A stretch of 52,077 nucleotides of DNA, taken from Oscillospiraceae bacterium. GTDB taxonomy: Bacteria; Bacillota; Clostridia; Oscillospirales; Oscillospiraceae. Both the position numbers and the translations under genes were made by a program. The stretch's first letter is position 1, and each line of letters starts with the position of its first letter. The notes beneath the pieces are model-generated. The model saw only the letters and a list, made by a program, of their open reading frames with translations. It was not told where the DNA came from and did not search any database. Where the stretch lies: assembly GCA_017469795.1 (NCBI GenBank), contig JAFUFT010000031.1, positions 1-52,077 of the forward strand, written 5' to 3'. This document shows, piece by piece, positions 1-52,077 of this stretch.

Positions 1-63
1 CTCGCACAGGCCGGGCTTGTAAGCGCCCTTGGCCTGTACGAGCATCTGCACTTATGCGATTGA
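1..63 (+). CDS. Group II intron maturase/reverse transcriptase, C-terminal tail (partial)
   Basis: The frame starting at base 1 is open and ends at TGA 61-63, giving a 20-residue tail that contains GLVSALGLYEHLH. The Leu-Tyr-Glu-x-Leu-His pattern resembles the end of group II intron encoded proteins. The gene lies directly 5' of sequences that fold as intron domains V and VI, where such proteins usually end. Only the tail is in the window, so the reverse transcriptase motifs cannot be checked. The call rests mainly on the RNA structure next to it. Confidence 0.6.
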   Translation, partial: LAQAGLVSALGLYEHLHLCD

Positions 64-128
64 ACCGCCGTGTACCGAACGGTACGCACGGTGGTGTGGG
101 AGGACGGTCACTCAACTAATGGGTGACC
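64..128 (+). ncRNA. Group II intron domains V and VI
   Basis: Domain V: ACCGCCGTG (64-72) pairs with CACGGTGGT (87-95) and TACC (73-76) with GGTA (81-84), leaving a two-base CG bulge (85-86) and a GAAC loop (77-80). This is the shape of the catalytic domain V hairpin. Domain VI: GGTCAC (106-111) pairs with GTGACC (123-128) around a loop that includes CTAAT, which offers a candidate branch-point adenosine. Both hairpins were read by eye. A covariance-model search would settle them. Confidence 0.75.
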
Positions 129-138
129 TCCTACCCGA

Positions 139-1008
139 TTACCTTCCGATCCCGAAGAAGAACACCGCCAGCATCCCCGGCCCCACATGGGCGCCGGTGA
201 GGGGCTCGTGCATGGAGAGGATCAGTTCCCTGGGGTTGGCGATCTCCCGGATGCGCCGGGCCAGGGCCTGAGCCTCCGCCAGACAGTCCCCGTGGGAGAT
301 GGCCACCCGCTGCTTCGCCGCGTCTACCACCCGCTTGGCGTAGACGGCGGCCAGCTCGTCGATGGCCTTCTTTCGGCCGCGGATCTTCCCGCAGACCACG
401 ATATGGCCGTCCTCGTCGCCCCGGAGCATGGGCTTGATCTGCAGCATGGTGCCGATGGCGGCCGCCGCGCCGGAGAGCCGGCCGGTGCGCCGCAGGAACT
501 GGAGGTCGTCCACCGTGAAGTACTCACAGAGGTTTTCCACGTCGTAATCCAGCTTGGCGGCGGCCTGGTTCACATCCAGCCCCTCCGCACGGTAGTCCGC
601 CGCCCGAAGGGCCAGAATACCGGTGCCGAGGCCGGCACCCTTGGAATCCACAATTCTTACGCTGCGGTCCGGAAACTCCTCTTTGAGCTGGTCCGCGGCA
701 ATGCGGGCGGATTGGACTGTGCCGGTGATGCCCGAGGAGATCCCTACGTACATCACGTCCCGTCCGGCCTCCAGCTCCGGCCGGAAAGCCCCGCAGAACA
801 TATCGGTGTTGATCAGCGATGTTTTGACGGCCATGCCGGATTTCAGCCCCGTGTAGTAGCTGTGGCCGTCAAATCCGTCCGGGTATTTTGGACTCTCCGT
901 GGAAACTCCGTCAATCTCCAATGGGAAGGAGATCACCTGAATCTCATATTCCCGCAGCTTACGGGCGGGCAGATTGCTGCCGGAGTCCACAAAAAGGGTA
1001 AAAGACAT
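139..1008 (-). CDS. DegV family fatty-acid-binding protein
   Basis: DegV proteins bind a fatty acid in a two-domain fold and in some Firmicutes feed the fatty acid kinase FakA as FakB. Visible family marks are the early DSGSNLP segment, the ISSGITGTVQSA block, DSKGAGLGTG, and the late HVGPGMLAVFFFG ending. The ATG at 1008 is preferred: AGGTGA lies five bases upstream, whereas the in-frame GTG at 1017 overlaps that ribosome binding site. Length (289 residues) is normal. The final A of the TAA stop (141-139) may come from the adjoining intron, so the native C-terminus could be slightly altered. No fakA is in the window. A perfect palindrome lies just upstream. Confidence 0.9.
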   Translation of the reverse strand: MSFTLFVDSGSNLPARKLREYEIQVISFPLEIDGVSTESPKYPDGFDGHSYYTGLKSGMAVKTSLINTDMFCGAFRPELEAGRDVMYVGISSGITGTVQSARIAADQLKEEFPDRSVRIVDSKGAGLGTGILALRAADYRAEGLDVNQAAAKLDYDVENLCEYFTVDDLQFLRRTGRLSGAAAAIGTMLQIKPMLRGDEDGHIVVCGKIRGRKKAIDELAAVYAKRVVDAAKQRVAISHGDCLAEAQALARRIREIANPRELILSMHEPLTGAHVGPGMLAVFFFGIGR

Positions 1009-1022
1009 TGAAATCACCTGAC

Positions 1023-1045
1023 AATATAATATCGAATATTATATT
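1023..1045. promoter_or_regulatory. Perfect AT-rich palindrome upstream of degV (candidate operator)
   Basis: AATATAATAT (1023-1032) and ATATTATATT (1036-1045) are exact inverted repeats around a CGA spacer, 15 bases upstream of the degV start. This size and symmetry are typical of an operator for a dimeric repressor. It has no T-run and does not look like a terminator. The regulator is unknown. Confidence 0.5.
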
Positions 1046-1065
1046 ACATCAGTTTTAGCTGTACG

Positions 1066-2586
1066 TCAAGAGGGACGTACGGCGTGTTCCGGAATGTAGG
1101 GTTTATCATGCCAACTCTTGCCGTAGCAGGTATAACCCTCCGGCGGCGTCAGCATGGGGAAATCCGTCCCGAACATCTCGTTGAGCAGGATTCGCCAGGT
1201 GTTGATCCCGGTCTCACCTTCGATCTCCAGCGCCCTGCCGCCCCAGTAGACGCAGTTCAGGGAATTCTGCATGAAAGGCGTCTCCAGGAACGGGTCGTAG
1301 TCCGGTTCCCCGTAGAACAGGAGCATCTGACCGGGATATCTGGCGCCGTGGTCAGACTGAACTACGATGACAGCTTCCGGATCCTTTTCCAGAATTCTGT
1401 CGAAGGTGATCTCCAAAACTGAATTGAGATACCGGACCTGATCGAGGTAGTAGTGGTGGTCCTTGACGTTCTGGTGCTGGTCGGTGGGATTGCCCTCCGC
1501 GTCAAAGACGAAGGGGTAATGGGGGCAGCCCACATAGCTCACCGTCAGCGTCGGTTCGGTCCCCACATAATCGGTACAGGTCTCCATGCTCTGGAAGATC
1601 TCCAGCAGATGGTCCCGGCGGCTCATGTTGTCCTCCAGACCCATCCGGTCCCGCAGCCAGCCCCGGACGTAGGGCAGGACGGCATAAATGCTGTGGTCGA
1701 ATACGATGCCGGTGATGCGCTCAGGGTACTGCTTGGGAGAGATCAGCGTGGCGCCGGTCTCACCCACGAAGGCCTGATCGCTGATCAGGTTGACCTGATA
1801 GCCGTTGTTACGGAACAGCTGCATCAAAAGCGGATTGTCCATGTATTTTTCCTTGGCCCGGGCCGGGATCTCGTCCTCCACCGCATAGCTGATGTTCAGC
1901 AGGTTCGGCACCAGGGTGGCGGTCCAGATGGACTCGGTGTTCTCCGTGGTATCGGAGACGTTGAACTTGTTGTCCTTCAGGTACGTCACAAATTCTTCGT
2001 TATCAAAGTCGAAATAGCGGGACAGGTTTTCCGTGCCGCCGTATTCGTCCACGATGAAGTAATAGACGTTGGGCTTTTCCCCCTGAAAGGCGACCTGCTC
2101 CGGATCGATATCCAGCTGGTCCATCCGGGTGGTGTGCACGGTCCAAAGGGTCGGGATGGCGGGAATCAGCCGGATTACCGTCAGAGTGCCGAAGAGAATG
2201 ACCAGGATCGCGCAGCATTCCCAGGCCGGGAATTTCTTCTTCCGGGCGAGCAGCAGCAACAGCAGGACCAGAAGCACGGCCACCAGGATCAGCAGATAGC
2301 GGTCGTGATACCACCGGAAGTAGTATTTGAGGTACCGGGAAATCAGACCGCTGTTTCCCACCAGGATCATGGCAACGCCGGTGAAGAGTCCCGCGGCGTC
2401 AAACCGGCGAAGAATCAGAAGACTTAAGAGAAACAGAACAGCGGCAGTCAGGAGCAGAAGACCCAGCATGGGCAGAATATCCACCGGGTGCGCTTCATCC
2501 GCGTTCTGCAGATAGTAAAATGCGCCGGGATACAGACAGACCAGAAAAATCGCCAAAAGCGGCAGCAGCGAGCGTTTGAGTTTCAC
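1066..2586 (-). CDS. Membrane-anchored sulfatase/alkaline-phosphatase-superfamily protein
   Basis: Roughly the first 145 residues contain about five hydrophobic segments with a Lys-rich loop (ARKKK), followed by a large domain on the far side of the membrane. That domain begins NVYYFIVDEYGG and contains QSDHGAR near residue 418, both typical of sulfatase-like hydrolases and lipid-headgroup transferases. A TESIWTATLVPN segment is a candidate site for the nucleophile. The start is GTG (2586-2584), with GGAGGG six bases upstream. At 506 residues it could be a phosphoglycerol or phosphoethanolamine transferase acting on envelope glycans, but the substrate cannot be read from sequence. It appears to be a single-gene unit next to degV. 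Confidence 0.75.
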   Translation of the reverse strand: MKLKRSLLPLLAIFLVCLYPGAFYYLQNADEAHPVDILPMLGLLLLTAAVLFLLSLLILRRFDAAGLFTGVAMILVGNSGLISRYLKYYFRWYHDRYLLILVAVLLVLLLLLLARKKKFPAWECCAILVILFGTLTVIRLIPAIPTLWTVHTTRMDQLDIDPEQVAFQGEKPNVYYFIVDEYGGTENLSRYFDFDNEEFVTYLKDNKFNVSDTTENTESIWTATLVPNLLNISYAVEDEIPARAKEKYMDNPLLMQLFRNNGYQVNLISDQAFVGETGATLISPKQYPERITGIVFDHSIYAVLPYVRGWLRDRMGLEDNMSRRDHLLEIFQSMETCTDYVGTEPTLTVSYVGCPHYPFVFDAEGNPTDQHQNVKDHHYYLDQVRYLNSVLEITFDRILEKDPEAVIVVQSDHGARYPGQMLLFYGEPDYDPFLETPFMQNSLNCVYWGGRALEIEGETGINTWRILLNEMFGTDFPMLTPPEGYTCYGKSWHDKPYIPEHAVRPS

Positions 2587-2932
2587 AAGGGTCCCTCCAT
2601 ACAGGAAATTATCATCATTATATCACATTTCTCACACGGAATCCACATGAAAGTAACACGAGATGAACATGAATCCCGGAAAAGGAGGAAACCCGGCTTA
2701 CCGCAGCGGAAACACAAGATCTTGTGGAAAAAAGGAAGGCATAAAACGAAATATTGTGCTATGATTTCGTGATTTTCCACAAAGTTTACCATAACCGACA
2801 AAAACCGCAGATTACGGCTTGACATTGCCGGACCAGCGTGACAAAATATAGTGGCACGAAAAAACGCACAATACCATATATTGTGCGTTTTGCGGCAGAA
2901 TCCATGGAATATGGAAGCGAGGAGAGAACAAA
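2587..2932. other. Intergenic regulatory region between the sulfatase-like gene and nrdD
   Basis: No credible gene is seen in these 346 bases. On the minus strand a TATAAT (2622-2617) could serve the sulfatase-like gene. A perfect 14-base palindrome, CACAAGATCTTGTG, lies at 2712-2725. A third weak NrdR-like 16-mer (AAACGAAATATTGTGC, 2744-2759) precedes the main nrdD promoter and its box pair. The rest has no clear signal. Confidence 0.5.
2819..2886 (+). promoter_or_regulatory. nrdD promoter with two NrdR-like boxes
   Basis: TTGACA (2819-2824), a 17-base spacer and CAAAAT (2842-2847) form a SigA-type promoter. TGACAAAATATAGTGG (2839-2854) and ATACCATATATTGTGC (2871-2886) each match most of the NrdR-box consensus ACACWATATATWGTGT. 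They are 32 bases apart start to start, the roughly three-turn spacing known for NrdR tandem boxes. The first box covers the -10 and the second lies downstream of the start point, which suits repression. The second box is also part of a 13-base inverted repeat (AAAACGCACAATA / TATTGTGCGTTTT). The repressor gene is not in the window. Confidence 0.7.
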
Positions 2933-5215
2933 ATGATCCAAAGCATCATCAAGCGGGACGGCCGGGTCGTCCTGTATGATCAGAATAAGATTGCGGCCGC
3001 GATCCTTAAGGCCATGGAGGCCTCGCGGGAGGGCGACGCCGCCGACGCGGCCCGGGTGGCCAACGATGTCCAGCGGGAGCTGGAGCGGGAATTCAAAAAC
3101 ACTTCGCCCAATATCGAGGCCATTCAGGACAAGGTGGAGAAGCAGCTGATGAACCACGGCTTCTCCGACACGGCCAAGGCGTATATCCTCTACCGGGCCA
3201 ACCGGACCCGCGCCCGGGAGGCGAATACGACCCTGATGAAGACCATCGACGAGATCACCCGGATCGATGCCCGGGCCAGCGACATGAAGCGGGACAACGC
3301 CAACATCGACGGCAACACGGCCATGGGCTCCATGCTGCAGATCGGCGCTGCCGGCGCGAAGGCCTACAACGAGATGTATCTGCTGCGCCCGGAGCACGCC
3401 AAGGCCTACCGGGAGGGCGCGATCCATATCCACGATTTTGATTTCTATTCCCTGACCACCACCTGCTGCCAGATCGACATTCTCCGGCTGTTCCACGGCG
3501 GATTCTCCACCGGGCACGGCTATCTGCGGGAGCCCCAGAGCATTGAGAGCTACGCGGCCCTGGCGGCCATCGCCATCCAGTCCAACCAGAACGACCAGCA
3601 CGGCGGCCAGTCCATCCCGAATTTCGACTACGGCATGGCCGAGGGCGTCGCCAAGACCTACACCAAGGCCTATCGGGAGATGCTCTGCGAGGCGGTGGAG
3701 GACCGGCTGGATCTGGATGACGCCTCGGAGCCGGTGAAAAACGCCATCACCATTGCGGAGACGGTCACGGGAGAAAAGGCAAAACTGGAGAACGTGGAAG
3801 CCTTCGACAAGGCGGTGGCCTCCGCCCTGTGCGGCTCCGTGGAAATCACGGGAAAGGACGCGGCAAAGCTCATCGCCCGGGCCAGAAAGCGTGCCCACAG
3901 ATCGACGGAGCGCTCTACCTATCAGGCCATGGAGGGGTTTGTGCACAACCTCAACACCATGCACTCCAGGGCCGGTGCCCAGACGCCCTTTTCCTCCATC
4001 AACTACGGCACCGACACCAGTCCGGAGGGCCGTATGGTCATCAAGAACATCCTGCTGGCGCTGGACGCGGGACTGGGCCACGGCGAGACCTGCATCTTCC
4101 CGATCCACATCTTCAAGGTCAAGGAGGGCGTCAACTACAATTCGGAGGATCCCAACTATGACCTGTTCCGTCTGAGCTGCAAGGTCAGCGCCCGGCGGCT
4201 GTTCCCCAACTACACGTTCCTGGATTCCCCCTATAACCTGCAGTACTACAAGCCCGGTCACCCGGAGACGGAGGTTGCCACCATGGGCTGCCGGACCCGG
4301 GTCATGGGTAATGTCTACGATCCCACCCGGGAGATCGCATACTCCCGCGGCAACCTCTCTTTCACGTCCATCAACCTGCCCCGACTGGCCATCGAGAGCC
4401 ACGGGAATGAGGGCGTGTTCTACGAGAAGCTTCTGGCCATGATGGATCTGGTGTCCCAGCAGTTGTTGGACCGGTTTGAGATCCAGGCCAGCAAAGCGGT
4501 CTACAACTTCCCCTTCCTGATGGGACAGGGCGTATGGCTGGATTCCGACAAGCTGGGGATCGCGGACAATATCCGGGAGGTGCTGAAGCACGGAACCCTG
4601 TCTATCGGTTTCATCGGCCTGGCGGAAACCCTGACTTCCCTCTACGGCCAGCATCACGGCCAGAGCGAGGAGATGCAGAAAAAGGGCCTGGAGATCATCA
4701 GCTTCATGCGGGAGTACTGTGATCGGAAATCCCGGGAACTGAAGATGAACTTCACCCTTCTGGCCACCCCGGCTGAGGGGCTGGCAGGCCGGTTCATCCG
4801 CATGGATCAGCAGCGCTACGGCAGGATCCCCGGCGTCACGGACCGGGAGTACTACACCAACAGCTTCCATATTCCCGTCTGGTATCCGATCTCCGTCTAT
4901 GACAAGATCCGGCTGGAAGGACCCTATCACGCCCTGTGCAATGCCGGCCACATCAGCTATGTGGAGTTGGATGGCGACACAGCGAAGAATGTGGAGGCCT
5001 TTGAGGCGGTGGTCCGGTGGATGCACGACTGCCAGATCGGCTACGGCTCCATCAACCATCCTGTGGACCGGGATCCGGTGTGCGGCTATGTGGGCGTCAT
5101 CGGCGACGTATGCCCCCGCTGCGGTCGACGCGAGGGCGAGGAGATCCCACCGGAAAAGATCATTGAACTGCGCAGGCGCTATCCGGAGATGCCTGCGTTC
5201 CAGGGAATCGAATAA
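2933..5215 (+). CDS. nrdD: Anaerobic (class III) ribonucleoside-triphosphate reductase, large catalytic part
   Basis: Reduces ribonucleotides to deoxyribonucleotides without oxygen, using a glycyl radical made by NrdG. The N-terminal ~90 residues are an ATP-cone (IIKRDGRVVLYDQNKI). The NrdD core follows, with HIHDFDFY and INLPRLAIES segments. The C-terminus carries a zinc-type Cys cluster, CGYVGVIGDVCPRCG, at about residues 716-731. The protein stops soon after, at residue 760, without the RxxxGY glycyl-radical loop that normally ends the family. That loop is encoded by the next small gene, in the same frame, after one TAA and 12 open codons. A good ribosome binding site (GGAGAG) precedes the ATG. 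Confidence 0.95.
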   Translation: MIQSIIKRDGRVVLYDQNKIAAAILKAMEASREGDAADAARVANDVQRELEREFKNTSPNIEAIQDKVEKQLMNHGFSDTAKAYILYRANRTRAREANTTLMKTIDEITRIDARASDMKRDNANIDGNTAMGSMLQIGAAGAKAYNEMYLLRPEHAKAYREGAIHIHDFDFYSLTTTCCQIDILRLFHGGFSTGHGYLREPQSIESYAALAAIAIQSNQNDQHGGQSIPNFDYGMAEGVAKTYTKAYREMLCEAVEDRLDLDDASEPVKNAITIAETVTGEKAKLENVEAFDKAVASALCGSVEITGKDAAKLIARARKRAHRSTERSTYQAMEGFVHNLNTMHSRAGAQTPFSSINYGTDTSPEGRMVIKNILLALDAGLGHGETCIFPIHIFKVKEGVNYNSEDPNYDLFRLSCKVSARRLFPNYTFLDSPYNLQYYKPGHPETEVATMGCRTRVMGNVYDPTREIAYSRGNLSFTSINLPRLAIESHGNEGVFYEKLLAMMDLVSQQLLDRFEIQASKAVYNFPFLMGQGVWLDSDKLGIADNIREVLKHGTLSIGFIGLAETLTSLYGQHHGQSEEMQKKGLEIISFMREYCDRKSRELKMNFTLLATPAEGLAGRFIRMDQQRYGRIPGVTDREYYTNSFHIPVWYPISVYDKIRLEGPYHALCNAGHISYVELDGDTAKNVEAFEAVVRWMHDCQIGYGSINHPVDRDPVCGYVGVIGDVCPRCGRREGEEIPPEKIIELRRRYPEMPAFQGIE

Positions 5216-5251
5216 TCACCATTACGATACATACAACAGGAGGAGAAACAA

Positions 5252-5413
5252 ATGGCACCGATCAATTACAATGAGAAAATGGGCAAGGGCGTAGGCTTTG
5301 AGCGGATCCGCCGGATCACCGGTTACCTGGTGGGTACCATGGACAAGTGGAACGACGCCAAGCGCGCCGAGGAGCGGGACCGGGTCAAGCACAGCCTTTC
5401 CAAGGATGCTTGA
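5252..5413 (+). CDS. Separate glycyl-radical domain of the anaerobic ribonucleotide reductase (53 residues)
   Basis: This short gene encodes the C-terminal glycyl-radical module that NrdD lacks. It contains RIRRITGYLVGTMDKWN, where the Gly of TGY is the expected radical site, and ends in a charged KRAEERDRVKH helix. Its ATG has an ideal AGGAGGAG (5238-5245) six bases upstream, so it should be translated on its own. It is in frame with nrdD, divided only by TAA 5213-5215 and 12 sense codons, so a fused 826-residue product would need just stop suppression. It overlaps nrdG by eight bases (ATGCTTGA). I infer assembly in trans with NrdD, comparable to the spare glycyl-radical subunit YfiD for pyruvate formate-lyase. 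Whether this is an ancestral split or a recent nonsense mutation is unresolved. Confidence 0.88.
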   Translation: MAPINYNEKMGKGVGFERIRRITGYLVGTMDKWNDAKRAEERDRVKHSLSKDA

Positions 5414-5918
5414 TCTGGCCGGGATTCAGGCCGACAGCATCGTCGACGGCCCCGGCATCCGGACCACGGTGTTTTGCCAGGGCTGTCCCCATCACTGCCC
5501 CGGCTGCCACAACCCGGAGACCTGGGAATTCGGTTGCGGAACACCCACGGAAGTGGAGACCGTACTGGAAATTGTCAAGGGGAATCCCCTGTGCCGGGGG
5601 GTGACCTTTTCCGGCGGAGAGCCCTTCTCCCAGGCGGAGGAACTGGCCCGACTGGGACAGATGCTGAAAGCTGCGGGATATGAAGTGGCCGCCTATTCCG
5701 GCTATACCTTTGAACAGCTTCTGGAGGGCACCGACGGGCAGAAGAAACTGCTCGGCACGCTGGATGTGCTCATTGACGGTCCCTTCCTGCAGGCGGAACG
5801 CAGTCTGGAGTTAAATTTCCGCGGAAGCCGCAATCAGCGGGTGCTGAATGTGCCCGAGAGCCTGAAAGCGGGCAAAGCCGTGGAGGAGACCAGTCCAAGA
5901 TGGCTGGGAGAATACTAA
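5406..5918 (+). CDS. nrdG: Anaerobic ribonucleotide reductase activating protein (radical SAM)
   Basis: Uses a [4Fe-4S] cluster and S-adenosylmethionine to place the radical on the NrdD glycine. The cluster motif CPHHCPGC (CX3CX2C) lies near residues 27-34, preceded by DGPGIRTTVF. FSGGEP, the SAM-contacting GGE-type motif, follows near residue 66. The start chosen is ATG 5406, which overlaps the end of the glycyl-radical gene by eight bases and implies translational coupling. An upstream in-frame start would run through that gene. At 170 residues it has normal family length. It should act on the small radical subunit or on its complex with NrdD. Confidence 0.95.
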   Translation: MLDLAGIQADSIVDGPGIRTTVFCQGCPHHCPGCHNPETWEFGCGTPTEVETVLEIVKGNPLCRGVTFSGGEPFSQAEELARLGQMLKAAGYEVAAYSGYTFEQLLEGTDGQKKLLGTLDVLIDGPFLQAERSLELNFRGSRNQRVLNVPESLKAGKAVEETSPRWLGEY

Positions 5919-5944
5919 AAAGAACCCCCTTCGGATCATGATAT

Positions 5945-5999
5945 GCTCCCCCTATGAGAGACAGTGAAAGATAAAAACACTGTCAAACATAGGGGGAGC
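5945..5999 (+). promoter_or_regulatory. Left-end hairpin covering the transposase ribosome binding site
   Basis: GCTCCCCCTATG (5945-5956) pairs perfectly with CATAGGGGGAGC (5988-5999), and inside it GACAGTG (5960-5966) pairs with CACTGTC (5978-5984). The right arm contains the GGGGGAG that serves the orfA start at 6006. RNA entering from outside the element would fold and hide that site, whereas RNA begun inside would lack the left arm. Confidence 0.7.
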
Positions 6000-6005
6000 A
6001 TTGTC

Positions 6006-6701
6006 ATGCCTTTGAAGCAAAAGTTGGAAATAGAAGAAAAGGTGAGAATAATTAGAGAATATCTCCAAGGGAAGATTGGTCTCTGTGAAGGAGCAAGAGA
6101 ATCCGGAGTGGCCGACACAACTTTTCGTGGATGGATAAGCATCTACGAAAACCAAGGAGTAGAGGGTTTTACTCAGGAACGAAACCAAAAGTATACCGTC
6201 GAGTTGAAAACCGCAGCCGTCATTGACTACCAGCGAGGTGGCGGCAGCCTGGCAGCAGTCTGCAAAAGGTACAAGATAAAAGATACTAAGATACTCCGCA
6301 GCTGGATTAAGGTGTATAATGCTCATGGAGATTTCAACTCCGTAAAACATTCAGGAGGCGGAAGCTACATGAAGCAGGGGCGGGATACGACGAAAGAAGA
6401 ACGTTTGGGGATCGTGAAGGATTGCCTAGCGTCAGGGAAGAATTACGGCGAGATGGCGCTGAAATACCAGGTAAGTTACCAGCAGGTACGGACGTGGACG
6501 CTGAAATACGAGGAACTTGGCGAGGCCGGACTTGAAGATCGGCGTGGAAAGCGGAAAAAAGATCAGACACCAAGGACAGAACTGGAAGCAGCTCAGATCG
6601 AGATTGAGCAACTCAAACACAAGCTTTATCTCGCAGAAATGGAGAACCATTTGCTAAAAAAATTGGACGAAATCGTGAGGAGGGATGCCTTGGACAAGTA
6701 A
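6006..6701 (+). CDS. IS3-family transposase OrfA (helix-turn-helix subunit)
   Basis: DNA-binding part of the transposase, 231 residues. Two tandem helix-turn-helix segments are visible (around GLCEGARESGVADTTFRGWI and later AALKYQVS-type sequence). A leucine-rich coiled coil follows near the end (AAQIEIEQLKHKLYLAEMENHLLKK). ATG 6006 is chosen because GGGGGAG lies seven bases upstream; an earlier in-frame ATG at 5964 falls within the terminal hairpin. Near its 3' end is a slippery A AAA AAA (6656-6662), with GGAG 11 bases upstream, suited to programmed -1 frameshifting into orfB. Confidence 0.88.
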   Translation: MPLKQKLEIEEKVRIIREYLQGKIGLCEGARESGVADTTFRGWISIYENQGVEGFTQERNQKYTVELKTAAVIDYQRGGGSLAAVCKRYKIKDTKILRSWIKVYNAHGDFNSVKHSGGGSYMKQGRDTTKEERLGIVKDCLASGKNYGEMALKYQVSYQQVRTWTLKYEELGEAGLEDRRGKRKKDQTPRTELEAAQIEIEQLKHKLYLAEMENHLLKKLDEIVRRDALDK

Positions 6702-7588
6702 GACAAGGACACATATACAGAGCAATACAGGAGAATCACGCTGAGCGTGGAGATCCCATTGACGAATCCTGTAAACTTCTGCATGTATCCCGGGCGGCAT
6801 ATCATCGTTGGGCATCCGGAAAACAAAGTGCCAGGACAAGGGAAAATGAGATGATTGGAGCGAAAGTCGAGCAGATCCACATGGAATGCCCAGACAAGGG
6901 CTATCGCCGCATCAATGACGATCTTCGCCATGATCACCACATTCATGTGAACGACAAGCGCATTCTCCGAATATGCCGTGCAAAAAGCATTAAGTCCACC
7001 ATCAAGTATAGCAACCATGGCTGCACCAGACGGGCGAAGAATCCTCAGTTTGTAGTTGAGAATCTGCTGAACCGGGACTTTCATGCGGACAAGCCCAATG
7101 AGAAGTGGCTTACTGATGTGACAGAATTCAAGTGGTATGAGGGTATTGAAGTACACAAAGTCTACCTTAGCGCAATCCTGGATCTCTACGACCGCCGCAT
7201 TGTTGCCTATGTGATTGGCGACCGGAATGATAATCCTTTGGTATTCAAAACCTTCGACCGTGCGGTGAAAGCCAATCCCGACGCACATCCGCTGTTCCAT
7301 AGCGACAGAGGATTTCAGTATACCAACCGTACCTTCCGCCATAAACTGGTGAAAGCTGGTATGACCCAAAGCATGTCCCGTGTGGCCAAGTGCATCGACA
7401 ACGGACCGATGGAAGGCTTCTGGGGTATCCTCAAGCGGGAGCGATACTACGGCAGACGCTTTACCAGCAAGAAGGAATTGACCGATATGATCGAGAATTA
7501 CATCCGTTACTATAACAACAGACGTGTGCAGCGTGGCCTCGGTATTCTCACGCCGATGGAGAAGCACAATCTATATTTAGCGGCATAA
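6662..7588 (+). CDS. IS3-family transposase OrfB (DDE integrase domain), expressed by -1 frameshift
   Basis: Catalytic part of the transposase. The frame is open from the slip site. It shows the HTH_21-type start (IYRAIQEN...VSRAAYHRWASG) and then the integrase core. Catalytic residues are Asp in LTDVTEF, Asp in HSDRGFQY and Glu in PMEGFWG, with exactly 35 residues between the last two (DD35E). The Arg/Lys after them and the YNNRRVQRGLG ending are typical of IS3 and IS150. There is no good ribosome binding site for an independent start, so an OrfAB fusion is expected. All key residues are intact, so the enzyme may be active. Confidence 0.88.
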   Translation: MGRNREEGCLGQVRQGHIYRAIQENHAERGDPIDESCKLLHVSRAAYHRWASGKQSARTRENEMIGAKVEQIHMECPDKGYRRINDDLRHDHHIHVNDKRILRICRAKSIKSTIKYSNHGCTRRAKNPQFVVENLLNRDFHADKPNEKWLTDVTEFKWYEGIEVHKVYLSAILDLYDRRIVAYVIGDRNDNPLVFKTFDRAVKANPDAHPLFHSDRGFQYTNRTFRHKLVKAGMTQSMSRVAKCIDNGPMEGFWGILKRERYYGRRFTSKKELTDMIENYIRYYNNRRVQRGLGILTPMEKHNLYLAA

Positions 7589-7661
7589 TAACCGCAAATT
7601 CCGGTCGGACGCTTTAGCGGCCTACCGAAATCTGCGGTTGCCACAGCGCCGCAGCGCTGTG
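7587..7661. repeat. Two inverted repeats in the right end of the insertion sequence
   Basis: AACCGCA and TGCGGTT flank an imperfect stem just after the orfB stop. CACAGCGC (7642-7649) and GCGCTGTG (7654-7661) form a perfect stem around CGCA. No T-run follows closely. They may damp transcription through the element, but no function is proven. Confidence 0.45.
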
Positions 7662-7751
7662 AACTTTTCTTTAATTATTTCACTGTCTACTTGACGGGGA
7701 GCGGTTCAGACTCTATCCGGAGACGCCTCAGGGGTTTTCAGTTCCTTTCCG

Positions 7752-9302
7752 CTACGGGATCAATCCGTAACGCTTTGCCTTGTTGTACATGGTGGACCGG
7801 CTGACGCCGATCAGCGCCGCCGCCTCGGTCAGACTGCCGTGGGCCTGCTCGATCGCCCGCTGTACCGCCTGCTTTTCGTATTCGGCCAGCGTCAGGAGCG
7901 GCTCCTGCGGCTCTGACGGCGATGGGGTACGGACGGGAGCCGGGTCAGCTTGGGCGGCCGATTCCTCCTTCGGCGGCAGTGGGTTGCCCTGCTTGTCCAT
8001 GGTCGGTTCGGGGATCGGGTCCAGCTGACTGCGGTACTCCGGCAGCCGCACCAGATGAAACATGTCTCCGGTGGCGTTGTAGACCTGCTTGATTCCGATC
8101 ACGGTGTTGGGATACAGAAAACTCATGCGATTGAGCACATTCCTTAGTTCCCGCACGTTGCCGGGCCAGTCATACCGCATCAGCATCTCCCGGGCGTCCT
8201 GGTTGAACTCCAGCTTCAGACCGTCCTGATCGATGAAGTGCTGGATCAGAAGGGGAATGTCCTCCTTGTGGGCGCGGAGCGGCGGGATGTTGATCTCAAA
8301 GGTGTTGAGACGGTAATACAGATCCATCCGGAATTTTCCCTCTGCAACCAGCCGCTTGAGATCCTGGTTGGTGGAGGCGATGATCCGGGCGCGCATGGGA
8401 ATCACCCGGCTGCCGCCGATCCGCTCAAACTCCCGGGCTTCCAGCACCCGGAGCAGTTTGCTCTGGAGTTCAAAGCTCATTTCTCCGATCTCGTCAAGCA
8501 GCAGCACGCCGCCCGCAGCCTGTTCAAATTTACCTTTTTTCAGGCTGGTTGCGCCGGTGAACGCGCCCTTTTCATGGCCGAACAGTTCCGATTCCAGCAG
8601 ATCCCGGGGGATGGCGGAGCAGTTGATCTTGACGAAGGGGATCGTCCGGCCCTGACTGTACTCGTGGTAAATGGCGTCGGCGATGATCTCCTTGCCCACG
8701 CCCGTCTCACCGATCAGAAGCACCGGATGATAGGTCTGGCTGATCCGCTGACACTGCTCGATGGTCAGGACCACATTCTCCGCCTCTCCGATGAAGTCCG
8801 AGAATGTGTATCCGGAGGTTCTTCCGGATTCCGGCGTGACCTTTTCCGTCTGCTCCAGGCTTCGCTCCAGAGTTTGGATTGCCCGCTTGAGCACCGCGGT
8901 GGAGCGAAAGACGATGAGCAGCATCACGCCGATGATCTCGCCGTCGGAGAAGATGGGCACCAGATTGGTCAGAAGCCTGCGGGACCCTACCTCCATAGGC
9001 ACCGCCATCTGCCGGACGCCGTCAGAGAGCACCCGGTCGATATGGGCCTGCCCGTCGATCTTCAGTTCGTCGACCGGATGTGTCTGAAACTCTGCCAGCG
9101 ACTGGCCGGTCAACTCTTCAAACCCCTTGGAAAGGTAGATGACCCGGCGCTCCCGGCTGATCAGGGCGGCGGCGTCCACCGTGTTGTCAAGGATCGTGTC
9201 GATCACGGGCGCGGCGACCTCCATATCCCGGCGGGACAATGTGATCACGTGTTCCAAGCAGATGCACCTCGGTTCCTCTGGAATGATCCAATAGTTCGCC
9301 AT
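7752..9302 (-). CDS. Sigma-54-dependent transcriptional activator (PAS, AAA+, Fis-type HTH)
   Basis: Enhancer-binding protein that opens RpoN promoters by ATP hydrolysis. The N-terminal ~140 residues hold a PAS-like sensor (NTVDAAALISRERRVIYLS). The AAA+ domain has Walker A GETGVGKE, the sigma-54-contacting loop GAFTGA and Walker B LLLDEIGEM, with an Arg-finger region near FRMDLYYRLN. A Pro-rich linker leads to a Fis-type HTH (TEAAALIGVSRSTMYNKAKRYG). Start ATG 9302 is preceded by AAGGAG; the open frame further upstream belongs to the antisense of the neighbouring gene. No receiver domain is present, so it likely senses a small ligand directly. It is the natural activator for the four nearby -24/-12 promoters. 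Confidence 0.93.
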   Translation of the reverse strand: MANYWIIPEEPRCICLEHVITLSRRDMEVAAPVIDTILDNTVDAAALISRERRVIYLSKGFEELTGQSLAEFQTHPVDELKIDGQAHIDRVLSDGVRQMAVPMEVGSRRLLTNLVPIFSDGEIIGVMLLIVFRSTAVLKRAIQTLERSLEQTEKVTPESGRTSGYTFSDFIGEAENVVLTIEQCQRISQTYHPVLLIGETGVGKEIIADAIYHEYSQGRTIPFVKINCSAIPRDLLESELFGHEKGAFTGATSLKKGKFEQAAGGVLLLDEIGEMSFELQSKLLRVLEAREFERIGGSRVIPMRARIIASTNQDLKRLVAEGKFRMDLYYRLNTFEINIPPLRAHKEDIPLLIQHFIDQDGLKLEFNQDAREMLMRYDWPGNVRELRNVLNRMSFLYPNTVIGIKQVYNATGDMFHLVRLPEYRSQLDPIPEPTMDKQGNPLPPKEESAAQADPAPVRTPSPSEPQEPLLTLAEYEKQAVQRAIEQAHGSLTEAAALIGVSRSTMYNKAKRYGLIP

Positions 9303-9388
9303 TGCGGCATCTCCTTTATACCACGGTATTCGGAACTTTTCAAGGGGGACAGTCCAAAAATTGAACGGCCTGTGTAAAAACTGGAACC

Positions 9389-10615
9389 CTACAGCTCGCT
9401 GCGGATCACAGCGCCCTTGTGCAGCACCAGCCTGACATTCTCCCGGTCCAGGGCGGCGAAGCTCTCGTCCACAGGGCCGCTGACCGCCACCAGGTTGGCC
9501 AGACGGCCTTCTTCGATCAGACCCTCTTCCGCACCGGTGCCGACCACCTCCGCCGCGGTGATTGTGCCGGCGGCAATGGTCTCCTGCAGCGTAAAGCCGG
9601 CTCCGGTCAGCGCCCGCAGCTCCGGAACAGGAATCACCGCGTCTTTCATGAAATCGCGGCTGTGGATCAGGTCGGTGCCGATGACGACCCGGCCGCCCGC
9701 CCTGTGGTAGCGGCCCAGGTTTTCCACCATGGTCTTCCACTGTTTTCGCTTTTCCTCGGGGGAGGGCATGACCATACCGGGCGGGGGACCCATGGGCGCG
9801 TCTCCGCCGGGGCCGCCTGGACCACCCGGGCCTCCGGGCATCAGCATGCCGGGAGGGGGCTCCATGGCCTTGTCCGGGTCGCCTACGGTGGTGTCCATGA
9901 CCACACCGTTTTCCGCCATAAACCGGATCATTTCGTCCGGCATGGGATCGCTGGGCGTGTGGGCCAGCTCCCGGACCCCGGCGTCCAGCATGAACTGCGC
10001 GCCCCGGCAGATGCCGATATGCGCAGCTACCCACATGCCGTGCTCCCTGGCCCGGTCGCAGATGGCCTTTGCCATCTCCGGACTCAGGTGGGGCGTTAAG
10101 TCCATGCGGCCATCGTGAATGCCGATCTTGATACCGGGATAACCCAGCTTGTGGTGCAGACTTACCTCTTCGGCGGCCTCCTCCGCCGTTGTGATCAGCG
10201 TCCCTACCGGATGATTCGGATTGGGTCCCGCGCCGTAGCCTCCGGCCACGTCGATGTAGTTGCCCACGGCCACAACCGTCGCGGTCTCCGGCTGGCTGTT
10301 AACGGTCTCGATCCATTTGGCATAATCGGCCTGGCTGAGCTGAGACAGCATGCCCAACTCCCGGACTGTGGAGACACCGTTGTAGGCCCAGGCCCGGATG
10401 GCGTCCTCCCGGAACGCATTGTCGTCCACCGCCACATGGACGTGGGCATCGATGAAAGTGGGCAGCAGCGTACAGCCTGACAGGTCAAATTCCCGGTCGG
10501 CAGGTCCCAGATCGCGGCCGATGGCCGTGATGGTGCTGTCCGTTACCAGCACGTCGGCGGTTTCGTTGTTTCGGACGGAGTCCAGCAGGACAGCGTTTTT
10601 AAGCAGTACAGTCAT
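9389..10615 (-). CDS. Amidohydrolase-family metal-dependent hydrolase with Pro/Gly/Met-rich insert
   Basis: Metal-dependent hydrolase of the amidohydrolase superfamily (TIM barrel). Ligand candidates are H58 and H60 in DAHVHV, K163 in GIKIG, H199 in AAHI, H219 in ELAHT and D315 in GTDLI, so the active site looks complete. Between the last His and the Asp sits a low-complexity insert at residues ~251-286, starting PPPGMLMPGGPGGPGGPGG and ending PPPGMVMP. A similar insert occurs at the same place in the second amidohydrolase (17829-19016). There is no signal peptide, so it is cytoplasmic. A -24/-12 promoter (10666-10650) and an AGGAGG precede the ATG. Substrate unknown; prolidase-like or imidazolonepropionase-like relatives are possible. 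Confidence 0.87.
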   Translation of the reverse strand: MTVLLKNAVLLDSVRNNETADVLVTDSTITAIGRDLGPADREFDLSGCTLLPTFIDAHVHVAVDDNAFREDAIRAWAYNGVSTVRELGMLSQLSQADYAKWIETVNSQPETATVVAVGNYIDVAGGYGAGPNPNHPVGTLITTAEEAAEEVSLHHKLGYPGIKIGIHDGRMDLTPHLSPEMAKAICDRAREHGMWVAAHIGICRGAQFMLDAGVRELAHTPSDPMPDEMIRFMAENGVVMDTTVGDPDKAMEPPPGMLMPGGPGGPGGPGGDAPMGPPPGMVMPSPEEKRKQWKTMVENLGRYHRAGGRVVIGTDLIHSRDFMKDAVIPVPELRALTGAGFTLQETIAAGTITAAEVVGTGAEEGLIEEGRLANLVAVSGPVDESFAALDRENVRLVLHKGAVIRSEL

Positions 10616-10649
10616 ACAAGCACCTCCTGATATTTCTGTATTCTTCTAT

Positions 10650-10666
10650 AGCAATTTTTCTGCCAA
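10650..10666 (-). promoter_or_regulatory. Sigma-54 promoter for the amidohydrolase at 9389-10615
   Basis: On the minus strand TTGGCAGAAAAATTGCT matches the -24/-12 consensus TGGCAC-N5-TTGCW, with GG and GC exactly 12 bases apart. It lies about 35 bases upstream of the start codon and faces away from its divergent partner at 10698. Confidence 0.85.
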
Positions 10667-10697
10667 AATGCAACTGAAATCTATTTTTCGTTCAAAC

Positions 10698-10713
10698 CGG
10701 CACGGTTCTTGCT
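10698..10713 (+). promoter_or_regulatory. Sigma-54 promoter for the beta-helix gene
   Basis: CGGCACGGTTCTTGCT matches the -24/-12 consensus, including the G after GGCAC and a perfect TTGCT. GG (10699-10700) and GC (10711-10712) are 12 bases apart. The ATG at 10749 and its AAAGGAG follow at a suitable distance. Confidence 0.88.
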
Positions 10714-10748
10714 AAAATAAGGGTATCACCACGAAAGGAGACCTTTCC

Positions 10749-12650
10749 ATGCAAATAAATGACATCTGCCTCGTGAATGAGAGCATATCACTTGAAGAAC
10801 TGATCGTCGGGCCAAACGGCAGACTTTCCGCCCCGGAAGGAAAGCTGCTGACCGTGGTCGTGGGCGGTGTGGAGATCGACCCGGCCCCCGGCGAATACAC
10901 CGGCGATATCCGGCTGGTCGTTACGGATTTTATCGACGCGCCCATCGAGGGAATGCATGCCCGGCCCGGGGATCCTCCGGAGCCCTATCGCGCGGCCCTG
11001 CTGCTGGGGAAGGACGGCCCCTCTGAGAATTCCGTCTCCGCTGCCTATGCGGGCGGGACGGTCGGGGGCAGTACCGTTTCCGGCGGAACAATCGCCTCCA
11101 CCGGCGAGTGCTTTAACAGCATGATCGTCTCTGGGGGAAAATACGAGATCAGGGATCTTACCATCAAAAACTGCGGCCATTCCACTGACGACGGCAAGGG
11201 ACTGGGCGCGGGGATCCTGGCCGGGGGTGACAGCGAGACCGTGCTGGAGAATGTGACCATCTCCAACCAGGGCATCCGCAACGACGCCATTGTCACCGGC
11301 GGTACCGCAAAAATGACGATCAAAAACTCCACGCTGATCTGTGCGGGCGGTACACCGGAGCAGATCCAGGCGGTCCACAAGATCCGCCCCGGTAAGGCCT
11401 GCATGACCTACGTGTCCGGCGGCTGGGGCACCACCCGGGCTGTCAACGTGCAGAATGACTCCAGTCTTTATCTGGAAAACTGCACGGTAAAGTCCGACAG
11501 CTGGGGCGTTCTGTCCACCGATGGCATCTCCTCCAAGAAGGAATGGGGCCCCGTCAAAACCCGGATCTATGCAAAGGACTGCGACGTGGAACTCAATGGC
11601 CGTCACGGTTACGGCTCCTACTCCATCGGAGACTGCACCAACATCTTTGACCACACCAGAATGTATGCCCCGGACGTGGCCTATAAGGTGGCAAACGAAC
11701 TGGCAGGCGGCGAATTCATCGGCGGATCGGAAATCATCGGCGGGCGCTTCGGTGTCATGTGGCAGTCGAACCAGGGCGGCAAACTGATCGTCAAAGACAG
11801 CGCCATCCGGTCCGGCCGATCCACCTTCATCGCCCGATCCTGCTTCCCCAACATCTACTGCGAGAACGCCACACTGGAGCCGGGCAACCGGGTGATCCTC
11901 CAGATGTTTGACTCCGATGATCCCGGCTTCGGCAAATCCGAGGTGGAGGTGGACACGGAAGTGGCGGTGAAGGATCCTGACCACGACGTGACGAAGCCCC
12001 AGTACCATCCCGTGTCCATCTGGGGCTTTGAGCAGCCGGAGTGGTGTACGGATCTCCAGGCCACGTTTAAGGACATGACCATCATCGGTGACTTCTACAA
12101 CGGCATCACAAACGCAAAAAAGCCCATGATGATGCCTGCCATGCCCGCGCCCGGCGGCGCGCCAGCCGGTGGTCCTCCTGCGGGCGGTCCTCCTGCCGGT
12201 GGTCCCGGCGGACCCGGTGCACCGGGCGGAAAGCCGGCCGGCGGTCCCGGCGGTATGCCCGGCATGAACCAGAAGAACTATCCCATCAACCTGGTGCTGA
12301 CCCTGGACAACGTGAAGCTGGAGGGCGTGATCTCCGCCTCCAAAGCGCAGCATGCGGTAAAGACCATCTCTGGTTCCAACCGGAAGGAGATCTACCAGGT
12401 CTACGACACCCCCCGGCCCGTGGTAAATAACGGCGTGATCGTCACCCTGAAGAACGGCACTGAGTGGACCATCGTCGGCCACAACTACCTCTCCGCCCTG
12501 CACATCGACGAGACCTCTGTCATCAAAACTCCTGATGGCTGCGATGTGGAGATGACGGTGGACGGCGTGGAGGTTCCCTGCGTCCCCGGCGACTACACCG
12601 GCGACATCTTCATCCAGGCGAAGCAGCTGCCCACCCCCGCCATGTTCTGA
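10749..12650 (+). CDS. Right-handed beta-helix repeat protein with Pro/Gly/Met-rich insert
   Basis: 633 residues with no signal peptide or membrane segment. The middle (about 90-450) has many short T/S/N-rich strand-turn repeats (DLTIKNCG, NVTISNQG, KNSTLICAG, KDSAIRSG) typical of parallel beta-helices. At residues ~456-509 lies an insert rich in Pro, Gly and Met (PMMMPAMPAPGG, then AGGPPAGG repeats). Related modules open and close the protein: VVVGGVEIDPAPGEYTGDI near residue 38 and MTVDGVEVPCVPGDYTGDI near residue 605, as if capping the helix. Lack of export suggests a structural or binding role in the cytoplasm rather than an extracellular lyase. It is divergent from an amidohydrolase that has a similar insert. 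Function is not known. Confidence 0.75.
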   Translation: MQINDICLVNESISLEELIVGPNGRLSAPEGKLLTVVVGGVEIDPAPGEYTGDIRLVVTDFIDAPIEGMHARPGDPPEPYRAALLLGKDGPSENSVSAAYAGGTVGGSTVSGGTIASTGECFNSMIVSGGKYEIRDLTIKNCGHSTDDGKGLGAGILAGGDSETVLENVTISNQGIRNDAIVTGGTAKMTIKNSTLICAGGTPEQIQAVHKIRPGKACMTYVSGGWGTTRAVNVQNDSSLYLENCTVKSDSWGVLSTDGISSKKEWGPVKTRIYAKDCDVELNGRHGYGSYSIGDCTNIFDHTRMYAPDVAYKVANELAGGEFIGGSEIIGGRFGVMWQSNQGGKLIVKDSAIRSGRSTFIARSCFPNIYCENATLEPGNRVILQMFDSDDPGFGKSEVEVDTEVAVKDPDHDVTKPQYHPVSIWGFEQPEWCTDLQATFKDMTIIGDFYNGITNAKKPMMMPAMPAPGGAPAGGPPAGGPPAGGPGGPGAPGGKPAGGPGGMPGMNQKNYPINLVLTLDNVKLEGVISASKAQHAVKTISGSNRKEIYQVYDTPRPVVNNGVIVTLKNGTEWTIVGHNYLSALHIDETSVIKTPDGCDVEMTVDGVEVPCVPGDYTGDIFIQAKQLPTPAMF

Positions 12651-12660
12651 TTCCCAATAT

Positions 12661-12694
12661 AAAAATCCCGCCGGTTTCTACCGGCGGGATTTTT
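12661..12694. terminator. Bidirectional terminator
   Basis: AAAAATCCCGCCGGT (12661-12675) and its exact complement (12680-12694) form a 15-base stem with a TTCT loop, with T-runs on both strands. It ends the rightward beta-helix gene and the leftward operon that finishes at 12720. Confidence 0.93.
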
Positions 12695-12719
12695 TAGGGA
12701 ATAGAAGAAATGAGAACAA

Positions 12720-14639
12720 TCAGAGGATCATAGCTGCGTCAAAGGCGCCCCGCACCGCCTGCTGGACGGTTCCGACCTGCTTGCAGTCGCCGATCATGGT
12801 GAAGGGCACCCCGGGCAGGATCAGAGCCTCCGCGGCGGCGGTATTGGGACGGAAGCCTACGCACAATACCACGCTGTCCGCCTCCAGTACCTGCTCGGTT
12901 CCGTTTGCGTCCGTGTATGTCACCTTGCCGGCCTCGATCCCGGTGCAGCGGCCGTTTGTGACGGTGTGGAGGTTTTCCCGTTCGCTCAGTTCGATGTCCA
13001 TGGCCCAGTGGTAGGTGAACCATGCGTCCGGGGCGATCTTTCCCTGCATCTCCAGGATGGTCACGTCCTTGCCCAGCCACGCCAGATGGATGCCGGTCTC
13101 GGCGCCCACCTGTCCGCCGCCGATGATGACGACCTTCTGCCCCAACTGATCCTCGCGGCCAAACACGTCGGGGGCCTTGACGGCATTCTCCACACCGGGA
13201 ATGGGGATCACCAGAGGCTCCGCCCCAAGAGCCAGGATCACGTGATCCGGCTTTTCCGCGGAGAGAATCTCCTGCGTGGCCTTTGTGTTCAGACGAACGT
13301 CGATGTTCCGCTTGCCCACCTGGGTGATGAGGTACTGCTTGAACCGGCCCAGATCCCGTTTGAATTCGGCATAGTCCGCGAAATTAAGCTGGCCGCCCAA
13401 ATGGTCCTTTGACTCGAACAGGACCACCCTGTGGCCTCTGTCCGAAAGGTACACCGCCGCCTGCATCCCGGCGGGACCGCCGCCCACCACGCAGATCTTC
13501 TTGCCGCCCTCAGTGGGAAGAATATACTTGTCCAGCCGGTCTTCGATGCCGATGACAGGGTTCACGGAGCAGACGAAGTGATCATAGTAGCAGGCCCCGT
13601 CGTGGCACTTGAAACACTTGATGCAGGGCCGCACGTCCTCCGGCGTACCCGCATAGGCCTTGTTGGCCAGGTCCGGGTCTGCGATGATACCCCGGGCGAT
13701 GGAGACGAAATCCGCCTTCCCGGAGGCGATAATCTCCTCCGCCTGGCTGAGATTCTGAATGGCGCCGATGGTGACGATGGGGATAGAGGTGCCAGACTTT
13801 TTGATGGCCTCCGCGTATTGGACGTTGGGCGTATCCGGCAGGAAGCCGGAGGGATGGGTGGTGGTAAAGTACCTGGCGTTGTTCATGCCGCAGGAGCAGT
13901 GGAGCAGATCCACCCGGCCCTCCAGCAGCTTTGTGAGCTCGATGGAGTCCTCCACGGTGATGCCCTCCGGATCTACCTCCGAGGCGGAGAAGCGCAGCTC
14001 AATGAGGAAATCCTTCCCGCACTTCTCCCGGATGGCGTCCAGCGTCATGGTCAGATACCTTGCCCGGTTTTCCAGACACCCGCCAAACTCGTCGGTGCGT
14101 CTGTTGAACCGCTCCGACAGGAACTGGGCGTTGTCCGTGGCGTGGCCGAAGTGGACCATGCACATATCGAAGCCTGCCTTTTTGCAGAGAGCCGCCGCCT
14201 CGGCGTACATCCGGGCCTTTTTCGCGATCAGCTCCCTCGGCATCTCTACGCTGTCCCGGCCCATCTTTTTCAGGCCCGGACTCACCGCGTAATACTGGTC
14301 GTAGAAATACTGGTCGGAAAGCTGCATGGAGGCCACGGCGCCGAAGTGGTGGACCCGGGCCGCCATCTCATAGAGACTCCGGAGGCCGGCGGTGGTGTAG
14401 GGGTTGATGTGCAGGTGGTTCCCGTCGGATTTCATGTCCGGGTTGATCTGAACCCCGGTGCAGGTGACCATAGCGGGCCCGCCCTTTGCCCGGTTCCCGA
14501 AGTGGGTGATGACGGACTCCTCATAGGCCGGACCGCCGTTCTGCAGGGCGTGAACCCCGGTGGGAGCGGTGAAGATACGGTTTTTGAACAGGATATTCCC
14601 CACTTTCTTGGGGGACAGCAGATTGGGATAATTGCTCAT
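12720..14639 (-). CDS. Old-yellow-enzyme-type NAD(P)H:flavin oxidoreductase (FMN, 4Fe-4S, FAD)
   Basis: Resembles 2,4-dienoyl-CoA reductase and the bile-acid enzymes BaiCD/BaiH, which reduce activated C=C bonds. The N-terminal ~350 residues form the FMN barrel (starting PNLLSPKKVGNILFKNRI). A Cys cluster follows at ~345-365 (CIKCFKCHDGAC...C) for the Fe-S centre. Then come two dinucleotide-binding folds, with VVGGGPAGMQAA near residue 390 and IIGGGQVGAE near 508. Length 639 is usual. The ribosome binding site GAGGTGA overlaps the stop region of the preceding UGSC-like gene, nine bases away, so the two are co-translated. It is the last gene of the leftward sigma-54 operon. Substrate unknown. 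Confidence 0.9.
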   Translation of the reverse strand: MSNYPNLLSPKKVGNILFKNRIFTAPTGVHALQNGGPAYEESVITHFGNRAKGGPAMVTCTGVQINPDMKSDGNHLHINPYTTAGLRSLYEMAARVHHFGAVASMQLSDQYFYDQYYAVSPGLKKMGRDSVEMPRELIAKKARMYAEAAALCKKAGFDMCMVHFGHATDNAQFLSERFNRRTDEFGGCLENRARYLTMTLDAIREKCGKDFLIELRFSASEVDPEGITVEDSIELTKLLEGRVDLLHCSCGMNNARYFTTTHPSGFLPDTPNVQYAEAIKKSGTSIPIVTIGAIQNLSQAEEIIASGKADFVSIARGIIADPDLANKAYAGTPEDVRPCIKCFKCHDGACYYDHFVCSVNPVIGIEDRLDKYILPTEGGKKICVVGGGPAGMQAAVYLSDRGHRVVLFESKDHLGGQLNFADYAEFKRDLGRFKQYLITQVGKRNIDVRLNTKATQEILSAEKPDHVILALGAEPLVIPIPGVENAVKAPDVFGREDQLGQKVVIIGGGQVGAETGIHLAWLGKDVTILEMQGKIAPDAWFTYHWAMDIELSERENLHTVTNGRCTGIEAGKVTYTDANGTEQVLEADSVVLCVGFRPNTAAAEALILPGVPFTMIGDCKQVGTVQQAVRGAFDAAMIL

Positions 14640-14648
14640 CTCGTCACC

Positions 14649-16334
14649 TCAATACGCCACATAGTCGGGCTTGCCGGACCGATATTGCTCACACAGAGCG
14701 TCCCAGTTTTCCGGCAGCTCGATCTTCGCACAGGAGGGGCCGCCGTGGTCGCCGCCGCCCCCCAGCACCGTTACCATGCAGCCTGCCTGACCGCCTGCCA
14801 CCGTCAGGAACATGTGTTCCGTGGACCAGAAGGTCCGGGTGGAGGCCTCCATGTCGAGGGGCAGGTCTACGGTCTTGGGCGGGTGGTTGTTCTGGATCAG
14901 CCATTGGAGGTCCACCTCCCGGGCAGGCTTCCGGGCGTACTCTACGATGTATTCGAGGATCCGCTGCTTGGTCCATCCCGCTTCCGCCATCATTTTCGCG
15001 CACTTAGGGGTGAGGATCACCGCCAGACCCGGGTCCCAGCCGTAGGGATCCATTTTGCACAGAGCCTTCAAAACGGCGGGTACGGTGGTGCAGGTGGAGA
15101 CCCGGTGCTCCTGAGGCCAGAACATGGTCACGCAGGAGTCATCTTTGTCAAAGCCGAAGTCCTCGTGGACCGGGCCCCAGGGGTTGTTCTGCAGGCTGTC
15201 GCCCATGGCGAAGCCCTCCCGGAACTCGTGGCCCATCTCGGAAAGATCCTCCACGCCGGGCCGGACGCCGCCGATGTTCATCATGATGTAGCCGAAGGCT
15301 CTGGCGATGGTGGTGTTGGCTCGGAAAGCCGGGGTCAGAGCATGGTCGGCGGTGTTGAAGCCGATATCCTCGGCTACCTTTCCAGAGAGCGTCAGGACAG
15401 GGCCCCAGGTGCTCTGGGAGCAGCACCAGCCCTCCAGATAGATCTTCGGATCCATGGCGCCCTTCACCGCGGCGATCAAAACAGGCAGATAGGTGGGCAG
15501 ACACCCGGCCATCACCGCGTTGACGGCGATTTTCTCCACGGTGGCCAGACCCATCATGGGCGGGATCTTCGACACCACGTAGTCCGCTGGGTAGTCCGTG
15601 CCCCGCATCATCTCGTCCACAGCCTCCCGGGTGGGCATTTTGACAGGCGTGCCGTTCGTCCAGCCGTAGGAGTAGAACAGGTCGGAGATCTCGTCCGGGG
15701 TCCCTTCAAAGGTCCGGGTGGCAAGGCTCTGGTCCGCAGGAGAGGGGTTCTTTTCCTCCTCGGTCAGAGGGGCGGTCAGACCGTCGACCAGCTCTTTGAC
15801 GAACCGCGCCGTGCCGGCGCCCATGTTTTTCTCCGTCTGCTCCAGATCCGAGCGGCCGAAGATGTCCAGCACCTCCGGCTGGAAGGGTACGATCCGGAGA
15901 CCCGGCACGCACCGGGCTTTCACGCCCCGCTGTCCCGCGGAGAAGGTCCGGGGCACCACCGCCATGACGGCAGGCTTGCCGCACTTCTCCATGAAGGCCG
16001 CGTTGTATCCCAGAAACAGGGAGCTGGAGGGCACCGCGCCGTAGAACACCATAACGCAGTCCACGCTCTGAAGCCAGGGCCGGAAGGTGGCCAGCGCCGC
16101 TTCATCCTTTGCGATGTCTGTCGTCTCTGTCTTGTACTCGTAGTAGGAGAATTTCACCTCTGGATACTGCTTTTTGACGTGCTTCTCCACCACCTTAAGC
16201 ATATAGGTGGCGATCTTCATGAAGTCGCCGAACATACCGATGGTTTTCCCGTTCAGATCCGGCAGACGGGGACTCAGACCGTAGAGCTCAGACTGGTCCA
16301 CCTCCGCCCAGGGGGAAAGAACCGTATATTTCAT
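14649..16334 (-). CDS. UGSC-like family protein (active-site UGSC motif not conserved)
   Basis: 561 residues and soluble. The C-terminal part (YGWTNGTPVKMPTREAVDE, then TVEKIAVNAVMAGCLPTYLPV) resembles proteins related to the UGSC (seleno)protein family. The N-terminal half has the corresponding fold signature MVFYGAVPSSSLFLGYNAAF. There the Sec/Cys-Gly-Ser-Cys element expected of UGSC proteins is replaced by AVPSSS, so thiol or selenol chemistry at that site seems lost. Family assignment is from memory of motifs and is moderate. ATG 16334 follows AGGAGG. It lies between rpoN and the OYE gene in one direction and likely belongs to the same pathway. Catalytic role unknown. Confidence 0.6.
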   Translation of the reverse strand: MKYTVLSPWAEVDQSELYGLSPRLPDLNGKTIGMFGDFMKIATYMLKVVEKHVKKQYPEVKFSYYEYKTETTDIAKDEAALATFRPWLQSVDCVMVFYGAVPSSSLFLGYNAAFMEKCGKPAVMAVVPRTFSAGQRGVKARCVPGLRIVPFQPEVLDIFGRSDLEQTEKNMGAGTARFVKELVDGLTAPLTEEEKNPSPADQSLATRTFEGTPDEISDLFYSYGWTNGTPVKMPTREAVDEMMRGTDYPADYVVSKIPPMMGLATVEKIAVNAVMAGCLPTYLPVLIAAVKGAMDPKIYLEGWCCSQSTWGPVLTLSGKVAEDIGFNTADHALTPAFRANTTIARAFGYIMMNIGGVRPGVEDLSEMGHEFREGFAMGDSLQNNPWGPVHEDFGFDKDDSCVTMFWPQEHRVSTCTTVPAVLKALCKMDPYGWDPGLAVILTPKCAKMMAEAGWTKQRILEYIVEYARKPAREVDLQWLIQNNHPPKTVDLPLDMEASTRTFWSTEHMFLTVAGGQAGCMVTVLGGGGDHGGPSCAKIELPENWDALCEQYRSGKPDYVAY

Positions 16335-16366
16335 ACCAAAACCTCCTGTGATAAGATTGCGATGAT

Positions 16367-17725
16367 TCAGCGGGCATTCCGGCGGGAACGCTCCCGCTTT
16401 CGCCCGGATGCGGTCGGAAGGCCCATCTCCGCCCGGTATTTGGCCACGGCCCGCCGGGACAGCCGGATATGGCGTCGATCCAGTTCCGCGGCGATCCGCT
16501 CGTCGCTGAGGGGGTGCGCCGGATCCTCTTCGCGAATGATCTCCGCAATCAGCTCCTGCACGGACCCACGGCTGACGCCCGGATTCTGTCCGGCCTCCCG
16601 GCTGAAGAACGCGGACATGGGAAGCATGCCCCGGCTGCACTGGACGTATTTATGCCGGACTGCCCGGCTGACGGTGGATTCGTGGAGCTCCAGCTCCTCC
16701 GCCACGTCCTGAAGGGTCAAAGCGCAGAGGGCGCCGCCCCGCAGGAATTCTGCCTGCCGGGCCGCGATCACCTCGCCGCAGCGCTGGAGCGTGGTGTTCC
16801 GGCGGCTGAGATTCCCCATGACCTGCCGGACCTGCTGGAACTTCTCCCGCAGATAGGTCTGCACGGCCTCGTCCTGCTCCGTCTCCAGCATCCGGAGATA
16901 GGCGCTGCTGATGTGGATCCTGGGGAGATAGGCCTCCTCCACGGTGACAGTCAGAGTGCCGTCGAGCTCAGTGATGCTGAGATCTGGCGTCACATACAGT
17001 GTCTTTTCCTTCGACGCAAAGCCTCCCGAGGGGTAGGGACTGAGGGAGGCAATCACGGCCTTTGCCGCGGCGACGGCTTCCTCGGAGACGCCCATGGCTC
17101 TTGCGATCCGTCGGTCCGACCAGGCGCCGAGGTGGTCATAGTGTTCCGTCAGCATCCGAAGAGCCACGGGCTTGTCCAGCTGTTCCAGCTGGCGAAGCAG
17201 GGAACTGCGCACACTGTCCGCCGCCACGCCTACAGGCTCCAGACTGCGGACCCGGCGAAGGGCTTCCTCCGCCTCCTCCGCGGTGCATCCGGAGATGGAT
17301 GCAATCTCGAGAGAGGAACCGGGGAACAGGCCCCGCTCATCCAGAAGATCCGCCGTGGTTTCCATGGCGGTCCGGATGGCCGGCGGCACGTCCAGGGTGA
17401 GGATCTGCTCCTTTAGATAGTCACTCAGGTATTCCGCCGTTTCCGCAGGGAGGTACTGATCCGGATGGTCATGCGCTTCAGCACTGTAATAGGTGCGGTT
17501 CTGCCGGTCACCGGCCCGGAGCCACCGGAGCAGATCAGCCGCCGTTTGACCAGCCGGAGAGACGTCCTGGCGCTCCGGTTCTTCCAGCTCCACTACAGGG
17601 TTCTCATAGCTCAGGTTTTCCAGATACTCCGACAGTTCCTGACTCCCGTACTGCAGGATCCGGACTGCGGCAATGGTATGGGGAGAGACCGACTGCAGCG
17701 TCTGTACGCCGGCCGTCATTCTCAT
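16367..17725 (-). CDS. rpoN: RNA polymerase sigma-54 factor
   Basis: Directs RNA polymerase to -24/-12 promoters and needs an AAA+ activator. Region I is seen as a Q/L-rich start (QTLQSVSPHTIAAVRILQYGSQEL). The core-binding domain follows, then an HTH (LQDVAEELELHESTVSRAVRHKY). The RpoN box reads SRRAVAKYRAEMGLP, close to the ARRTVAKYRE consensus. ATG 17725 is used because GGTGAG lies upstream, but GTG 17737 or ATG 17719 are possible. At about 452 residues it is of normal length. Its place inside a catabolic cluster whose promoters it would read is unusual and suggests a dedicated or co-inherited sigma factor. Confidence 0.93.
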   Translation of the reverse strand: MRMTAGVQTLQSVSPHTIAAVRILQYGSQELSEYLENLSYENPVVELEEPERQDVSPAGQTAADLLRWLRAGDRQNRTYYSAEAHDHPDQYLPAETAEYLSDYLKEQILTLDVPPAIRTAMETTADLLDERGLFPGSSLEIASISGCTAEEAEEALRRVRSLEPVGVAADSVRSSLLRQLEQLDKPVALRMLTEHYDHLGAWSDRRIARAMGVSEEAVAAAKAVIASLSPYPSGGFASKEKTLYVTPDLSITELDGTLTVTVEEAYLPRIHISSAYLRMLETEQDEAVQTYLREKFQQVRQVMGNLSRRNTTLQRCGEVIAARQAEFLRGGALCALTLQDVAEELELHESTVSRAVRHKYVQCSRGMLPMSAFFSREAGQNPGVSRGSVQELIAEIIREEDPAHPLSDERIAAELDRRHIRLSRRAVAKYRAEMGLPTASGRKRERSRRNAR

Positions 17726-17783
17726 GGTGCTCACCACGCTTTCTGCAGAAAATGCCGGAAACTGTGTGCCGGCGGTTGTTTCA

Positions 17784-17808
17784 GAGGGCGCTCCGGCGGA
17801 GCGCCCTC
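17784..17808 (-). terminator. GC-rich hairpin between amidohydrolase and rpoN
   Basis: GAGGGCGCTCC (17784-17794) and GGAGCGCCCTC (17798-17808) form an 11-base stem. No proper T-run follows on the minus strand, so it may be an attenuator or an RNA-stability element that lowers rpoN expression relative to the upstream genes, rather than a full terminator. Confidence 0.45.
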
Positions 17809-17828
17809 CGGAAAGAGAACAAAACAGG

Positions 17829-19016
17829 TCAGGCGCCCTTGATAACCTTGCCCCGGTTCATCACGAACTCCACGTGGGAAAGCGCCTCAAAGGTCTCATC
17901 AATGGGATCCTTCACGGCGATGATGTTGGCCTGCTTACCCACCGAGATGGAGCCCACCTGGCCGTCGATCTTGCAGAGCTTCGCGGCGGTGATGGTAGCC
18001 GCATCGATGACCTGGGGCACGCTGAGTCCCGCCTTGTAGAGAAGCTGCAGCTCCCGGACCGGCATACAGGCCACATGGGGCTGAGACTCCATCCGCATGG
18101 TGTCGGTTCCCACCGCCACCGTGCCGCCGAATTCCACAAACCGGCGCACGTTGTCCACACAGATATCCTCCTGCTCCTGGGGGTCCTTCATCATCATGGG
18201 CGGAGGACCGCCGGGACCGCCCGGACCGCCGGGCATAGGCGGCATCTTTGCGCCCTTCGGCAGCGGGGGCCGTGGGGCGTTGATGGACATGAGGGTGGGG
18301 GTACAGGTGACGCCCGCGTCCGCCATGGCCCGGAGCAATTCGTCGGAGACATAGTCCGTGGGCATGTGGGCAAACTCCGGCATGCCTGCCTCCAGCAGCG
18401 CTGGGATGAATTCAGCGTCCAGAATGTGGCAGGTGACCCAGACGCCCCGGGCCTTGGCGGTATCTGCGATGGCCTTGAGCTTTTCGGTTTCAATGGGCGT
18501 CTGTCCGCCGCCCATGCCCCGGCCGATGGAGGTCTTGATGCCGTCGCAGCCCATGTCGATGAGCTCGTTGACGGTGGCTGCCGCATCCTCCGGGGTCCGG
18601 CAGCCGTAGCCGGTTTCCGCACCGTCGGACATGACGTGGTTCAGCCCGTGATATTGGGCCACAAACCGTCCCGCCGTCAGGCAGTGGGCACACTCCGGCA
18701 TCTCGATTGTCTCCCGGTAGGCCAGGAATTCCTCCGTGGGATGGTCGTTTTTGTCGTTTCCCATACCAAGATCCCGGACGGTGGTGACACCGGCCTGCGC
18801 CCAGGCCCGGAGGGCCCGGTCGTTGTATTCGATATCGCCGGTGACGATGTGCATATGGGCGTCGATGACGCCGGGCAGAACGGCGGCGTATCCAGACATA
18901 TCGTGGATCTCATCGGCAGCGTCAAAAGAGCCGATTCCGATGATCTTGCTGTCCTCCACCAGAATATCGGCAGGATCGCCGCCATAGATGTTCGCGTGCT
19001 TCAGTAAGATTTTCAT
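17829..19016 (-). CDS. Amidohydrolase-family hydrolase with Pro/Gly/Met-rich insert (second copy)
   Basis: 395 residues, same superfamily as the product of 9389-10615. Metal-ligand candidates are H54 and H56 (DAHMHI), K161 (GIKTS), H197 (TCHI), H217 (FAHMP) and D305 (GTDTM). An insert at residues ~247-277 reads AKMPPMPGGPGGPGGPPPMMM and sits at the same structural point as in its paralogue, between the last His and the Asp. No signal peptide. The ribosome binding site is AAAGGTGA. It follows the SnoaL-like gene by 57 bases and should share its sigma-54 promoter. The two enzymes may act on related intermediates or form one assembly. Substrate unknown. Confidence 0.87.
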   Translation of the reverse strand: MKILLKHANIYGGDPADILVEDSKIIGIGSFDAADEIHDMSGYAAVLPGVIDAHMHIVTGDIEYNDRALRAWAQAGVTTVRDLGMGNDKNDHPTEEFLAYRETIEMPECAHCLTAGRFVAQYHGLNHVMSDGAETGYGCRTPEDAAATVNELIDMGCDGIKTSIGRGMGGGQTPIETEKLKAIADTAKARGVWVTCHILDAEFIPALLEAGMPEFAHMPTDYVSDELLRAMADAGVTCTPTLMSINAPRPPLPKGAKMPPMPGGPGGPGGPPPMMMKDPQEQEDICVDNVRRFVEFGGTVAVGTDTMRMESQPHVACMPVRELQLLYKAGLSVPQVIDAATITAAKLCKIDGQVGSISVGKQANIIAVKDPIDETFEALSHVEFVMNRGKVIKGA

Positions 19017-19073
19017 GCAATCACCTTTTTGTGAATAGTTAAGAGTGAAAAGTGAAGAGGGGGAACAGATCGC

Positions 19074-19796
19074 TTACTTGTGAACGATATGCTCATGGGG
19101 GAAGGGACCCCACTTGTCGGGGTTGTTGCCCTCGTCAGGGTTGAAGGAGTGAATGGTGGCGGGCTCATCCGGCGGCCAGTAGGGGGCCGGCGTCCGGCGG
19201 CAGTCCGGGCACTCCAGGAAGCTCTTGTGGTAGGGCGTCCGCAGCCAGCAGATGGGATGGAGCTTGAGGATCTTCCACTCGCCGTTTTCCTTCACGAACT
19301 CGTTGTCATATTTGCCGGCGATCCAGAAAGCGGTGTCCTTTTTGGTGCTGGTCTCGGGGTCAAAGACCCGATTGGTGTGAGGCCCGAAGATGTGCCACTG
19401 GCCCCAGGCGTGGGTGCCGTCCTCGCTGACCTCGATGAGCGGGGAGGAGATGGTCAGCATCAGCAGCAGGAAGGCGCGGTCCGTGTTGGTGTTGGACATG
19501 GTGGCGCCCTTCTGAACGGGATTGCCGTCGGTGTCCACCCGGCGGGCCATGGTGTCCCAGACCCGTTTCACGTGTGCCTGGCCCAGGTAAGCGCCGGAGT
19601 CCATGATCTCGACCCGCACGTCCGGATTGGTGTGGGTCCAGAGATCGTCCCACACCTCGCCGATCTTTCCGTTTTCCATATAGAAGATGTAGCGGCTCAT
19701 CAGATTCTGGATATCCACAGCGTCGGCGGCGTACTGGAGTCGCTTTACCTCCTTCTCCAGAGACTCAATTTTTGAGAGCAATGCCTTTTCGTCCAT
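19074..19796 (-). CDS. SnoaL-like / NTF2-fold protein
   Basis: 240 residues. A short coiled coil (LLSKIESLEKEVKRLQYAADAVDIQNLMSRY region, residues 5-37) leads into a SnoaL-type alpha+beta barrel. The family includes polyketide cyclases, dehydratases and the bile-acid 7-alpha-dehydratase BaiE. The tail has a Cys pair (CPDC) and a Pro-rich end. It is the first gene of the leftward operon, under a consensus sigma-54 promoter (19850-19834). With an OYE reductase further along the operon, a lyase or isomerase step on a cyclic substrate is plausible, but this is inference. Its leader contains an 18-base segment repeated in inverted form ahead of the divergent gene. Confidence 0.75.
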   Translation of the reverse strand: MDEKALLSKIESLEKEVKRLQYAADAVDIQNLMSRYIFYMENGKIGEVWDDLWTHTNPDVRVEIMDSGAYLGQAHVKRVWDTMARRVDTDGNPVQKGATMSNTNTDRAFLLLMLTISSPLIEVSEDGTHAWGQWHIFGPHTNRVFDPETSTKKDTAFWIAGKYDNEFVKENGEWKILKLHPICWLRTPYHKSFLECPDCRRTPAPYWPPDEPATIHSFNPDEGNNPDKWGPFPHEHIVHK

Positions 19797-19798
19797 GA

Positions 19799-19816
19799 TG
19801 GTTCTCCTTTCAAAAG
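19799..19816 (-). repeat. Left copy of an 18-base inverted repeat
   Basis: On the minus strand this reads CTTTTGAAAGGAGAACCA and contains the ribosome binding site of the SnoaL-like gene. An identical copy on the plus strand lies at 19921-19938. Confidence 0.95.
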
Positions 19817-19833
19817 TGTTTCGCCTTCATTAT

Positions 19834-19850
19834 AGCAAGAATTGTGCCAA
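19834..19850 (-). promoter_or_regulatory. Sigma-54 promoter of the leftward operon
   Basis: On the minus strand TTGGCACAATTCTTGCT is a full match to TGGCAC-N5-TTGCW with 12-base GG-GC spacing. It should drive the SnoaL-like gene and the genes behind it. Confidence 0.92.
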
Positions 19851-19887
19851 AAATAAATTTGTTTTGCTGCTCGTAAAATCGGCGGTT

Positions 19888-19903
19888 TGGCACAAAATCT
19901 GCT
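19888..19903 (+). promoter_or_regulatory. Sigma-54 promoter of the solute-binding protein genes
   Basis: TGGCACAAAATCTGCT matches the -24/-12 consensus with one change in the -12 element (CTGCT for TTGCT). GG (19889-19890) and GC (19901-19902) are 12 bases apart. A 9-base inverted repeat (CAAAAGCAT / ATGCTTTTG) follows, near the expected start of the transcript. Confidence 0.85.
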
Positions 19904-19920
19904 GCAACAAAAGCATCATG

Positions 19921-19938
19921 CTTTTGAAAGGAGAACCA
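19921..19938 (+). repeat. Right copy of the 18-base inverted repeat
   Basis: CTTTTGAAAGGAGAACCA, identical to the minus-strand copy at 19799-19816. It carries the ribosome binding site of the first solute-binding protein. The two copies bracket both divergent sigma-54 promoters. Confidence 0.95.
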
Positions 19939-19940
19939 CA

Positions 19941-21689
19941 ATGAAAAAGACATCTATGATAAGTCTGGCACTTGCATTGTGTCTGCTGCTGTCGTTGCTG
20001 GCGGGCTGCGGCGGAACCGGAACGCAAACGGGCAGCGACGCGGCCCCGGCCTCCGCAGTGTCCGGAGCGGAACCCGCTGCGGCCGAAGCAGCCCCGGCGG
20101 CGGCACCGGAAGCTGCGGCGCCCACTGAAGCCGGTTCCGCGCAGGAGCCTGCCGAAGAACCCACGGAAGCGGAGCCGGTCTATGAAAAGGTGGAGGTCGC
20201 TTTGCCCATCACGGACGGCGGCGAGACCATCAGCATGTATCTGCTCCTGCCTCCCTTCATCACCGCCATGGTGGAGCGGCCCAACGATCTGACTGTTTTG
20301 GGAGAGCTGGAAAAACGGACCGGACTGACCTTCGATATCACGCCGGGAAACTATATTGACGGCCAGACCGACGTGAACCTGCTGATCGCCGGCGGCACCT
20401 ATCCCGATCTCATCAACCATGCGGATCTGTATTCCAATGGAATCGACGCGGCGGTCAATGAGGAGATCGTCATCGATCTGAAGGACCGGATCGAAAACGA
20501 TATGCCCAATCTGCTGGCCAGCCTCAAGGCCTATGATGTGGACGTCATCAAGCAGATGACCACCGATTCCGGTTATATCGCCTACTTCCCGCAGATCCAC
20601 AAGGAGCCCTATGTGGACAACTTCGCCATTGTGGTGCGTAAGGATCTGGTGGAGGAAAACGGTCTGGAGATCCCGGAGACCTTTGACGAATTCCACGACT
20701 TCCTGACCGCCCTGAAGGATGCGTCCGGGATGCAGTTCGGATTCAGCAACGACGGCTTCGATCAGGCCATGATCACGGGACTGAACCTGGGTCCTGCCGG
20801 GACCGTTGGCGCTGAGAGTCTGCGTGTGATCGACGGAGAGCTGGAATACTGCGGTGTGGCCGATGAGATGCGGCAGTATCTGGAGATGGCCAGAGACTGG
20901 TACGCCGAGGGGCTGCTGTACAGCGACTTCATTTCCTATGAGAGCTTTATGCAGGGCAACATGGTCACAGCCGGCAACACGCTCTTTGGATTCAGCAATG
21001 GCAACGCCCAGACGATCCAGGAGGGACTGGTCAACGGCATCGACCTGATCCCCATTCCCTATCCCACGCCGAGCGCCGGAGACGAGATCAAGATCCACGG
21101 TTCCGGCGAAGTGGTCCGCTGCGCGGCCTGGTCTGTCTCCACCCAGTGCAGCGAGGAAAATCTGGACCTGATCTGCCAGCTGGTGGACTACATTTTCTCC
21201 GACGAGGGCACCCTGCTCTTCAACTACGGCGCGGAAGGCGAGGCATTCCGGTACGGCGACAACGGCGAGCCGGAGTGGACGGACCTGATCCTGGACTACG
21301 CCGGCGGCACCACCACGGCCTGCATGATCTATGCCACCGCAACGCCTGCAGAGTATATCCCGGGCATCTATGACGACAGCAAATTTGACTACAGCTACAC
21401 CGATACCATGGTGGAAATCGAGGATATGATCGACAACGCCTCCACCGGAGAATACGACTATCCCATCGGCGCAGACAACCGGATCTCCTCTGAGGACCTG
21501 CTGACCGCGGCCGCCCTGTCCAGCGATCTTTCCACCTACGTCTCCACCACGATCCTCAGCTGGATCCACGGCCAGACGGAACTCAACGATCAGACCTGGC
21601 AGGAATATGTGGACACCTGCTACGCCATGAACCTCCAGGATATCATCGATATCTATCAGGAGGGCTACGACGTGTTTATGGCGGAATGA
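19941..21689 (+). CDS. Lipoprotein extracellular solute-binding protein 1
   Basis: 582 residues. A lipoprotein signal peptide (MKKTSMISLALALCLLLSLL, lipobox LAGC) is followed by an Ala/Glu/Pro-rich spacer of about 50 residues and then a large periplasmic-binding fold (family 1/LplA-like). ATG 19941 is chosen because of GAAAGGAG upstream; an earlier in-frame start would put residues before the signal peptide. It is driven by the -24/-12 promoter at 19888 and probably co-transcribed with the next paralogue. No permease or ATPase gene is present in the window, so it may serve a distant transporter or act as a surface receptor for the regulon's ligand. Confidence 0.87.
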   Translation: MKKTSMISLALALCLLLSLLAGCGGTGTQTGSDAAPASAVSGAEPAAAEAAPAAAPEAAAPTEAGSAQEPAEEPTEAEPVYEKVEVALPITDGGETISMYLLLPPFITAMVERPNDLTVLGELEKRTGLTFDITPGNYIDGQTDVNLLIAGGTYPDLINHADLYSNGIDAAVNEEIVIDLKDRIENDMPNLLASLKAYDVDVIKQMTTDSGYIAYFPQIHKEPYVDNFAIVVRKDLVEENGLEIPETFDEFHDFLTALKDASGMQFGFSNDGFDQAMITGLNLGPAGTVGAESLRVIDGELEYCGVADEMRQYLEMARDWYAEGLLYSDFISYESFMQGNMVTAGNTLFGFSNGNAQTIQEGLVNGIDLIPIPYPTPSAGDEIKIHGSGEVVRCAAWSVSTQCSEENLDLICQLVDYIFSDEGTLLFNYGAEGEAFRYGDNGEPEWTDLILDYAGGTTTACMIYATATPAEYIPGIYDDSKFDYSYTDTMVEIEDMIDNASTGEYDYPIGADNRISSEDLLTAAALSSDLSTYVSTTILSWIHGQTELNDQTWQEYVDTCYAMNLQDIIDIYQEGYDVFMAE

Positions 21690-21725
21690 TCCGCCGCATA
21701 ACGCACAAGAAAGGAAGCGCACAAT

Positions 21726-23495
21726 ATGAAGAAAAGAATCGCGATTCTGCTGAGCATGTGCCTGATCCTCGGGCTGTTTGCAGCCTGCGGCGGCACTGCG
21801 CCCGCCGCGGAAGCCTCCGCATCCGCCCTGGCACCTCAGGAAGAAGCTGCCGCTGCCGGAGCGCCTGCAGAGGAGACTGAGCCGGAGCCTGCAGCTGAAG
21901 CGGAAACCGAGGAGATCTCCGCCGAGGAGATCGCGGAGGAGACTGAGCCGGAGATCGTTCACCTGGTAGAGTTCCCCATTGAAGAGTCCTTCTCCATCTC
22001 CGTCAGCGAATCCACCACCCCGTCCCTCACCGGCTCCGCCCTGATCGGCGATGACGGCAGTGAGCTGGGCTGGGCCAAGTGGCTGCAGGAGCGGACCGGG
22101 GCGGATATTGAAGTGGATCTCTACTCCTTCCTGGACGCCACGGACAAGCAAAATCTGATGATCGCCTCCGGAGACTACACCGATATTCTGGTGGGTCAGC
22201 TCAACTATGCCGGCGGCGTGGACGGCGCCGTGGAGGAGGACGTCCTCACCGACATCGCCGAGTATGCGGAGTATATGCCCGACTACATGAACACGCTGTT
22301 CCAGGATGTGAACAACGTGGCCGCGGCCTACTCCACCGGAAATCATCTGACCGCCTTCTACGGCATCAACGACCCGGAGGCCCGGGCGGACTACGGCCCG
22401 GTGATCCGGCAGGACTGGCTGGACGAACTGGGTCTCCAATCCCCGGAAACCTATGACGAGCTCCACGATGTGCTGACGGAATTCAAAAACGCCTATGACG
22501 CCACCCTGTGGATCTCCGCCTACGGCGGCGTACCCGGAGACTTCTCCGGCGGCTATGGGTTCCCGGAGTATGCCGGAGGCGCCGGCTTCCCCACGGAGGT
22601 CAAGGACGGACAGTTCCGGTTTGCCCCGGTGGTGGATGGATTCCAGGACTATCTGCGGATGATGCATCAGTGGTATTCCGAAGGCCTGATCTACCCCGAC
22701 TTCCTCAGCCAGGGCGGCTCCGACTATCCTGCCAACGACCTGTTCACCGGCGATAAGATCGGCGTCTGGTTCACCTATGTCTCCTACATCGACGCGGAAC
22801 AGACGCTGCTGGAGCAGGGCACCATCGCCCCCATCGTCTGGCCCTCCCTTGAAAAGGGCAAGCCCTGTGAATACGGAAAGGCCCCCAACAACTCCGGCGT
22901 GGACGGTATGGGCGCATTCTCCGTCACCACGGCCTCCGATGACATCCCGCTGCTGTGCGCCATCTTCAACGAGTTCTACACCGAGGACGGCTATGACTTC
23001 TGCAACTGGGGCACGGAGGGTGAGACCTATGTGGTGGAGCCCGACGGCAGCCGGTCCTTCACCGACCTGATTGTGAATGACCCCTATTCTCTGGGCGCCA
23101 ACGTGATGATGACCTACTACTTCTTCAAGGACGGTCCGTTCCTGTACAACAACGAGCGGTATCTGGCCTCCTATTCCGACGTGCAGCTGGAGGCCGCCAA
23201 CATGTGGACCACCAGCCGCTCCGCTGCCCAGCTCTCCACCATGACCACCGATCAGATGTACGAGTCCTACACCCTGCAGAGCGACATCTCCACGGTGTAT
23301 CAGGAGTATGTGGTGAAGTTCATCGTGGGTGACAAGGACATCGAAGCCGACTGGCAGGAGTTCATGGATCAGCTCAACGGCTGCGGTCTGGAGCGCTTCC
23401 TGGAGCTGGGACAGACCGGCGTAGACCAGTATGCCGACCGGCTCACCGAGGTGCAGGAAATCTACGACAGCTTCTGGAACAACGAAACCCCGTAA
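21726..23495 (+). CDS. Lipoprotein extracellular solute-binding protein 2
   Basis: 589 residues and paralogous to the preceding gene, 36 bases downstream with its own GAAAGGAAG. It has a signal peptide with lipobox (ILGLFAACGG) and an acidic Ala/Glu-rich spacer (residues ~25-75). The same binding-protein fold follows, with shared stretches such as DIATIV/DISTVYQEY-type C-terminal sequence. A strong terminator follows. Two tandem binding proteins without a permease suggest two related ligands or a non-transport role. Confidence 0.85.
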   Translation: MKKRIAILLSMCLILGLFAACGGTAPAAEASASALAPQEEAAAAGAPAEETEPEPAAEAETEEISAEEIAEETEPEIVHLVEFPIEESFSISVSESTTPSLTGSALIGDDGSELGWAKWLQERTGADIEVDLYSFLDATDKQNLMIASGDYTDILVGQLNYAGGVDGAVEEDVLTDIAEYAEYMPDYMNTLFQDVNNVAAAYSTGNHLTAFYGINDPEARADYGPVIRQDWLDELGLQSPETYDELHDVLTEFKNAYDATLWISAYGGVPGDFSGGYGFPEYAGGAGFPTEVKDGQFRFAPVVDGFQDYLRMMHQWYSEGLIYPDFLSQGGSDYPANDLFTGDKIGVWFTYVSYIDAEQTLLEQGTIAPIVWPSLEKGKPCEYGKAPNNSGVDGMGAFSVTTASDDIPLLCAIFNEFYTEDGYDFCNWGTEGETYVVEPDGSRSFTDLIVNDPYSLGANVMMTYYFFKDGPFLYNNERYLASYSDVQLEAANMWTTSRSAAQLSTMTTDQMYESYTLQSDISTVYQEYVVKFIVGDKDIEADWQEFMDQLNGCGLERFLELGQTGVDQYADRLTEVQEIYDSFWNNETP

Positions 23496-23502
23496 TGTGT
23501 AT

Positions 23503-23537
23503 AAAAATTGGACGGCTGTTTCAGCCGTCCAATTTTT
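23503..23537. terminator. Bidirectional terminator
   Basis: AAAAATTGGACGGCTG (23503-23518) and its exact complement (23522-23537) form a 16-base stem with a TTT loop and T-runs on both strands. It ends the sigma-54 region and the leftward MATE gene. Confidence 0.93.
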
Positions 23538-23557
23538 GTGCGTTTGATGGCGCCAAG

Positions 23558-24922
23558 CTACTCGACCAGCGTTCTTCTCCGCTTCCAGATCCCGGAGAGG
23601 AAATAGGGGAACACCACGACGAAGAACATATACCCCGCGATGGCGCTGCCGTACCAGTAGCCGTGAACGCCCATGCCAAGGACCTTGCCCATCAGCACGG
23701 CCAGTCCGATCCGGACCACCACACCGTCCATGATCCCCATGACGAAATTCATGCCGGCGAAGCCGATGCCGTTGATCAGCGCGCTGGCGGGGGTTCGGGT
23801 GGCGGCGCCGAAGAAGTTCAGCACGATCATGGCAATGGCCTCCATGGCGACGGCCAGAACTGCCGGATCGTCATCGAAGAGCCGGAAGATCTGCGTGGGG
23901 AACAGCAGCAGGATCGCCGTCAGCAGCGCCGCAAAGCCCACACTCAGCAGCAGCACGTACCAGAAAACGCTGGACACCCGGTCGTTCCGCCCTGCGCCGA
24001 AGTTCTGGCCGGTCATGGTGGATCCGGCGGCGCGGAGGGAGGCGGTGACGATGTTGCAAAGCTGGGAGATTTTGCTGGCCACGCCGTTGACTGCCGAGTA
24101 GATCACGCCGTAGACGTTGATGCAGGCCGTCACGTACATGACGGAAATGCTGATGGCGGTGTTCTGGAGGGTGATTGGAATGCCCAGCTTGAGAATGGAC
24201 AGGACGATATCCCGGTCCAGCCGGTAGCTCCGAAGCCGGAAGTCAAAGCCAAAGGCCTCTCTGCGGCGATAGAGGAAGATCATGGAGATTACGAAGGAAA
24301 AGGCCTGTCCGATGACCGTGGCCATGGCGGCGCCCATGGAGCGCAGGTGGAAGGCGCCCACGAACAGCAGGTCCAGCACCAGGTTGATCCCTGCGGCGAT
24401 GGCAACAAACATCAGCGGATGACGGGAATCCCCCATGCCCTGCATGATGTTGCTGACGGTGTTGTAGCCGTAGACGAAGAACATGCCCGCACCGCAGACG
24501 GTGCAGTAGGCCACGGTTTCTGAGAAGGACTCCGTCGGTGTGTTCATCAGCATGGCGAATTGCCGGGGAAACAGAACGCTGACGGCGGTGATGATCAGGC
24601 TCAGCCCCAGAATAAAGGAGAAGAGATTGCCGATGACCCGGGACAGCGCCTCGCCCCGGTTGCCCTTGCCAATGTTCTGGGCAATGATGATCTGCCCGGC
24701 CTGGGCGAAGCCCACGGCGATGAAGGTCAGAAAGTGCATAAAGTCTGCGCCGATGGACACGGCGGACAGACCGGCGCTGCCCACGAACTGCCCGACGATG
24801 ATCATGTCCACGATATTGTAGAGGAACTGGAGGAAATTCGCCAGAACGAAGGGGATGGAAAAACGGATCAGCTTGCCAGGTACGCTGCCGACTGTCAGAT
24901 CGTTGATCATGGTGTTTGACAT
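23558..24922 (-). CDS. MATE-family efflux transporter 1
   Basis: 454 residues with about 12 hydrophobic segments. It opens with the MATE-like NDLTVGSVPGKLIRFSIPF and contains the repeated Ala/Gly-rich PALSVIN-type half-transporter pattern (FLQFLYNIVDMIIVGQFVG). It exports drugs or metabolites using a Na+ or H+ gradient. ATG 24922 has AGGAAGG upstream, and the open frame beyond it is not coding. A candidate -10 (TATACT) lies at 24961-24956. Substrate unknown. Confidence 0.92.
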   Translation of the reverse strand: MSNTMINDLTVGSVPGKLIRFSIPFVLANFLQFLYNIVDMIIVGQFVGSAGLSAVSIGADFMHFLTFIAVGFAQAGQIIIAQNIGKGNRGEALSRVIGNLFSFILGLSLIITAVSVLFPRQFAMLMNTPTESFSETVAYCTVCGAGMFFVYGYNTVSNIMQGMGDSRHPLMFVAIAAGINLVLDLLFVGAFHLRSMGAAMATVIGQAFSFVISMIFLYRRREAFGFDFRLRSYRLDRDIVLSILKLGIPITLQNTAISISVMYVTACINVYGVIYSAVNGVASKISQLCNIVTASLRAAGSTMTGQNFGAGRNDRVSSVFWYVLLLSVGFAALLTAILLLFPTQIFRLFDDDPAVLAVAMEAIAMIVLNFFGAATRTPASALINGIGFAGMNFVMGIMDGVVVRIGLAVLMGKVLGMGVHGYWYGSAIAGYMFFVVVFPYFLSGIWKRRRTLVE

Positions 24923-25105
24923 GGGGGTCCCTTCCTGTGTATGTAATGCTTTATCAGTATAGCACATTTTTGGCCGAAAGAAAACGGGAAAGGAAAAACA
25001 GCCGGGACAGAACAAAACTGAACCCATAAAAAAGTCAAAAACTGAGTCTGTTATAATTCCAGAATCGGTATATACTGAGAGAAAAACGCACTGGAGGAAT
25101 TCCAC

Positions 25106-25951
25106 ATGAAACGAATCCTGACGATTCAGGACATCTCCTGCCTTGGGAAGTGTTCCCTGACGGTGGCGCTGCCGCTGCTGTCCGCCATGGGGGTGGAGAC
25201 GGTGATCCTGCCCACGGCGGTGCTGAGCACCCATACCATGTTTTCCGGATTTACCTGCAAGGACCTCTCCGACCAGCTCGGCCCCATCACGGAGCACTGG
25301 AAGAAGGAAGGCGTCACCTTTGACGCCATCTATACCGGCTATCTCGGTACGGAAGAGGAGATCGAGACGGTCAAGGAGATCATCCGTACCTTCCGGGGAC
25401 CGGAGACGCTGGTGTTTGTGGATCCGGCCATGGGCGACAACGGCAAGCTCTACCCGGCCTTTGATGAGCAGTACGCGAAGAAAAACGCGACCCTGTGCGC
25501 GGTGGCGGATGTGATCGTGCCGAATCTCACCGAGGCCAGCTTTATGACGGGCCTGCCCTATCGGGAGGAATATGAGGAGGACTATGTGCGCCGGATGCTT
25601 CAGGCGCTGACCGGACTGGGCTGCCGGACGGCGATCCTCACCGGGGTCTCTCTGGAGCCCGGGAAGACGGGCGCCATGGGATACGACAGCGTCACCGGGG
25701 AGTATTTCCTGTACCAGAACGACAAGATCCCCGCCCAGTATCACGGCACCGGCGATATCTTCTCCAGCGTGGCCGTAGGCGGACTCCTGCGGGGGCTGAG
25801 CCGGCAGGACGCCATCCGGGTTGCGGCGGACTATACTGCCCGCACCATCGACGTGACCCGGCACAATCCGCAGAATCCCTGGTACGGCGTGGACTTTGAA
25901 GCCACCATCCCGGAGCTTACGGATACGCTCCGCACTATGACAGGTAAGTAA
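25106..25951 (+). CDS. Pyridoxamine/pyridoxal kinase-like protein (ribokinase fold)
   Basis: 281 residues and similar to PdxY/PdxK kinases that phosphorylate B6 vitamers. The start MKRILTIQDISCLGKCS is typical. DPAMGDNGKLY matches the substrate/Mg region, and GTGDIFSSV holds the catalytic Asp and anion hole. The ribosome binding site GGAGG precedes the ATG. A TATAAT lies at 25052-25057, though no convincing -35 accompanies it. A strong terminator follows. Confidence 0.88.
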   Translation: MKRILTIQDISCLGKCSLTVALPLLSAMGVETVILPTAVLSTHTMFSGFTCKDLSDQLGPITEHWKKEGVTFDAIYTGYLGTEEEIETVKEIIRTFRGPETLVFVDPAMGDNGKLYPAFDEQYAKKNATLCAVADVIVPNLTEASFMTGLPYREEYEEDYVRRMLQALTGLGCRTAILTGVSLEPGKTGAMGYDSVTGEYFLYQNDKIPAQYHGTGDIFSSVAVGGLLRGLSRQDAIRVAADYTARTIDVTRHNPQNPWYGVDFEATIPELTDTLRTMTGK

Positions 25952-25960
25952 AAAGCAACA

Positions 25961-25983
25961 GGCCATCCCCGGCGGGGATGGCC
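25961..25983. terminator. Terminator between kinase gene and cystatin-like gene
   Basis: GGCCATCCCC (25961-25970) and GGGGATGGCC (25974-25983) form a 10-base stem, with TTGTTT after it on the plus strand and an A-rich stretch before it. It can serve both convergent genes. Confidence 0.88.
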
Positions 25984-25988
25984 TTGTT

Positions 25989-26426
25989 TCAGTTCTGGGC
26001 AAAAGCGCCCACGTCCAGATCCACAATGTTCAGGACCTGCACATTGCCCTCCAGATCCTCGTAGAGATATACCAGAGTGTAGTAGGGCGCGGCGTCCGGA
26101 ACCACGGCGGTAGACTGGCAGAGGAAGCAGTGATTGGTTCCCGCGACCACCTGATGGGCCAGATAAGCCACCGGTGTGTGGCTGGCGCCTACCAGACCCT
26201 CCAGGCCCTTGTCAAATACCGCCTGGAGTTCCGGCGTGATCTCCGGGGACTCCGATGCGGTCCAGCCGCCGGTCAGGGCGCCGCCTGCGGCAGCCGTTTC
26301 GATTTCCGATGGTGCGGAGGCAGATGCCGCTTCCGCGGAGGACGCGCCGGCAGGAGCGCTTCCGCATGCCGCCAGAGCGCAGACAAGCAGAGCGCAGAGG
26401 AGTATCGCTGTAACTCGTTTCATCAT
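25989..26426 (-). CDS. Cystatin-like lipoprotein
   Basis: 145 residues. A lipoprotein signal (AILLCALLVCALAAC) and a Ser/Ala-rich spacer lead to a small domain beginning TPELQAVFDKGLEGLVG. It contains HQVVAGTN, which matches the QxVxG inhibitory loop of cystatins including the usual QVVAGTN form. The end (YLYEDLEGNVQVLNIVDLDV) fits the last cystatin strands. Cystatins inhibit papain-type cysteine proteases; as a surface lipoprotein it might face host or neighbour proteases, which is inference. Either ATG 26426 or ATG 26423 could start it, with GAAGG upstream. Confidence 0.75.
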   Translation of the reverse strand: MMKRVTAILLCALLVCALAACGSAPAGASSAEAASASAPSEIETAAAGGALTGGWTASESPEITPELQAVFDKGLEGLVGASHTPVAYLAHQVVAGTNHCFLCQSTAVVPDAAPYYTLVYLYEDLEGNVQVLNIVDLDVGAFAQN

Positions 26427-26560
26427 AAGACCTTCTTTCCGATCGCGGCAGGCTTTGATGTTGCCCTTGCAATCCACATATCGTTCCGCCGCCTTCTCCG
26501 GGCAGGGATATCCAGAGTATACCATATGGATGCGAAAAGCGCCAGACTCAAAACGCCGGG

Positions 26561-26589
26561 TTGATGAAAAAAGCCGGATCTGATATAAT
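26561..26589 (+). promoter_or_regulatory. SigA-type promoter of MATE gene 2
   Basis: TTGATG (26561-26566), a 17-base spacer and a perfect TATAAT (26584-26589) lie 30 bases upstream of the ATG. Confidence 0.75.
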
Positions 26590-26619
26590 AACAGGCAGAA
26601 ACACAAAGGAAGTGAACGT

Positions 26620-27963
26620 ATGGGTGCGGCGGACAGAATGACGGAGGGCCCGATCTGGCGGCAGATCCTGATTTTTTCTATCCCGCTGATCCTTGGAAAT
26701 CTGCTGCAGCAGCTTTATAACACCGTGGATTCCGTTGTAGTGGGCCGATTTCTGGGAAGCAACGCGCTGGCCGCGGTGGGAAGCGGTTCCCAGCTGATCT
26801 TTTTCATCATATCCTTCTCCATGGGCGCCTCCATCGGCGCGGGCGTGCTGGTGTCTCAGACCTTCGGCGCGGAGGATCAGGCGGGCGTCCGCCGGACAGT
26901 CCACAATGCGGTGGCGCTGGGACTGATGGCGGGGGCACTGATCACGGTTGCCGGTGTGATTCTGGCCGGGCTGCTGCTGCGGCTGCTGGGTACGCCGGAG
27001 GAGGTGTTCCCCCAGGCGCAGCGCTATCTGCGGGTGTACTTTGCCGGCAGCCTGTTCGCGGTATTCTACAACTTTGCCACGGGAATTCTCAACGCGGTGG
27101 GGAAACCGAATAAATCCCTGCAGTACCTCGCGGTTTCGGCCCTGACCAATACGGTGCTGGACGTGCTTCTGGTGGCGGTACTCGGCATGGGCGTGGAGGG
27201 GGCAGCTCTGGCGACGGTCGTCAGCCAGGCGGCGGCCTGTGTGTGCATCGCGAGATACCTTCTGACCGCGGAGGGAGAATACCGGGTGACGGTCTCCGAG
27301 ATCCGCCCGGACCCGGCCACCATCGGGCAGATGCTGAAAATCGGCCTGCCCACCGGCTTGCAGAACACTTTGATGTCCCTGTCCAATGTGGTGATCCAGT
27401 CTGCCATCAACAGCTTTGGCCCTACCCTGATGGCGGCCAACGCCGCCTATTCCAAGCTGGACGGCTTCAACATCCTGCCTGTCATCAGCTTCAGCAACGC
27501 GATCACCACCTTTGTGGGGCAGAACACCGGCGCCCGGAAACCTGAACGGGTCAGGACGGGACTGTATGTGACGCTGGCCATGGGCGTGGGATATGTGATC
27601 GTCACCGGGACACTGATCATGCTGTTCGGGCGTCCACTGATGGGGATTTTTGTCCGGGAGGAGCCGGTGATCGAGCTGGGGCTGTACATTATGCGGTTCT
27701 TCTGCCCGTTCTTCGCTCTCAATACCATCATGCACATCACCTCCAGCGCCGTCCGGGGTACGGGGCGCACCGTCCCGCCGATGCTTATCATGCTCTTTTT
27801 CCTGTGCGTATTCCGGATCATCTGGGTGAATGTGACGCTGAGCCTGTTTGGGCAGATGTTCTGGGTGTTTGCCTCCTATCCGGTCTCCTGGGTGCTGACG
27901 GATCTGGCGCTGATGATCTATCTGCGGAAGAGCAACTGGCTGGTGATGCCGGAACAGCCCTGA
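26620..27963 (+). CDS. MATE-family efflux transporter 2
   Basis: 447 residues with about 12 membrane segments. It starts DRMTEGPIWRQILIFSIPLILGNLLQQLYNTVDSVVVGRF, a classic MATE N-terminus, here cited as an overall pattern. The second half repeats the motif (IGLPTGLQNTLMSLSNVVI). AAAGGAAG precedes the ATG. It is a paralogue of the transporter at 23558-24922 but in the opposite direction. Substrate unknown. Confidence 0.92.
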   Translation: MGAADRMTEGPIWRQILIFSIPLILGNLLQQLYNTVDSVVVGRFLGSNALAAVGSGSQLIFFIISFSMGASIGAGVLVSQTFGAEDQAGVRRTVHNAVALGLMAGALITVAGVILAGLLLRLLGTPEEVFPQAQRYLRVYFAGSLFAVFYNFATGILNAVGKPNKSLQYLAVSALTNTVLDVLLVAVLGMGVEGAALATVVSQAAACVCIARYLLTAEGEYRVTVSEIRPDPATIGQMLKIGLPTGLQNTLMSLSNVVIQSAINSFGPTLMAANAAYSKLDGFNILPVISFSNAITTFVGQNTGARKPERVRTGLYVTLAMGVGYVIVTGTLIMLFGRPLMGIFVREEPVIELGLYIMRFFCPFFALNTIMHITSSAVRGTGRTVPPMLIMLFFLCVFRIIWVNVTLSLFGQMFWVFASYPVSWVLTDLALMIYLRKSNWLVMPEQP

Positions 27964-28040
27964 GCAGACGGCTGGCCCGAAATTATATGGAACTTCCATG
28001 ACGAACATATACTCTATACTTTGACAGGAGGAATCTATCA

Positions 28041-28799
28041 ATGGAAGAAAAAATCACTCAGACCGCCGGACGGGATCAACTGGGAATGTTCTCGCCCATG
28101 TTCGCGCATCTGAACGACGACGTCCTCTTCGGCGAGGTATGGAATGAAACGGCCATCGACGTGAAGCAGAAATGCATCATCACAGTGGTGTCCCTGATGG
28201 CGTCCGGGGTGACGGATTCGTCCCTGATGTACCATCTTCAGAACGCGAAGAACCACGGCGTGACCCGGGAGGAGATCGCGGCGATCATCACCCACGCGAC
28301 GATGTATGTGGGCTGGCCCAAGGGCTGGGCGGTGTTCCGAATGGCGACGGAGGTCTGGAAGGAGGATGCTCCCGCACAGTCGGGAAAGGACCGCCATCAA
28401 AGCGAGATCATCTTTCCCATCGGCGCGCCCAATGACGCTTTTGCCCGGTATTTTACAGGGCAGAGTTATCTGGCGCCGCTGACCATGGATCAGGTTCCCG
28501 TGTTCAACGTGACCTTTGAGCCGGGATGCCGGAACAACTGGCACATTCATCATGCCTCCTCCGGCGGCGGGCAGATGCTGATCTGTGTCGGCGGCCGGGG
28601 CTGGTATCAGGAGTGGGGGAAAGAGCCGGTGAAGCTGGAGCCGGGGACGGTGGTGAACATCCCGCCGGAGGTCAAGCACTGGCACGGCGCCGCGGCAGAC
28701 GCTTGGATGAGCCATCTGGCCCTGGAGATTCCGGGCACGGATACCTCCAACGAGTGGTGCGAGCCGGTGTCTGAGGAATGGTACGGCGGCCTGAAATAA
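28041..28799 (+). CDS. Carboxymuconolactone decarboxylase-like and cupin fusion protein
   Basis: 252 residues. The first ~110 are an AhpD/CMD-type helical domain (VKQKCIITVVSLMASGVTDSSL, HLQNAKNHGVTREEIAAII), lacking the CxxC of peroxidase-active members. The rest is a cupin barrel with likely metal ligands in NNWHIHHASSGGG and VKHWHGA. Such fusions are common beside reductases in anaerobes and are often poorly characterised. AGGAGG precedes the ATG. It converges on a second OYE gene, with a terminator between them. Reaction unknown. Confidence 0.85.
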   Translation: MEEKITQTAGRDQLGMFSPMFAHLNDDVLFGEVWNETAIDVKQKCIITVVSLMASGVTDSSLMYHLQNAKNHGVTREEIAAIITHATMYVGWPKGWAVFRMATEVWKEDAPAQSGKDRHQSEIIFPIGAPNDAFARYFTGQSYLAPLTMDQVPVFNVTFEPGCRNNWHIHHASSGGGQMLICVGGRGWYQEWGKEPVKLEPGTVVNIPPEVKHWHGAAADAWMSHLALEIPGTDTSNEWCEPVSEEWYGGLK

Positions 28800-28806
28800 G
28801 AAAAGA

Positions 28807-28832
28807 GCGGAGCCGGCAACTGCCGGCTCCGC
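28807..28832. terminator. Bidirectional terminator
   Basis: GCGGAGCCGGCA (28807-28818) and TGCCGGCTCCGC (28821-28832) form a 12-base stem with an AC loop, flanked by AAAAGA and TTTG. It separates the convergent CMD-cupin and OYE genes. Confidence 0.88.
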
Positions 28833-28853
28833 TTTGTTATGAGGAAAATGAAA

Positions 28854-30872
28854 TCAGACGGACAGGCCCGCCTCACAGCCCTGCCGGATGGCGTCGATGG
28901 CCTTGCCCAGCCGGCCGGCGTTGCCGATACACCGGACAGGGATCCCGGCGGCATTCAGTGCCTCATAGAGACTCGGGTCCGGATGGACGCCGGAGGCCAC
29001 CACGACGCAGTTGCAGGGATAGAAACGCTCCTCGGTGGAGCCGTCTTTTTTTGTCTCCGTCGCCCGGACGCCCTCGGAAGTGATGGCCGTGACCTCCGTG
29101 AGCTTCTGGAAGGGCACGTCCAGCCGGTTCAGATCGCCCAGCACCGGCCAGCTGGTTCCGGATTCAAAGCCGAGGCCGATCTTCCTGCCCTTTTCCAGCA
29201 GGACCACCTTCCGGTCAGAACGGTTGAGCCGGTCGAGGATATGGTCCGCAGTGTCGGACCGGTGGGCCAGCGCGAAGAACAGCTCGTCGGCAGAGAGGGA
29301 TCCCTCCCGGGCCAGATACTGGGCGGTAAAGCAGCCGATATAACTGCCGCCGATGACCACCACAGACTGCCCCGCCACGACTTCGCCGGAGAGGATCTGG
29401 CGGGCGGTATAGACCGGTACAGCGCCGGGCAGGACCGGAAGCTCCGTTACATTTGGCGTGCCGCCGGTGGCCACGATCACCTCGTCATACCCCGAGGCGG
29501 ATCCCGCATCCGCCTCCGTGTGGAACCGGAGTTCCACCCCGAGCCGGGGCAGGTTCTCCTCGTAGAACCGGATCAGGTCGAAGAATTCCTGCCTGGCGGG
29601 GACCACGGCCGCCTGCCAGAGCTGTCCGCCCAGAGCGCCGGAGCGCTCCATCAGCGTGACCTGATGGCCCCTCCGGGCCGCCTGATAGGCCGCTTCGCAG
29701 CCCGCCGGGCCGCCGCCGACCACCAGGAGCCGCTTCGGGACGGGGGCCTGCTCCACAGGAAGCTCCAGCTCCCGGCCGCAGCGGGCGTTGACCAGACAGG
29801 TGATGGGCCGGTCGAAGAAGGTGTTGGCCAGGCATCCCTGATTGCAGGCCATGCAGGGCCGGATCTCCCCGCTGCGTCCCGCCTTCGCCTTGTTCGGCAG
29901 CTCCGGATCCGCCAGCAGAGGGCGTCCCATGCCGACCAGATCCGCCCGGCCCAGAGCCAGGACCTTTTCGGCGGTGGCCGGATCCTGGATCCGGTTGCAC
30001 ATCATCACCGGCACCTTGACCACGGATTTGATGCCCTTGCCCAGATAGCTCAGGCCGCCCCGGGGCAGATCCCCCGTGAGCTGGGGAATTTTCGTCTCAT
30101 GCCAGCCGCCGGTGACGTTGAACAGATCCACGCCCTTCTCCTCCGCCAGCGGGGCGAAGGCCATGGCGTCCTCCAGCGTGTTGGAGCCGGGGACAAAGTC
30201 GTCCGCGCCGAGCCGCAGGATCAGCGGCACCCGGCCCTCCAGAGCCTTTTTCACGGTCTCGATGACCATCAGCGGGAAGCGGCAGCGGTTTTCGAAGCTG
30301 CCCCCGAATTCGTCGGTGCGGAGATTGGTCAGCGGGGAGAGGAACTGACACAGAAGATATCCGGAGGAGGCGCTGATCTCCACCGCGTCAAAGCCGGCCT
30401 CCACGGCCCGCCGGGCGCCGGCAGCATAGTTGCCCAGCAGCTCGAAGATCTGCTCCCGGGTCATCTCCGGGGCCGTCTCCCGAGTGTAGGCGGCAAAGGT
30501 AGCCGAGGGGGACAGGGCGTCGCCGCCGCAGGGTACGTCTTTTTTCGGCATATAGCGGCCCGCGTGGTAGAGCTGTACCGCGACCTTGCCGCCCCGGTCG
30601 TGGACGCCTTTGGTGAAGGACTGCCATCCTGGAATGGTGTCGTCGGTGCGCAGGGACATGGAATTGTCCTTGGCGCCGTAGTCGTCAAAGCGGCAGGAGC
30701 CCACGATGATCAGGCCGGCGCCGCCCTCCACCCGATCCCAGTAGTAGCGGCTGAACCGGGGCGTACAGTATCCGTTTTCCGTGTAGAGATGGTGCATGGC
30801 GGGCATGACGATTCGGTTTTTGAGGGTCATGTTTCCAATGGTGATGGGGGTAAACAATCGGGAATATGTCAT
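28854..30872 (-). CDS. Old-yellow-enzyme-type NAD(P)H:flavin oxidoreductase 2
   Basis: 672 residues. FMN barrel first (YSRLFTPITIGNMTLKNRIV). The Fe-S cluster is CMACNQGCLANTFFDRPITC (CX2CX3CX11C) near residues 343-362, followed by FAD and NADH folds (VVGGGPAGCEAA and VVIGGSYIGC). It reduces activated C=C or related bonds; the substrate is not evident. It is related to the enzyme at 12720-14639 but not under a visible sigma-54 promoter. An 82-base region separates it from the divergent SSB-like gene. Confidence 0.9.
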   Translation of the reverse strand: MTYSRLFTPITIGNMTLKNRIVMPAMHHLYTENGYCTPRFSRYYWDRVEGGAGLIIVGSCRFDDYGAKDNSMSLRTDDTIPGWQSFTKGVHDRGGKVAVQLYHAGRYMPKKDVPCGGDALSPSATFAAYTRETAPEMTREQIFELLGNYAAGARRAVEAGFDAVEISASSGYLLCQFLSPLTNLRTDEFGGSFENRCRFPLMVIETVKKALEGRVPLILRLGADDFVPGSNTLEDAMAFAPLAEEKGVDLFNVTGGWHETKIPQLTGDLPRGGLSYLGKGIKSVVKVPVMMCNRIQDPATAEKVLALGRADLVGMGRPLLADPELPNKAKAGRSGEIRPCMACNQGCLANTFFDRPITCLVNARCGRELELPVEQAPVPKRLLVVGGGPAGCEAAYQAARRGHQVTLMERSGALGGQLWQAAVVPARQEFFDLIRFYEENLPRLGVELRFHTEADAGSASGYDEVIVATGGTPNVTELPVLPGAVPVYTARQILSGEVVAGQSVVVIGGSYIGCFTAQYLAREGSLSADELFFALAHRSDTADHILDRLNRSDRKVVLLEKGRKIGLGFESGTSWPVLGDLNRLDVPFQKLTEVTAITSEGVRATETKKDGSTEERFYPCNCVVVASGVHPDPSLYEALNAAGIPVRCIGNAGRLGKAIDAIRQGCEAGLSV

Positions 30873-30954
30873 AACGGTGCCTCCTCGGGCGAAATACGCA
30901 TAGGGCGAAGGATCTTCGAATATATTGTTCCATCACGACAGCGAGGTGTAGCGG

Positions 30955-31569
30955 ATGGAACAGGCAATGATAACAGAAAACAACAGAGCGCTGCTACGGG
31001 GAGAACTGGCGGAACTGCCGGTGTTTTCCCATGAGAACCACGGACGGCGCTTTGATACCTTTGTTCTGGAGGTGGAACGGCTCTCCGGCGTTCGGGACCG
31101 GGTCCGGGTCATAGCGGAGGAGCGCATGATGGAGCGGCTGGACCCCACCGCCGGAGACAAGGTGGAGGTGGAGGGACAGATCCGCTCCTACAACAACCGC
31201 AGCGGTCAGGGCAGAAGGCTGATCATCACCGTGTACGCCTTCCGGGTGGAGGCGGTGGACGGCCCGCCGGAGAATGAGATCTGTCTGCGGGGCAGGATCT
31301 GCCGGGAACCGGTATACCGGCGAACGCCGCTGGGCCGGGAGATCGCGGACCTCATGCTGGCGGTGGAACGGAAATACGGCCGCAGCGACTATCTGCCCTG
31401 CATCCTGTGGGGATCGCTGGCCAGAATGGCGGCGGACTGCGCCAAGGGGCAGACGATCTGGCTCCGGGGCCGGCTCCAGAGCCGCACATACATCAAGCAG
31501 CTCGAGGACGGAAGCGAGGAACGCACCGCCTTTGAGATCTCCGCCATTACGGCGGACCGGGTGGATTAA
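30955..31569 (+). CDS. Tandem OB-fold single-stranded DNA-binding-like protein
   Basis: 204 residues forming two SSB-like OB folds. One runs over residues 10-97 (LLRGELAELPVFSHENHGRRFDTFVLEV), the other over ~103-204 (EICLRGRICREPVYRRTPLGREI, LWGSLARMAADCAKGQTIWLRGRLQSR). It lacks the acidic C-terminal tip used by housekeeping SSB to bind partners. GAGGTG precedes ATG 30955; ATG 30967 is a weaker alternative. Its stop codon overlaps the convergent coaBC stop. It may act in repair or a specialised DNA process, but no partner is visible. Confidence 0.75.
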   Translation: MEQAMITENNRALLRGELAELPVFSHENHGRRFDTFVLEVERLSGVRDRVRVIAEERMMERLDPTAGDKVEVEGQIRSYNNRSGQGRRLIITVYAFRVEAVDGPPENEICLRGRICREPVYRRTPLGREIADLMLAVERKYGRSDYLPCILWGSLARMAADCAKGQTIWLRGRLQSRTYIKQLEDGSEERTAFEISAITADRVD

Positions 31570-32756
31570 CCGAGATCCAGGATCCGGTCAAGGATGGCGT
31601 GGGCGGCCTCTGTCTTGCTCATCAGGGGAAACTCCCGCACATCTTCGGCAGTGATCATGGTGATCACGTTGGTGTCCCCCTGAAAGCCTGCGCCGGAGAT
31701 CTTGACGTTGTTGGCCACGATCATGTCCAGATTCTTCTTCGCCAGCTTTTTTCGGCTGTTCTCCAGCATGTTCTCCGTCTCCATGGAGAAGCCGCAGAGC
31801 TTCTGGCCGGGGACCCGGTGCTGTCCCAGATAGCCCAGGATATCCTGGGTGCGCTTGAGGGGGATGAACATATCCCCGTCGGTCTTTTTGATTTTGTTGT
31901 CCGCCACGGTCTCCGGGGTGTAGTCCGCCACGGCGGCAGCCTTGATGATGATGTCCATCTCCGGCGCGTTGGCGGTGACGGCCTCATACATGTCCTGGGC
32001 GGTCTTGATGTGGATGGTGCGGATCAGCGGCGGGTCCGCCAGCGCGGTGGGGCCGGCCACCAGCGTCACCTCCGCGCCCCGGAGCATGGCGGCTTTGGCG
32101 ATGGCGTAGCCCATCTTGCCGGAGGAGTGGTTGGTGATATAGCGCACAGGATCGATGGGTTCCTGGGTGGGCCCTGCCGTGACCAGCACCCGCTTGCCGG
32201 CCAGATCCTTTTCACAGGCCAGGATGGCCTCGATCCGGTCGAAGATGTCCTGGGGCTCCGGCATTTTTCCTTTGCCCACGGCGCCGCATGCCAGACGGCC
32301 GGAGAGAGGCTCCATGATGATAAATCCACGCTCGCGCAGCACCGCCAGATTTTCTTGGGTGGCGGCGTTTTCGTACATGTCGGTGTTCATGGCGGGGACC
32401 AGCAGCTTCTCGCAGGTACAGGCCAGCGCTGTGGTGGAGAGCATATCATCCGCCAGTCCCCAGCGGAGCTTGGCGATCATGTTGGCGGAGGCCGGCGCAA
32501 TCACCAGCAGATCCGCCCGGTTCGCCAGATGGATGTGCTCCACCTTGGCGGTGTCCATGGGATCGAAGGTGTCGGTGTGGCAGCGGTTTCCGCTGAGGCT
32601 CTCGAAGGGAATGGGCGAGACGATCTTCCCGGCGTTTTCCGTCAGGATCGTCTCCACATTCACGCCCTGCTTCACCAGAAGTGAGCAGAGGTTGGGGATC
32701 TTGTAGGCGGCAATGCCGCCGGTGACGCCCAGCAGCACGGTTTTTCCCTGCAGCAT
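31566..32756 (-). CDS. coaBC: Phosphopantothenoylcysteine decarboxylase / phosphopantothenate-cysteine ligase
   Basis: Bifunctional coenzyme A enzyme, 396 residues. The CoaC flavoprotein half opens VLLGVTGGIAAYK and contains PAMNTDMYENAA and the LACGAVGKGKMPEP loop with its active Cys. The CoaB half contains RVLVTAGPTQEPIDPVRYI, NHSSGKMGYA, AAVADY and KIKK. ATG 32756 is preceded by AGGAGG. It is divergent from the CoaX-like gene, so two steps of CoA synthesis share an intergenic region. Confidence 0.95.
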   Translation of the reverse strand: MLQGKTVLLGVTGGIAAYKIPNLCSLLVKQGVNVETILTENAGKIVSPIPFESLSGNRCHTDTFDPMDTAKVEHIHLANRADLLVIAPASANMIAKLRWGLADDMLSTTALACTCEKLLVPAMNTDMYENAATQENLAVLRERGFIIMEPLSGRLACGAVGKGKMPEPQDIFDRIEAILACEKDLAGKRVLVTAGPTQEPIDPVRYITNHSSGKMGYAIAKAAMLRGAEVTLVAGPTALADPPLIRTIHIKTAQDMYEAVTANAPEMDIIIKAAAVADYTPETVADNKIKKTDGDMFIPLKRTQDILGYLGQHRVPGQKLCGFSMETENMLENSRKKLAKKNLDMIVANNVKISGAGFQGDTNVITMITAEDVREFPLMSKTEAAHAILDRILDLG

Positions 32757-32894
32757 AGAAGGTTCCTCCTGTCGTTGGAATACCATAATCATACCATGTT
32801 TTCGGCCAAAAACAAGGGGCGAAACAGGAACTTGATAAAATGTGCCGTTTCGGGTACAATCACAGTAGAATGCGGAAAGAAAGCAGGCGATGGT

Positions 32895-33665
32895 ATGATT
32901 CTGACACTGAGCGTAGAGAACACATACGTTGTGCTGGGGGTATTCGACGGGGCGGAGCTGAAGTTCTCTTCCCGGATGGCCACGGACCGGAAAAAGACCG
33001 GAGACGAGTATGCCGTCGCCTTTCGCAGCACCCTGGAGCTGCATGGCGTCCGGCGGACAGACATTCAGGGCGGGATCGTTTCCTCGGTGGTGCCGGCGCT
33101 GATCCGGGAGATCCGGCAGGCGCTGCGGCTGATCCTGGGCCGGGAGCCCATGGTGGTGGGACCGGGGGTCAAGACCGGACTGAATATCCTCATGGACAAC
33201 CCCGCCTCCCTGGGCAGCGATTTGGTGGCGGCGGCGGTGGCGGCCACGGCGGAATACCCGGTGCCGCTGATTGTGGCGGATATGGACACGGCGACCACGC
33301 TTCTGGCGGTGAACGAAAAACGGAATTTCGTGGGAACGGTCATCGCTCCCGGAACGGCGCTTTCCGCCCAGGCTCTGGCGGATGCCTGCGACCAGCTCCC
33401 CCGGATTTCCCTGGAGGCGCCGAAGGAGGTCATTGGCAGGAACACGGTGGACTGCATGCGCTCCGGCGCGGTCTTCGGTACGGCGGCCATGCTGGACGGA
33501 CTGGTGGAGCGGATGGAGAAGCAGATGGGAAGCCGCTGTACAGTGATCGCAACGGGGACCCTGGCGGGACTCATCACGCCCCACTGCAGCCGGGAGATCC
33601 TGGTGGATGAGCTGCTCATGCTCAAGGGCCTGCGGCTGATCTATGAAAAAAACGCAAAGAAATAA
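32895..33665 (+). CDS. CoaX-like (type III pantothenate kinase family) protein with altered ATP-site motifs
   Basis: 256 residues, colinear with type III pantothenate kinases, which make 4'-phosphopantothenate. Family marks kept include GVKTGLN, SSVVP, IAPG and LKGLRLIYE. Three conserved sites differ. The start LSVENTYVVLGVF has Ser and Glu where the family has Asp and Gly (DxGNT). GSDL stands where GADR is usual, and DMDTATT replaces DFGTATT. The frame is intact, so this is divergence rather than decay. It may be a weak kinase, a regulator, or tuned to another substrate. Next to coaBC and an ECF S-component it still suggests pantothenate or CoA physiology. Confidence 0.8.
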   Translation: MILTLSVENTYVVLGVFDGAELKFSSRMATDRKKTGDEYAVAFRSTLELHGVRRTDIQGGIVSSVVPALIREIRQALRLILGREPMVVGPGVKTGLNILMDNPASLGSDLVAAAVAATAEYPVPLIVADMDTATTLLAVNEKRNFVGTVIAPGTALSAQALADACDQLPRISLEAPKEVIGRNTVDCMRSGAVFGTAAMLDGLVERMEKQMGSRCTVIATGTLAGLITPHCSREILVDELLMLKGLRLIYEKNAKK

Positions 33666-33671
33666 AAAACA

Positions 33672-33697
33672 GCCGGCATTCCGCAGGGAATGCCGGC
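33672..33697. terminator. Bidirectional terminator
   Basis: GCCGGCATTCC (33672-33682) pairs with GGAATGCCGGC (33687-33697), with A-runs on the left and T-rich sequence on the right. It lies between the CoaX-like gene and the convergent small gene. Confidence 0.88.
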
Positions 33698-33702
33698 GTT
33701 CG

Positions 33703-34026
33703 TTATTTTGGAAATCTCCGGTGCAGCTCCGCCACGATCTGTGAGATCCACGCCTTGACCTGTTCGATCTCCTCCGGACCCATGCTGGCCGCGTCGTAGT
33801 GGAAACAGCAGCAGTCGGTGACGCATTCGCTGCTCATCCGGACCAGAATGCCGTCCTTCCGGAAGGAGCCGTCCACGCACATGCTGTCCACGCCGTAGGT
33901 GATGTGCTCCGGGGCGAGGAGCTCCTTGATGATGTCGTACATGGCGTAAAAATCGGTTTCGCCGCAGTAGCCGGTGATGCTCACCAGCACAGAGCCGTTT
34001 TTCAGCTGCATCTCCTGCAGATCCAT
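33703..34026 (-). CDS. Hypothetical small cysteine-containing protein
   Basis: 107 residues, not recognised. It has no signal peptide or membrane segment. A CVTDCCCFHYD segment places four Cys and a His close together at about residues 69-77, which could bind metal. Two further cysteines are at C21 and C50. A perfect AAGGAGG precedes the ATG, and the gene is bounded by a terminator, so it is likely real. Confidence 0.65.
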   Translation of the reverse strand: MDLQEMQLKNGSVLVSITGYCGETDFYAMYDIIKELLAPEHITYGVDSMCVDGSFRKDGILVRMSSECVTDCCCFHYDAASMGPEEIEQVKAWISQIVAELHRRFPK

Positions 34027-34204
34027 AAAAACCCCTCCTTGTTCGTTTGCCCTATTATACCACAGCTTTGCCCGGAGGCATAGGAAAAGTTTCGGTTGCA
34101 TTTTTTTCCGGACTGTTATATACTGACCCTGGTCCGGGGAAAAGGACCGGGCCGTATTTTGCGTTGCATCCGCCGGAGGCGGAGTGACAGCAGGAGGTTA
34201 CATT

Positions 34205-34825
34205 ATGAATAAGAAAACAAACGTCCGTTACCTGACGGAGCTGGCGCTGCTGATGGCGCTGGAGCTGGTCATGTATTTCACCCCGCTGGGTATGCTTCCC
34301 CTGCCGGGCCAGTACGCGTCTCTGCTGACGGTGCCGGTGGCGGTGGGCGCCATGCTGCTCGGCCCCCTGGCCGGTACGGTGCTTGGCTTCCTGTTCGGCG
34401 CGCTGAGCTTCTGGAAGGCGCTGCAGACCGGGATCCTCATCGGCGCGGGCGTATCCATTCCCGCAATTCTGGTGCTGACGATCTGCACCCGGACGCTGAT
34501 GGGATTCCTGACCGGCCTGATCTTCAAACTCATTGACCGGATCGACAAGACCAACACCATTGACTGCTTCATCGGCGGTCTGCTGGCGCCGGTCCTCAAC
34601 ACGATCCTGTACATGACCGTGTATGTGATCATTCTTTTGAACAACGAGCTGCTGCAGAATGTCATCGCCTCCACGGTGGGCGAGCAGATGATCGAGACCC
34701 TGCGGAACAACGTGATCCTGTTTGTGGCGGCCTATGTGGGCATTCAGGCGGTGATCGAAGCCGCAGTGGGCTGCATTGTCAGCGGCGGCGTGACCAAGGT
34801 CCTGCGGGTGGTTCTCAAGCGGTAA
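34205..34825 (+). CDS. ECF transporter S component (substrate-specific membrane protein)
   Basis: 206 residues with about five to six membrane helices. The N-terminus (TELALLMALELVMYFTPLG) and the PLAGTVLGFLFGALSF block are typical of vitamin-binding S components, which work with shared EcfA/EcfT elsewhere in the genome. A GGAGG precedes the ATG. The vitamin cannot be read from sequence. The CoA genes nearby make pantothenate a reasonable guess, and folate or a B6 vitamer are alternatives. Confidence 0.8.
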   Translation: MNKKTNVRYLTELALLMALELVMYFTPLGMLPLPGQYASLLTVPVAVGAMLLGPLAGTVLGFLFGALSFWKALQTGILIGAGVSIPAILVLTICTRTLMGFLTGLIFKLIDRIDKTNTIDCFIGGLLAPVLNTILYMTVYVIILLNNELLQNVIASTVGEQMIETLRNNVILFVAAYVGIQAVIEAAVGCIVSGGVTKVLRVVLKR

Positions 34826-34841
34826 AAGGAGCGGACGCGAT

Positions 34842-35798
34842 ATGAAAGAGATCGGGATCATGGAGGTCGGCGGCTTCCGGGTGGGCCATGCCCAGAACCG
34901 GGAGGCGGCCACCGGCTGCACGGTGCTTCTCTGTGACCGGATGAGTCCCGCGGGACTGGATGTCCGGGGCGGCGGTCCAGCCTCCCGGGAGTCCCAGATC
35001 CTGAATCCGCTGATGGCGGCGGAGGGGATCAACGCGGTGCTTCTGTCCGGCGGCAGCGCCTTTGGCCTGGATGCAGCGGGCGGCGTGCAGCGGTATCTGG
35101 AGGAGCGGGACATCGGCTTCGACGTGGGCTTTGCCAAGGTCCCGCTGGTGTCGGAGAGTTGCCTGTTCGATCTCGGGGTGGGCAGTAAGGACGTGCGTCC
35201 TGACGCAGCCATGGCCTACTCCGCCTGCGAAAACGCCTCCTATGACCCTCCCGCGGAGGGCAACGAAGGCGCAGGCACTGGCTGCACAGTCGGCAAGTAC
35301 AAGGGTGCGGCTCGGGCTATGAAATCCGGCTTCGGCACCTTTGCGGTGGAGGCCGGGAACGTCCGGGTGGGCGCTCTGGTGGCGGTGAACGCGCTGGGAG
35401 ATGTCTGCGGGCCGGACGGAAGGCCGGTGGCGGGTCTGCTGACGGCGGACGGAAAACGCCTGTCCAGCACCGTTCAGGAACTGATGGACGACGTGAGCCA
35501 CGCGGCCAACCTGTTCTCCGGCAACACCACTCTGGGGATCGTGGTCACCAACTGCATCTTCCGGAAGCCGGAGCTCTGCAAGATCGCGGGCATGACACAC
35601 AACGGTTACGCCCGGGCCATCCGGCCGGTGCACACCACCGCCGACGGCGACAGCATCTATGCCCTGTCTGTGGGGGATGTCCCCGGAGATGTGAACCTGG
35701 TGGGAACCATGGCGGCCTACGCCATGGAACGGGCCATCGTTCGGGCAGCCGCCGCCGCGGAGAGCGCCTACGGGTTCAAGGCCTGTCGGGACCTTTGA
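34842..35798 (+). CDS. P1-family N-terminal-nucleophile peptidase (DmpA-like)
   Basis: 318 residues. P1 peptidases (L-aminopeptidase D-Ala-esterase type) cleave themselves before a Ser/Thr nucleophile and remove N-terminal residues from small peptides or amides. GNTTLGIVVTN near residue 229 is the expected autoprocessing site, with Thr as nucleophile. VGHAQN, LLSGGSAFGLDAAGGVQ and GTGCTVGK are further family marks. The gene lies 16 bases after the S component with its own AAGGAG, so the two form an operon. Confidence 0.9.
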   Translation: MKEIGIMEVGGFRVGHAQNREAATGCTVLLCDRMSPAGLDVRGGGPASRESQILNPLMAAEGINAVLLSGGSAFGLDAAGGVQRYLEERDIGFDVGFAKVPLVSESCLFDLGVGSKDVRPDAAMAYSACENASYDPPAEGNEGAGTGCTVGKYKGAARAMKSGFGTFAVEAGNVRVGALVAVNALGDVCGPDGRPVAGLLTADGKRLSSTVQELMDDVSHAANLFSGNTTLGIVVTNCIFRKPELCKIAGMTHNGYARAIRPVHTTADGDSIYALSVGDVPGDVNLVGTMAAYAMERAIVRAAAAAESAYGFKACRDL

Positions 35799-35810
35799 AA
35801 GAATAACAGA

Positions 35811-35842
35811 AGGACTGCCTCGTATGAGGCAGTCCTTTTTTC
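35811..35842. terminator. Bidirectional terminator
   Basis: AAGGACTGCCTC (35811-35822) and GAGGCAGTCCTT (35827-35838) form a 12-base stem with a GTAT loop and a T-run on the plus strand. Confidence 0.92.
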
Positions 35843-35853
35843 GCGTTTCCCGC

Positions 35854-37077
35854 TCAGAAGGCCCAGTTGCCACCACGGAATACGGGCTGAACGGACCCGT
35901 CCCGGCAGACGGCGTCGATGTTCATGTCATCAGAGCCGATCATGAAGTCCACGTGGATCATGGATTCGTTGATGCCGAGGGTCCGGCACTCCTCCAGCGT
36001 CCGGTTCTGGAAATCCTGGATGCAGTCTGCGAAGCCCTCGCCCAGTGCCAGATGGCAGGCGGCGTTCTCGTCGAACAGGGTCTCGTAAAACAACAGGCCG
36101 CTGTTACGGATGGGAGAGTCATAGGGCACCAGTGCGCACTCGCCCAGATAGCAGCTGCCCTCGTCCATGGTGATCATCTTGGTGAGCAGCGCCTCGTTCT
36201 TCTCCGCATGCCACTCCACCGCCTTGCCGTTTTCAAAACGGATCCAGAAATTCTCGATCAACTGGCTCTGATAGCACAGGGGCTTGGTGGCGTAGACGAT
36301 GCCCTCCGCCTTTCCCTTCATGGGGGAGGTGAAGCACTCCTCCGTGGGCATGTTGGGGTTGAAGGTCACGCCGCCGATGGTATCCTCGCTGCCGCCGCAG
36401 AACCGGCCCTCCGGGATCAGGCCCACGGTGAAGTCCGTGCCATTGGAGCTGGTGTAGTGGAGCTTTTCGATGCCCATGGCGTTGAGCCGGTCGCAGTGGG
36501 ACTGGAGGGAGGCGTTGTGGGCTTCCCATTCCGCCACCGGATCTTCCCAGACCCGGCAGGTGTCCAGAATTGCCTGCCAGAGCTTCTCCACTGCCTGAGA
36601 GGCCCGCAGCTCCGGGAACATCTTCTTGGCCCAGGGCTTGCCGGGGACAGCGGCGATGCACCACTGATACTTGTTCTCCATCTGATCCCGGTAGGGCTTG
36701 ATGATGGGATAACGGGCCTGCTGGGCCTTGGCGACCTTGGCCTGATTGACGCCCCTCAGTCCGTCGGGATCGTCGGAGATCAGGTAGATCCGGGCGGGAA
36801 GCGTATCGGCATAGTGCTTCCACCGGGCCTCCTCGTAGTCATCCATGGCGTTGAGGGTTTTCTGGCTGCGGTAGCGGTAGTGGAGCTTCTGCAGGGGCTG
36901 GTAGTCCCAGTCCACCACCACCTTTTTGGCACCGGCCTTGTAGCATTCTTCCACCACCAGTTTGACAAACTCCGGCTGATCCAGTCCGGCGGTGATAAAG
37001 ACCTCCTGGCCCTTTTGGACGTTGGCGCCGGTCCGGGCGATGAGTCTGGCGTACTTGCGCAGTACGGTTTGTTTCAT
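35854..37077 (-). CDS. M29-family aminopeptidase (AmpS/thermophilic aminopeptidase type)
   Basis: 407 residues. M29 enzymes are dimeric two-metal cytosolic aminopeptidases. The N-terminal domain has YARLIARTGANVQKGQEVFI. The catalytic domain shows GGSEDTIGGVTFNPNMPTEE, the Glu/His ligands in the middle, and HVDFMIGSDDMNIDAV near the end. ATG 37077 has AGGAGG upstream. It converges on the P1 peptidase across a terminator. Confidence 0.92.
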   Translation of the reverse strand: MKQTVLRKYARLIARTGANVQKGQEVFITAGLDQPEFVKLVVEECYKAGAKKVVVDWDYQPLQKLHYRYRSQKTLNAMDDYEEARWKHYADTLPARIYLISDDPDGLRGVNQAKVAKAQQARYPIIKPYRDQMENKYQWCIAAVPGKPWAKKMFPELRASQAVEKLWQAILDTCRVWEDPVAEWEAHNASLQSHCDRLNAMGIEKLHYTSSNGTDFTVGLIPEGRFCGGSEDTIGGVTFNPNMPTEECFTSPMKGKAEGIVYATKPLCYQSQLIENFWIRFENGKAVEWHAEKNEALLTKMITMDEGSCYLGECALVPYDSPIRNSGLLFYETLFDENAACHLALGEGFADCIQDFQNRTLEECRTLGINESMIHVDFMIGSDDMNIDAVCRDGSVQPVFRGGNWAF

Positions 37078-37204
37078 TCCCAATTCCTCCTTTGCGTTTC
37101 GCACGGACTCTATTATAGTGCAGCGAAGGCGGCTTTGCAAGGGCTCTGTCCTTTCGATGGATAATCCGGGGCCGGCGTGGTAGCATGTCCCGGGAGGGGT
37201 CGCA

Positions 37205-38665
37205 ATGGCGGGAGAATGGATCGAATATCTGGACAGGCTGGTTTGGGGCTGGCCCATGATCGCGCTGCTGATGGGGACGCATTTATATATGACGGTCCGG
37301 ACCGGCGGAATCCAGCGGCAGGTTTTTCGGGGGATCCGGCTGTCGGTGTCCCGGGACCAGGATGCGGCGGGTGATGTGAGTTCCTTCGGCGCCCTGACAA
37401 CTGCCCTGAGCGCATCTGTCGGAACGGGGAACATCCTTGGGGTGGGAACAGCAATCGCACTGGGCGGGCCCGGGGCGGTGCTGTGGATGTGGCTCAGCGG
37501 CCTTTTGGGGATGGCCACCCGGTACGCCGAGACGCTCCTGGCGGTGCGGTACCGGGTGCACGGAGAGCGGGGGGAGATGCTGGGCGGCGCCATGTATGTG
37601 CTGGAGCGGGGACTGAATATGCCTGGAGCCGGGATCACGTTTGCAGCGCTGGGGGCGGCGGGCGCCTTCGGAATCGGCTGCATGGTGCAGGCGGATGCGG
37701 TGATGGAAGGCGCGCGGATGCTGGCGTCGGCCCCGGAGCCGGTGATGGCGGCGGGACTGAGCCTCCTGGTGGGAGCGGCTGTGTTCGGGGGGATCCGCTC
37801 GATTGCCCGGGTGACAGCGAAGCTGGTGCCGGGGATGGCGGCAGCCTATCTGCTGGGCTGCACCGCGATTCTGGCTGTGAACCGTCCGTTTCTTGGCCCG
37901 GCGGTCCGGATGATCCTCCGGTCGGCACTGGATCTGCGGGCGGCGGGCGGCGGCCTCGTGGGGCAGGGCGCGGCGGCAGCCTGCCGTTACGGGGTTGCCC
38001 GGGGGCTGTTCTCCAACGAGTCCGGTATGGGCTCGGCGCCTCTTGCGGCAGTTGCTGCCCGGACTCCGAATCCCAAGGTTCAGGCGCTGGTTTCCATGAC
38101 CGGGACCTTCTGGGACACCTGTGTGATCTGCCTGCTGACCGGGCTTGCGCTGATGACGGAACTGGCCCGCGCTCCGGTGCCGGAGACCCTTTCGGGGAGC
38201 GAACTGGCCATGGCCGCCTTTTCCCGGCTGCCCTGTGGCGGGAGGTTCCTCTCCCTGGCGCTGATGGTGTTTGCATTCACGACCATACTGGGATGGTATC
38301 ATTACGGGCAGCGATGCTGCGCCTATCTCTTTGGGGAGGGCTGCGCTTCCTGGTATCAGGCGCTGTGGACGGCAGGGGTGTTCGCAGGGGCACTGGGAAA
38401 AACGGAGACACTTTGGAGCCTTGCAAGCGTGATGAACGGCCTCATGGCAGTGCCAAATCTGCTGTCTTTGTTTCTGCTGCGGCGGGAAATCGATCGGGAG
38501 ACCCGCCGTTTTGACGGGGACCGGCTGATGGAACGGGACGGCCGGCCTATTCCCGGGGTCGGAGTGGGAAACAAAAAAAGGTGGGAGGCTTTCGCCTCCC
38601 ACCGGAAGGATTCTGTCAGGGACGGGGCGGACGGTGACTCAGCGCCTCCGCCAGCAGGGGCATGA
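37205..38665 (+). CDS. Alanine/glycine:cation symporter (AGCS family)
   Basis: 486 residues and about 11 membrane helices. Family signatures include GALTTALSASVGTGNILGVG and FSNESGMGSAP. It imports alanine or glycine with Na+. The last ~50 residues beyond the membrane part are low-complexity and charged (KKRWEAFASHRKDSVRDGADGDS). They are encoded across the hairpin terminator of the opposite gene and 50 bases into that gene's 3' end. The tail may come from a lost stop codon, and the functional transporter probably ends near residue 450. Confidence 0.9.
   Translation: MAGEWIEYLDRLVWGWPMIALLMGTHLYMTVRTGGIQRQVFRGIRLSVSRDQDAAGDVSSFGALTTALSASVGTGNILGVGTAIALGGPGAVLWMWLSGLLGMATRYAETLLAVRYRVHGERGEMLGGAMYVLERGLNMPGAGITFAALGAAGAFGIGCMVQADAVMEGARMLASAPEPVMAAGLSLLVGAAVFGGIRSIARVTAKLVPGMAAAYLLGCTAILAVNRPFLGPAVRMILRSALDLRAAGGGLVGQGAAAACRYGVARGLFSNESGMGSAPLAAVAARTPNPKVQALVSMTGTFWDTCVICLLTGLALMTELARAPVPETLSGSELAMAAFSRLPCGGRFLSLALMVFAFTTILGWYHYGQRCCAYLFGEGCASWYQALWTAGVFAGALGKTETLWSLASVMNGLMAVPNLLSLFLLRREIDRETRRFDGDRLMERDGRPIPGVGVGNKKRWEAFASHRKDSVRDGADGDSAPPPAGA
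38572..38603 (-). terminator. Terminator of the Fe-S aldo/keto reductase gene, inside the symporter tail
   Basis: GGTGGGAGGC (38580-38589) pairs with GCCTCCCACC (38594-38603) around TTTC. On the minus strand it is followed by a seven-base T-run (38578-38572). It lies within the 3' coding part of the convergent symporter gene. Confidence 0.88.
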
Positions 38666-39740
38666 TCTCCGGCACCGCGATGCCCTGGGGACAGTGGCTG
38701 GTGCAGCTGCCGCAGCCGATGCAGTCTGCGGGCTTGCCCTCGGAGACCACGGCGTCGGCCCGGTTCAGGGCCATCATTCCGTCCACCTTGTAGTCGTTGT
38801 AGACCTTCAGGAACTCCGGAATGTTGATTTCCATGGGACAGTCCGGCGTACAGTACCGGCAGGCGGTACAGGGGACCCGGAGCTGATTGTGGAACAGGTC
38901 GCAGGCCTTCATCAGCAGGTCCATATCCCTGTCGGAGAGGGGCTCCGGATCCGAGAAGGTCCGGCAGTTGTCCACGATCTGATCCAGCGTGCTCATGCCG
39001 CTGAGGATCACCTGTACGTTGGGCAGGCTCCGGACGAACCGCAGGGCCCAGGAGGCCATGGACCAGTCGGGATGGGCCTCCTTCAGCAGCGCCTCCGCGC
39101 CGGGCGTCAGGGAGGAAAGACGACCGCCCCGGACCGGCTCCATGACCACAACGGGGATGTTCCGGTCCGTGAGAATCTGATATTCCTCCTTGGAGGTGGA
39201 GTAATTCCAGTCGAAGTAGTTGAGCTGAAGCTGGGCGAAGTCCCACTGGTGATGGTCGGCGAAGCGGCGGAGGTTCTCAGGGGAGGCGTGACTGGAGAAG
39301 CCCAGGTATTTGATGCGCCCCGCCTTCTGCTGCTCCAGGAAATAGTCGATGCAGCCGCAGTTAAGGTAGTTGTCGATACTGCCGTCCATGACCGCATGGA
39401 TCAGATAAAAGTCGATACGGTCCATGCCCAGCCGCGCCAGCTGCTCGGCAAAGACTGCCTTGTAATCGGGGTTCGCGCCGTAATTGAATTTGGTGGCCAC
39501 ATAGAAGCTATCCCGGGGATACTTCTTCAGAGCGGCGCCGAGACATCGTTCGGAGTCTCCGCCGTGGTAGACGTATGCGGTGTCGTAGTAGGTGATGCCG
39601 TGAGCCATGCCGTAGTCGATGATCTCGTGGGCCTTCTCGTAGTTGATAGGGGCGCTGAAGCCCTCCCCGTCGGTGGGCAGACGCATGTTTCCCATGCCGA
39701 GCCGGGAAAGCTGAATGTCCTGAAACGCCTTGTATTCCAT
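38616..39740 (-). CDS. Aldo/keto reductase with C-terminal 2x[4Fe-4S] domain
   Basis: 374 residues. The aldo/keto reductase barrel has the catalytic tetrad visible as D and Y in YYDTAYVYHGG, K in ATKFN and H in YLIHAV. A ferredoxin-like tail carries CTACRYCTPDCP and CIGCGSCTSHCP, two [4Fe-4S] motifs. Such enzymes occur in anaerobes with mostly unknown substrates. ATG 39740 follows AAAGGAG. It ends at its own hairpin terminator and overlaps the convergent symporter by 50 bases. Confidence 0.9.
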   Translation of the reverse strand: MEYKAFQDIQLSRLGMGNMRLPTDGEGFSAPINYEKAHEIIDYGMAHGITYYDTAYVYHGGDSERCLGAALKKYPRDSFYVATKFNYGANPDYKAVFAEQLARLGMDRIDFYLIHAVMDGSIDNYLNCGCIDYFLEQQKAGRIKYLGFSSHASPENLRRFADHHQWDFAQLQLNYFDWNYSTSKEEYQILTDRNIPVVVMEPVRGGRLSSLTPGAEALLKEAHPDWSMASWALRFVRSLPNVQVILSGMSTLDQIVDNCRTFSDPEPLSDRDMDLLMKACDLFHNQLRVPCTACRYCTPDCPMEINIPEFLKVYNDYKVDGMMALNRADAVVSEGKPADCIGCGSCTSHCPQGIAVPEIMPLLAEALSHRPPRP

Positions 39741-39840
39741 AAAAACGCTCCTTTCCGGATGATGGATCCTTATGGGTTCAATATATCGCAAAAAGCCGGA
39801 AAATGTCAAGGCCGGCCCTCTGGACCGGCCCGCTTTCCTC

Positions 39841-40611
39841 TTATTTTGAATCTCCGGGAACCAGGTCGGGCCCGGCCTGCAAGTCCCAGATCACGGGGAG
39901 CTGCCACAGCAGGAAGCCGCCGTAGGTCACAATAGCGGAGAGGCTGAGGGCATGGATGCCGTCCATCATGGCGGCGGCGCCGAAGAACACGGCGGCCATG
40001 CAGTTGAACAGGGTCCGCCGGGGCTTCCCCTGGTCCAGTACAAAGCCCGCGCCCCGGAAGAAGGCCAGCATGGCGAAGATCAGCGCGAAGAGCTGCACGC
40101 AGTAGTCCAGGATCACCGGGTCGGTGCTCCAGTTCTTGAAATTCAGCATGGTCTTGACCAGAAGATACACCACCGGAAGAATCTCCGCGGCGGGATAGCG
40201 GGCGCCGTTCCGGCGGCGGTGCAGGACGGTGATGAAGGCGCAGATCCCGCCCAGCAGCCCCAGCAGGAGCATGATGGGAGCACTGATCCCGGGTCCGGCC
40301 ACCAGGCTCTCCCAGAATTCTGCCGCTGCACCCAGCAGGATCATTCCGGAGGCCAGCGCCCCGCAGATCCAGCCGCCCCGGCCGTAGATCAGCGCCCCGG
40401 GTCCGGTTTCCCGACAGGAGGAGCGCACCGCACAGAGCAGCGCCAGCAGAAGATAGAGTGCCGCCGCGGCGATCAGCGCATAGATGGAGCGGTGCATGAC
40501 GGGCATGCCCAGATTGTCCACCGCGGTGTTCAGACTCCAGATCCGCAGACCGGCTGCCACCGGGATGCCGGCCAGGGTGATGAAATATGGAATGGAAAAA
40601 CGCCGGTCCAT
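39841..40611 (-). CDS. Multi-pass membrane protein of unknown function
   Basis: 256 residues with about seven hydrophobic segments and short loops (RRRNGAR near the middle). No catalytic or transport motif is recognised. AGGAGGG precedes ATG 40611. It could be a small membrane sensor or a structural protein. Similar proteins are common hypotheticals in Clostridia, but I cannot assign a family. Confidence 0.75.
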   Translation of the reverse strand: MDRRFSIPYFITLAGIPVAAGLRIWSLNTAVDNLGMPVMHRSIYALIAAAALYLLLALLCAVRSSCRETGPGALIYGRGGWICGALASGMILLGAAAEFWESLVAGPGISAPIMLLLGLLGGICAFITVLHRRRNGARYPAAEILPVVYLLVKTMLNFKNWSTDPVILDYCVQLFALIFAMLAFFRGAGFVLDQGKPRRTLFNCMAAVFFGAAAMMDGIHALSLSAIVTYGGFLLWQLPVIWDLQAGPDLVPGDSK

Positions 40612-40726
40612 GGAATGTCCCTCCTGTGATCGTGTACTGAATGATATTATAGCAAGCTCCGGCCAGGTTTTGAAGAGCAAAACCGGATTTTGTAAAAATA
40701 GACTATAAATTTTCAGGGGAATCCGG

Positions 40727-40732
40727 TATAAT
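40727..40732 (+). promoter_or_regulatory. Candidate -10 element for icd
   Basis: A perfect TATAAT lies 32 bases before the icd ATG. No strong -35 is seen at the usual distance. Confidence 0.45.
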
Positions 40733-40764
40733 GGGAACAACGATTCAACTCGGGAGGGAACCCC

Positions 40765-41976
40765 ATGGAAAAAATCAAAATGACGACACCGCTGGTGGAA
40801 ATGGACGGCGACGAGATGACCCGGATTCTCTGGAAAGAGATCAAGGAAAAGCTCATCGAACCCTTTGTGGAACTGAAAACGGAATACTATGATCTGGGCC
40901 TCCCCAACCGGGACGCCACCGGTGATCAGGTGACCCACGACGCTGCGGCGGCCAATAAAAAGTATGGGGTCGGCGTCAAGTGCGCCACCATCACCCCCAA
41001 CGCCGCCCGGATGACCGAATACAATCTCCATGAGATGTGGAAGAGCCCCAACGGCACCATCCGTGCCGCCCTGGACGGCACCGTGTTCCGGGCGCCCATC
41101 CTGGTGGACGGAATTTCCCCGGTGGTGCGGACCTGGAAAAAGCCTATCACCATTGCCCGGCACGCCTACGGCGACGTGTACAAGGCCGCGGAGATGCGGG
41201 TGGAGGCCGGCAGCAAGGCGGAACTGACCGTCACCAGCAAATACGGCGGGATCTCCAAGGAGCTGATCTACGATTTTGAGTGCGGCGGCGTGCTCACCGG
41301 CCAGTACAACAAGGATTCCTCCATTGAATCCTTCGCCCGGAGTTGCTTTGCCTACGCCCTCTCCACCCATCAGGATCTGTGGTTTTCCGCCAAGGATACC
41401 ATCGCCAAAAAGTATGACGGCACCTTCCGGGATACCTTCCAGAGGATCTACGACGAGGAGTACAAGGCGCAGTTCGAGGCGGCGGGACTGACCTATTTCT
41501 ACACGCTGATCGACGACGCGGTGGCCCGAGTCATCCGCTCGGAGGGCGGCTTTATCTGGGCGCTGAAAAACTACGACGGCGACGTGATGAGCGACATGGT
41601 CTCCACCGCCTTCGGTTCCCTTGCCATGATGACCTCCGTGCTGGTGTCCCCGGAGGGGAATTTCGAGTACGAGGCCGCCCACGGCACCGTGACCCGGCAC
41701 TATTACAAGTATCTCAAGGGAGAGGAGACCTCCACCAATCCCATCGCTACCATCTTCGCCTGGAGCGGAGCCCTGCGCAAGCGGGGAGAGAAGGACGGCC
41801 TGCCGGAGCTTCAGATCTTTGCCGACCGGCTGGAGCAGTCCAGCCTGGACGTGATCCGGGAGGGAACCATGACCGGCGACCTGTGCCTGCTCTGGGAGAA
41901 GGGCGAGGCCAGAAAGGTCACATCCACGGAATTCATGGACAACATTGCGGAGAAGCTGCACGCGTATTACAACTGA
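40765..41976 (+). CDS. icd: NADP-dependent isocitrate dehydrogenase
   Basis: Oxidises isocitrate to 2-oxoglutarate, supplying NADPH and the glutamate carbon skeleton. 403 residues, eukaryote-like dimeric type. PLVEMDGDEMTRILWKEIK opens the protein, and WKSPNGTIRAALDGTVFRAPI holds the substrate Ser and Arg region. DMVSTAFGSLAMMTSVLVS, AAHGTVTRHYYKY and NPIATIFAWSGAL are signature blocks of this type. A GGAGGG precedes the ATG. A strong terminator follows. Confidence 0.97.
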   Translation: MEKIKMTTPLVEMDGDEMTRILWKEIKEKLIEPFVELKTEYYDLGLPNRDATGDQVTHDAAAANKKYGVGVKCATITPNAARMTEYNLHEMWKSPNGTIRAALDGTVFRAPILVDGISPVVRTWKKPITIARHAYGDVYKAAEMRVEAGSKAELTVTSKYGGISKELIYDFECGGVLTGQYNKDSSIESFARSCFAYALSTHQDLWFSAKDTIAKKYDGTFRDTFQRIYDEEYKAQFEAAGLTYFYTLIDDAVARVIRSEGGFIWALKNYDGDVMSDMVSTAFGSLAMMTSVLVSPEGNFEYEAAHGTVTRHYYKYLKGEETSTNPIATIFAWSGALRKRGEKDGLPELQIFADRLEQSSLDVIREGTMTGDLCLLWEKGEARKVTSTEFMDNIAEKLHAYYN

Positions 41977-41995
41977 TTCTGCAGAGAACGAAAAA

Positions 41996-42020
41996 GGGCC
42001 GCCCCCGATGGGGGCGGCCC
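41996..42020. terminator. Bidirectional terminator
   Basis: GGGCCGCCCCC (41996-42006) and GGGGGCGGCCC (42010-42020) form an 11-base stem, with AAAAA before it and AAATTATTT after it. It lies between the convergent icd and solute-binding protein genes. Confidence 0.9.
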
Positions 42021-42034
42021 AAATTATTTCCGGA

Positions 42035-43831
42035 TCAGCGCTCGCCGGCGATGTACTCGTCATAGGCGTTCTGATAAACCGCGATGATCTCGTTGATGCC
42101 CAGGTTGTCGCACTCGGTGACGAACTCGTTCCAGGTGTCGTCGTTGAGCGGGGTGTTGCCGTTCAGGAAGGCCAGGATGGCGCCGGGGGCATAGGTCAGG
42201 AAGTCGCCCTCATACTCGGCAATCTTCTCGTTCTCCTCAACAGTGAAGACGATGGAGTCGGGATAGTACCGCTCGTCAGAGCCCTCCACGTTCCACAGTT
42301 CCACAGCGTTCAGCGCGGACTCGGGGAAGGTGGGAACCAGACGGTCGTTATCCAGATAGCCGCCGGCGAAGCGCTTCATGGTGAAGAGCTCCAGAGCCAT
42401 GTCGGCGTTGGGGGCGTTCATGCCGGTGACGGTGACGGGGGTCTCCCAATCGAACCGGGGCTCCTCGCCCTCCCAGGTCAGGCTCTCGCCGTCGATGCCG
42501 TAGTTGTTCAGCAGCCAGCCGTCATAGGTCCAGAAGTAGTTCTCCCACTGGCAGACCAGTTCAGGATTCTCACAGGAGGTGGACAGGGAGAAGCCGCCGC
42601 GCTGGATCAGGCTGGAATCCTGTTTCCAGACATAGGGAGCGTCGGGATCAACAGCAACGTTGGGAACAGCAGAGACCTTGAAGTTGGGATCCTCGGTGTA
42701 CCAGCTGAGCTCTTCGAGCTTGTCAGCACCCATCTGCCAGATGGCAACGTCGCCGTTGGCATAAGCGGTGTTGCGGACGCCCTGGTCACCGTCGAGACCC
42801 ATGAAGTCCTTGTCGATGAGGCCGTCATCCATGAGCTGCAGGACATACTCCAGATAATCCCGATAGCCGTCCTGGTTCCAGCCGGAGACGCACTCGTCGC
42901 CGCGGCGGAAGATGGCGGAGGACACGGAGGTCATGAAGCCGTCGCCCACCAGAGTGGGGATGGAGGTGTCAAACACGGCGTTGAGGGGCAGCGTACCATC
43001 CGTGAAATAGATGGTGTGGGCCACGTTGTACTTGTCGTGCATCTGATGGAGCATGTCGTCGAACTCGTCCAGAGAAATCAGCGTACTGTCAAAGCTGATG
43101 CCCAGCTCGTCGAGCCAGTCGCCGCGGGTGACCTGGCCGTTGGCAGCGAAGGAGCCGTCGTTGACCTGATAGAAGGCCAGCAGGGCGCCGTCGGTGAGCA
43201 TCTGAGACTTGGTCTTCTCAGACAGGCACTCCCGCACAGCGGCGAAGTTGGGCATATACTCCTCCACATAGGGCTCGATGTCCATGATCACGTCTTCCTC
43301 ATAGGCTTTGGTCACGCCGGAGGAATAGTACTCGATGACGGGGATCAGGTCGGTCATGTCGCCGCCGGCAACCATCAGGTTGAACTGCTCGGAAGCGGAT
43401 GCGGAGCCGACCTCGATGAAGTCCAGCTTGACGCCGGTGGCCTCTTCCGCGGCCTTCAGGGCGTTAAAGTTGGCGTTGGAATCCACGAACTGGACATAGG
43501 GAGGCGTGTAGTACCACATGGTGATGGTGCCGCCCTCTTCCAGAGGATAGGAGATGAACTCCTCTTTCATGGCGTCCATGGGGTCGCCGGCAAGCTGCTC
43601 CTCTTCGGGAACATCTTCCACAGCGGAATCTTCCACAGCGGAACCGGCTTCTGCAGCGGGCTCGGCAGCGGGAGCGGCATCTCCGCCTTCGTCGGCCGGA
43701 GCTTCCGCAGAAGCGGCGGCGGAACCGGCGGCGCTGCCGGCGTCAGATGCCGGAGCGGCAGTGCTTCCGCAGGCGGCAAACAGAGCCACGACCAGGGCCA
43801 GCACCAGAAGCATAGACAATGTCTTCTTCAT
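42035..43831 (-). CDS. Lipoprotein extracellular solute-binding protein 3
   Basis: 598 residues. A lipoprotein signal (LSMLLVLALVVALFAACGS) and a long Ala/Glu-rich acidic spacer (to about residue 75) precede a binding-protein fold like those at 19941 and 21726. Shared patterns include MVAGGDMTDLIP and the NEIIAVYQNAYDEYI end. GAGG precedes the ATG. Unlike the other two it has a SigA-type promoter. No permease is adjacent. Ligand unknown. Confidence 0.87.
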   Translation of the reverse strand: MKKTLSMLLVLALVVALFAACGSTAAPASDAGSAAGSAAASAEAPADEGGDAAPAAEPAAEAGSAVEDSAVEDVPEEEQLAGDPMDAMKEEFISYPLEEGGTITMWYYTPPYVQFVDSNANFNALKAAEEATGVKLDFIEVGSASASEQFNLMVAGGDMTDLIPVIEYYSSGVTKAYEEDVIMDIEPYVEEYMPNFAAVRECLSEKTKSQMLTDGALLAFYQVNDGSFAANGQVTRGDWLDELGISFDSTLISLDEFDDMLHQMHDKYNVAHTIYFTDGTLPLNAVFDTSIPTLVGDGFMTSVSSAIFRRGDECVSGWNQDGYRDYLEYVLQLMDDGLIDKDFMGLDGDQGVRNTAYANGDVAIWQMGADKLEELSWYTEDPNFKVSAVPNVAVDPDAPYVWKQDSSLIQRGGFSLSTSCENPELVCQWENYFWTYDGWLLNNYGIDGESLTWEGEEPRFDWETPVTVTGMNAPNADMALELFTMKRFAGGYLDNDRLVPTFPESALNAVELWNVEGSDERYYPDSIVFTVEENEKIAEYEGDFLTYAPGAILAFLNGNTPLNDDTWNEFVTECDNLGINEIIAVYQNAYDEYIAGER

Positions 43832-43877
43832 TTTGTAACCTCATTTCCTTAATAATTTGGTAATATACCACGTTGAT

Positions 43878-43906
43878 ACTATACAAAAACGAGTTATTTC
43901 TGTCAA
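43878..43906 (-). promoter_or_regulatory. SigA-type promoter of solute-binding protein 3
   Basis: On the minus strand TTGACA (43906-43901), 17 bases and TATAGT (43883-43878). A short imperfect dyad (TGGTA-ATA-TACCA, 43857-43869) follows in the leader. Confidence 0.8.
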
Positions 43907-44007
43907 TGGGTCTGCACAAACTGACAAAAGAGGGTGGGAAAAAACACCAGTCCCGGGGATACGAATTGTACCTTTCGGATACGAAGCGATAAAAATGGAT
44001 GATTCCC

Positions 44008-44865
44008 TCAATCTGTTCCGGTGTGGTGCAGATGCTGCCGCAGCAGCACCTCCTCCCGAAGGGTCCGGCCGCGATCCAGAAGGGCGTGGACTTTATCAAG
44101 ATCATCCCCGCCCAGCGCCTCCCGGAACTCCGTGAGATTGGCGATGAGCGTGTCGATCTCCGAGAGCAGAGGGCCCCGGTTCAGGGAGAACAGCGCCGTC
44201 CACATATCCGGATCCAGCTTGGCCACCCGGGTCATATCCTGAAAGCTGCCGGCGGTAAAGCCCAGCGTCAGGGCCGAAGTAGGACTCTTGATGTAGGCAG
44301 AAGAGACCACGTGAGCCAGCTGAGAGGTATAGGAGATGATGGTGTCGTGGCGGGCGGGATTGGTGATCTCCACCCGGGTGAAGCCAATGGCACCGGCCAG
44401 GTCCTGCAGGGTATCCACCGCGGCCGGGTCGGTCAGGTCTGTGGGGGTGATGATAAAGCTGGCGTTCTTGTAGAGATCCACATCGGAGTTGGCGAATCCG
44501 GCCACTTCCTTGCCGGCCATGGGATGGGTGCCCACATAGCGGACGCCGCGGTCGTGGTACAGCTGATCCACGGCGTCGATGATCGGCTGTTTGACGCCGC
44601 AGATGTCCGCCACGATGGCGCCGGGCTTGAAATCCGCCGCGTGGGCCTTCAAATATTCGATGGTCGCCTCCGGCGGCAGGGCAACAAACACCACGTCCGG
44701 TTGGGACAGGTCTTCCAGGGGCCCGTCAACGGCGGAAACGCTCATGGCAAAGGCCACGGTCTTTTTGTTTCGTGTCCAGCCCAGAACGGTATGGGGCGTA
44801 TACTGCTTGAAGGCCCGGCACAGGCTGCCACCGATCAGGCCCATGCCCACTACTCCAAGAATCAT
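44008..44865 (-). CDS. tyrA: Prephenate dehydrogenase
   Basis: Converts prephenate to 4-hydroxyphenylpyruvate in tyrosine synthesis. 285 residues, single-domain form without an ACT regulatory domain. The Rossmann start [18 protein letters not shown] binds NAD(P). [10 protein letters not shown] carries the conserved His, and the all-helical dimer domain follows. ATG 44865 is preferred over GTG 44874 because AGGTG lies six bases before the ATG and overlaps the GTG. Confidence 0.93.
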
Positions 44866-44957
44866 GGGAATCACCTCGTCATAAAATCTGTTCTGTTATC
44901 AGAATAGCAGGAATCAAAAGGAAATCAAGTCTAATCTGGAAAAAAAGAAAAAAGAAC

Positions 44958-44986
44958 TTGCATCATTTTGAAAAAAGTGTTATTAT
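44958..44986 (+). promoter_or_regulatory. Promoter of rpoD
   Basis: TTGCAT (44958-44963), a 17-base spacer and TATTAT (44981-44986). The transcript would have a leader of about 95 bases before the ATG. Confidence 0.7.
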
Positions 44987-45086
44987 ATCAGTTGCCTGTC
45001 TTATAATCAGCGTACTGCGCCGTGTTCGGCGATTATCTTTTTTTCGGCTGATGAAGAGGGACTTCTTATTTAAAAGGAAGTGCAAT

Positions 45087-46199
45087 ATGGCAATCACAAA
45101 CAATGCGGCTGTGAAGCTCAGTGATGAGGTCAAGGCACCTGTCCTGGCGCTGCTCAGCAAGGGACAGAAGGCCGGCGCGCTCCAGTCCTCCGAGGTGCTC
45201 GGGGTGCTGGAAAAGCTGGACATTGACCCGGAGCAGATCGAGCATATCTATGATACGATCGAGGGCCTCGGCATTCAAATTGTCGGCGCGGAACTGGAAC
45301 TGGATGCGCCAGAGGACGTTCCGGCGGAAGAGGAGGAACTGGTCGACCCTGTGGAACTGGCTGCGGAGTACAACCTGGACGATCCCGTCCGGATGTACCT
45401 CAAGGAGATCGGCCAGATCAAGCTGCTGACCCCTGAAGAGGAGCAGGAACTGGCGGCCAGGGTGGCTCAGGGCGATAAGTATGCCAAGGACAAGCTGACC
45501 GAGGCCAACCTCAGACTGGTGGTTTCCATCGCCAAGAAGTATTCCGGCCGCGGCCTTCACATTCTGGATCTGATCCAGGAGGGAAACACGGGCCTGATCC
45601 GGGCCGTGGACAAGTTCGACTACACCAAGGGCAACAAATTCTCCACCTACGCCACCTGGTGGATCCGGCAGGCCATCACCCGTGCCATTGCTGACCAGGC
45701 CCGGACCATCCGGGTCCCGGTACATATGGTGGAGGTCATCAACAAGGTTACCCGCTGCAACCGCAAGCTGGTGCAGGAGCTGGGCCGGGAACCTACCATG
45801 GAGGAGATCGCAGAGGATCTGCACATCCCGCTGGAAAAGGTCATCGAGGCCACTCGGACCTCCGCCGATACGCTTTCCCTGGACACCCCGGTGGGCGACG
45901 AGGAGGACACCACCATCGGATCCTTTGTGGAGGATGACAACACGCCGGGACCTGCCGATGCCACCTCCAACACCCTTCTGGCGGAGGCGCTGGAGGAGAT
46001 CCTCCAGACCCTGACCGAGCGGGAGGCGGAAGTGCTGCGGATGCGGTTCGGTATGTTTGATGGCCGGACCCATACCCTTGAAGAAGTGGGACAGATCTTC
46101 GGCGTCACCCGGGAAAGGATCCGCCAGATCGAGAACAAGGCCATCCGGAAGCTGCGTCATCCCAGCCGCGCCAAGAAAATCAAGGATTTTTATTGTTGA
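45087..46199 (+). CDS. rpoD: RNA polymerase primary sigma factor SigA/RpoD
   Basis: 370 residues. Region 1.1-like N-terminus, then region 1.2 ([17 protein letters not shown]), region 2 ([40 protein letters not shown]... with [15 protein letters not shown]), region 3 and region 4 ([29 protein letters not shown]). ATG 45087 is chosen for AAGGAAG seven bases upstream; the longer frame before it overlaps the promoter. As the housekeeping sigma factor it complements the sigma-54 gene elsewhere in the window. Confidence 0.97.
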
Positions 46200-46240
46200 A
46201 GCCATCCCCGGACGCAGAATGCGCCCGGGGGCTTTTCGTA
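46200..46240 (+). terminator. Probable rpoD terminator
   Basis: An imperfect stem (CCCCGG...CGC with GCG...CCGGGG, AGAAT loop) followed by CTTTTCG and a T-rich stretch lies directly after the rpoD stop. Confidence 0.6.
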
Positions 46241-46374
46241 TTTTTGAAAAAAACCGGAAAAAACATGAAAAACCCATTGTATTTATCGAAAGAACACGAT
46301 ACAATATATAGGTACATAGTTTACATAAGGACGAAGCGGCAATTGGGCCGCGTGACCAAAGGAGTGATAGATCC

Positions 46375-47031
46375 ATGCTGATCAGAAACGTGTCGGCAGA
46401 CAAGGCCATCAATCTGCTGCGGGAGTGGAACGGACAGGTTTCCGGTGGAAGGACCGCGGAATCCGAAAAGGCCTTCCGGGATATGTGCGACCGCTATCTC
46501 CTGGTGGAGGTGGAGAGCGCCCAGGAGCTCTCCCGGCTGAATTCCATGGAGAAGTATCTCACGGCCGGCCATGGATTCTATCTCTATGTGCGGTATCCCT
46601 CGGATGTGCTCGATGCGATCCGGGCGGGCCGGGCGGCGCTGCCGGAGTTCGTCCACCGGGCGGAACAGCGGTATTCCAGCGCCTACAGCCGCGGAACTTT
46701 GAAGCTGCTGCTGGGCTTTATTCAGGAGGCAATGGATCCCAACTTTGATTTCGGCCTGTTCATCGACATCATGGATGAGCAGAAGAAGGCAAAGGAGCGG
46801 GAGCGGTTGGCCCGTCAGATCCCGGTCTATCAGCCTCCTGTCCAGCAGGTGCAGCAGACTTACCAGCCGCCGGCGCAGCAGCCTGCCCAGCAGGTGCAGC
46901 AGACCTACCAGATGCCGGCGCAGCAGCCTGCCCAGCAGGTGCAGCAGACCTACCAGCCGCCGGTCCAGCAGCAACCCCGGCGCAGGACCACCAATGTGGT
47001 CCACTACCACTTTGGAAATCAGGTGTCTTAA
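46375..47031 (+). CDS. Hypothetical protein with Gln/Pro tandem repeats
   Basis: 218 residues, not recognised. The first ~150 residues form a charged, mostly helical domain (AINLLREWNGQV, LNSMEKYLTAGHGFYLYVRYPSDVLDAI). The tail has three 15-residue repeats of the type QQVQQTYQPPAQQPA and a basic end (PRRRTTNVVHYHFGN). There is no signal peptide. A good AAAGGAG precedes the ATG. The tail looks disordered and could bind other proteins. Confidence 0.7.
   Translation: MLIRNVSADKAINLLREWNGQVSGGRTAESEKAFRDMCDRYLLVEVESAQELSRLNSMEKYLTAGHGFYLYVRYPSDVLDAIRAGRAALPEFVHRAEQRYSSAYSRGTLKLLLGFIQEAMDPNFDFGLFIDIMDEQKKAKERERLARQIPVYQPPVQQVQQTYQPPAQQPAQQVQQTYQMPAQQPAQQVQQTYQPPVQQQPRRRTTNVVHYHFGNQVS
46843..46977 (+). 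repeat. Three 45-base in-frame tandem repeats
   Basis: Units at 46843-46887, 46888-46932 and 46933-46977 encode 15 residues each and differ by only a few bases in the first two. They code for the Gln/Pro tail of the surrounding gene. Confidence 0.92.
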
Positions 47032-47095
47032 GCCTTTATGTTTACCGGCTCTCCCGTCAGGGCGGGCCGGTGATTTTCTCTGACGGGAGGCAGCC

Positions 47096-48250
47096 ATGGA
47101 AACGGAAAAACTATTTTATCAGGATCCCTATCTGCGGAAATTCGAGGCAGTTGTGGAGGAGTGCTCTCCCTGGAAGAAGGGGTTTGCGGTAGTACTGGAC
47201 CGGACCTGCTTTTATCCGGAGGGCGGCGGCCAGCCGGGGGATCGGGGTACGCTCAGCGGCATTGCGGTGACGGACACCCGGGAAGCAGAGGGCCGGGTGA
47301 TCCACATGACGCAGGCGCCGCTGGAGCCTGGGACCCGGGTCACGGGAGAGCTCGACTGGGACCGGCGGTTTGACCTGATGCAGCAGCACTCGGGGGAACA
47401 CATGGTGTCGGGCGTGATCCATCGGATCTTTGGATACGACAACGTGGGATTCCATATGGGCTCCGACGTGATCACCATCGACTTTTCCGGTCTTTTGACA
47501 GAGGAGCAGCTCCGGGAGGTGGAGCGGGAGGTCAACGGGCGCATCTGGGAGGATCTGCCGGTGAAATGCTGGTATCCCGACCCGGAGACCCTGAAAGAGA
47601 TCCCCTACCGGAGCAAAAAGGAGCTTTCCGGAGCCGTGCGGATCGTGGAATTTCCGGGCACAGACATCTGCGCCTGCTGCGGCACCCATGTGGCTCGGAC
47701 CGGAGAGATCGGCCTGGTCAGAATCCTCAGCGTGGAGAAATTCCACAGCGGCGTCCGGGTGGAGATGGCGGCAGGCCGGCGGGCCTATGAATATCTGAGT
47801 GATATCGCGGATCAGAACCGGCAGGTGTCCCGGATCCTCTCCGCCAAACCCCTGGAAACGGCGGCCGCGGTGGAAGCGGCGGCAGCGGAGCTGGAAGCGA
47901 AAAAACAGCAGATCTACGCTATGGAGCAGCGGCAGTTTGCGGCCAAAGCAGAGCGGCTCCGTGGGAAAGGCGACGTTCTGGTCCGGATGGAGGGATTGTC
48001 TCCGGACAGCCTGCGGCGTGCGGCCATCGCGATCCAGGAGACCTGCGGCGGCAGGGCGGCGGTGTTCTCCGGGGACGACGCCGGCGGTTATAAGTATGCG
48101 GTTGGGTATCCCGGTGGGGATCTGCGGCAGTGGGTAAAGGAACTCAACAGCGCGCTCTCCGGCCGGGGCGGCGGAAAGCCGGGCTTCGTCCAGGGCAGCG
48201 TCAGTGCCAGTTGGGAGGAGATCACCGGATTTTTCTCCCGTTCAGTGTGA
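47096..48250 (+). CDS. Alanyl-tRNA editing protein AlaX-like (with DHHA1 domain)
   Basis: 384 residues. Hydrolyses mischarged Ser- or Gly-tRNA(Ala) in trans. YPEGGGQPGDRG is the tRNA-acceptor domain signature. Zinc ligands are HSGEHM and CACCGTH. A linker helix (AAAAELEAKKQQIYAMEQRQ) leads to a DHHA1 domain (GGRAAVFSGDDAGGYKYAVG). This is the long AlaX form. No aminoacylation domain is present. The ATG follows a GGAGG. Confidence 0.92.
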   Translation: METEKLFYQDPYLRKFEAVVEECSPWKKGFAVVLDRTCFYPEGGGQPGDRGTLSGIAVTDTREAEGRVIHMTQAPLEPGTRVTGELDWDRRFDLMQQHSGEHMVSGVIHRIFGYDNVGFHMGSDVITIDFSGLLTEEQLREVEREVNGRIWEDLPVKCWYPDPETLKEIPYRSKKELSGAVRIVEFPGTDICACCGTHVARTGEIGLVRILSVEKFHSGVRVEMAAGRRAYEYLSDIADQNRQVSRILSAKPLETAAAVEAAAAELEAKKQQIYAMEQRQFAAKAERLRGKGDVLVRMEGLSPDSLRRAAIAIQETCGGRAAVFSGDDAGGYKYAVGYPGGDLRQWVKELNSALSGRGGGKPGFVQGSVSASWEEITGFFSRSV

Positions 48251-48260
48251 ATGATACAAA

Positions 48261-48285
48261 AACCGGCTCCCCATGGGAGCCGGTT
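48261..48285. terminator. Bidirectional terminator
   Basis: AACCGGCTCCC (48261-48271) and GGGAGCCGGTT (48275-48285) form an 11-base stem between the convergent alaX-like and rodA genes. Confidence 0.9.
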
Positions 48286-48292
48286 GATTTGT

Positions 48293-49438
48293 CTATACGG
48301 GAAGCTGAATGTATCGCTGCTGGGAGTCCGGCGAGGGATGGAGCTTGACGCTGGATATGACGCCCATGGAGATGAACAGGGACAGCATGGAGGAACCTCC
48401 GTAGCTGAAGAAGGGAAGCGTCAGACCGATGACGGGCATCACGCCCAGGCACATTCCCACGTTGGTCAGGATCTGGAACAGGAGCATTCCCGCCACGCCC
48501 ACGCAGATCTGCCGGTAGAAGTAGCTCTGGGAGCGGACGCCGATATAGATGATCCGCAGAACGATGGCGGTCAGCAGCAGGATGCACAGGAAACAGCCGA
48601 GGAATCCGAGCTCTTCCCCGATCACGGCAAAGATGAAGTCTGTGTGCTGGGCGGGAATGGCGTCGGCCTGGGTCTGGGTGCCATGATAGAGACCCTGACC
48701 GGACAGTCCGCCGCCCGCAATGGCGTTGATGGAGCGGGTGGCCTGATAGCGGACATCGATGCCCAGCGGGTCGATGGTTTCGTCGAAGATGACCATGACG
48801 CGGTTTTTCTGGTAGTCCGCCACCAGTCCGCTGTTCCAGACGATGGGGACGATGACCAGCAATCCTGCTCCGGCGGCCAGGAACCACAGGAAACTGAACC
48901 CGGCGGACAGCGCCATGATGATGAAGGTAAACACGTAGATCAGCGCCACGCCGGCGTCCCTGGAGATGACCAGGATCAGTCCCAGAAACACAGCGGACAC
49001 CAGTCCCACCCGCAGGATACATGGAATCGAGTTGATGCGCTCCTGATAGATGGAGGTGATACGGGCCACGGCGATGATATACAGGATCTTGCAGTATTCC
49101 GCCGGCTGCATCATGCCGATGCCGGGGACCCGAATCCAGCTTCGGTTGCCGGTGTCTCCGGCCACGCCGAGGGGATACAGCAGCGCCAGGAACATGGCCG
49201 CAAAGATTACCACAAGGGCGTTGTGCTCCGCCAGGATCTCCATATCAAAAAAGGAGATGAGAACATACATGATCAGGCCAAGCGCCAGAGCAATGATCTG
49301 GACCCGGACGTAGTCGCCGGAGCCGTTGAGGTTGGTGGCGCTGGAGATCATGATGATTCCGAACACGGAAGCCGCCAGACAAAGTCCCAGCAGGATCCAG
49401 TCTGTGCGGGTAAAAAAACGTCGAGCGAGATTGAGCAT
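48293..49438 (-). CDS. rodA: RodA/FtsW/SpoVE-type peptidoglycan glycosyltransferase
   Basis: SEDS-family polymerase that builds peptidoglycan with a partner class B penicillin-binding protein. 381 residues and about 10 membrane helices. Signatures are GNRSWIRVPGIGMMQPAEYCK, INAIAGGGLSGQGLYHGTQTQ, the HTDFIFAVIGEELGFLG block and the late GLTLPFFSYGGSSML. The shape and QADAIPAQHTDF region favour RodA over FtsW, but the assignment within the family is moderate. No mre or pbp genes lie alongside. Confidence 0.9.
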   Translation of the reverse strand: MLNLARRFFTRTDWILLGLCLAASVFGIIMISSATNLNGSGDYVRVQIIALALGLIMYVLISFFDMEILAEHNALVVIFAAMFLALLYPLGVAGDTGNRSWIRVPGIGMMQPAEYCKILYIIAVARITSIYQERINSIPCILRVGLVSAVFLGLILVISRDAGVALIYVFTFIIMALSAGFSFLWFLAAGAGLLVIVPIVWNSGLVADYQKNRVMVIFDETIDPLGIDVRYQATRSINAIAGGGLSGQGLYHGTQTQADAIPAQHTDFIFAVIGEELGFLGCFLCILLLTAIVLRIIYIGVRSQSYFYRQICVGVAGMLLFQILTNVGMCLGVMPVIGLTLPFFSYGGSSMLSLFISMGVISSVKLHPSPDSQQRYIQLPV

Positions 49439-49471
49439 GGTTTTCCCTTTCCCGGATTTTTTGTTTGTCCC

Positions 49472-49500
49472 ATTTTATCATTTTGCCCCTGGAAAGTAAA
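49472..49500 (-). promoter_or_regulatory. Promoter of rodA
   Basis: On the minus strand TTTACT (49500-49495), a 17-base spacer and TAAAAT (49477-49472), about 35 bases before the ATG. Confidence 0.6.
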
Positions 49501-49501
49501 T

Positions 49502-50124
49502 AGAAAAGGTTTTTTATTTGCGGGGAGATGTGATATAATAAACAAACTGGAGTTTGTAAAGCTCTTTTTTATTCCCTCCGGGGGCCATGCCGTGCGATGG
49601 GACCCGCTGCGACAGCAGTGGGCGCGCGTTCCCTACTTCTGCCCTGCCAGAAGTAGGCAAGAGCAGCCAAAGGGCCTTGCCCTTTGGAATCCCGCCCGCG
49701 TGGCGAGACTTTTTACGCCGTCGAGCGCTCGGAAGATAATCTGCGGTCGCCGCTTGACTTCGTGAGCGGCTGAGGGTTGGCCTCCACCTCGTTTCGGGTA
49801 GGACCGACAAGGAGTGCCTGCCGTCGCGCCTGCGTCAGCACCCCCGAGCGTGGGAACGAAACGGGGTGTGCATCGACAGCGGCGACGCGCGAGCTGGTAG
49901 CGCGGAGTCCGCACACCAAGGTCGCAGTCGAGCGTTAGATTTTGCACTGTTTGCCCCTGGCGTGGGAGAATCGCAAAGGGGGAACCCCCTTTGCCCGGTT
50001 CTTTCCCCTGTTTCTTGCCGGAACAAGAAACAGGGCCGTCGGAGACATTTCCGAAGGCGCCAGCTGGCATCCAAGAATAATCAACCCCCCGACAAACTCC
50101 AACTATCCATACAGGAGCAATCAC
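49502..50124. repeat. Gene-free stretch with four perfect hairpins (likely dispersed mosaic repeat)
   Basis: No credible gene. Four exact inverted repeats follow each other: CCTACTTCTG (49632-49641/49648-49657), CCAAAGGGC (49667-49675/49679-49687), GCAAAGGGGG (49973-49982/49985-49994) and CCCTGTTTCTTG (50006-50017/50024-50035). Base composition and word use differ from the coding DNA around it. None has a good T-run. A TATAAT at 49534-49539 could start a long leader toward tsaE. The modular look suggests an intergenic repeat element present elsewhere in the genome, which I cannot check. Confidence 0.6.
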
Positions 50125-50562
50125 ATGACATACTATACCCATTCTGAAGCGGAAACGGAGGCATTGGCACAACGGCTGGCCCCCTATCTGGACCCCGGCA
50201 CGGTGATCGCCTTTGACGGAGATCTGGGCGCGGGCAAGACGGCCTTTACCCGGGGGCTTGCCCGGGGACTGGGGATCACGGAGCGGGTGACCAGTCCCAC
50301 CTACACCATTGTCAACGAATATGACGGGAAGATTCCGCTGTTTCATTTTGATTTGTACCGGCTCACCTCCTCGGAGGACCTCTTCGACATCGGCTGGGAG
50401 GACTATCTGGAGCGGGGCGGAATCCTGGCGGTGGAATGGAGCGAGCGGGTTGCCGACGCGCTGGAGGATCCACTGCGGGTCTCCATCCGGCGGACGGAGG
50501 AGGGAAACGGCCGGCGCATCACCATAGAAGGAGGGAAGCGTTTTGCGGATCTTAGCCTTTGA
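50125..50562 (+). CDS. tsaE: tRNA threonylcarbamoyladenosine biosynthesis ATPase TsaE
   Basis: 145 residues. Partner ATPase of the TsaB-TsaD complex that makes t6A37 in tRNA. The P-loop [10 protein letters not shown] lies near residue 34, and [10 protein letters not shown] and FHFDLYRL are further family marks. ATG 50125 has AGGAG nine bases upstream. It overlaps tsaB by 20 bases, so the two are translationally coupled. Confidence 0.95.
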
Positions 50563-51271
50563 GTCCTCGGCCAAAGCGGCGTCTGCGGCGCTGATGGAGG
50601 ACGGAGTTCTGGTGGCGGAGAGCTTTGTGAACAACGGGAAGACCCATTCGGCTACCCTGATGCCCATGGCGCAGCAGCTGCTGCGTGACTGCGGCGTGGC
50701 GGCCGGAGATCTGGACGCAGTGGCTGTGGCCCGGGGGCCGGGCAGCTTTACCGGCGTGCGGATCGGTGTGGCGGCGGCAAAAGGACTGTCCTGGGCAGCG
50801 GAAAAACCGGTCTGTGGCGTCAGCACCCTGGAGGCCATGGCCTTTCAGCTGCGGCAGGTCCGCGGGATCGTCTGTCCGGTGATGGATGCCCGGCGGGCCC
50901 AGGTGTATAACGCCCTGTTTACCTCGGACGGTGAGACCCTGAACCGGTGTGCAGAGGATCGGGCCATTTCCCTGGAGGAACTGAAAAAAGAACTGCAAAA
51001 AACAGAAATTCCGATTTTTCTGGTTGGAGACGGAAGCAGATTGTGCTATAATACCCTTAAAGCTGAGGTCCCGAATCTGATCCTGCCGCCGGCGCATCTG
51101 GAGATGCAGAGGGCGTCTGGGGTGGCGATGGCTGCCATGAAAGCGGCAGCTGCGGGAGAGCTTCAGACTCCGGAATCGCTTGTGCCGAATTACCTGCGGC
51201 TGAGTCAGGCGGAGCGGGAGCGCCTCAGCAGATTGAGCGCTGAGAATCAGAAATTGAAAGGAGATTCCTAA
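50543..51271 (+). CDS. tsaB: tRNA threonylcarbamoyladenosine biosynthesis protein TsaB
   Basis: 242 residues. Scaffold paralogue of TsaD in the t6A pathway. [16 protein letters not shown] opens the ASKHA fold, and [21 protein letters not shown] is the family signature. The start is TTG 50543, with AGGAGG about eight bases upstream; no ATG gives the right N-terminus. It overlaps tsaE by 20 bases. The usual rimI and tsaD neighbours are absent, and upp follows directly. Confidence 0.95.
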
Positions 51272-51272
51272 A

Positions 51273-51902
51273 ATGGGAGAGCTGCATGTATTGGACCATC
51301 CGCTGATTCAGCACAAGCTGAGCATTCTGCGGGACAAGAACACCGGCGTAAAGGAGTTCCGGGAGATCGTCGGAGAGATCGCCGCACTGATGTGCTATGA
51401 GGCGACCCGGGATCTGCCCCTGGAGAACGTGACCATCGAGACGCCTGTGGCCGTGGGCACTTTCAAGAGGCTGGCGGGCAAGAAGGTTGCGATCGTTCCG
51501 ATCCTTCGGGCGGGACTTGGCATGGTGGACACCATCATCGACCTGATCCCCTCTGCCAAGGTGGGCCACATCGGCCTGTACCGGGATCCGGAGACCCATA
51601 ACCCGGTGGAGTACTACTGCAAGATGCCCCCGGATATCTCGGAGCGGGAGGTCATCATTGTCGATCCCATGCTTGCCACCGGCGGCAGCGCATCGGCTGC
51701 CATCACCTTCATCAAGGGTTACGGATGCAAGAATATCAAGCTCATGAACATCATCGGCTGCCCCGAGGGCATCGAGGTGGTTCAGCGGGATCATCCCGAC
51801 GTGGACCTGTATGTGGCCGCTGTGGATGAGAGACTCAATGAGAACAAGTATATCGTTCCCGGTCTGGGCGACGCCGGCGACCGGATCTTCGGCACCAAGT
51901 AA
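51273..51902 (+). CDS. upp: Uracil phosphoribosyltransferase
   Basis: Salvages uracil to UMP with PRPP. 209 residues. The PRPP loop [16 protein letters not shown] is visible, as are [15 protein letters not shown] and the uracil-binding end [25 protein letters not shown] precedes the ATG one base after the tsaB stop, so it is in the same operon. Confidence 0.97.
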
Positions 51903-51912
51903 ATACGACGGA

Positions 51913-51937
51913 AGCGGCGGGCTCTGCCCGCCGCTTT
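51913..51937 (+). terminator. Terminator after upp
   Basis: AAGCGGCGGGC (51913-51923) and GCCCGCCGCTT (51927-51937) form an 11-base stem with a TCT loop, followed by TGTAGGTTTG. Confidence 0.85.
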
Positions 51938-51945
51938 GTAGGTTT

Positions 51946-52077
51946 GTCAATGATGTGTTACACATAAGGGAAAGTAAATAAGACCTGTTTAGGAGATTGC
52001 CAATTAAGCGGACGCATGGGAAACTGATTATACTTACGGTTCCAAACCGCAAGTTGATTCTGGTAGTCCTGGAACGA
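51946..52077 (-). mobile_element. End of an insertion sequence running off the window
   Basis: A transposase C-terminus reads leftward and stops at 51959. Just beyond it TGTCAATGATGTGTTACACA (51946-51965) looks like a terminal repeat. The element lies directly behind the upp terminator. The other end is not in the window. Confidence 0.7.
51959..52077 (-). CDS. Integrase-core transposase, C-terminal part (partial)
   Basis: The minus-strand frame from 52077 to TAA 51961-51959 gives 39 residues, including YQNQLAVWNRKYNQFPMRPL then NWQSPKQVL. The N-x-x-PMRPLNWxSP pattern is typical of the end of IS481/IS3-type DDE transposases. The catalytic residues lie outside the window, so intactness is unknown. 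Confidence 0.75.

Follow-up and report, generated by a model that had tools for sequence, protein, structure and literature searches.

A sigma-54 gene and its only activator inside a predicted sigma-54 regulon of an Oscillospiraceae bacterium

Results

Organization of the Locus

The window, i.e., the whole stretch of 52,077 nucleotides analysed here (contig JAFUFT010000031.1), belongs to a draft genome of 3.06 Mb in 101 contigs with a completeness of 100% (G000). It contains a cluster of genes encoding sigma-54 (rpoN), a sigma-54 activator, enzymes, a beta-helix protein, and solute-binding lipoproteins, together with four -24/-12 sites (Table 1). The minus-strand genes are predicted to form two operons, SnoaL–amidohydrolase 2–rpoN–UGSC–OYE, with intergenic gaps of 57, 109, 32, and 9 bases, respectively, and amidohydrolase 1–activator, with a gap of 86 bases. 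A scan of the minus-strand intergenic gaps of the cluster found no terminator-like sites; the inverted repeat in the gap preceding rpoN forms a strong hairpin, which could reduce read-through into this gene.

Table 1. Genes, promoters, and other features of the cluster.
Feature	Position	Strand	Description
Sigma-54 activator	7752..9302	-	Borderline PAS_4, AAA+ with GAFTGA, HTH_8; Sigma54_activat, 216 bits
Sigma-70-like promoter TTGAAA-17-TATAAA	9315..9343	-	Upstream of the activator gene; also in G040, absent from G041
Amidohydrolase 1	9389..10615	-	Amidohydro_1; heads predicted operon with the activator
-24/-12 site TGGCAGAAAAATTGCT	10650..10665	-	Upstream of amidohydrolase 1 and the activator
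Sigma-70-like match	10691..10718		9 of 12 positions; overlaps the beta-helix -24/-12 site
-24/-12 site CGGCACGGTTCTTGCT	10698..10713	+	Upstream of the beta-helix gene
Beta-helix protein, 633 aa	10749..12650	+	Predicted right-handed; Pro/Gly/Met-rich loop
OYE-type flavoenzyme	12720..14639	-	Oxidored_FMN and Pyr_redox_2; 2,4-dienoyl-CoA reductase/BaiCD kind
UGSC protein, 561 aa	14649..16334	-	UGSC-family domain at the N-terminus
rpoN (sigma-54)	16367..17719	-	Alternative start possible (upstream GTG at 17737)
GC-rich inverted repeat	17784..17809	-	In the amidohydrolase 2/rpoN gap; no T-run; conserved in G040
Amidohydrolase 2	17829..19016	-	Amidohydro_1
SnoaL_4 protein	19074..19796	-	Heads predicted operon containing rpoN
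-24/-12 site TGGCACAATTCTTGCT, exact	19834..19849	-	Followed by ATAAT; predicted driver of the rpoN operon
-24/-12 site TGGCACAAAATCTGCT	19888..19903	+	Upstream of the binding-protein genes
Solute-binding lipoprotein 1	19941..21689	+	AlgQ-like; lipobox by eye
Solute-binding lipoprotein 2	21726..23495	+	Lipobox by eye

Regulators, Enzymes, and Binding Proteins

Both regulators claimed in the original prediction, an AAA+ activator with GAFTGA and an rpoN gene, are borne out by domain searches. RpoN contains the AID, CBD, and DBD domains and scores 330.7 bits against TIGR02395 (cut-off 277); its HESTVSRAV stretch is retained, as is, with one change, the RpoN box, which in the eight sequences considered reads SRRAVAKYR in three members of the genus and SRRTVAKYR in the other five. 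The activator combines an AAA+ domain, the GAFTGA loop, and a Fis-type HTH domain (HTH_8) with a PAS_4 domain barely at the cut-off (23.1 bits). Searches of the whole G000 genome yielded a single match to the sigma-54 DNA-binding domain and, for the activator domain, one genuine match at 219.5 bits, with the runner-up at 31.6.

Domain matches and lipoboxes seen by eye also confirm the two amidohydrolases, the SnoaL-like and UGSC-like proteins, and the two lipoprotein binding proteins. The N-terminal UGSC-family domain (PF24696) scores 29.2 bits, above the gathering score of 25; the motif of this family is Sec/Cys-Gly-Ser-Cys, and the conserved stretch of the cluster protein, as picked by eye, appears to be VPSSS. 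The supposed Fe–S enzyme is indeed of the OYE type, and its Fe–S cluster is a candidate feature implied by its relatives only. Its assignment as BaiCD or bilirubin reductase was rejected, as both scores are below the NCBIfam cut-offs (383 vs. 825 bits and 363 vs. 750 bits, respectively). The 633-aa protein has no match in Pfam, and its beta-helix fold is backed by an AlphaFold model (pLDDT 86.4), which aligns to right-handed beta-helices, including alginate epimerases and polygalacturonases.

This resemblance, together with an AlgQ-like binding protein and a polysaccharide-deacetylase-family member that belongs to the regulon, might indicate a role of the regulon in making or modifying a polysaccharide or a cell-surface compound rather than in degrading a small molecule. 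We consider this unlikely, as the beta-helix fold is generic, the protein has no signal peptide by eye, and the OYE, SnoaL, and amidohydrolase proteins indicate small-molecule chemistry. The pathway served by the cluster is probably catabolic.

Candidate Sigma-54 Promoters

Loose matching to the pattern TGGCACNNNNNTTGCW is uninformative, since at up to three mismatches it yields 186 matches in the window vs. 214 expected by chance. At zero or one mismatch there are five matches in the window, the four -24/-12 promoters originally claimed and a site at 36927 on the plus strand. The scan upholds the claimed architecture: all four sites are intergenic and arranged as two divergent pairs, with a GG–GC spacing of 12 bases and 34–37 bases between the site and the start codon, that is, a -24 GG and a -12 GC at a fixed spacing upstream of genes, as in sigma-54 promoters. 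GG and TGCT are invariant in 22 aligned promoters, which is partly due to selection, as the sites were found by pattern. The -24 element of the promoter at 10650 is off consensus in all three species compared (TGGCAG, TGGCAA, and TGGCCC), which may damp a feedback loop passing through the activator.

The listed promoters of G000, possibly an incomplete set since others may have been missed, number 10 on five contigs, with four in the window and six on four other contigs; hence, the cluster is not the self-contained regulon that had been suggested. The six outside promoters precede paralogues of the cluster gene families, namely, a SnoaL paralogue (contig C63), a 430-aa FAS1-dehydratase-like protein followed by a binding protein (C80), a 436-aa paralogue of the latter FAS1-dehydratase-like protein (C11), and, on C29, an OYE gene and two binding-protein genes served by a divergent pair, plus a second OYE gene with a weaker TGGAAC site.

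The original prediction had proposed a genome-wide scan for -24/-12 sites. The total of one-mismatch sites in G000 is at the chance level, as 61 sites were found vs. 71 for the reversed pattern; the genomic context was read for 30 of the 61, and the other 31, which have no assigned locus, include three window sites and the one at 36927. The strict pattern TGGCAYNNNNNTTGCT was applied to seven draft genomes (G001 being 90% complete), with the context assigned by a script using a home-made gene caller trained on the window. In the four rpoN-bearing genomes, 21 of 23 matches lie 31–143 bp upstream of families of the set (6/7 in G000, 5/5 in G040, 5/5 in G041, and 5/6 in G042), G000 and G040 not being independent, as most of these proteins are 92–98% identical (78% for binding protein 1). 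An exact site (C44) precedes no gene of the set; one of the five matches in G041 precedes rpoN; and the five in G042 precede the OYE, beta-helix, amidohydrolase 2, deacetylase-family, and 430-aa-type genes. In rpoN-less G001, G043, and G044, none of the six matches fronts the set, with one unassigned: G001 has four inside called genes and one before an unrelated gene, the single match in G043 has no neighbouring called gene, and G044 has none. The reversed pattern gave two matches in G000, one in G040, one in G041, three in G042, and two in each of G001, G043, and G044. Thus, strict sites are nearly exclusive to the families of this set.

Activator Sites and Start-up Promoters

No convincing upstream activator site shared by the regulon promoters was found above chance: TGT-N10-12-ACA occurs three times in 20 promoters vs. 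3.9 expected, and the signals exceeding shuffles were a 5-mer dyad with one mismatch (four of 13 regions, shuffle maximum three) and 8-mers, mostly resembling ribosome-binding sites (10 regions, shuffle maximum nine). A lone activator may need no shared site, as reported for Rrp2 of Borrelia, or the search may have missed one. The sigma-70-like promoter immediately upstream of the activator gene could provide an activator supply independent of sigma-54.

The regions following the -12 element resemble TATAAT, with 86 of 138 positions matching in 23 promoters (G040 excluded; shuffle mean 67, P = 5e-5); the match is 6/6 at the rpoN operon of G000 and G040, and 5/6 at G041 rpoN. These excesses over within-promoter shuffles would fit dual sites, where TTGCT of the -12 element and the following ATAAT form an extended -10 element, sigma-A transcribes constitutively, with sigma-54 boosting this only modestly or even blocking it, and the beta-helix promoter also has a -35-like hexamer. 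Such a scheme seems quite improbable, given that the -24 element is kept though needless for sigma-A, that none of the three remaining sites of the window showed a -35-like hexamer, and that seven G042 promoters average only 3.1 matches of six; moreover, sigma-54 promoters are AT-rich after the -12 element in any case.

Distribution and Gene Neighbourhoods

Scanning genome contigs with the UGSC protein yielded 14 loci, the three nearest being in RUG12379 (L064), Red_deer_4_mag_125 (L065), and SIG469 (L066), whose assemblies are titled Ruminococcaceae or Oscillospiraceae; one locus, at 59% identity, is in a Spirochaetales assembly. In L065, an exact site is followed by rpoN–UGSC–OYE, a further site precedes the beta-helix gene, a second locus contains the sole activator with SnoaL, binding-protein, and amidohydrolase promoters, and a third consists of a site followed by SnoaL–amidohydrolase 2. 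In L066, two divergent pairs of sites, four in all, precede the enzyme genes, rpoN adjoins Asp23 and FakA/Dak2 genes, same as in G020, and an activator at 55% identity is unlinked; only weak site matches were found in the 400 bases upstream of this rpoN and this activator.

In G041, an exact site about 30 bp upstream leads directly into rpoN. In G042, the enzymes have sites, although none that is convincing precedes rpoN or the closest activator; rpoN and the activators are located away from the enzyme cluster, and a second activator has relatives of the beta-helix and 430-aa genes nearby, so either activator may serve the G042 regulon. Scattering of these genes in relatives, named beforehand as a sign against co-regulation, does occur in part, with the set spread over three contigs in G041 and the regulators elsewhere in G042; since the promoters are kept despite it, co-regulation is supported.

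Within the genus, rpoN, the activator, the cluster-type UGSC protein, and the beta-helix protein are all present in three of four genomes and all absent from the fourth. The cluster-type UGSC and beta-helix proteins (at least 85% identity) are found in G000, G002, and G003 and are absent from G001, which also has neither rpoN nor the activator; beta-helix paralogues of up to 41% identity remain there. G043 and G044 have UGSC loci at about 60% identity in genomes without rpoN or activator, and G045, also at about 60%, has an activator and no rpoN match.

Of 300 sampled members of the family, 80 carry rpoN. In a scan of 38 rpoN loci that included flanks of 1.5 kb (the best 30 of the 80 and eight more, with no rpoN called in L168), UGSC or amidohydrolase neighbours of rpoN are confined to this genus, and an exact site directly upstream of rpoN to G041, with weaker sites in L037, L162, and L170. 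The L162 site, 47 bp upstream of rpoN, makes autoregulation fairly plausible in this case, which lies outside the genus.

These observations bear on a rival explanation, an ordinary Clostridial sigma-54 regulon with a PAS activator and neighbouring catabolic operons, where rpoN is adjacent by chance and any feedback is not meaningful. According to a survey of Clostridiales, a genome usually has a single sigL, activators are encoded close to the genes they control, and a regulon comprises one to six operons (PMC6615313), and both the sigma-70-like promoter of the activator and the hairpin before rpoN agree with such an arrangement. We hold it to be rather unlikely, as rpoN directly follows an exact site in G041, its neighbours and pre-rpoN site are so restricted among the scanned loci, and the listed promoters of G000 exceed the range of the survey.

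Divergence of rpoN

In a tree of 37 rows, the rpoN clade of the genus has a support of 100/100 and joins G042 weakly (86/42). Its stem is 3.19 changes per column vs. the median end branch of 0.35, and may be partly an artefact, as the tree tool warned of long branches. The identity to G041 is 58% for rpoN, 68% for the activator, 73–82% for the binding proteins, and 81–97% for the enzymes and the beta-helix protein. The feedback loop looks derived, because in G042 the enzymes have sites and rpoN and the closest activator lack convincing ones. From these comparisons, both regulators were likely captured by the regulon of this genus and thereby drawn into positive feedback. A more far-reaching version, a private bistable switch with the only sigma-54 and the only activator both made from promoters they open, seeded by the extended -10 within the -12 element, and with the sigma factor diverging from its housekeeping relatives, is tentative and on balance doubtful.

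Discussion

Given that the only rpoN and the only activator reside in a cluster whose genes and paralogues follow closely matching sites, we propose that sigma-54 serves here as a single-purpose, self-reinforcing switch for one gene set, with a probability of about 0.7. Three findings slightly lower our confidence: G042 has a second activator, L162 has a site upstream of its rpoN, and the beta-helix promoter overlaps a sigma-70-like match.

From the genes, sites, copy numbers, distribution, and phylogeny described above, we infer transcription, operon read-through, feedback, ligand, and chemistry as follows. The PAS-like domain of the activator would bind a cytoplasmic ligand, and the ligand-bound activator would open sigma-54 polymerase at the listed sites. 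Read-through from the 19834 site would then yield more sigma-54 (directly in G041), and read-through from the off-consensus 10650 site, more activator. To start the loop, sigma-A would provide basal transcripts; those of the activator likely begin at the TTGAAA/TATAAA promoter, and those of rpoN may begin at the extended -10 element TTGCTATAAT, which overlaps the -12 element. The encoded proteins probably import a bulky oxygenated compound and transform it, with the binding lipoproteins capturing it and the amidohydrolases, SnoaL, FAS1-dehydratase-like proteins, and OYE enoate reductases processing it.

Several activators usually share the sigma-54 system of a genome; comparing this genus with a relative having another rpoN layout may thus show a general system becoming private. 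A self-reinforcing switch predicts all-or-none induction. In addition, about 17 genes for enzymes and binding proteins (19 when the two regulators are counted) are marked as one physiological unit, and the substrate should therefore be easier to find.

The original prediction knew of no described pathway with this gene set, and a literature search likewise found none. To our knowledge, amidohydrolases, UGSC, and beta-helix proteins are not bai genes; BaiE is SnoaL-like, and the cluster OYE protein is far below the BaiCD cut-off. The bai operon (BaiE/BaiCD/BaiH) likewise combines a dehydratase with OYE-type Fe–S flavoenzymes (PMC10382948).

Sigma-54 autoregulation, rpoN inside a sigma-54 operon, and single-activator genomes within the Clostridiales range are already known; the search found no report of a sole rpoN and a sole activator both inside the regulon they serve. 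The PAS-type regulons of Clostridiales resemble the present one in having one sigL per genome, PAS–AAA+–Fis activators, metabolic targets, and a nearly identical site consensus, TTGGCATNNNNNTTGCT (PMC6615313). They comprise 1–35 activators per genome with one to six operons each, vs. one activator and 10 listed promoters in G000, and, unlike in the regulons surveyed there, rpoN itself is within this regulon (PMC6615313). Autoregulation of sigma-54 has been predicted in several classes including Clostridia, with rpoN behind a sigma-54 promoter as here; the sections available give no case of rpoN in a catabolic operon together with the sole activator (PMC12316311). The Rrp2–RpoN system of Borrelia, whose activator is reported as enhancer-independent in a title cited in PMC3037356, has another regulon and another signal, to the extent covered there.

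A close parallel is the symbiosis island of Mesorhizobium loti, with prxS-rpoN2 and fixABCX-nifA1 (PMC3538637). M. loti keeps a second, chromosomal rpoN1, whereas G000 has one rpoN match; prxS-rpoN2 has an upstream activator site, and none was found in the present regulon; and the set served there is nitrogen fixation, unlike the genes considered here (PMC3538637). In both systems, the operon holding the sigma-54 gene is headed by a sigma-54 promoter, directly in G041 and by predicted read-through in the window, the activator gene is in a sigma-54 operon, and one specialised set is served (PMC3538637).

Upstream region and RpoN box of rpoN

The inverted repeat upstream of rpoN is conserved in G040, a close relative of the draft genome G000 to which the window belongs, and is accompanied by no T-run. 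In the RpoN box of the encoded protein, T is replaced by A (SRRAVAKYR) in all three aligned genus members. Outside the genus, CGGCACAAAATATGCT is located 47 bp upstream of rpoN in L162, which may possibly represent a further case of autoregulation.

Coordinates of the features (L050, L052, and L053, loci in scanned genomes)
Feature	Coordinates	Remarks
Inverted repeat	window 17784-17809	GC-rich, near-perfect; between amidohydrolase 2 and rpoN
rpoN	window 16367-17719	
Transposase-like ORFs	window 5964-7588	immediately 3' of the activator gene
Second transposase-like ORF	window 6851-7588	rve and HTH_21 domains
Proteins with Pro/Gly/Met-rich loops	window 9389-12650, 17829-19016; L053:7308-8600	
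Lipoprotein pairs	window 19941-23495; L050:2440-5978	
Regulators adjoining paralogous clusters	L052:2085-3011, L053:5289-6422	LysR and PucR-like HTH_30

Gene families and other regulators

Solute-binding lipoproteins are paired at two loci, and no permease gene adjoining either pair was recognized upon inspection by eye. Pro/Gly/Met-rich loops (e.g., PGGPGGPGG) are common to the amidohydrolases, the beta-helix protein, and the FAS1-dehydratase-like 430-aa protein.

Among 40 sampled genomes, the beta-helix family is expanded in G000 (16 matches, some being fragments of one gene), with 10–13 matches in each of its genus mates and none in the remaining 36.

Paralogous clusters adjoin regulators of other types, and relatives of UGSC, SnoaL, and LysR occur together in the Spirochaetales assembly SZUA-414 (L071). 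The more distant relative G042 has a second PAS-type activator (L102), located close to genes related to those for the beta-helix protein and the 430-aa protein.
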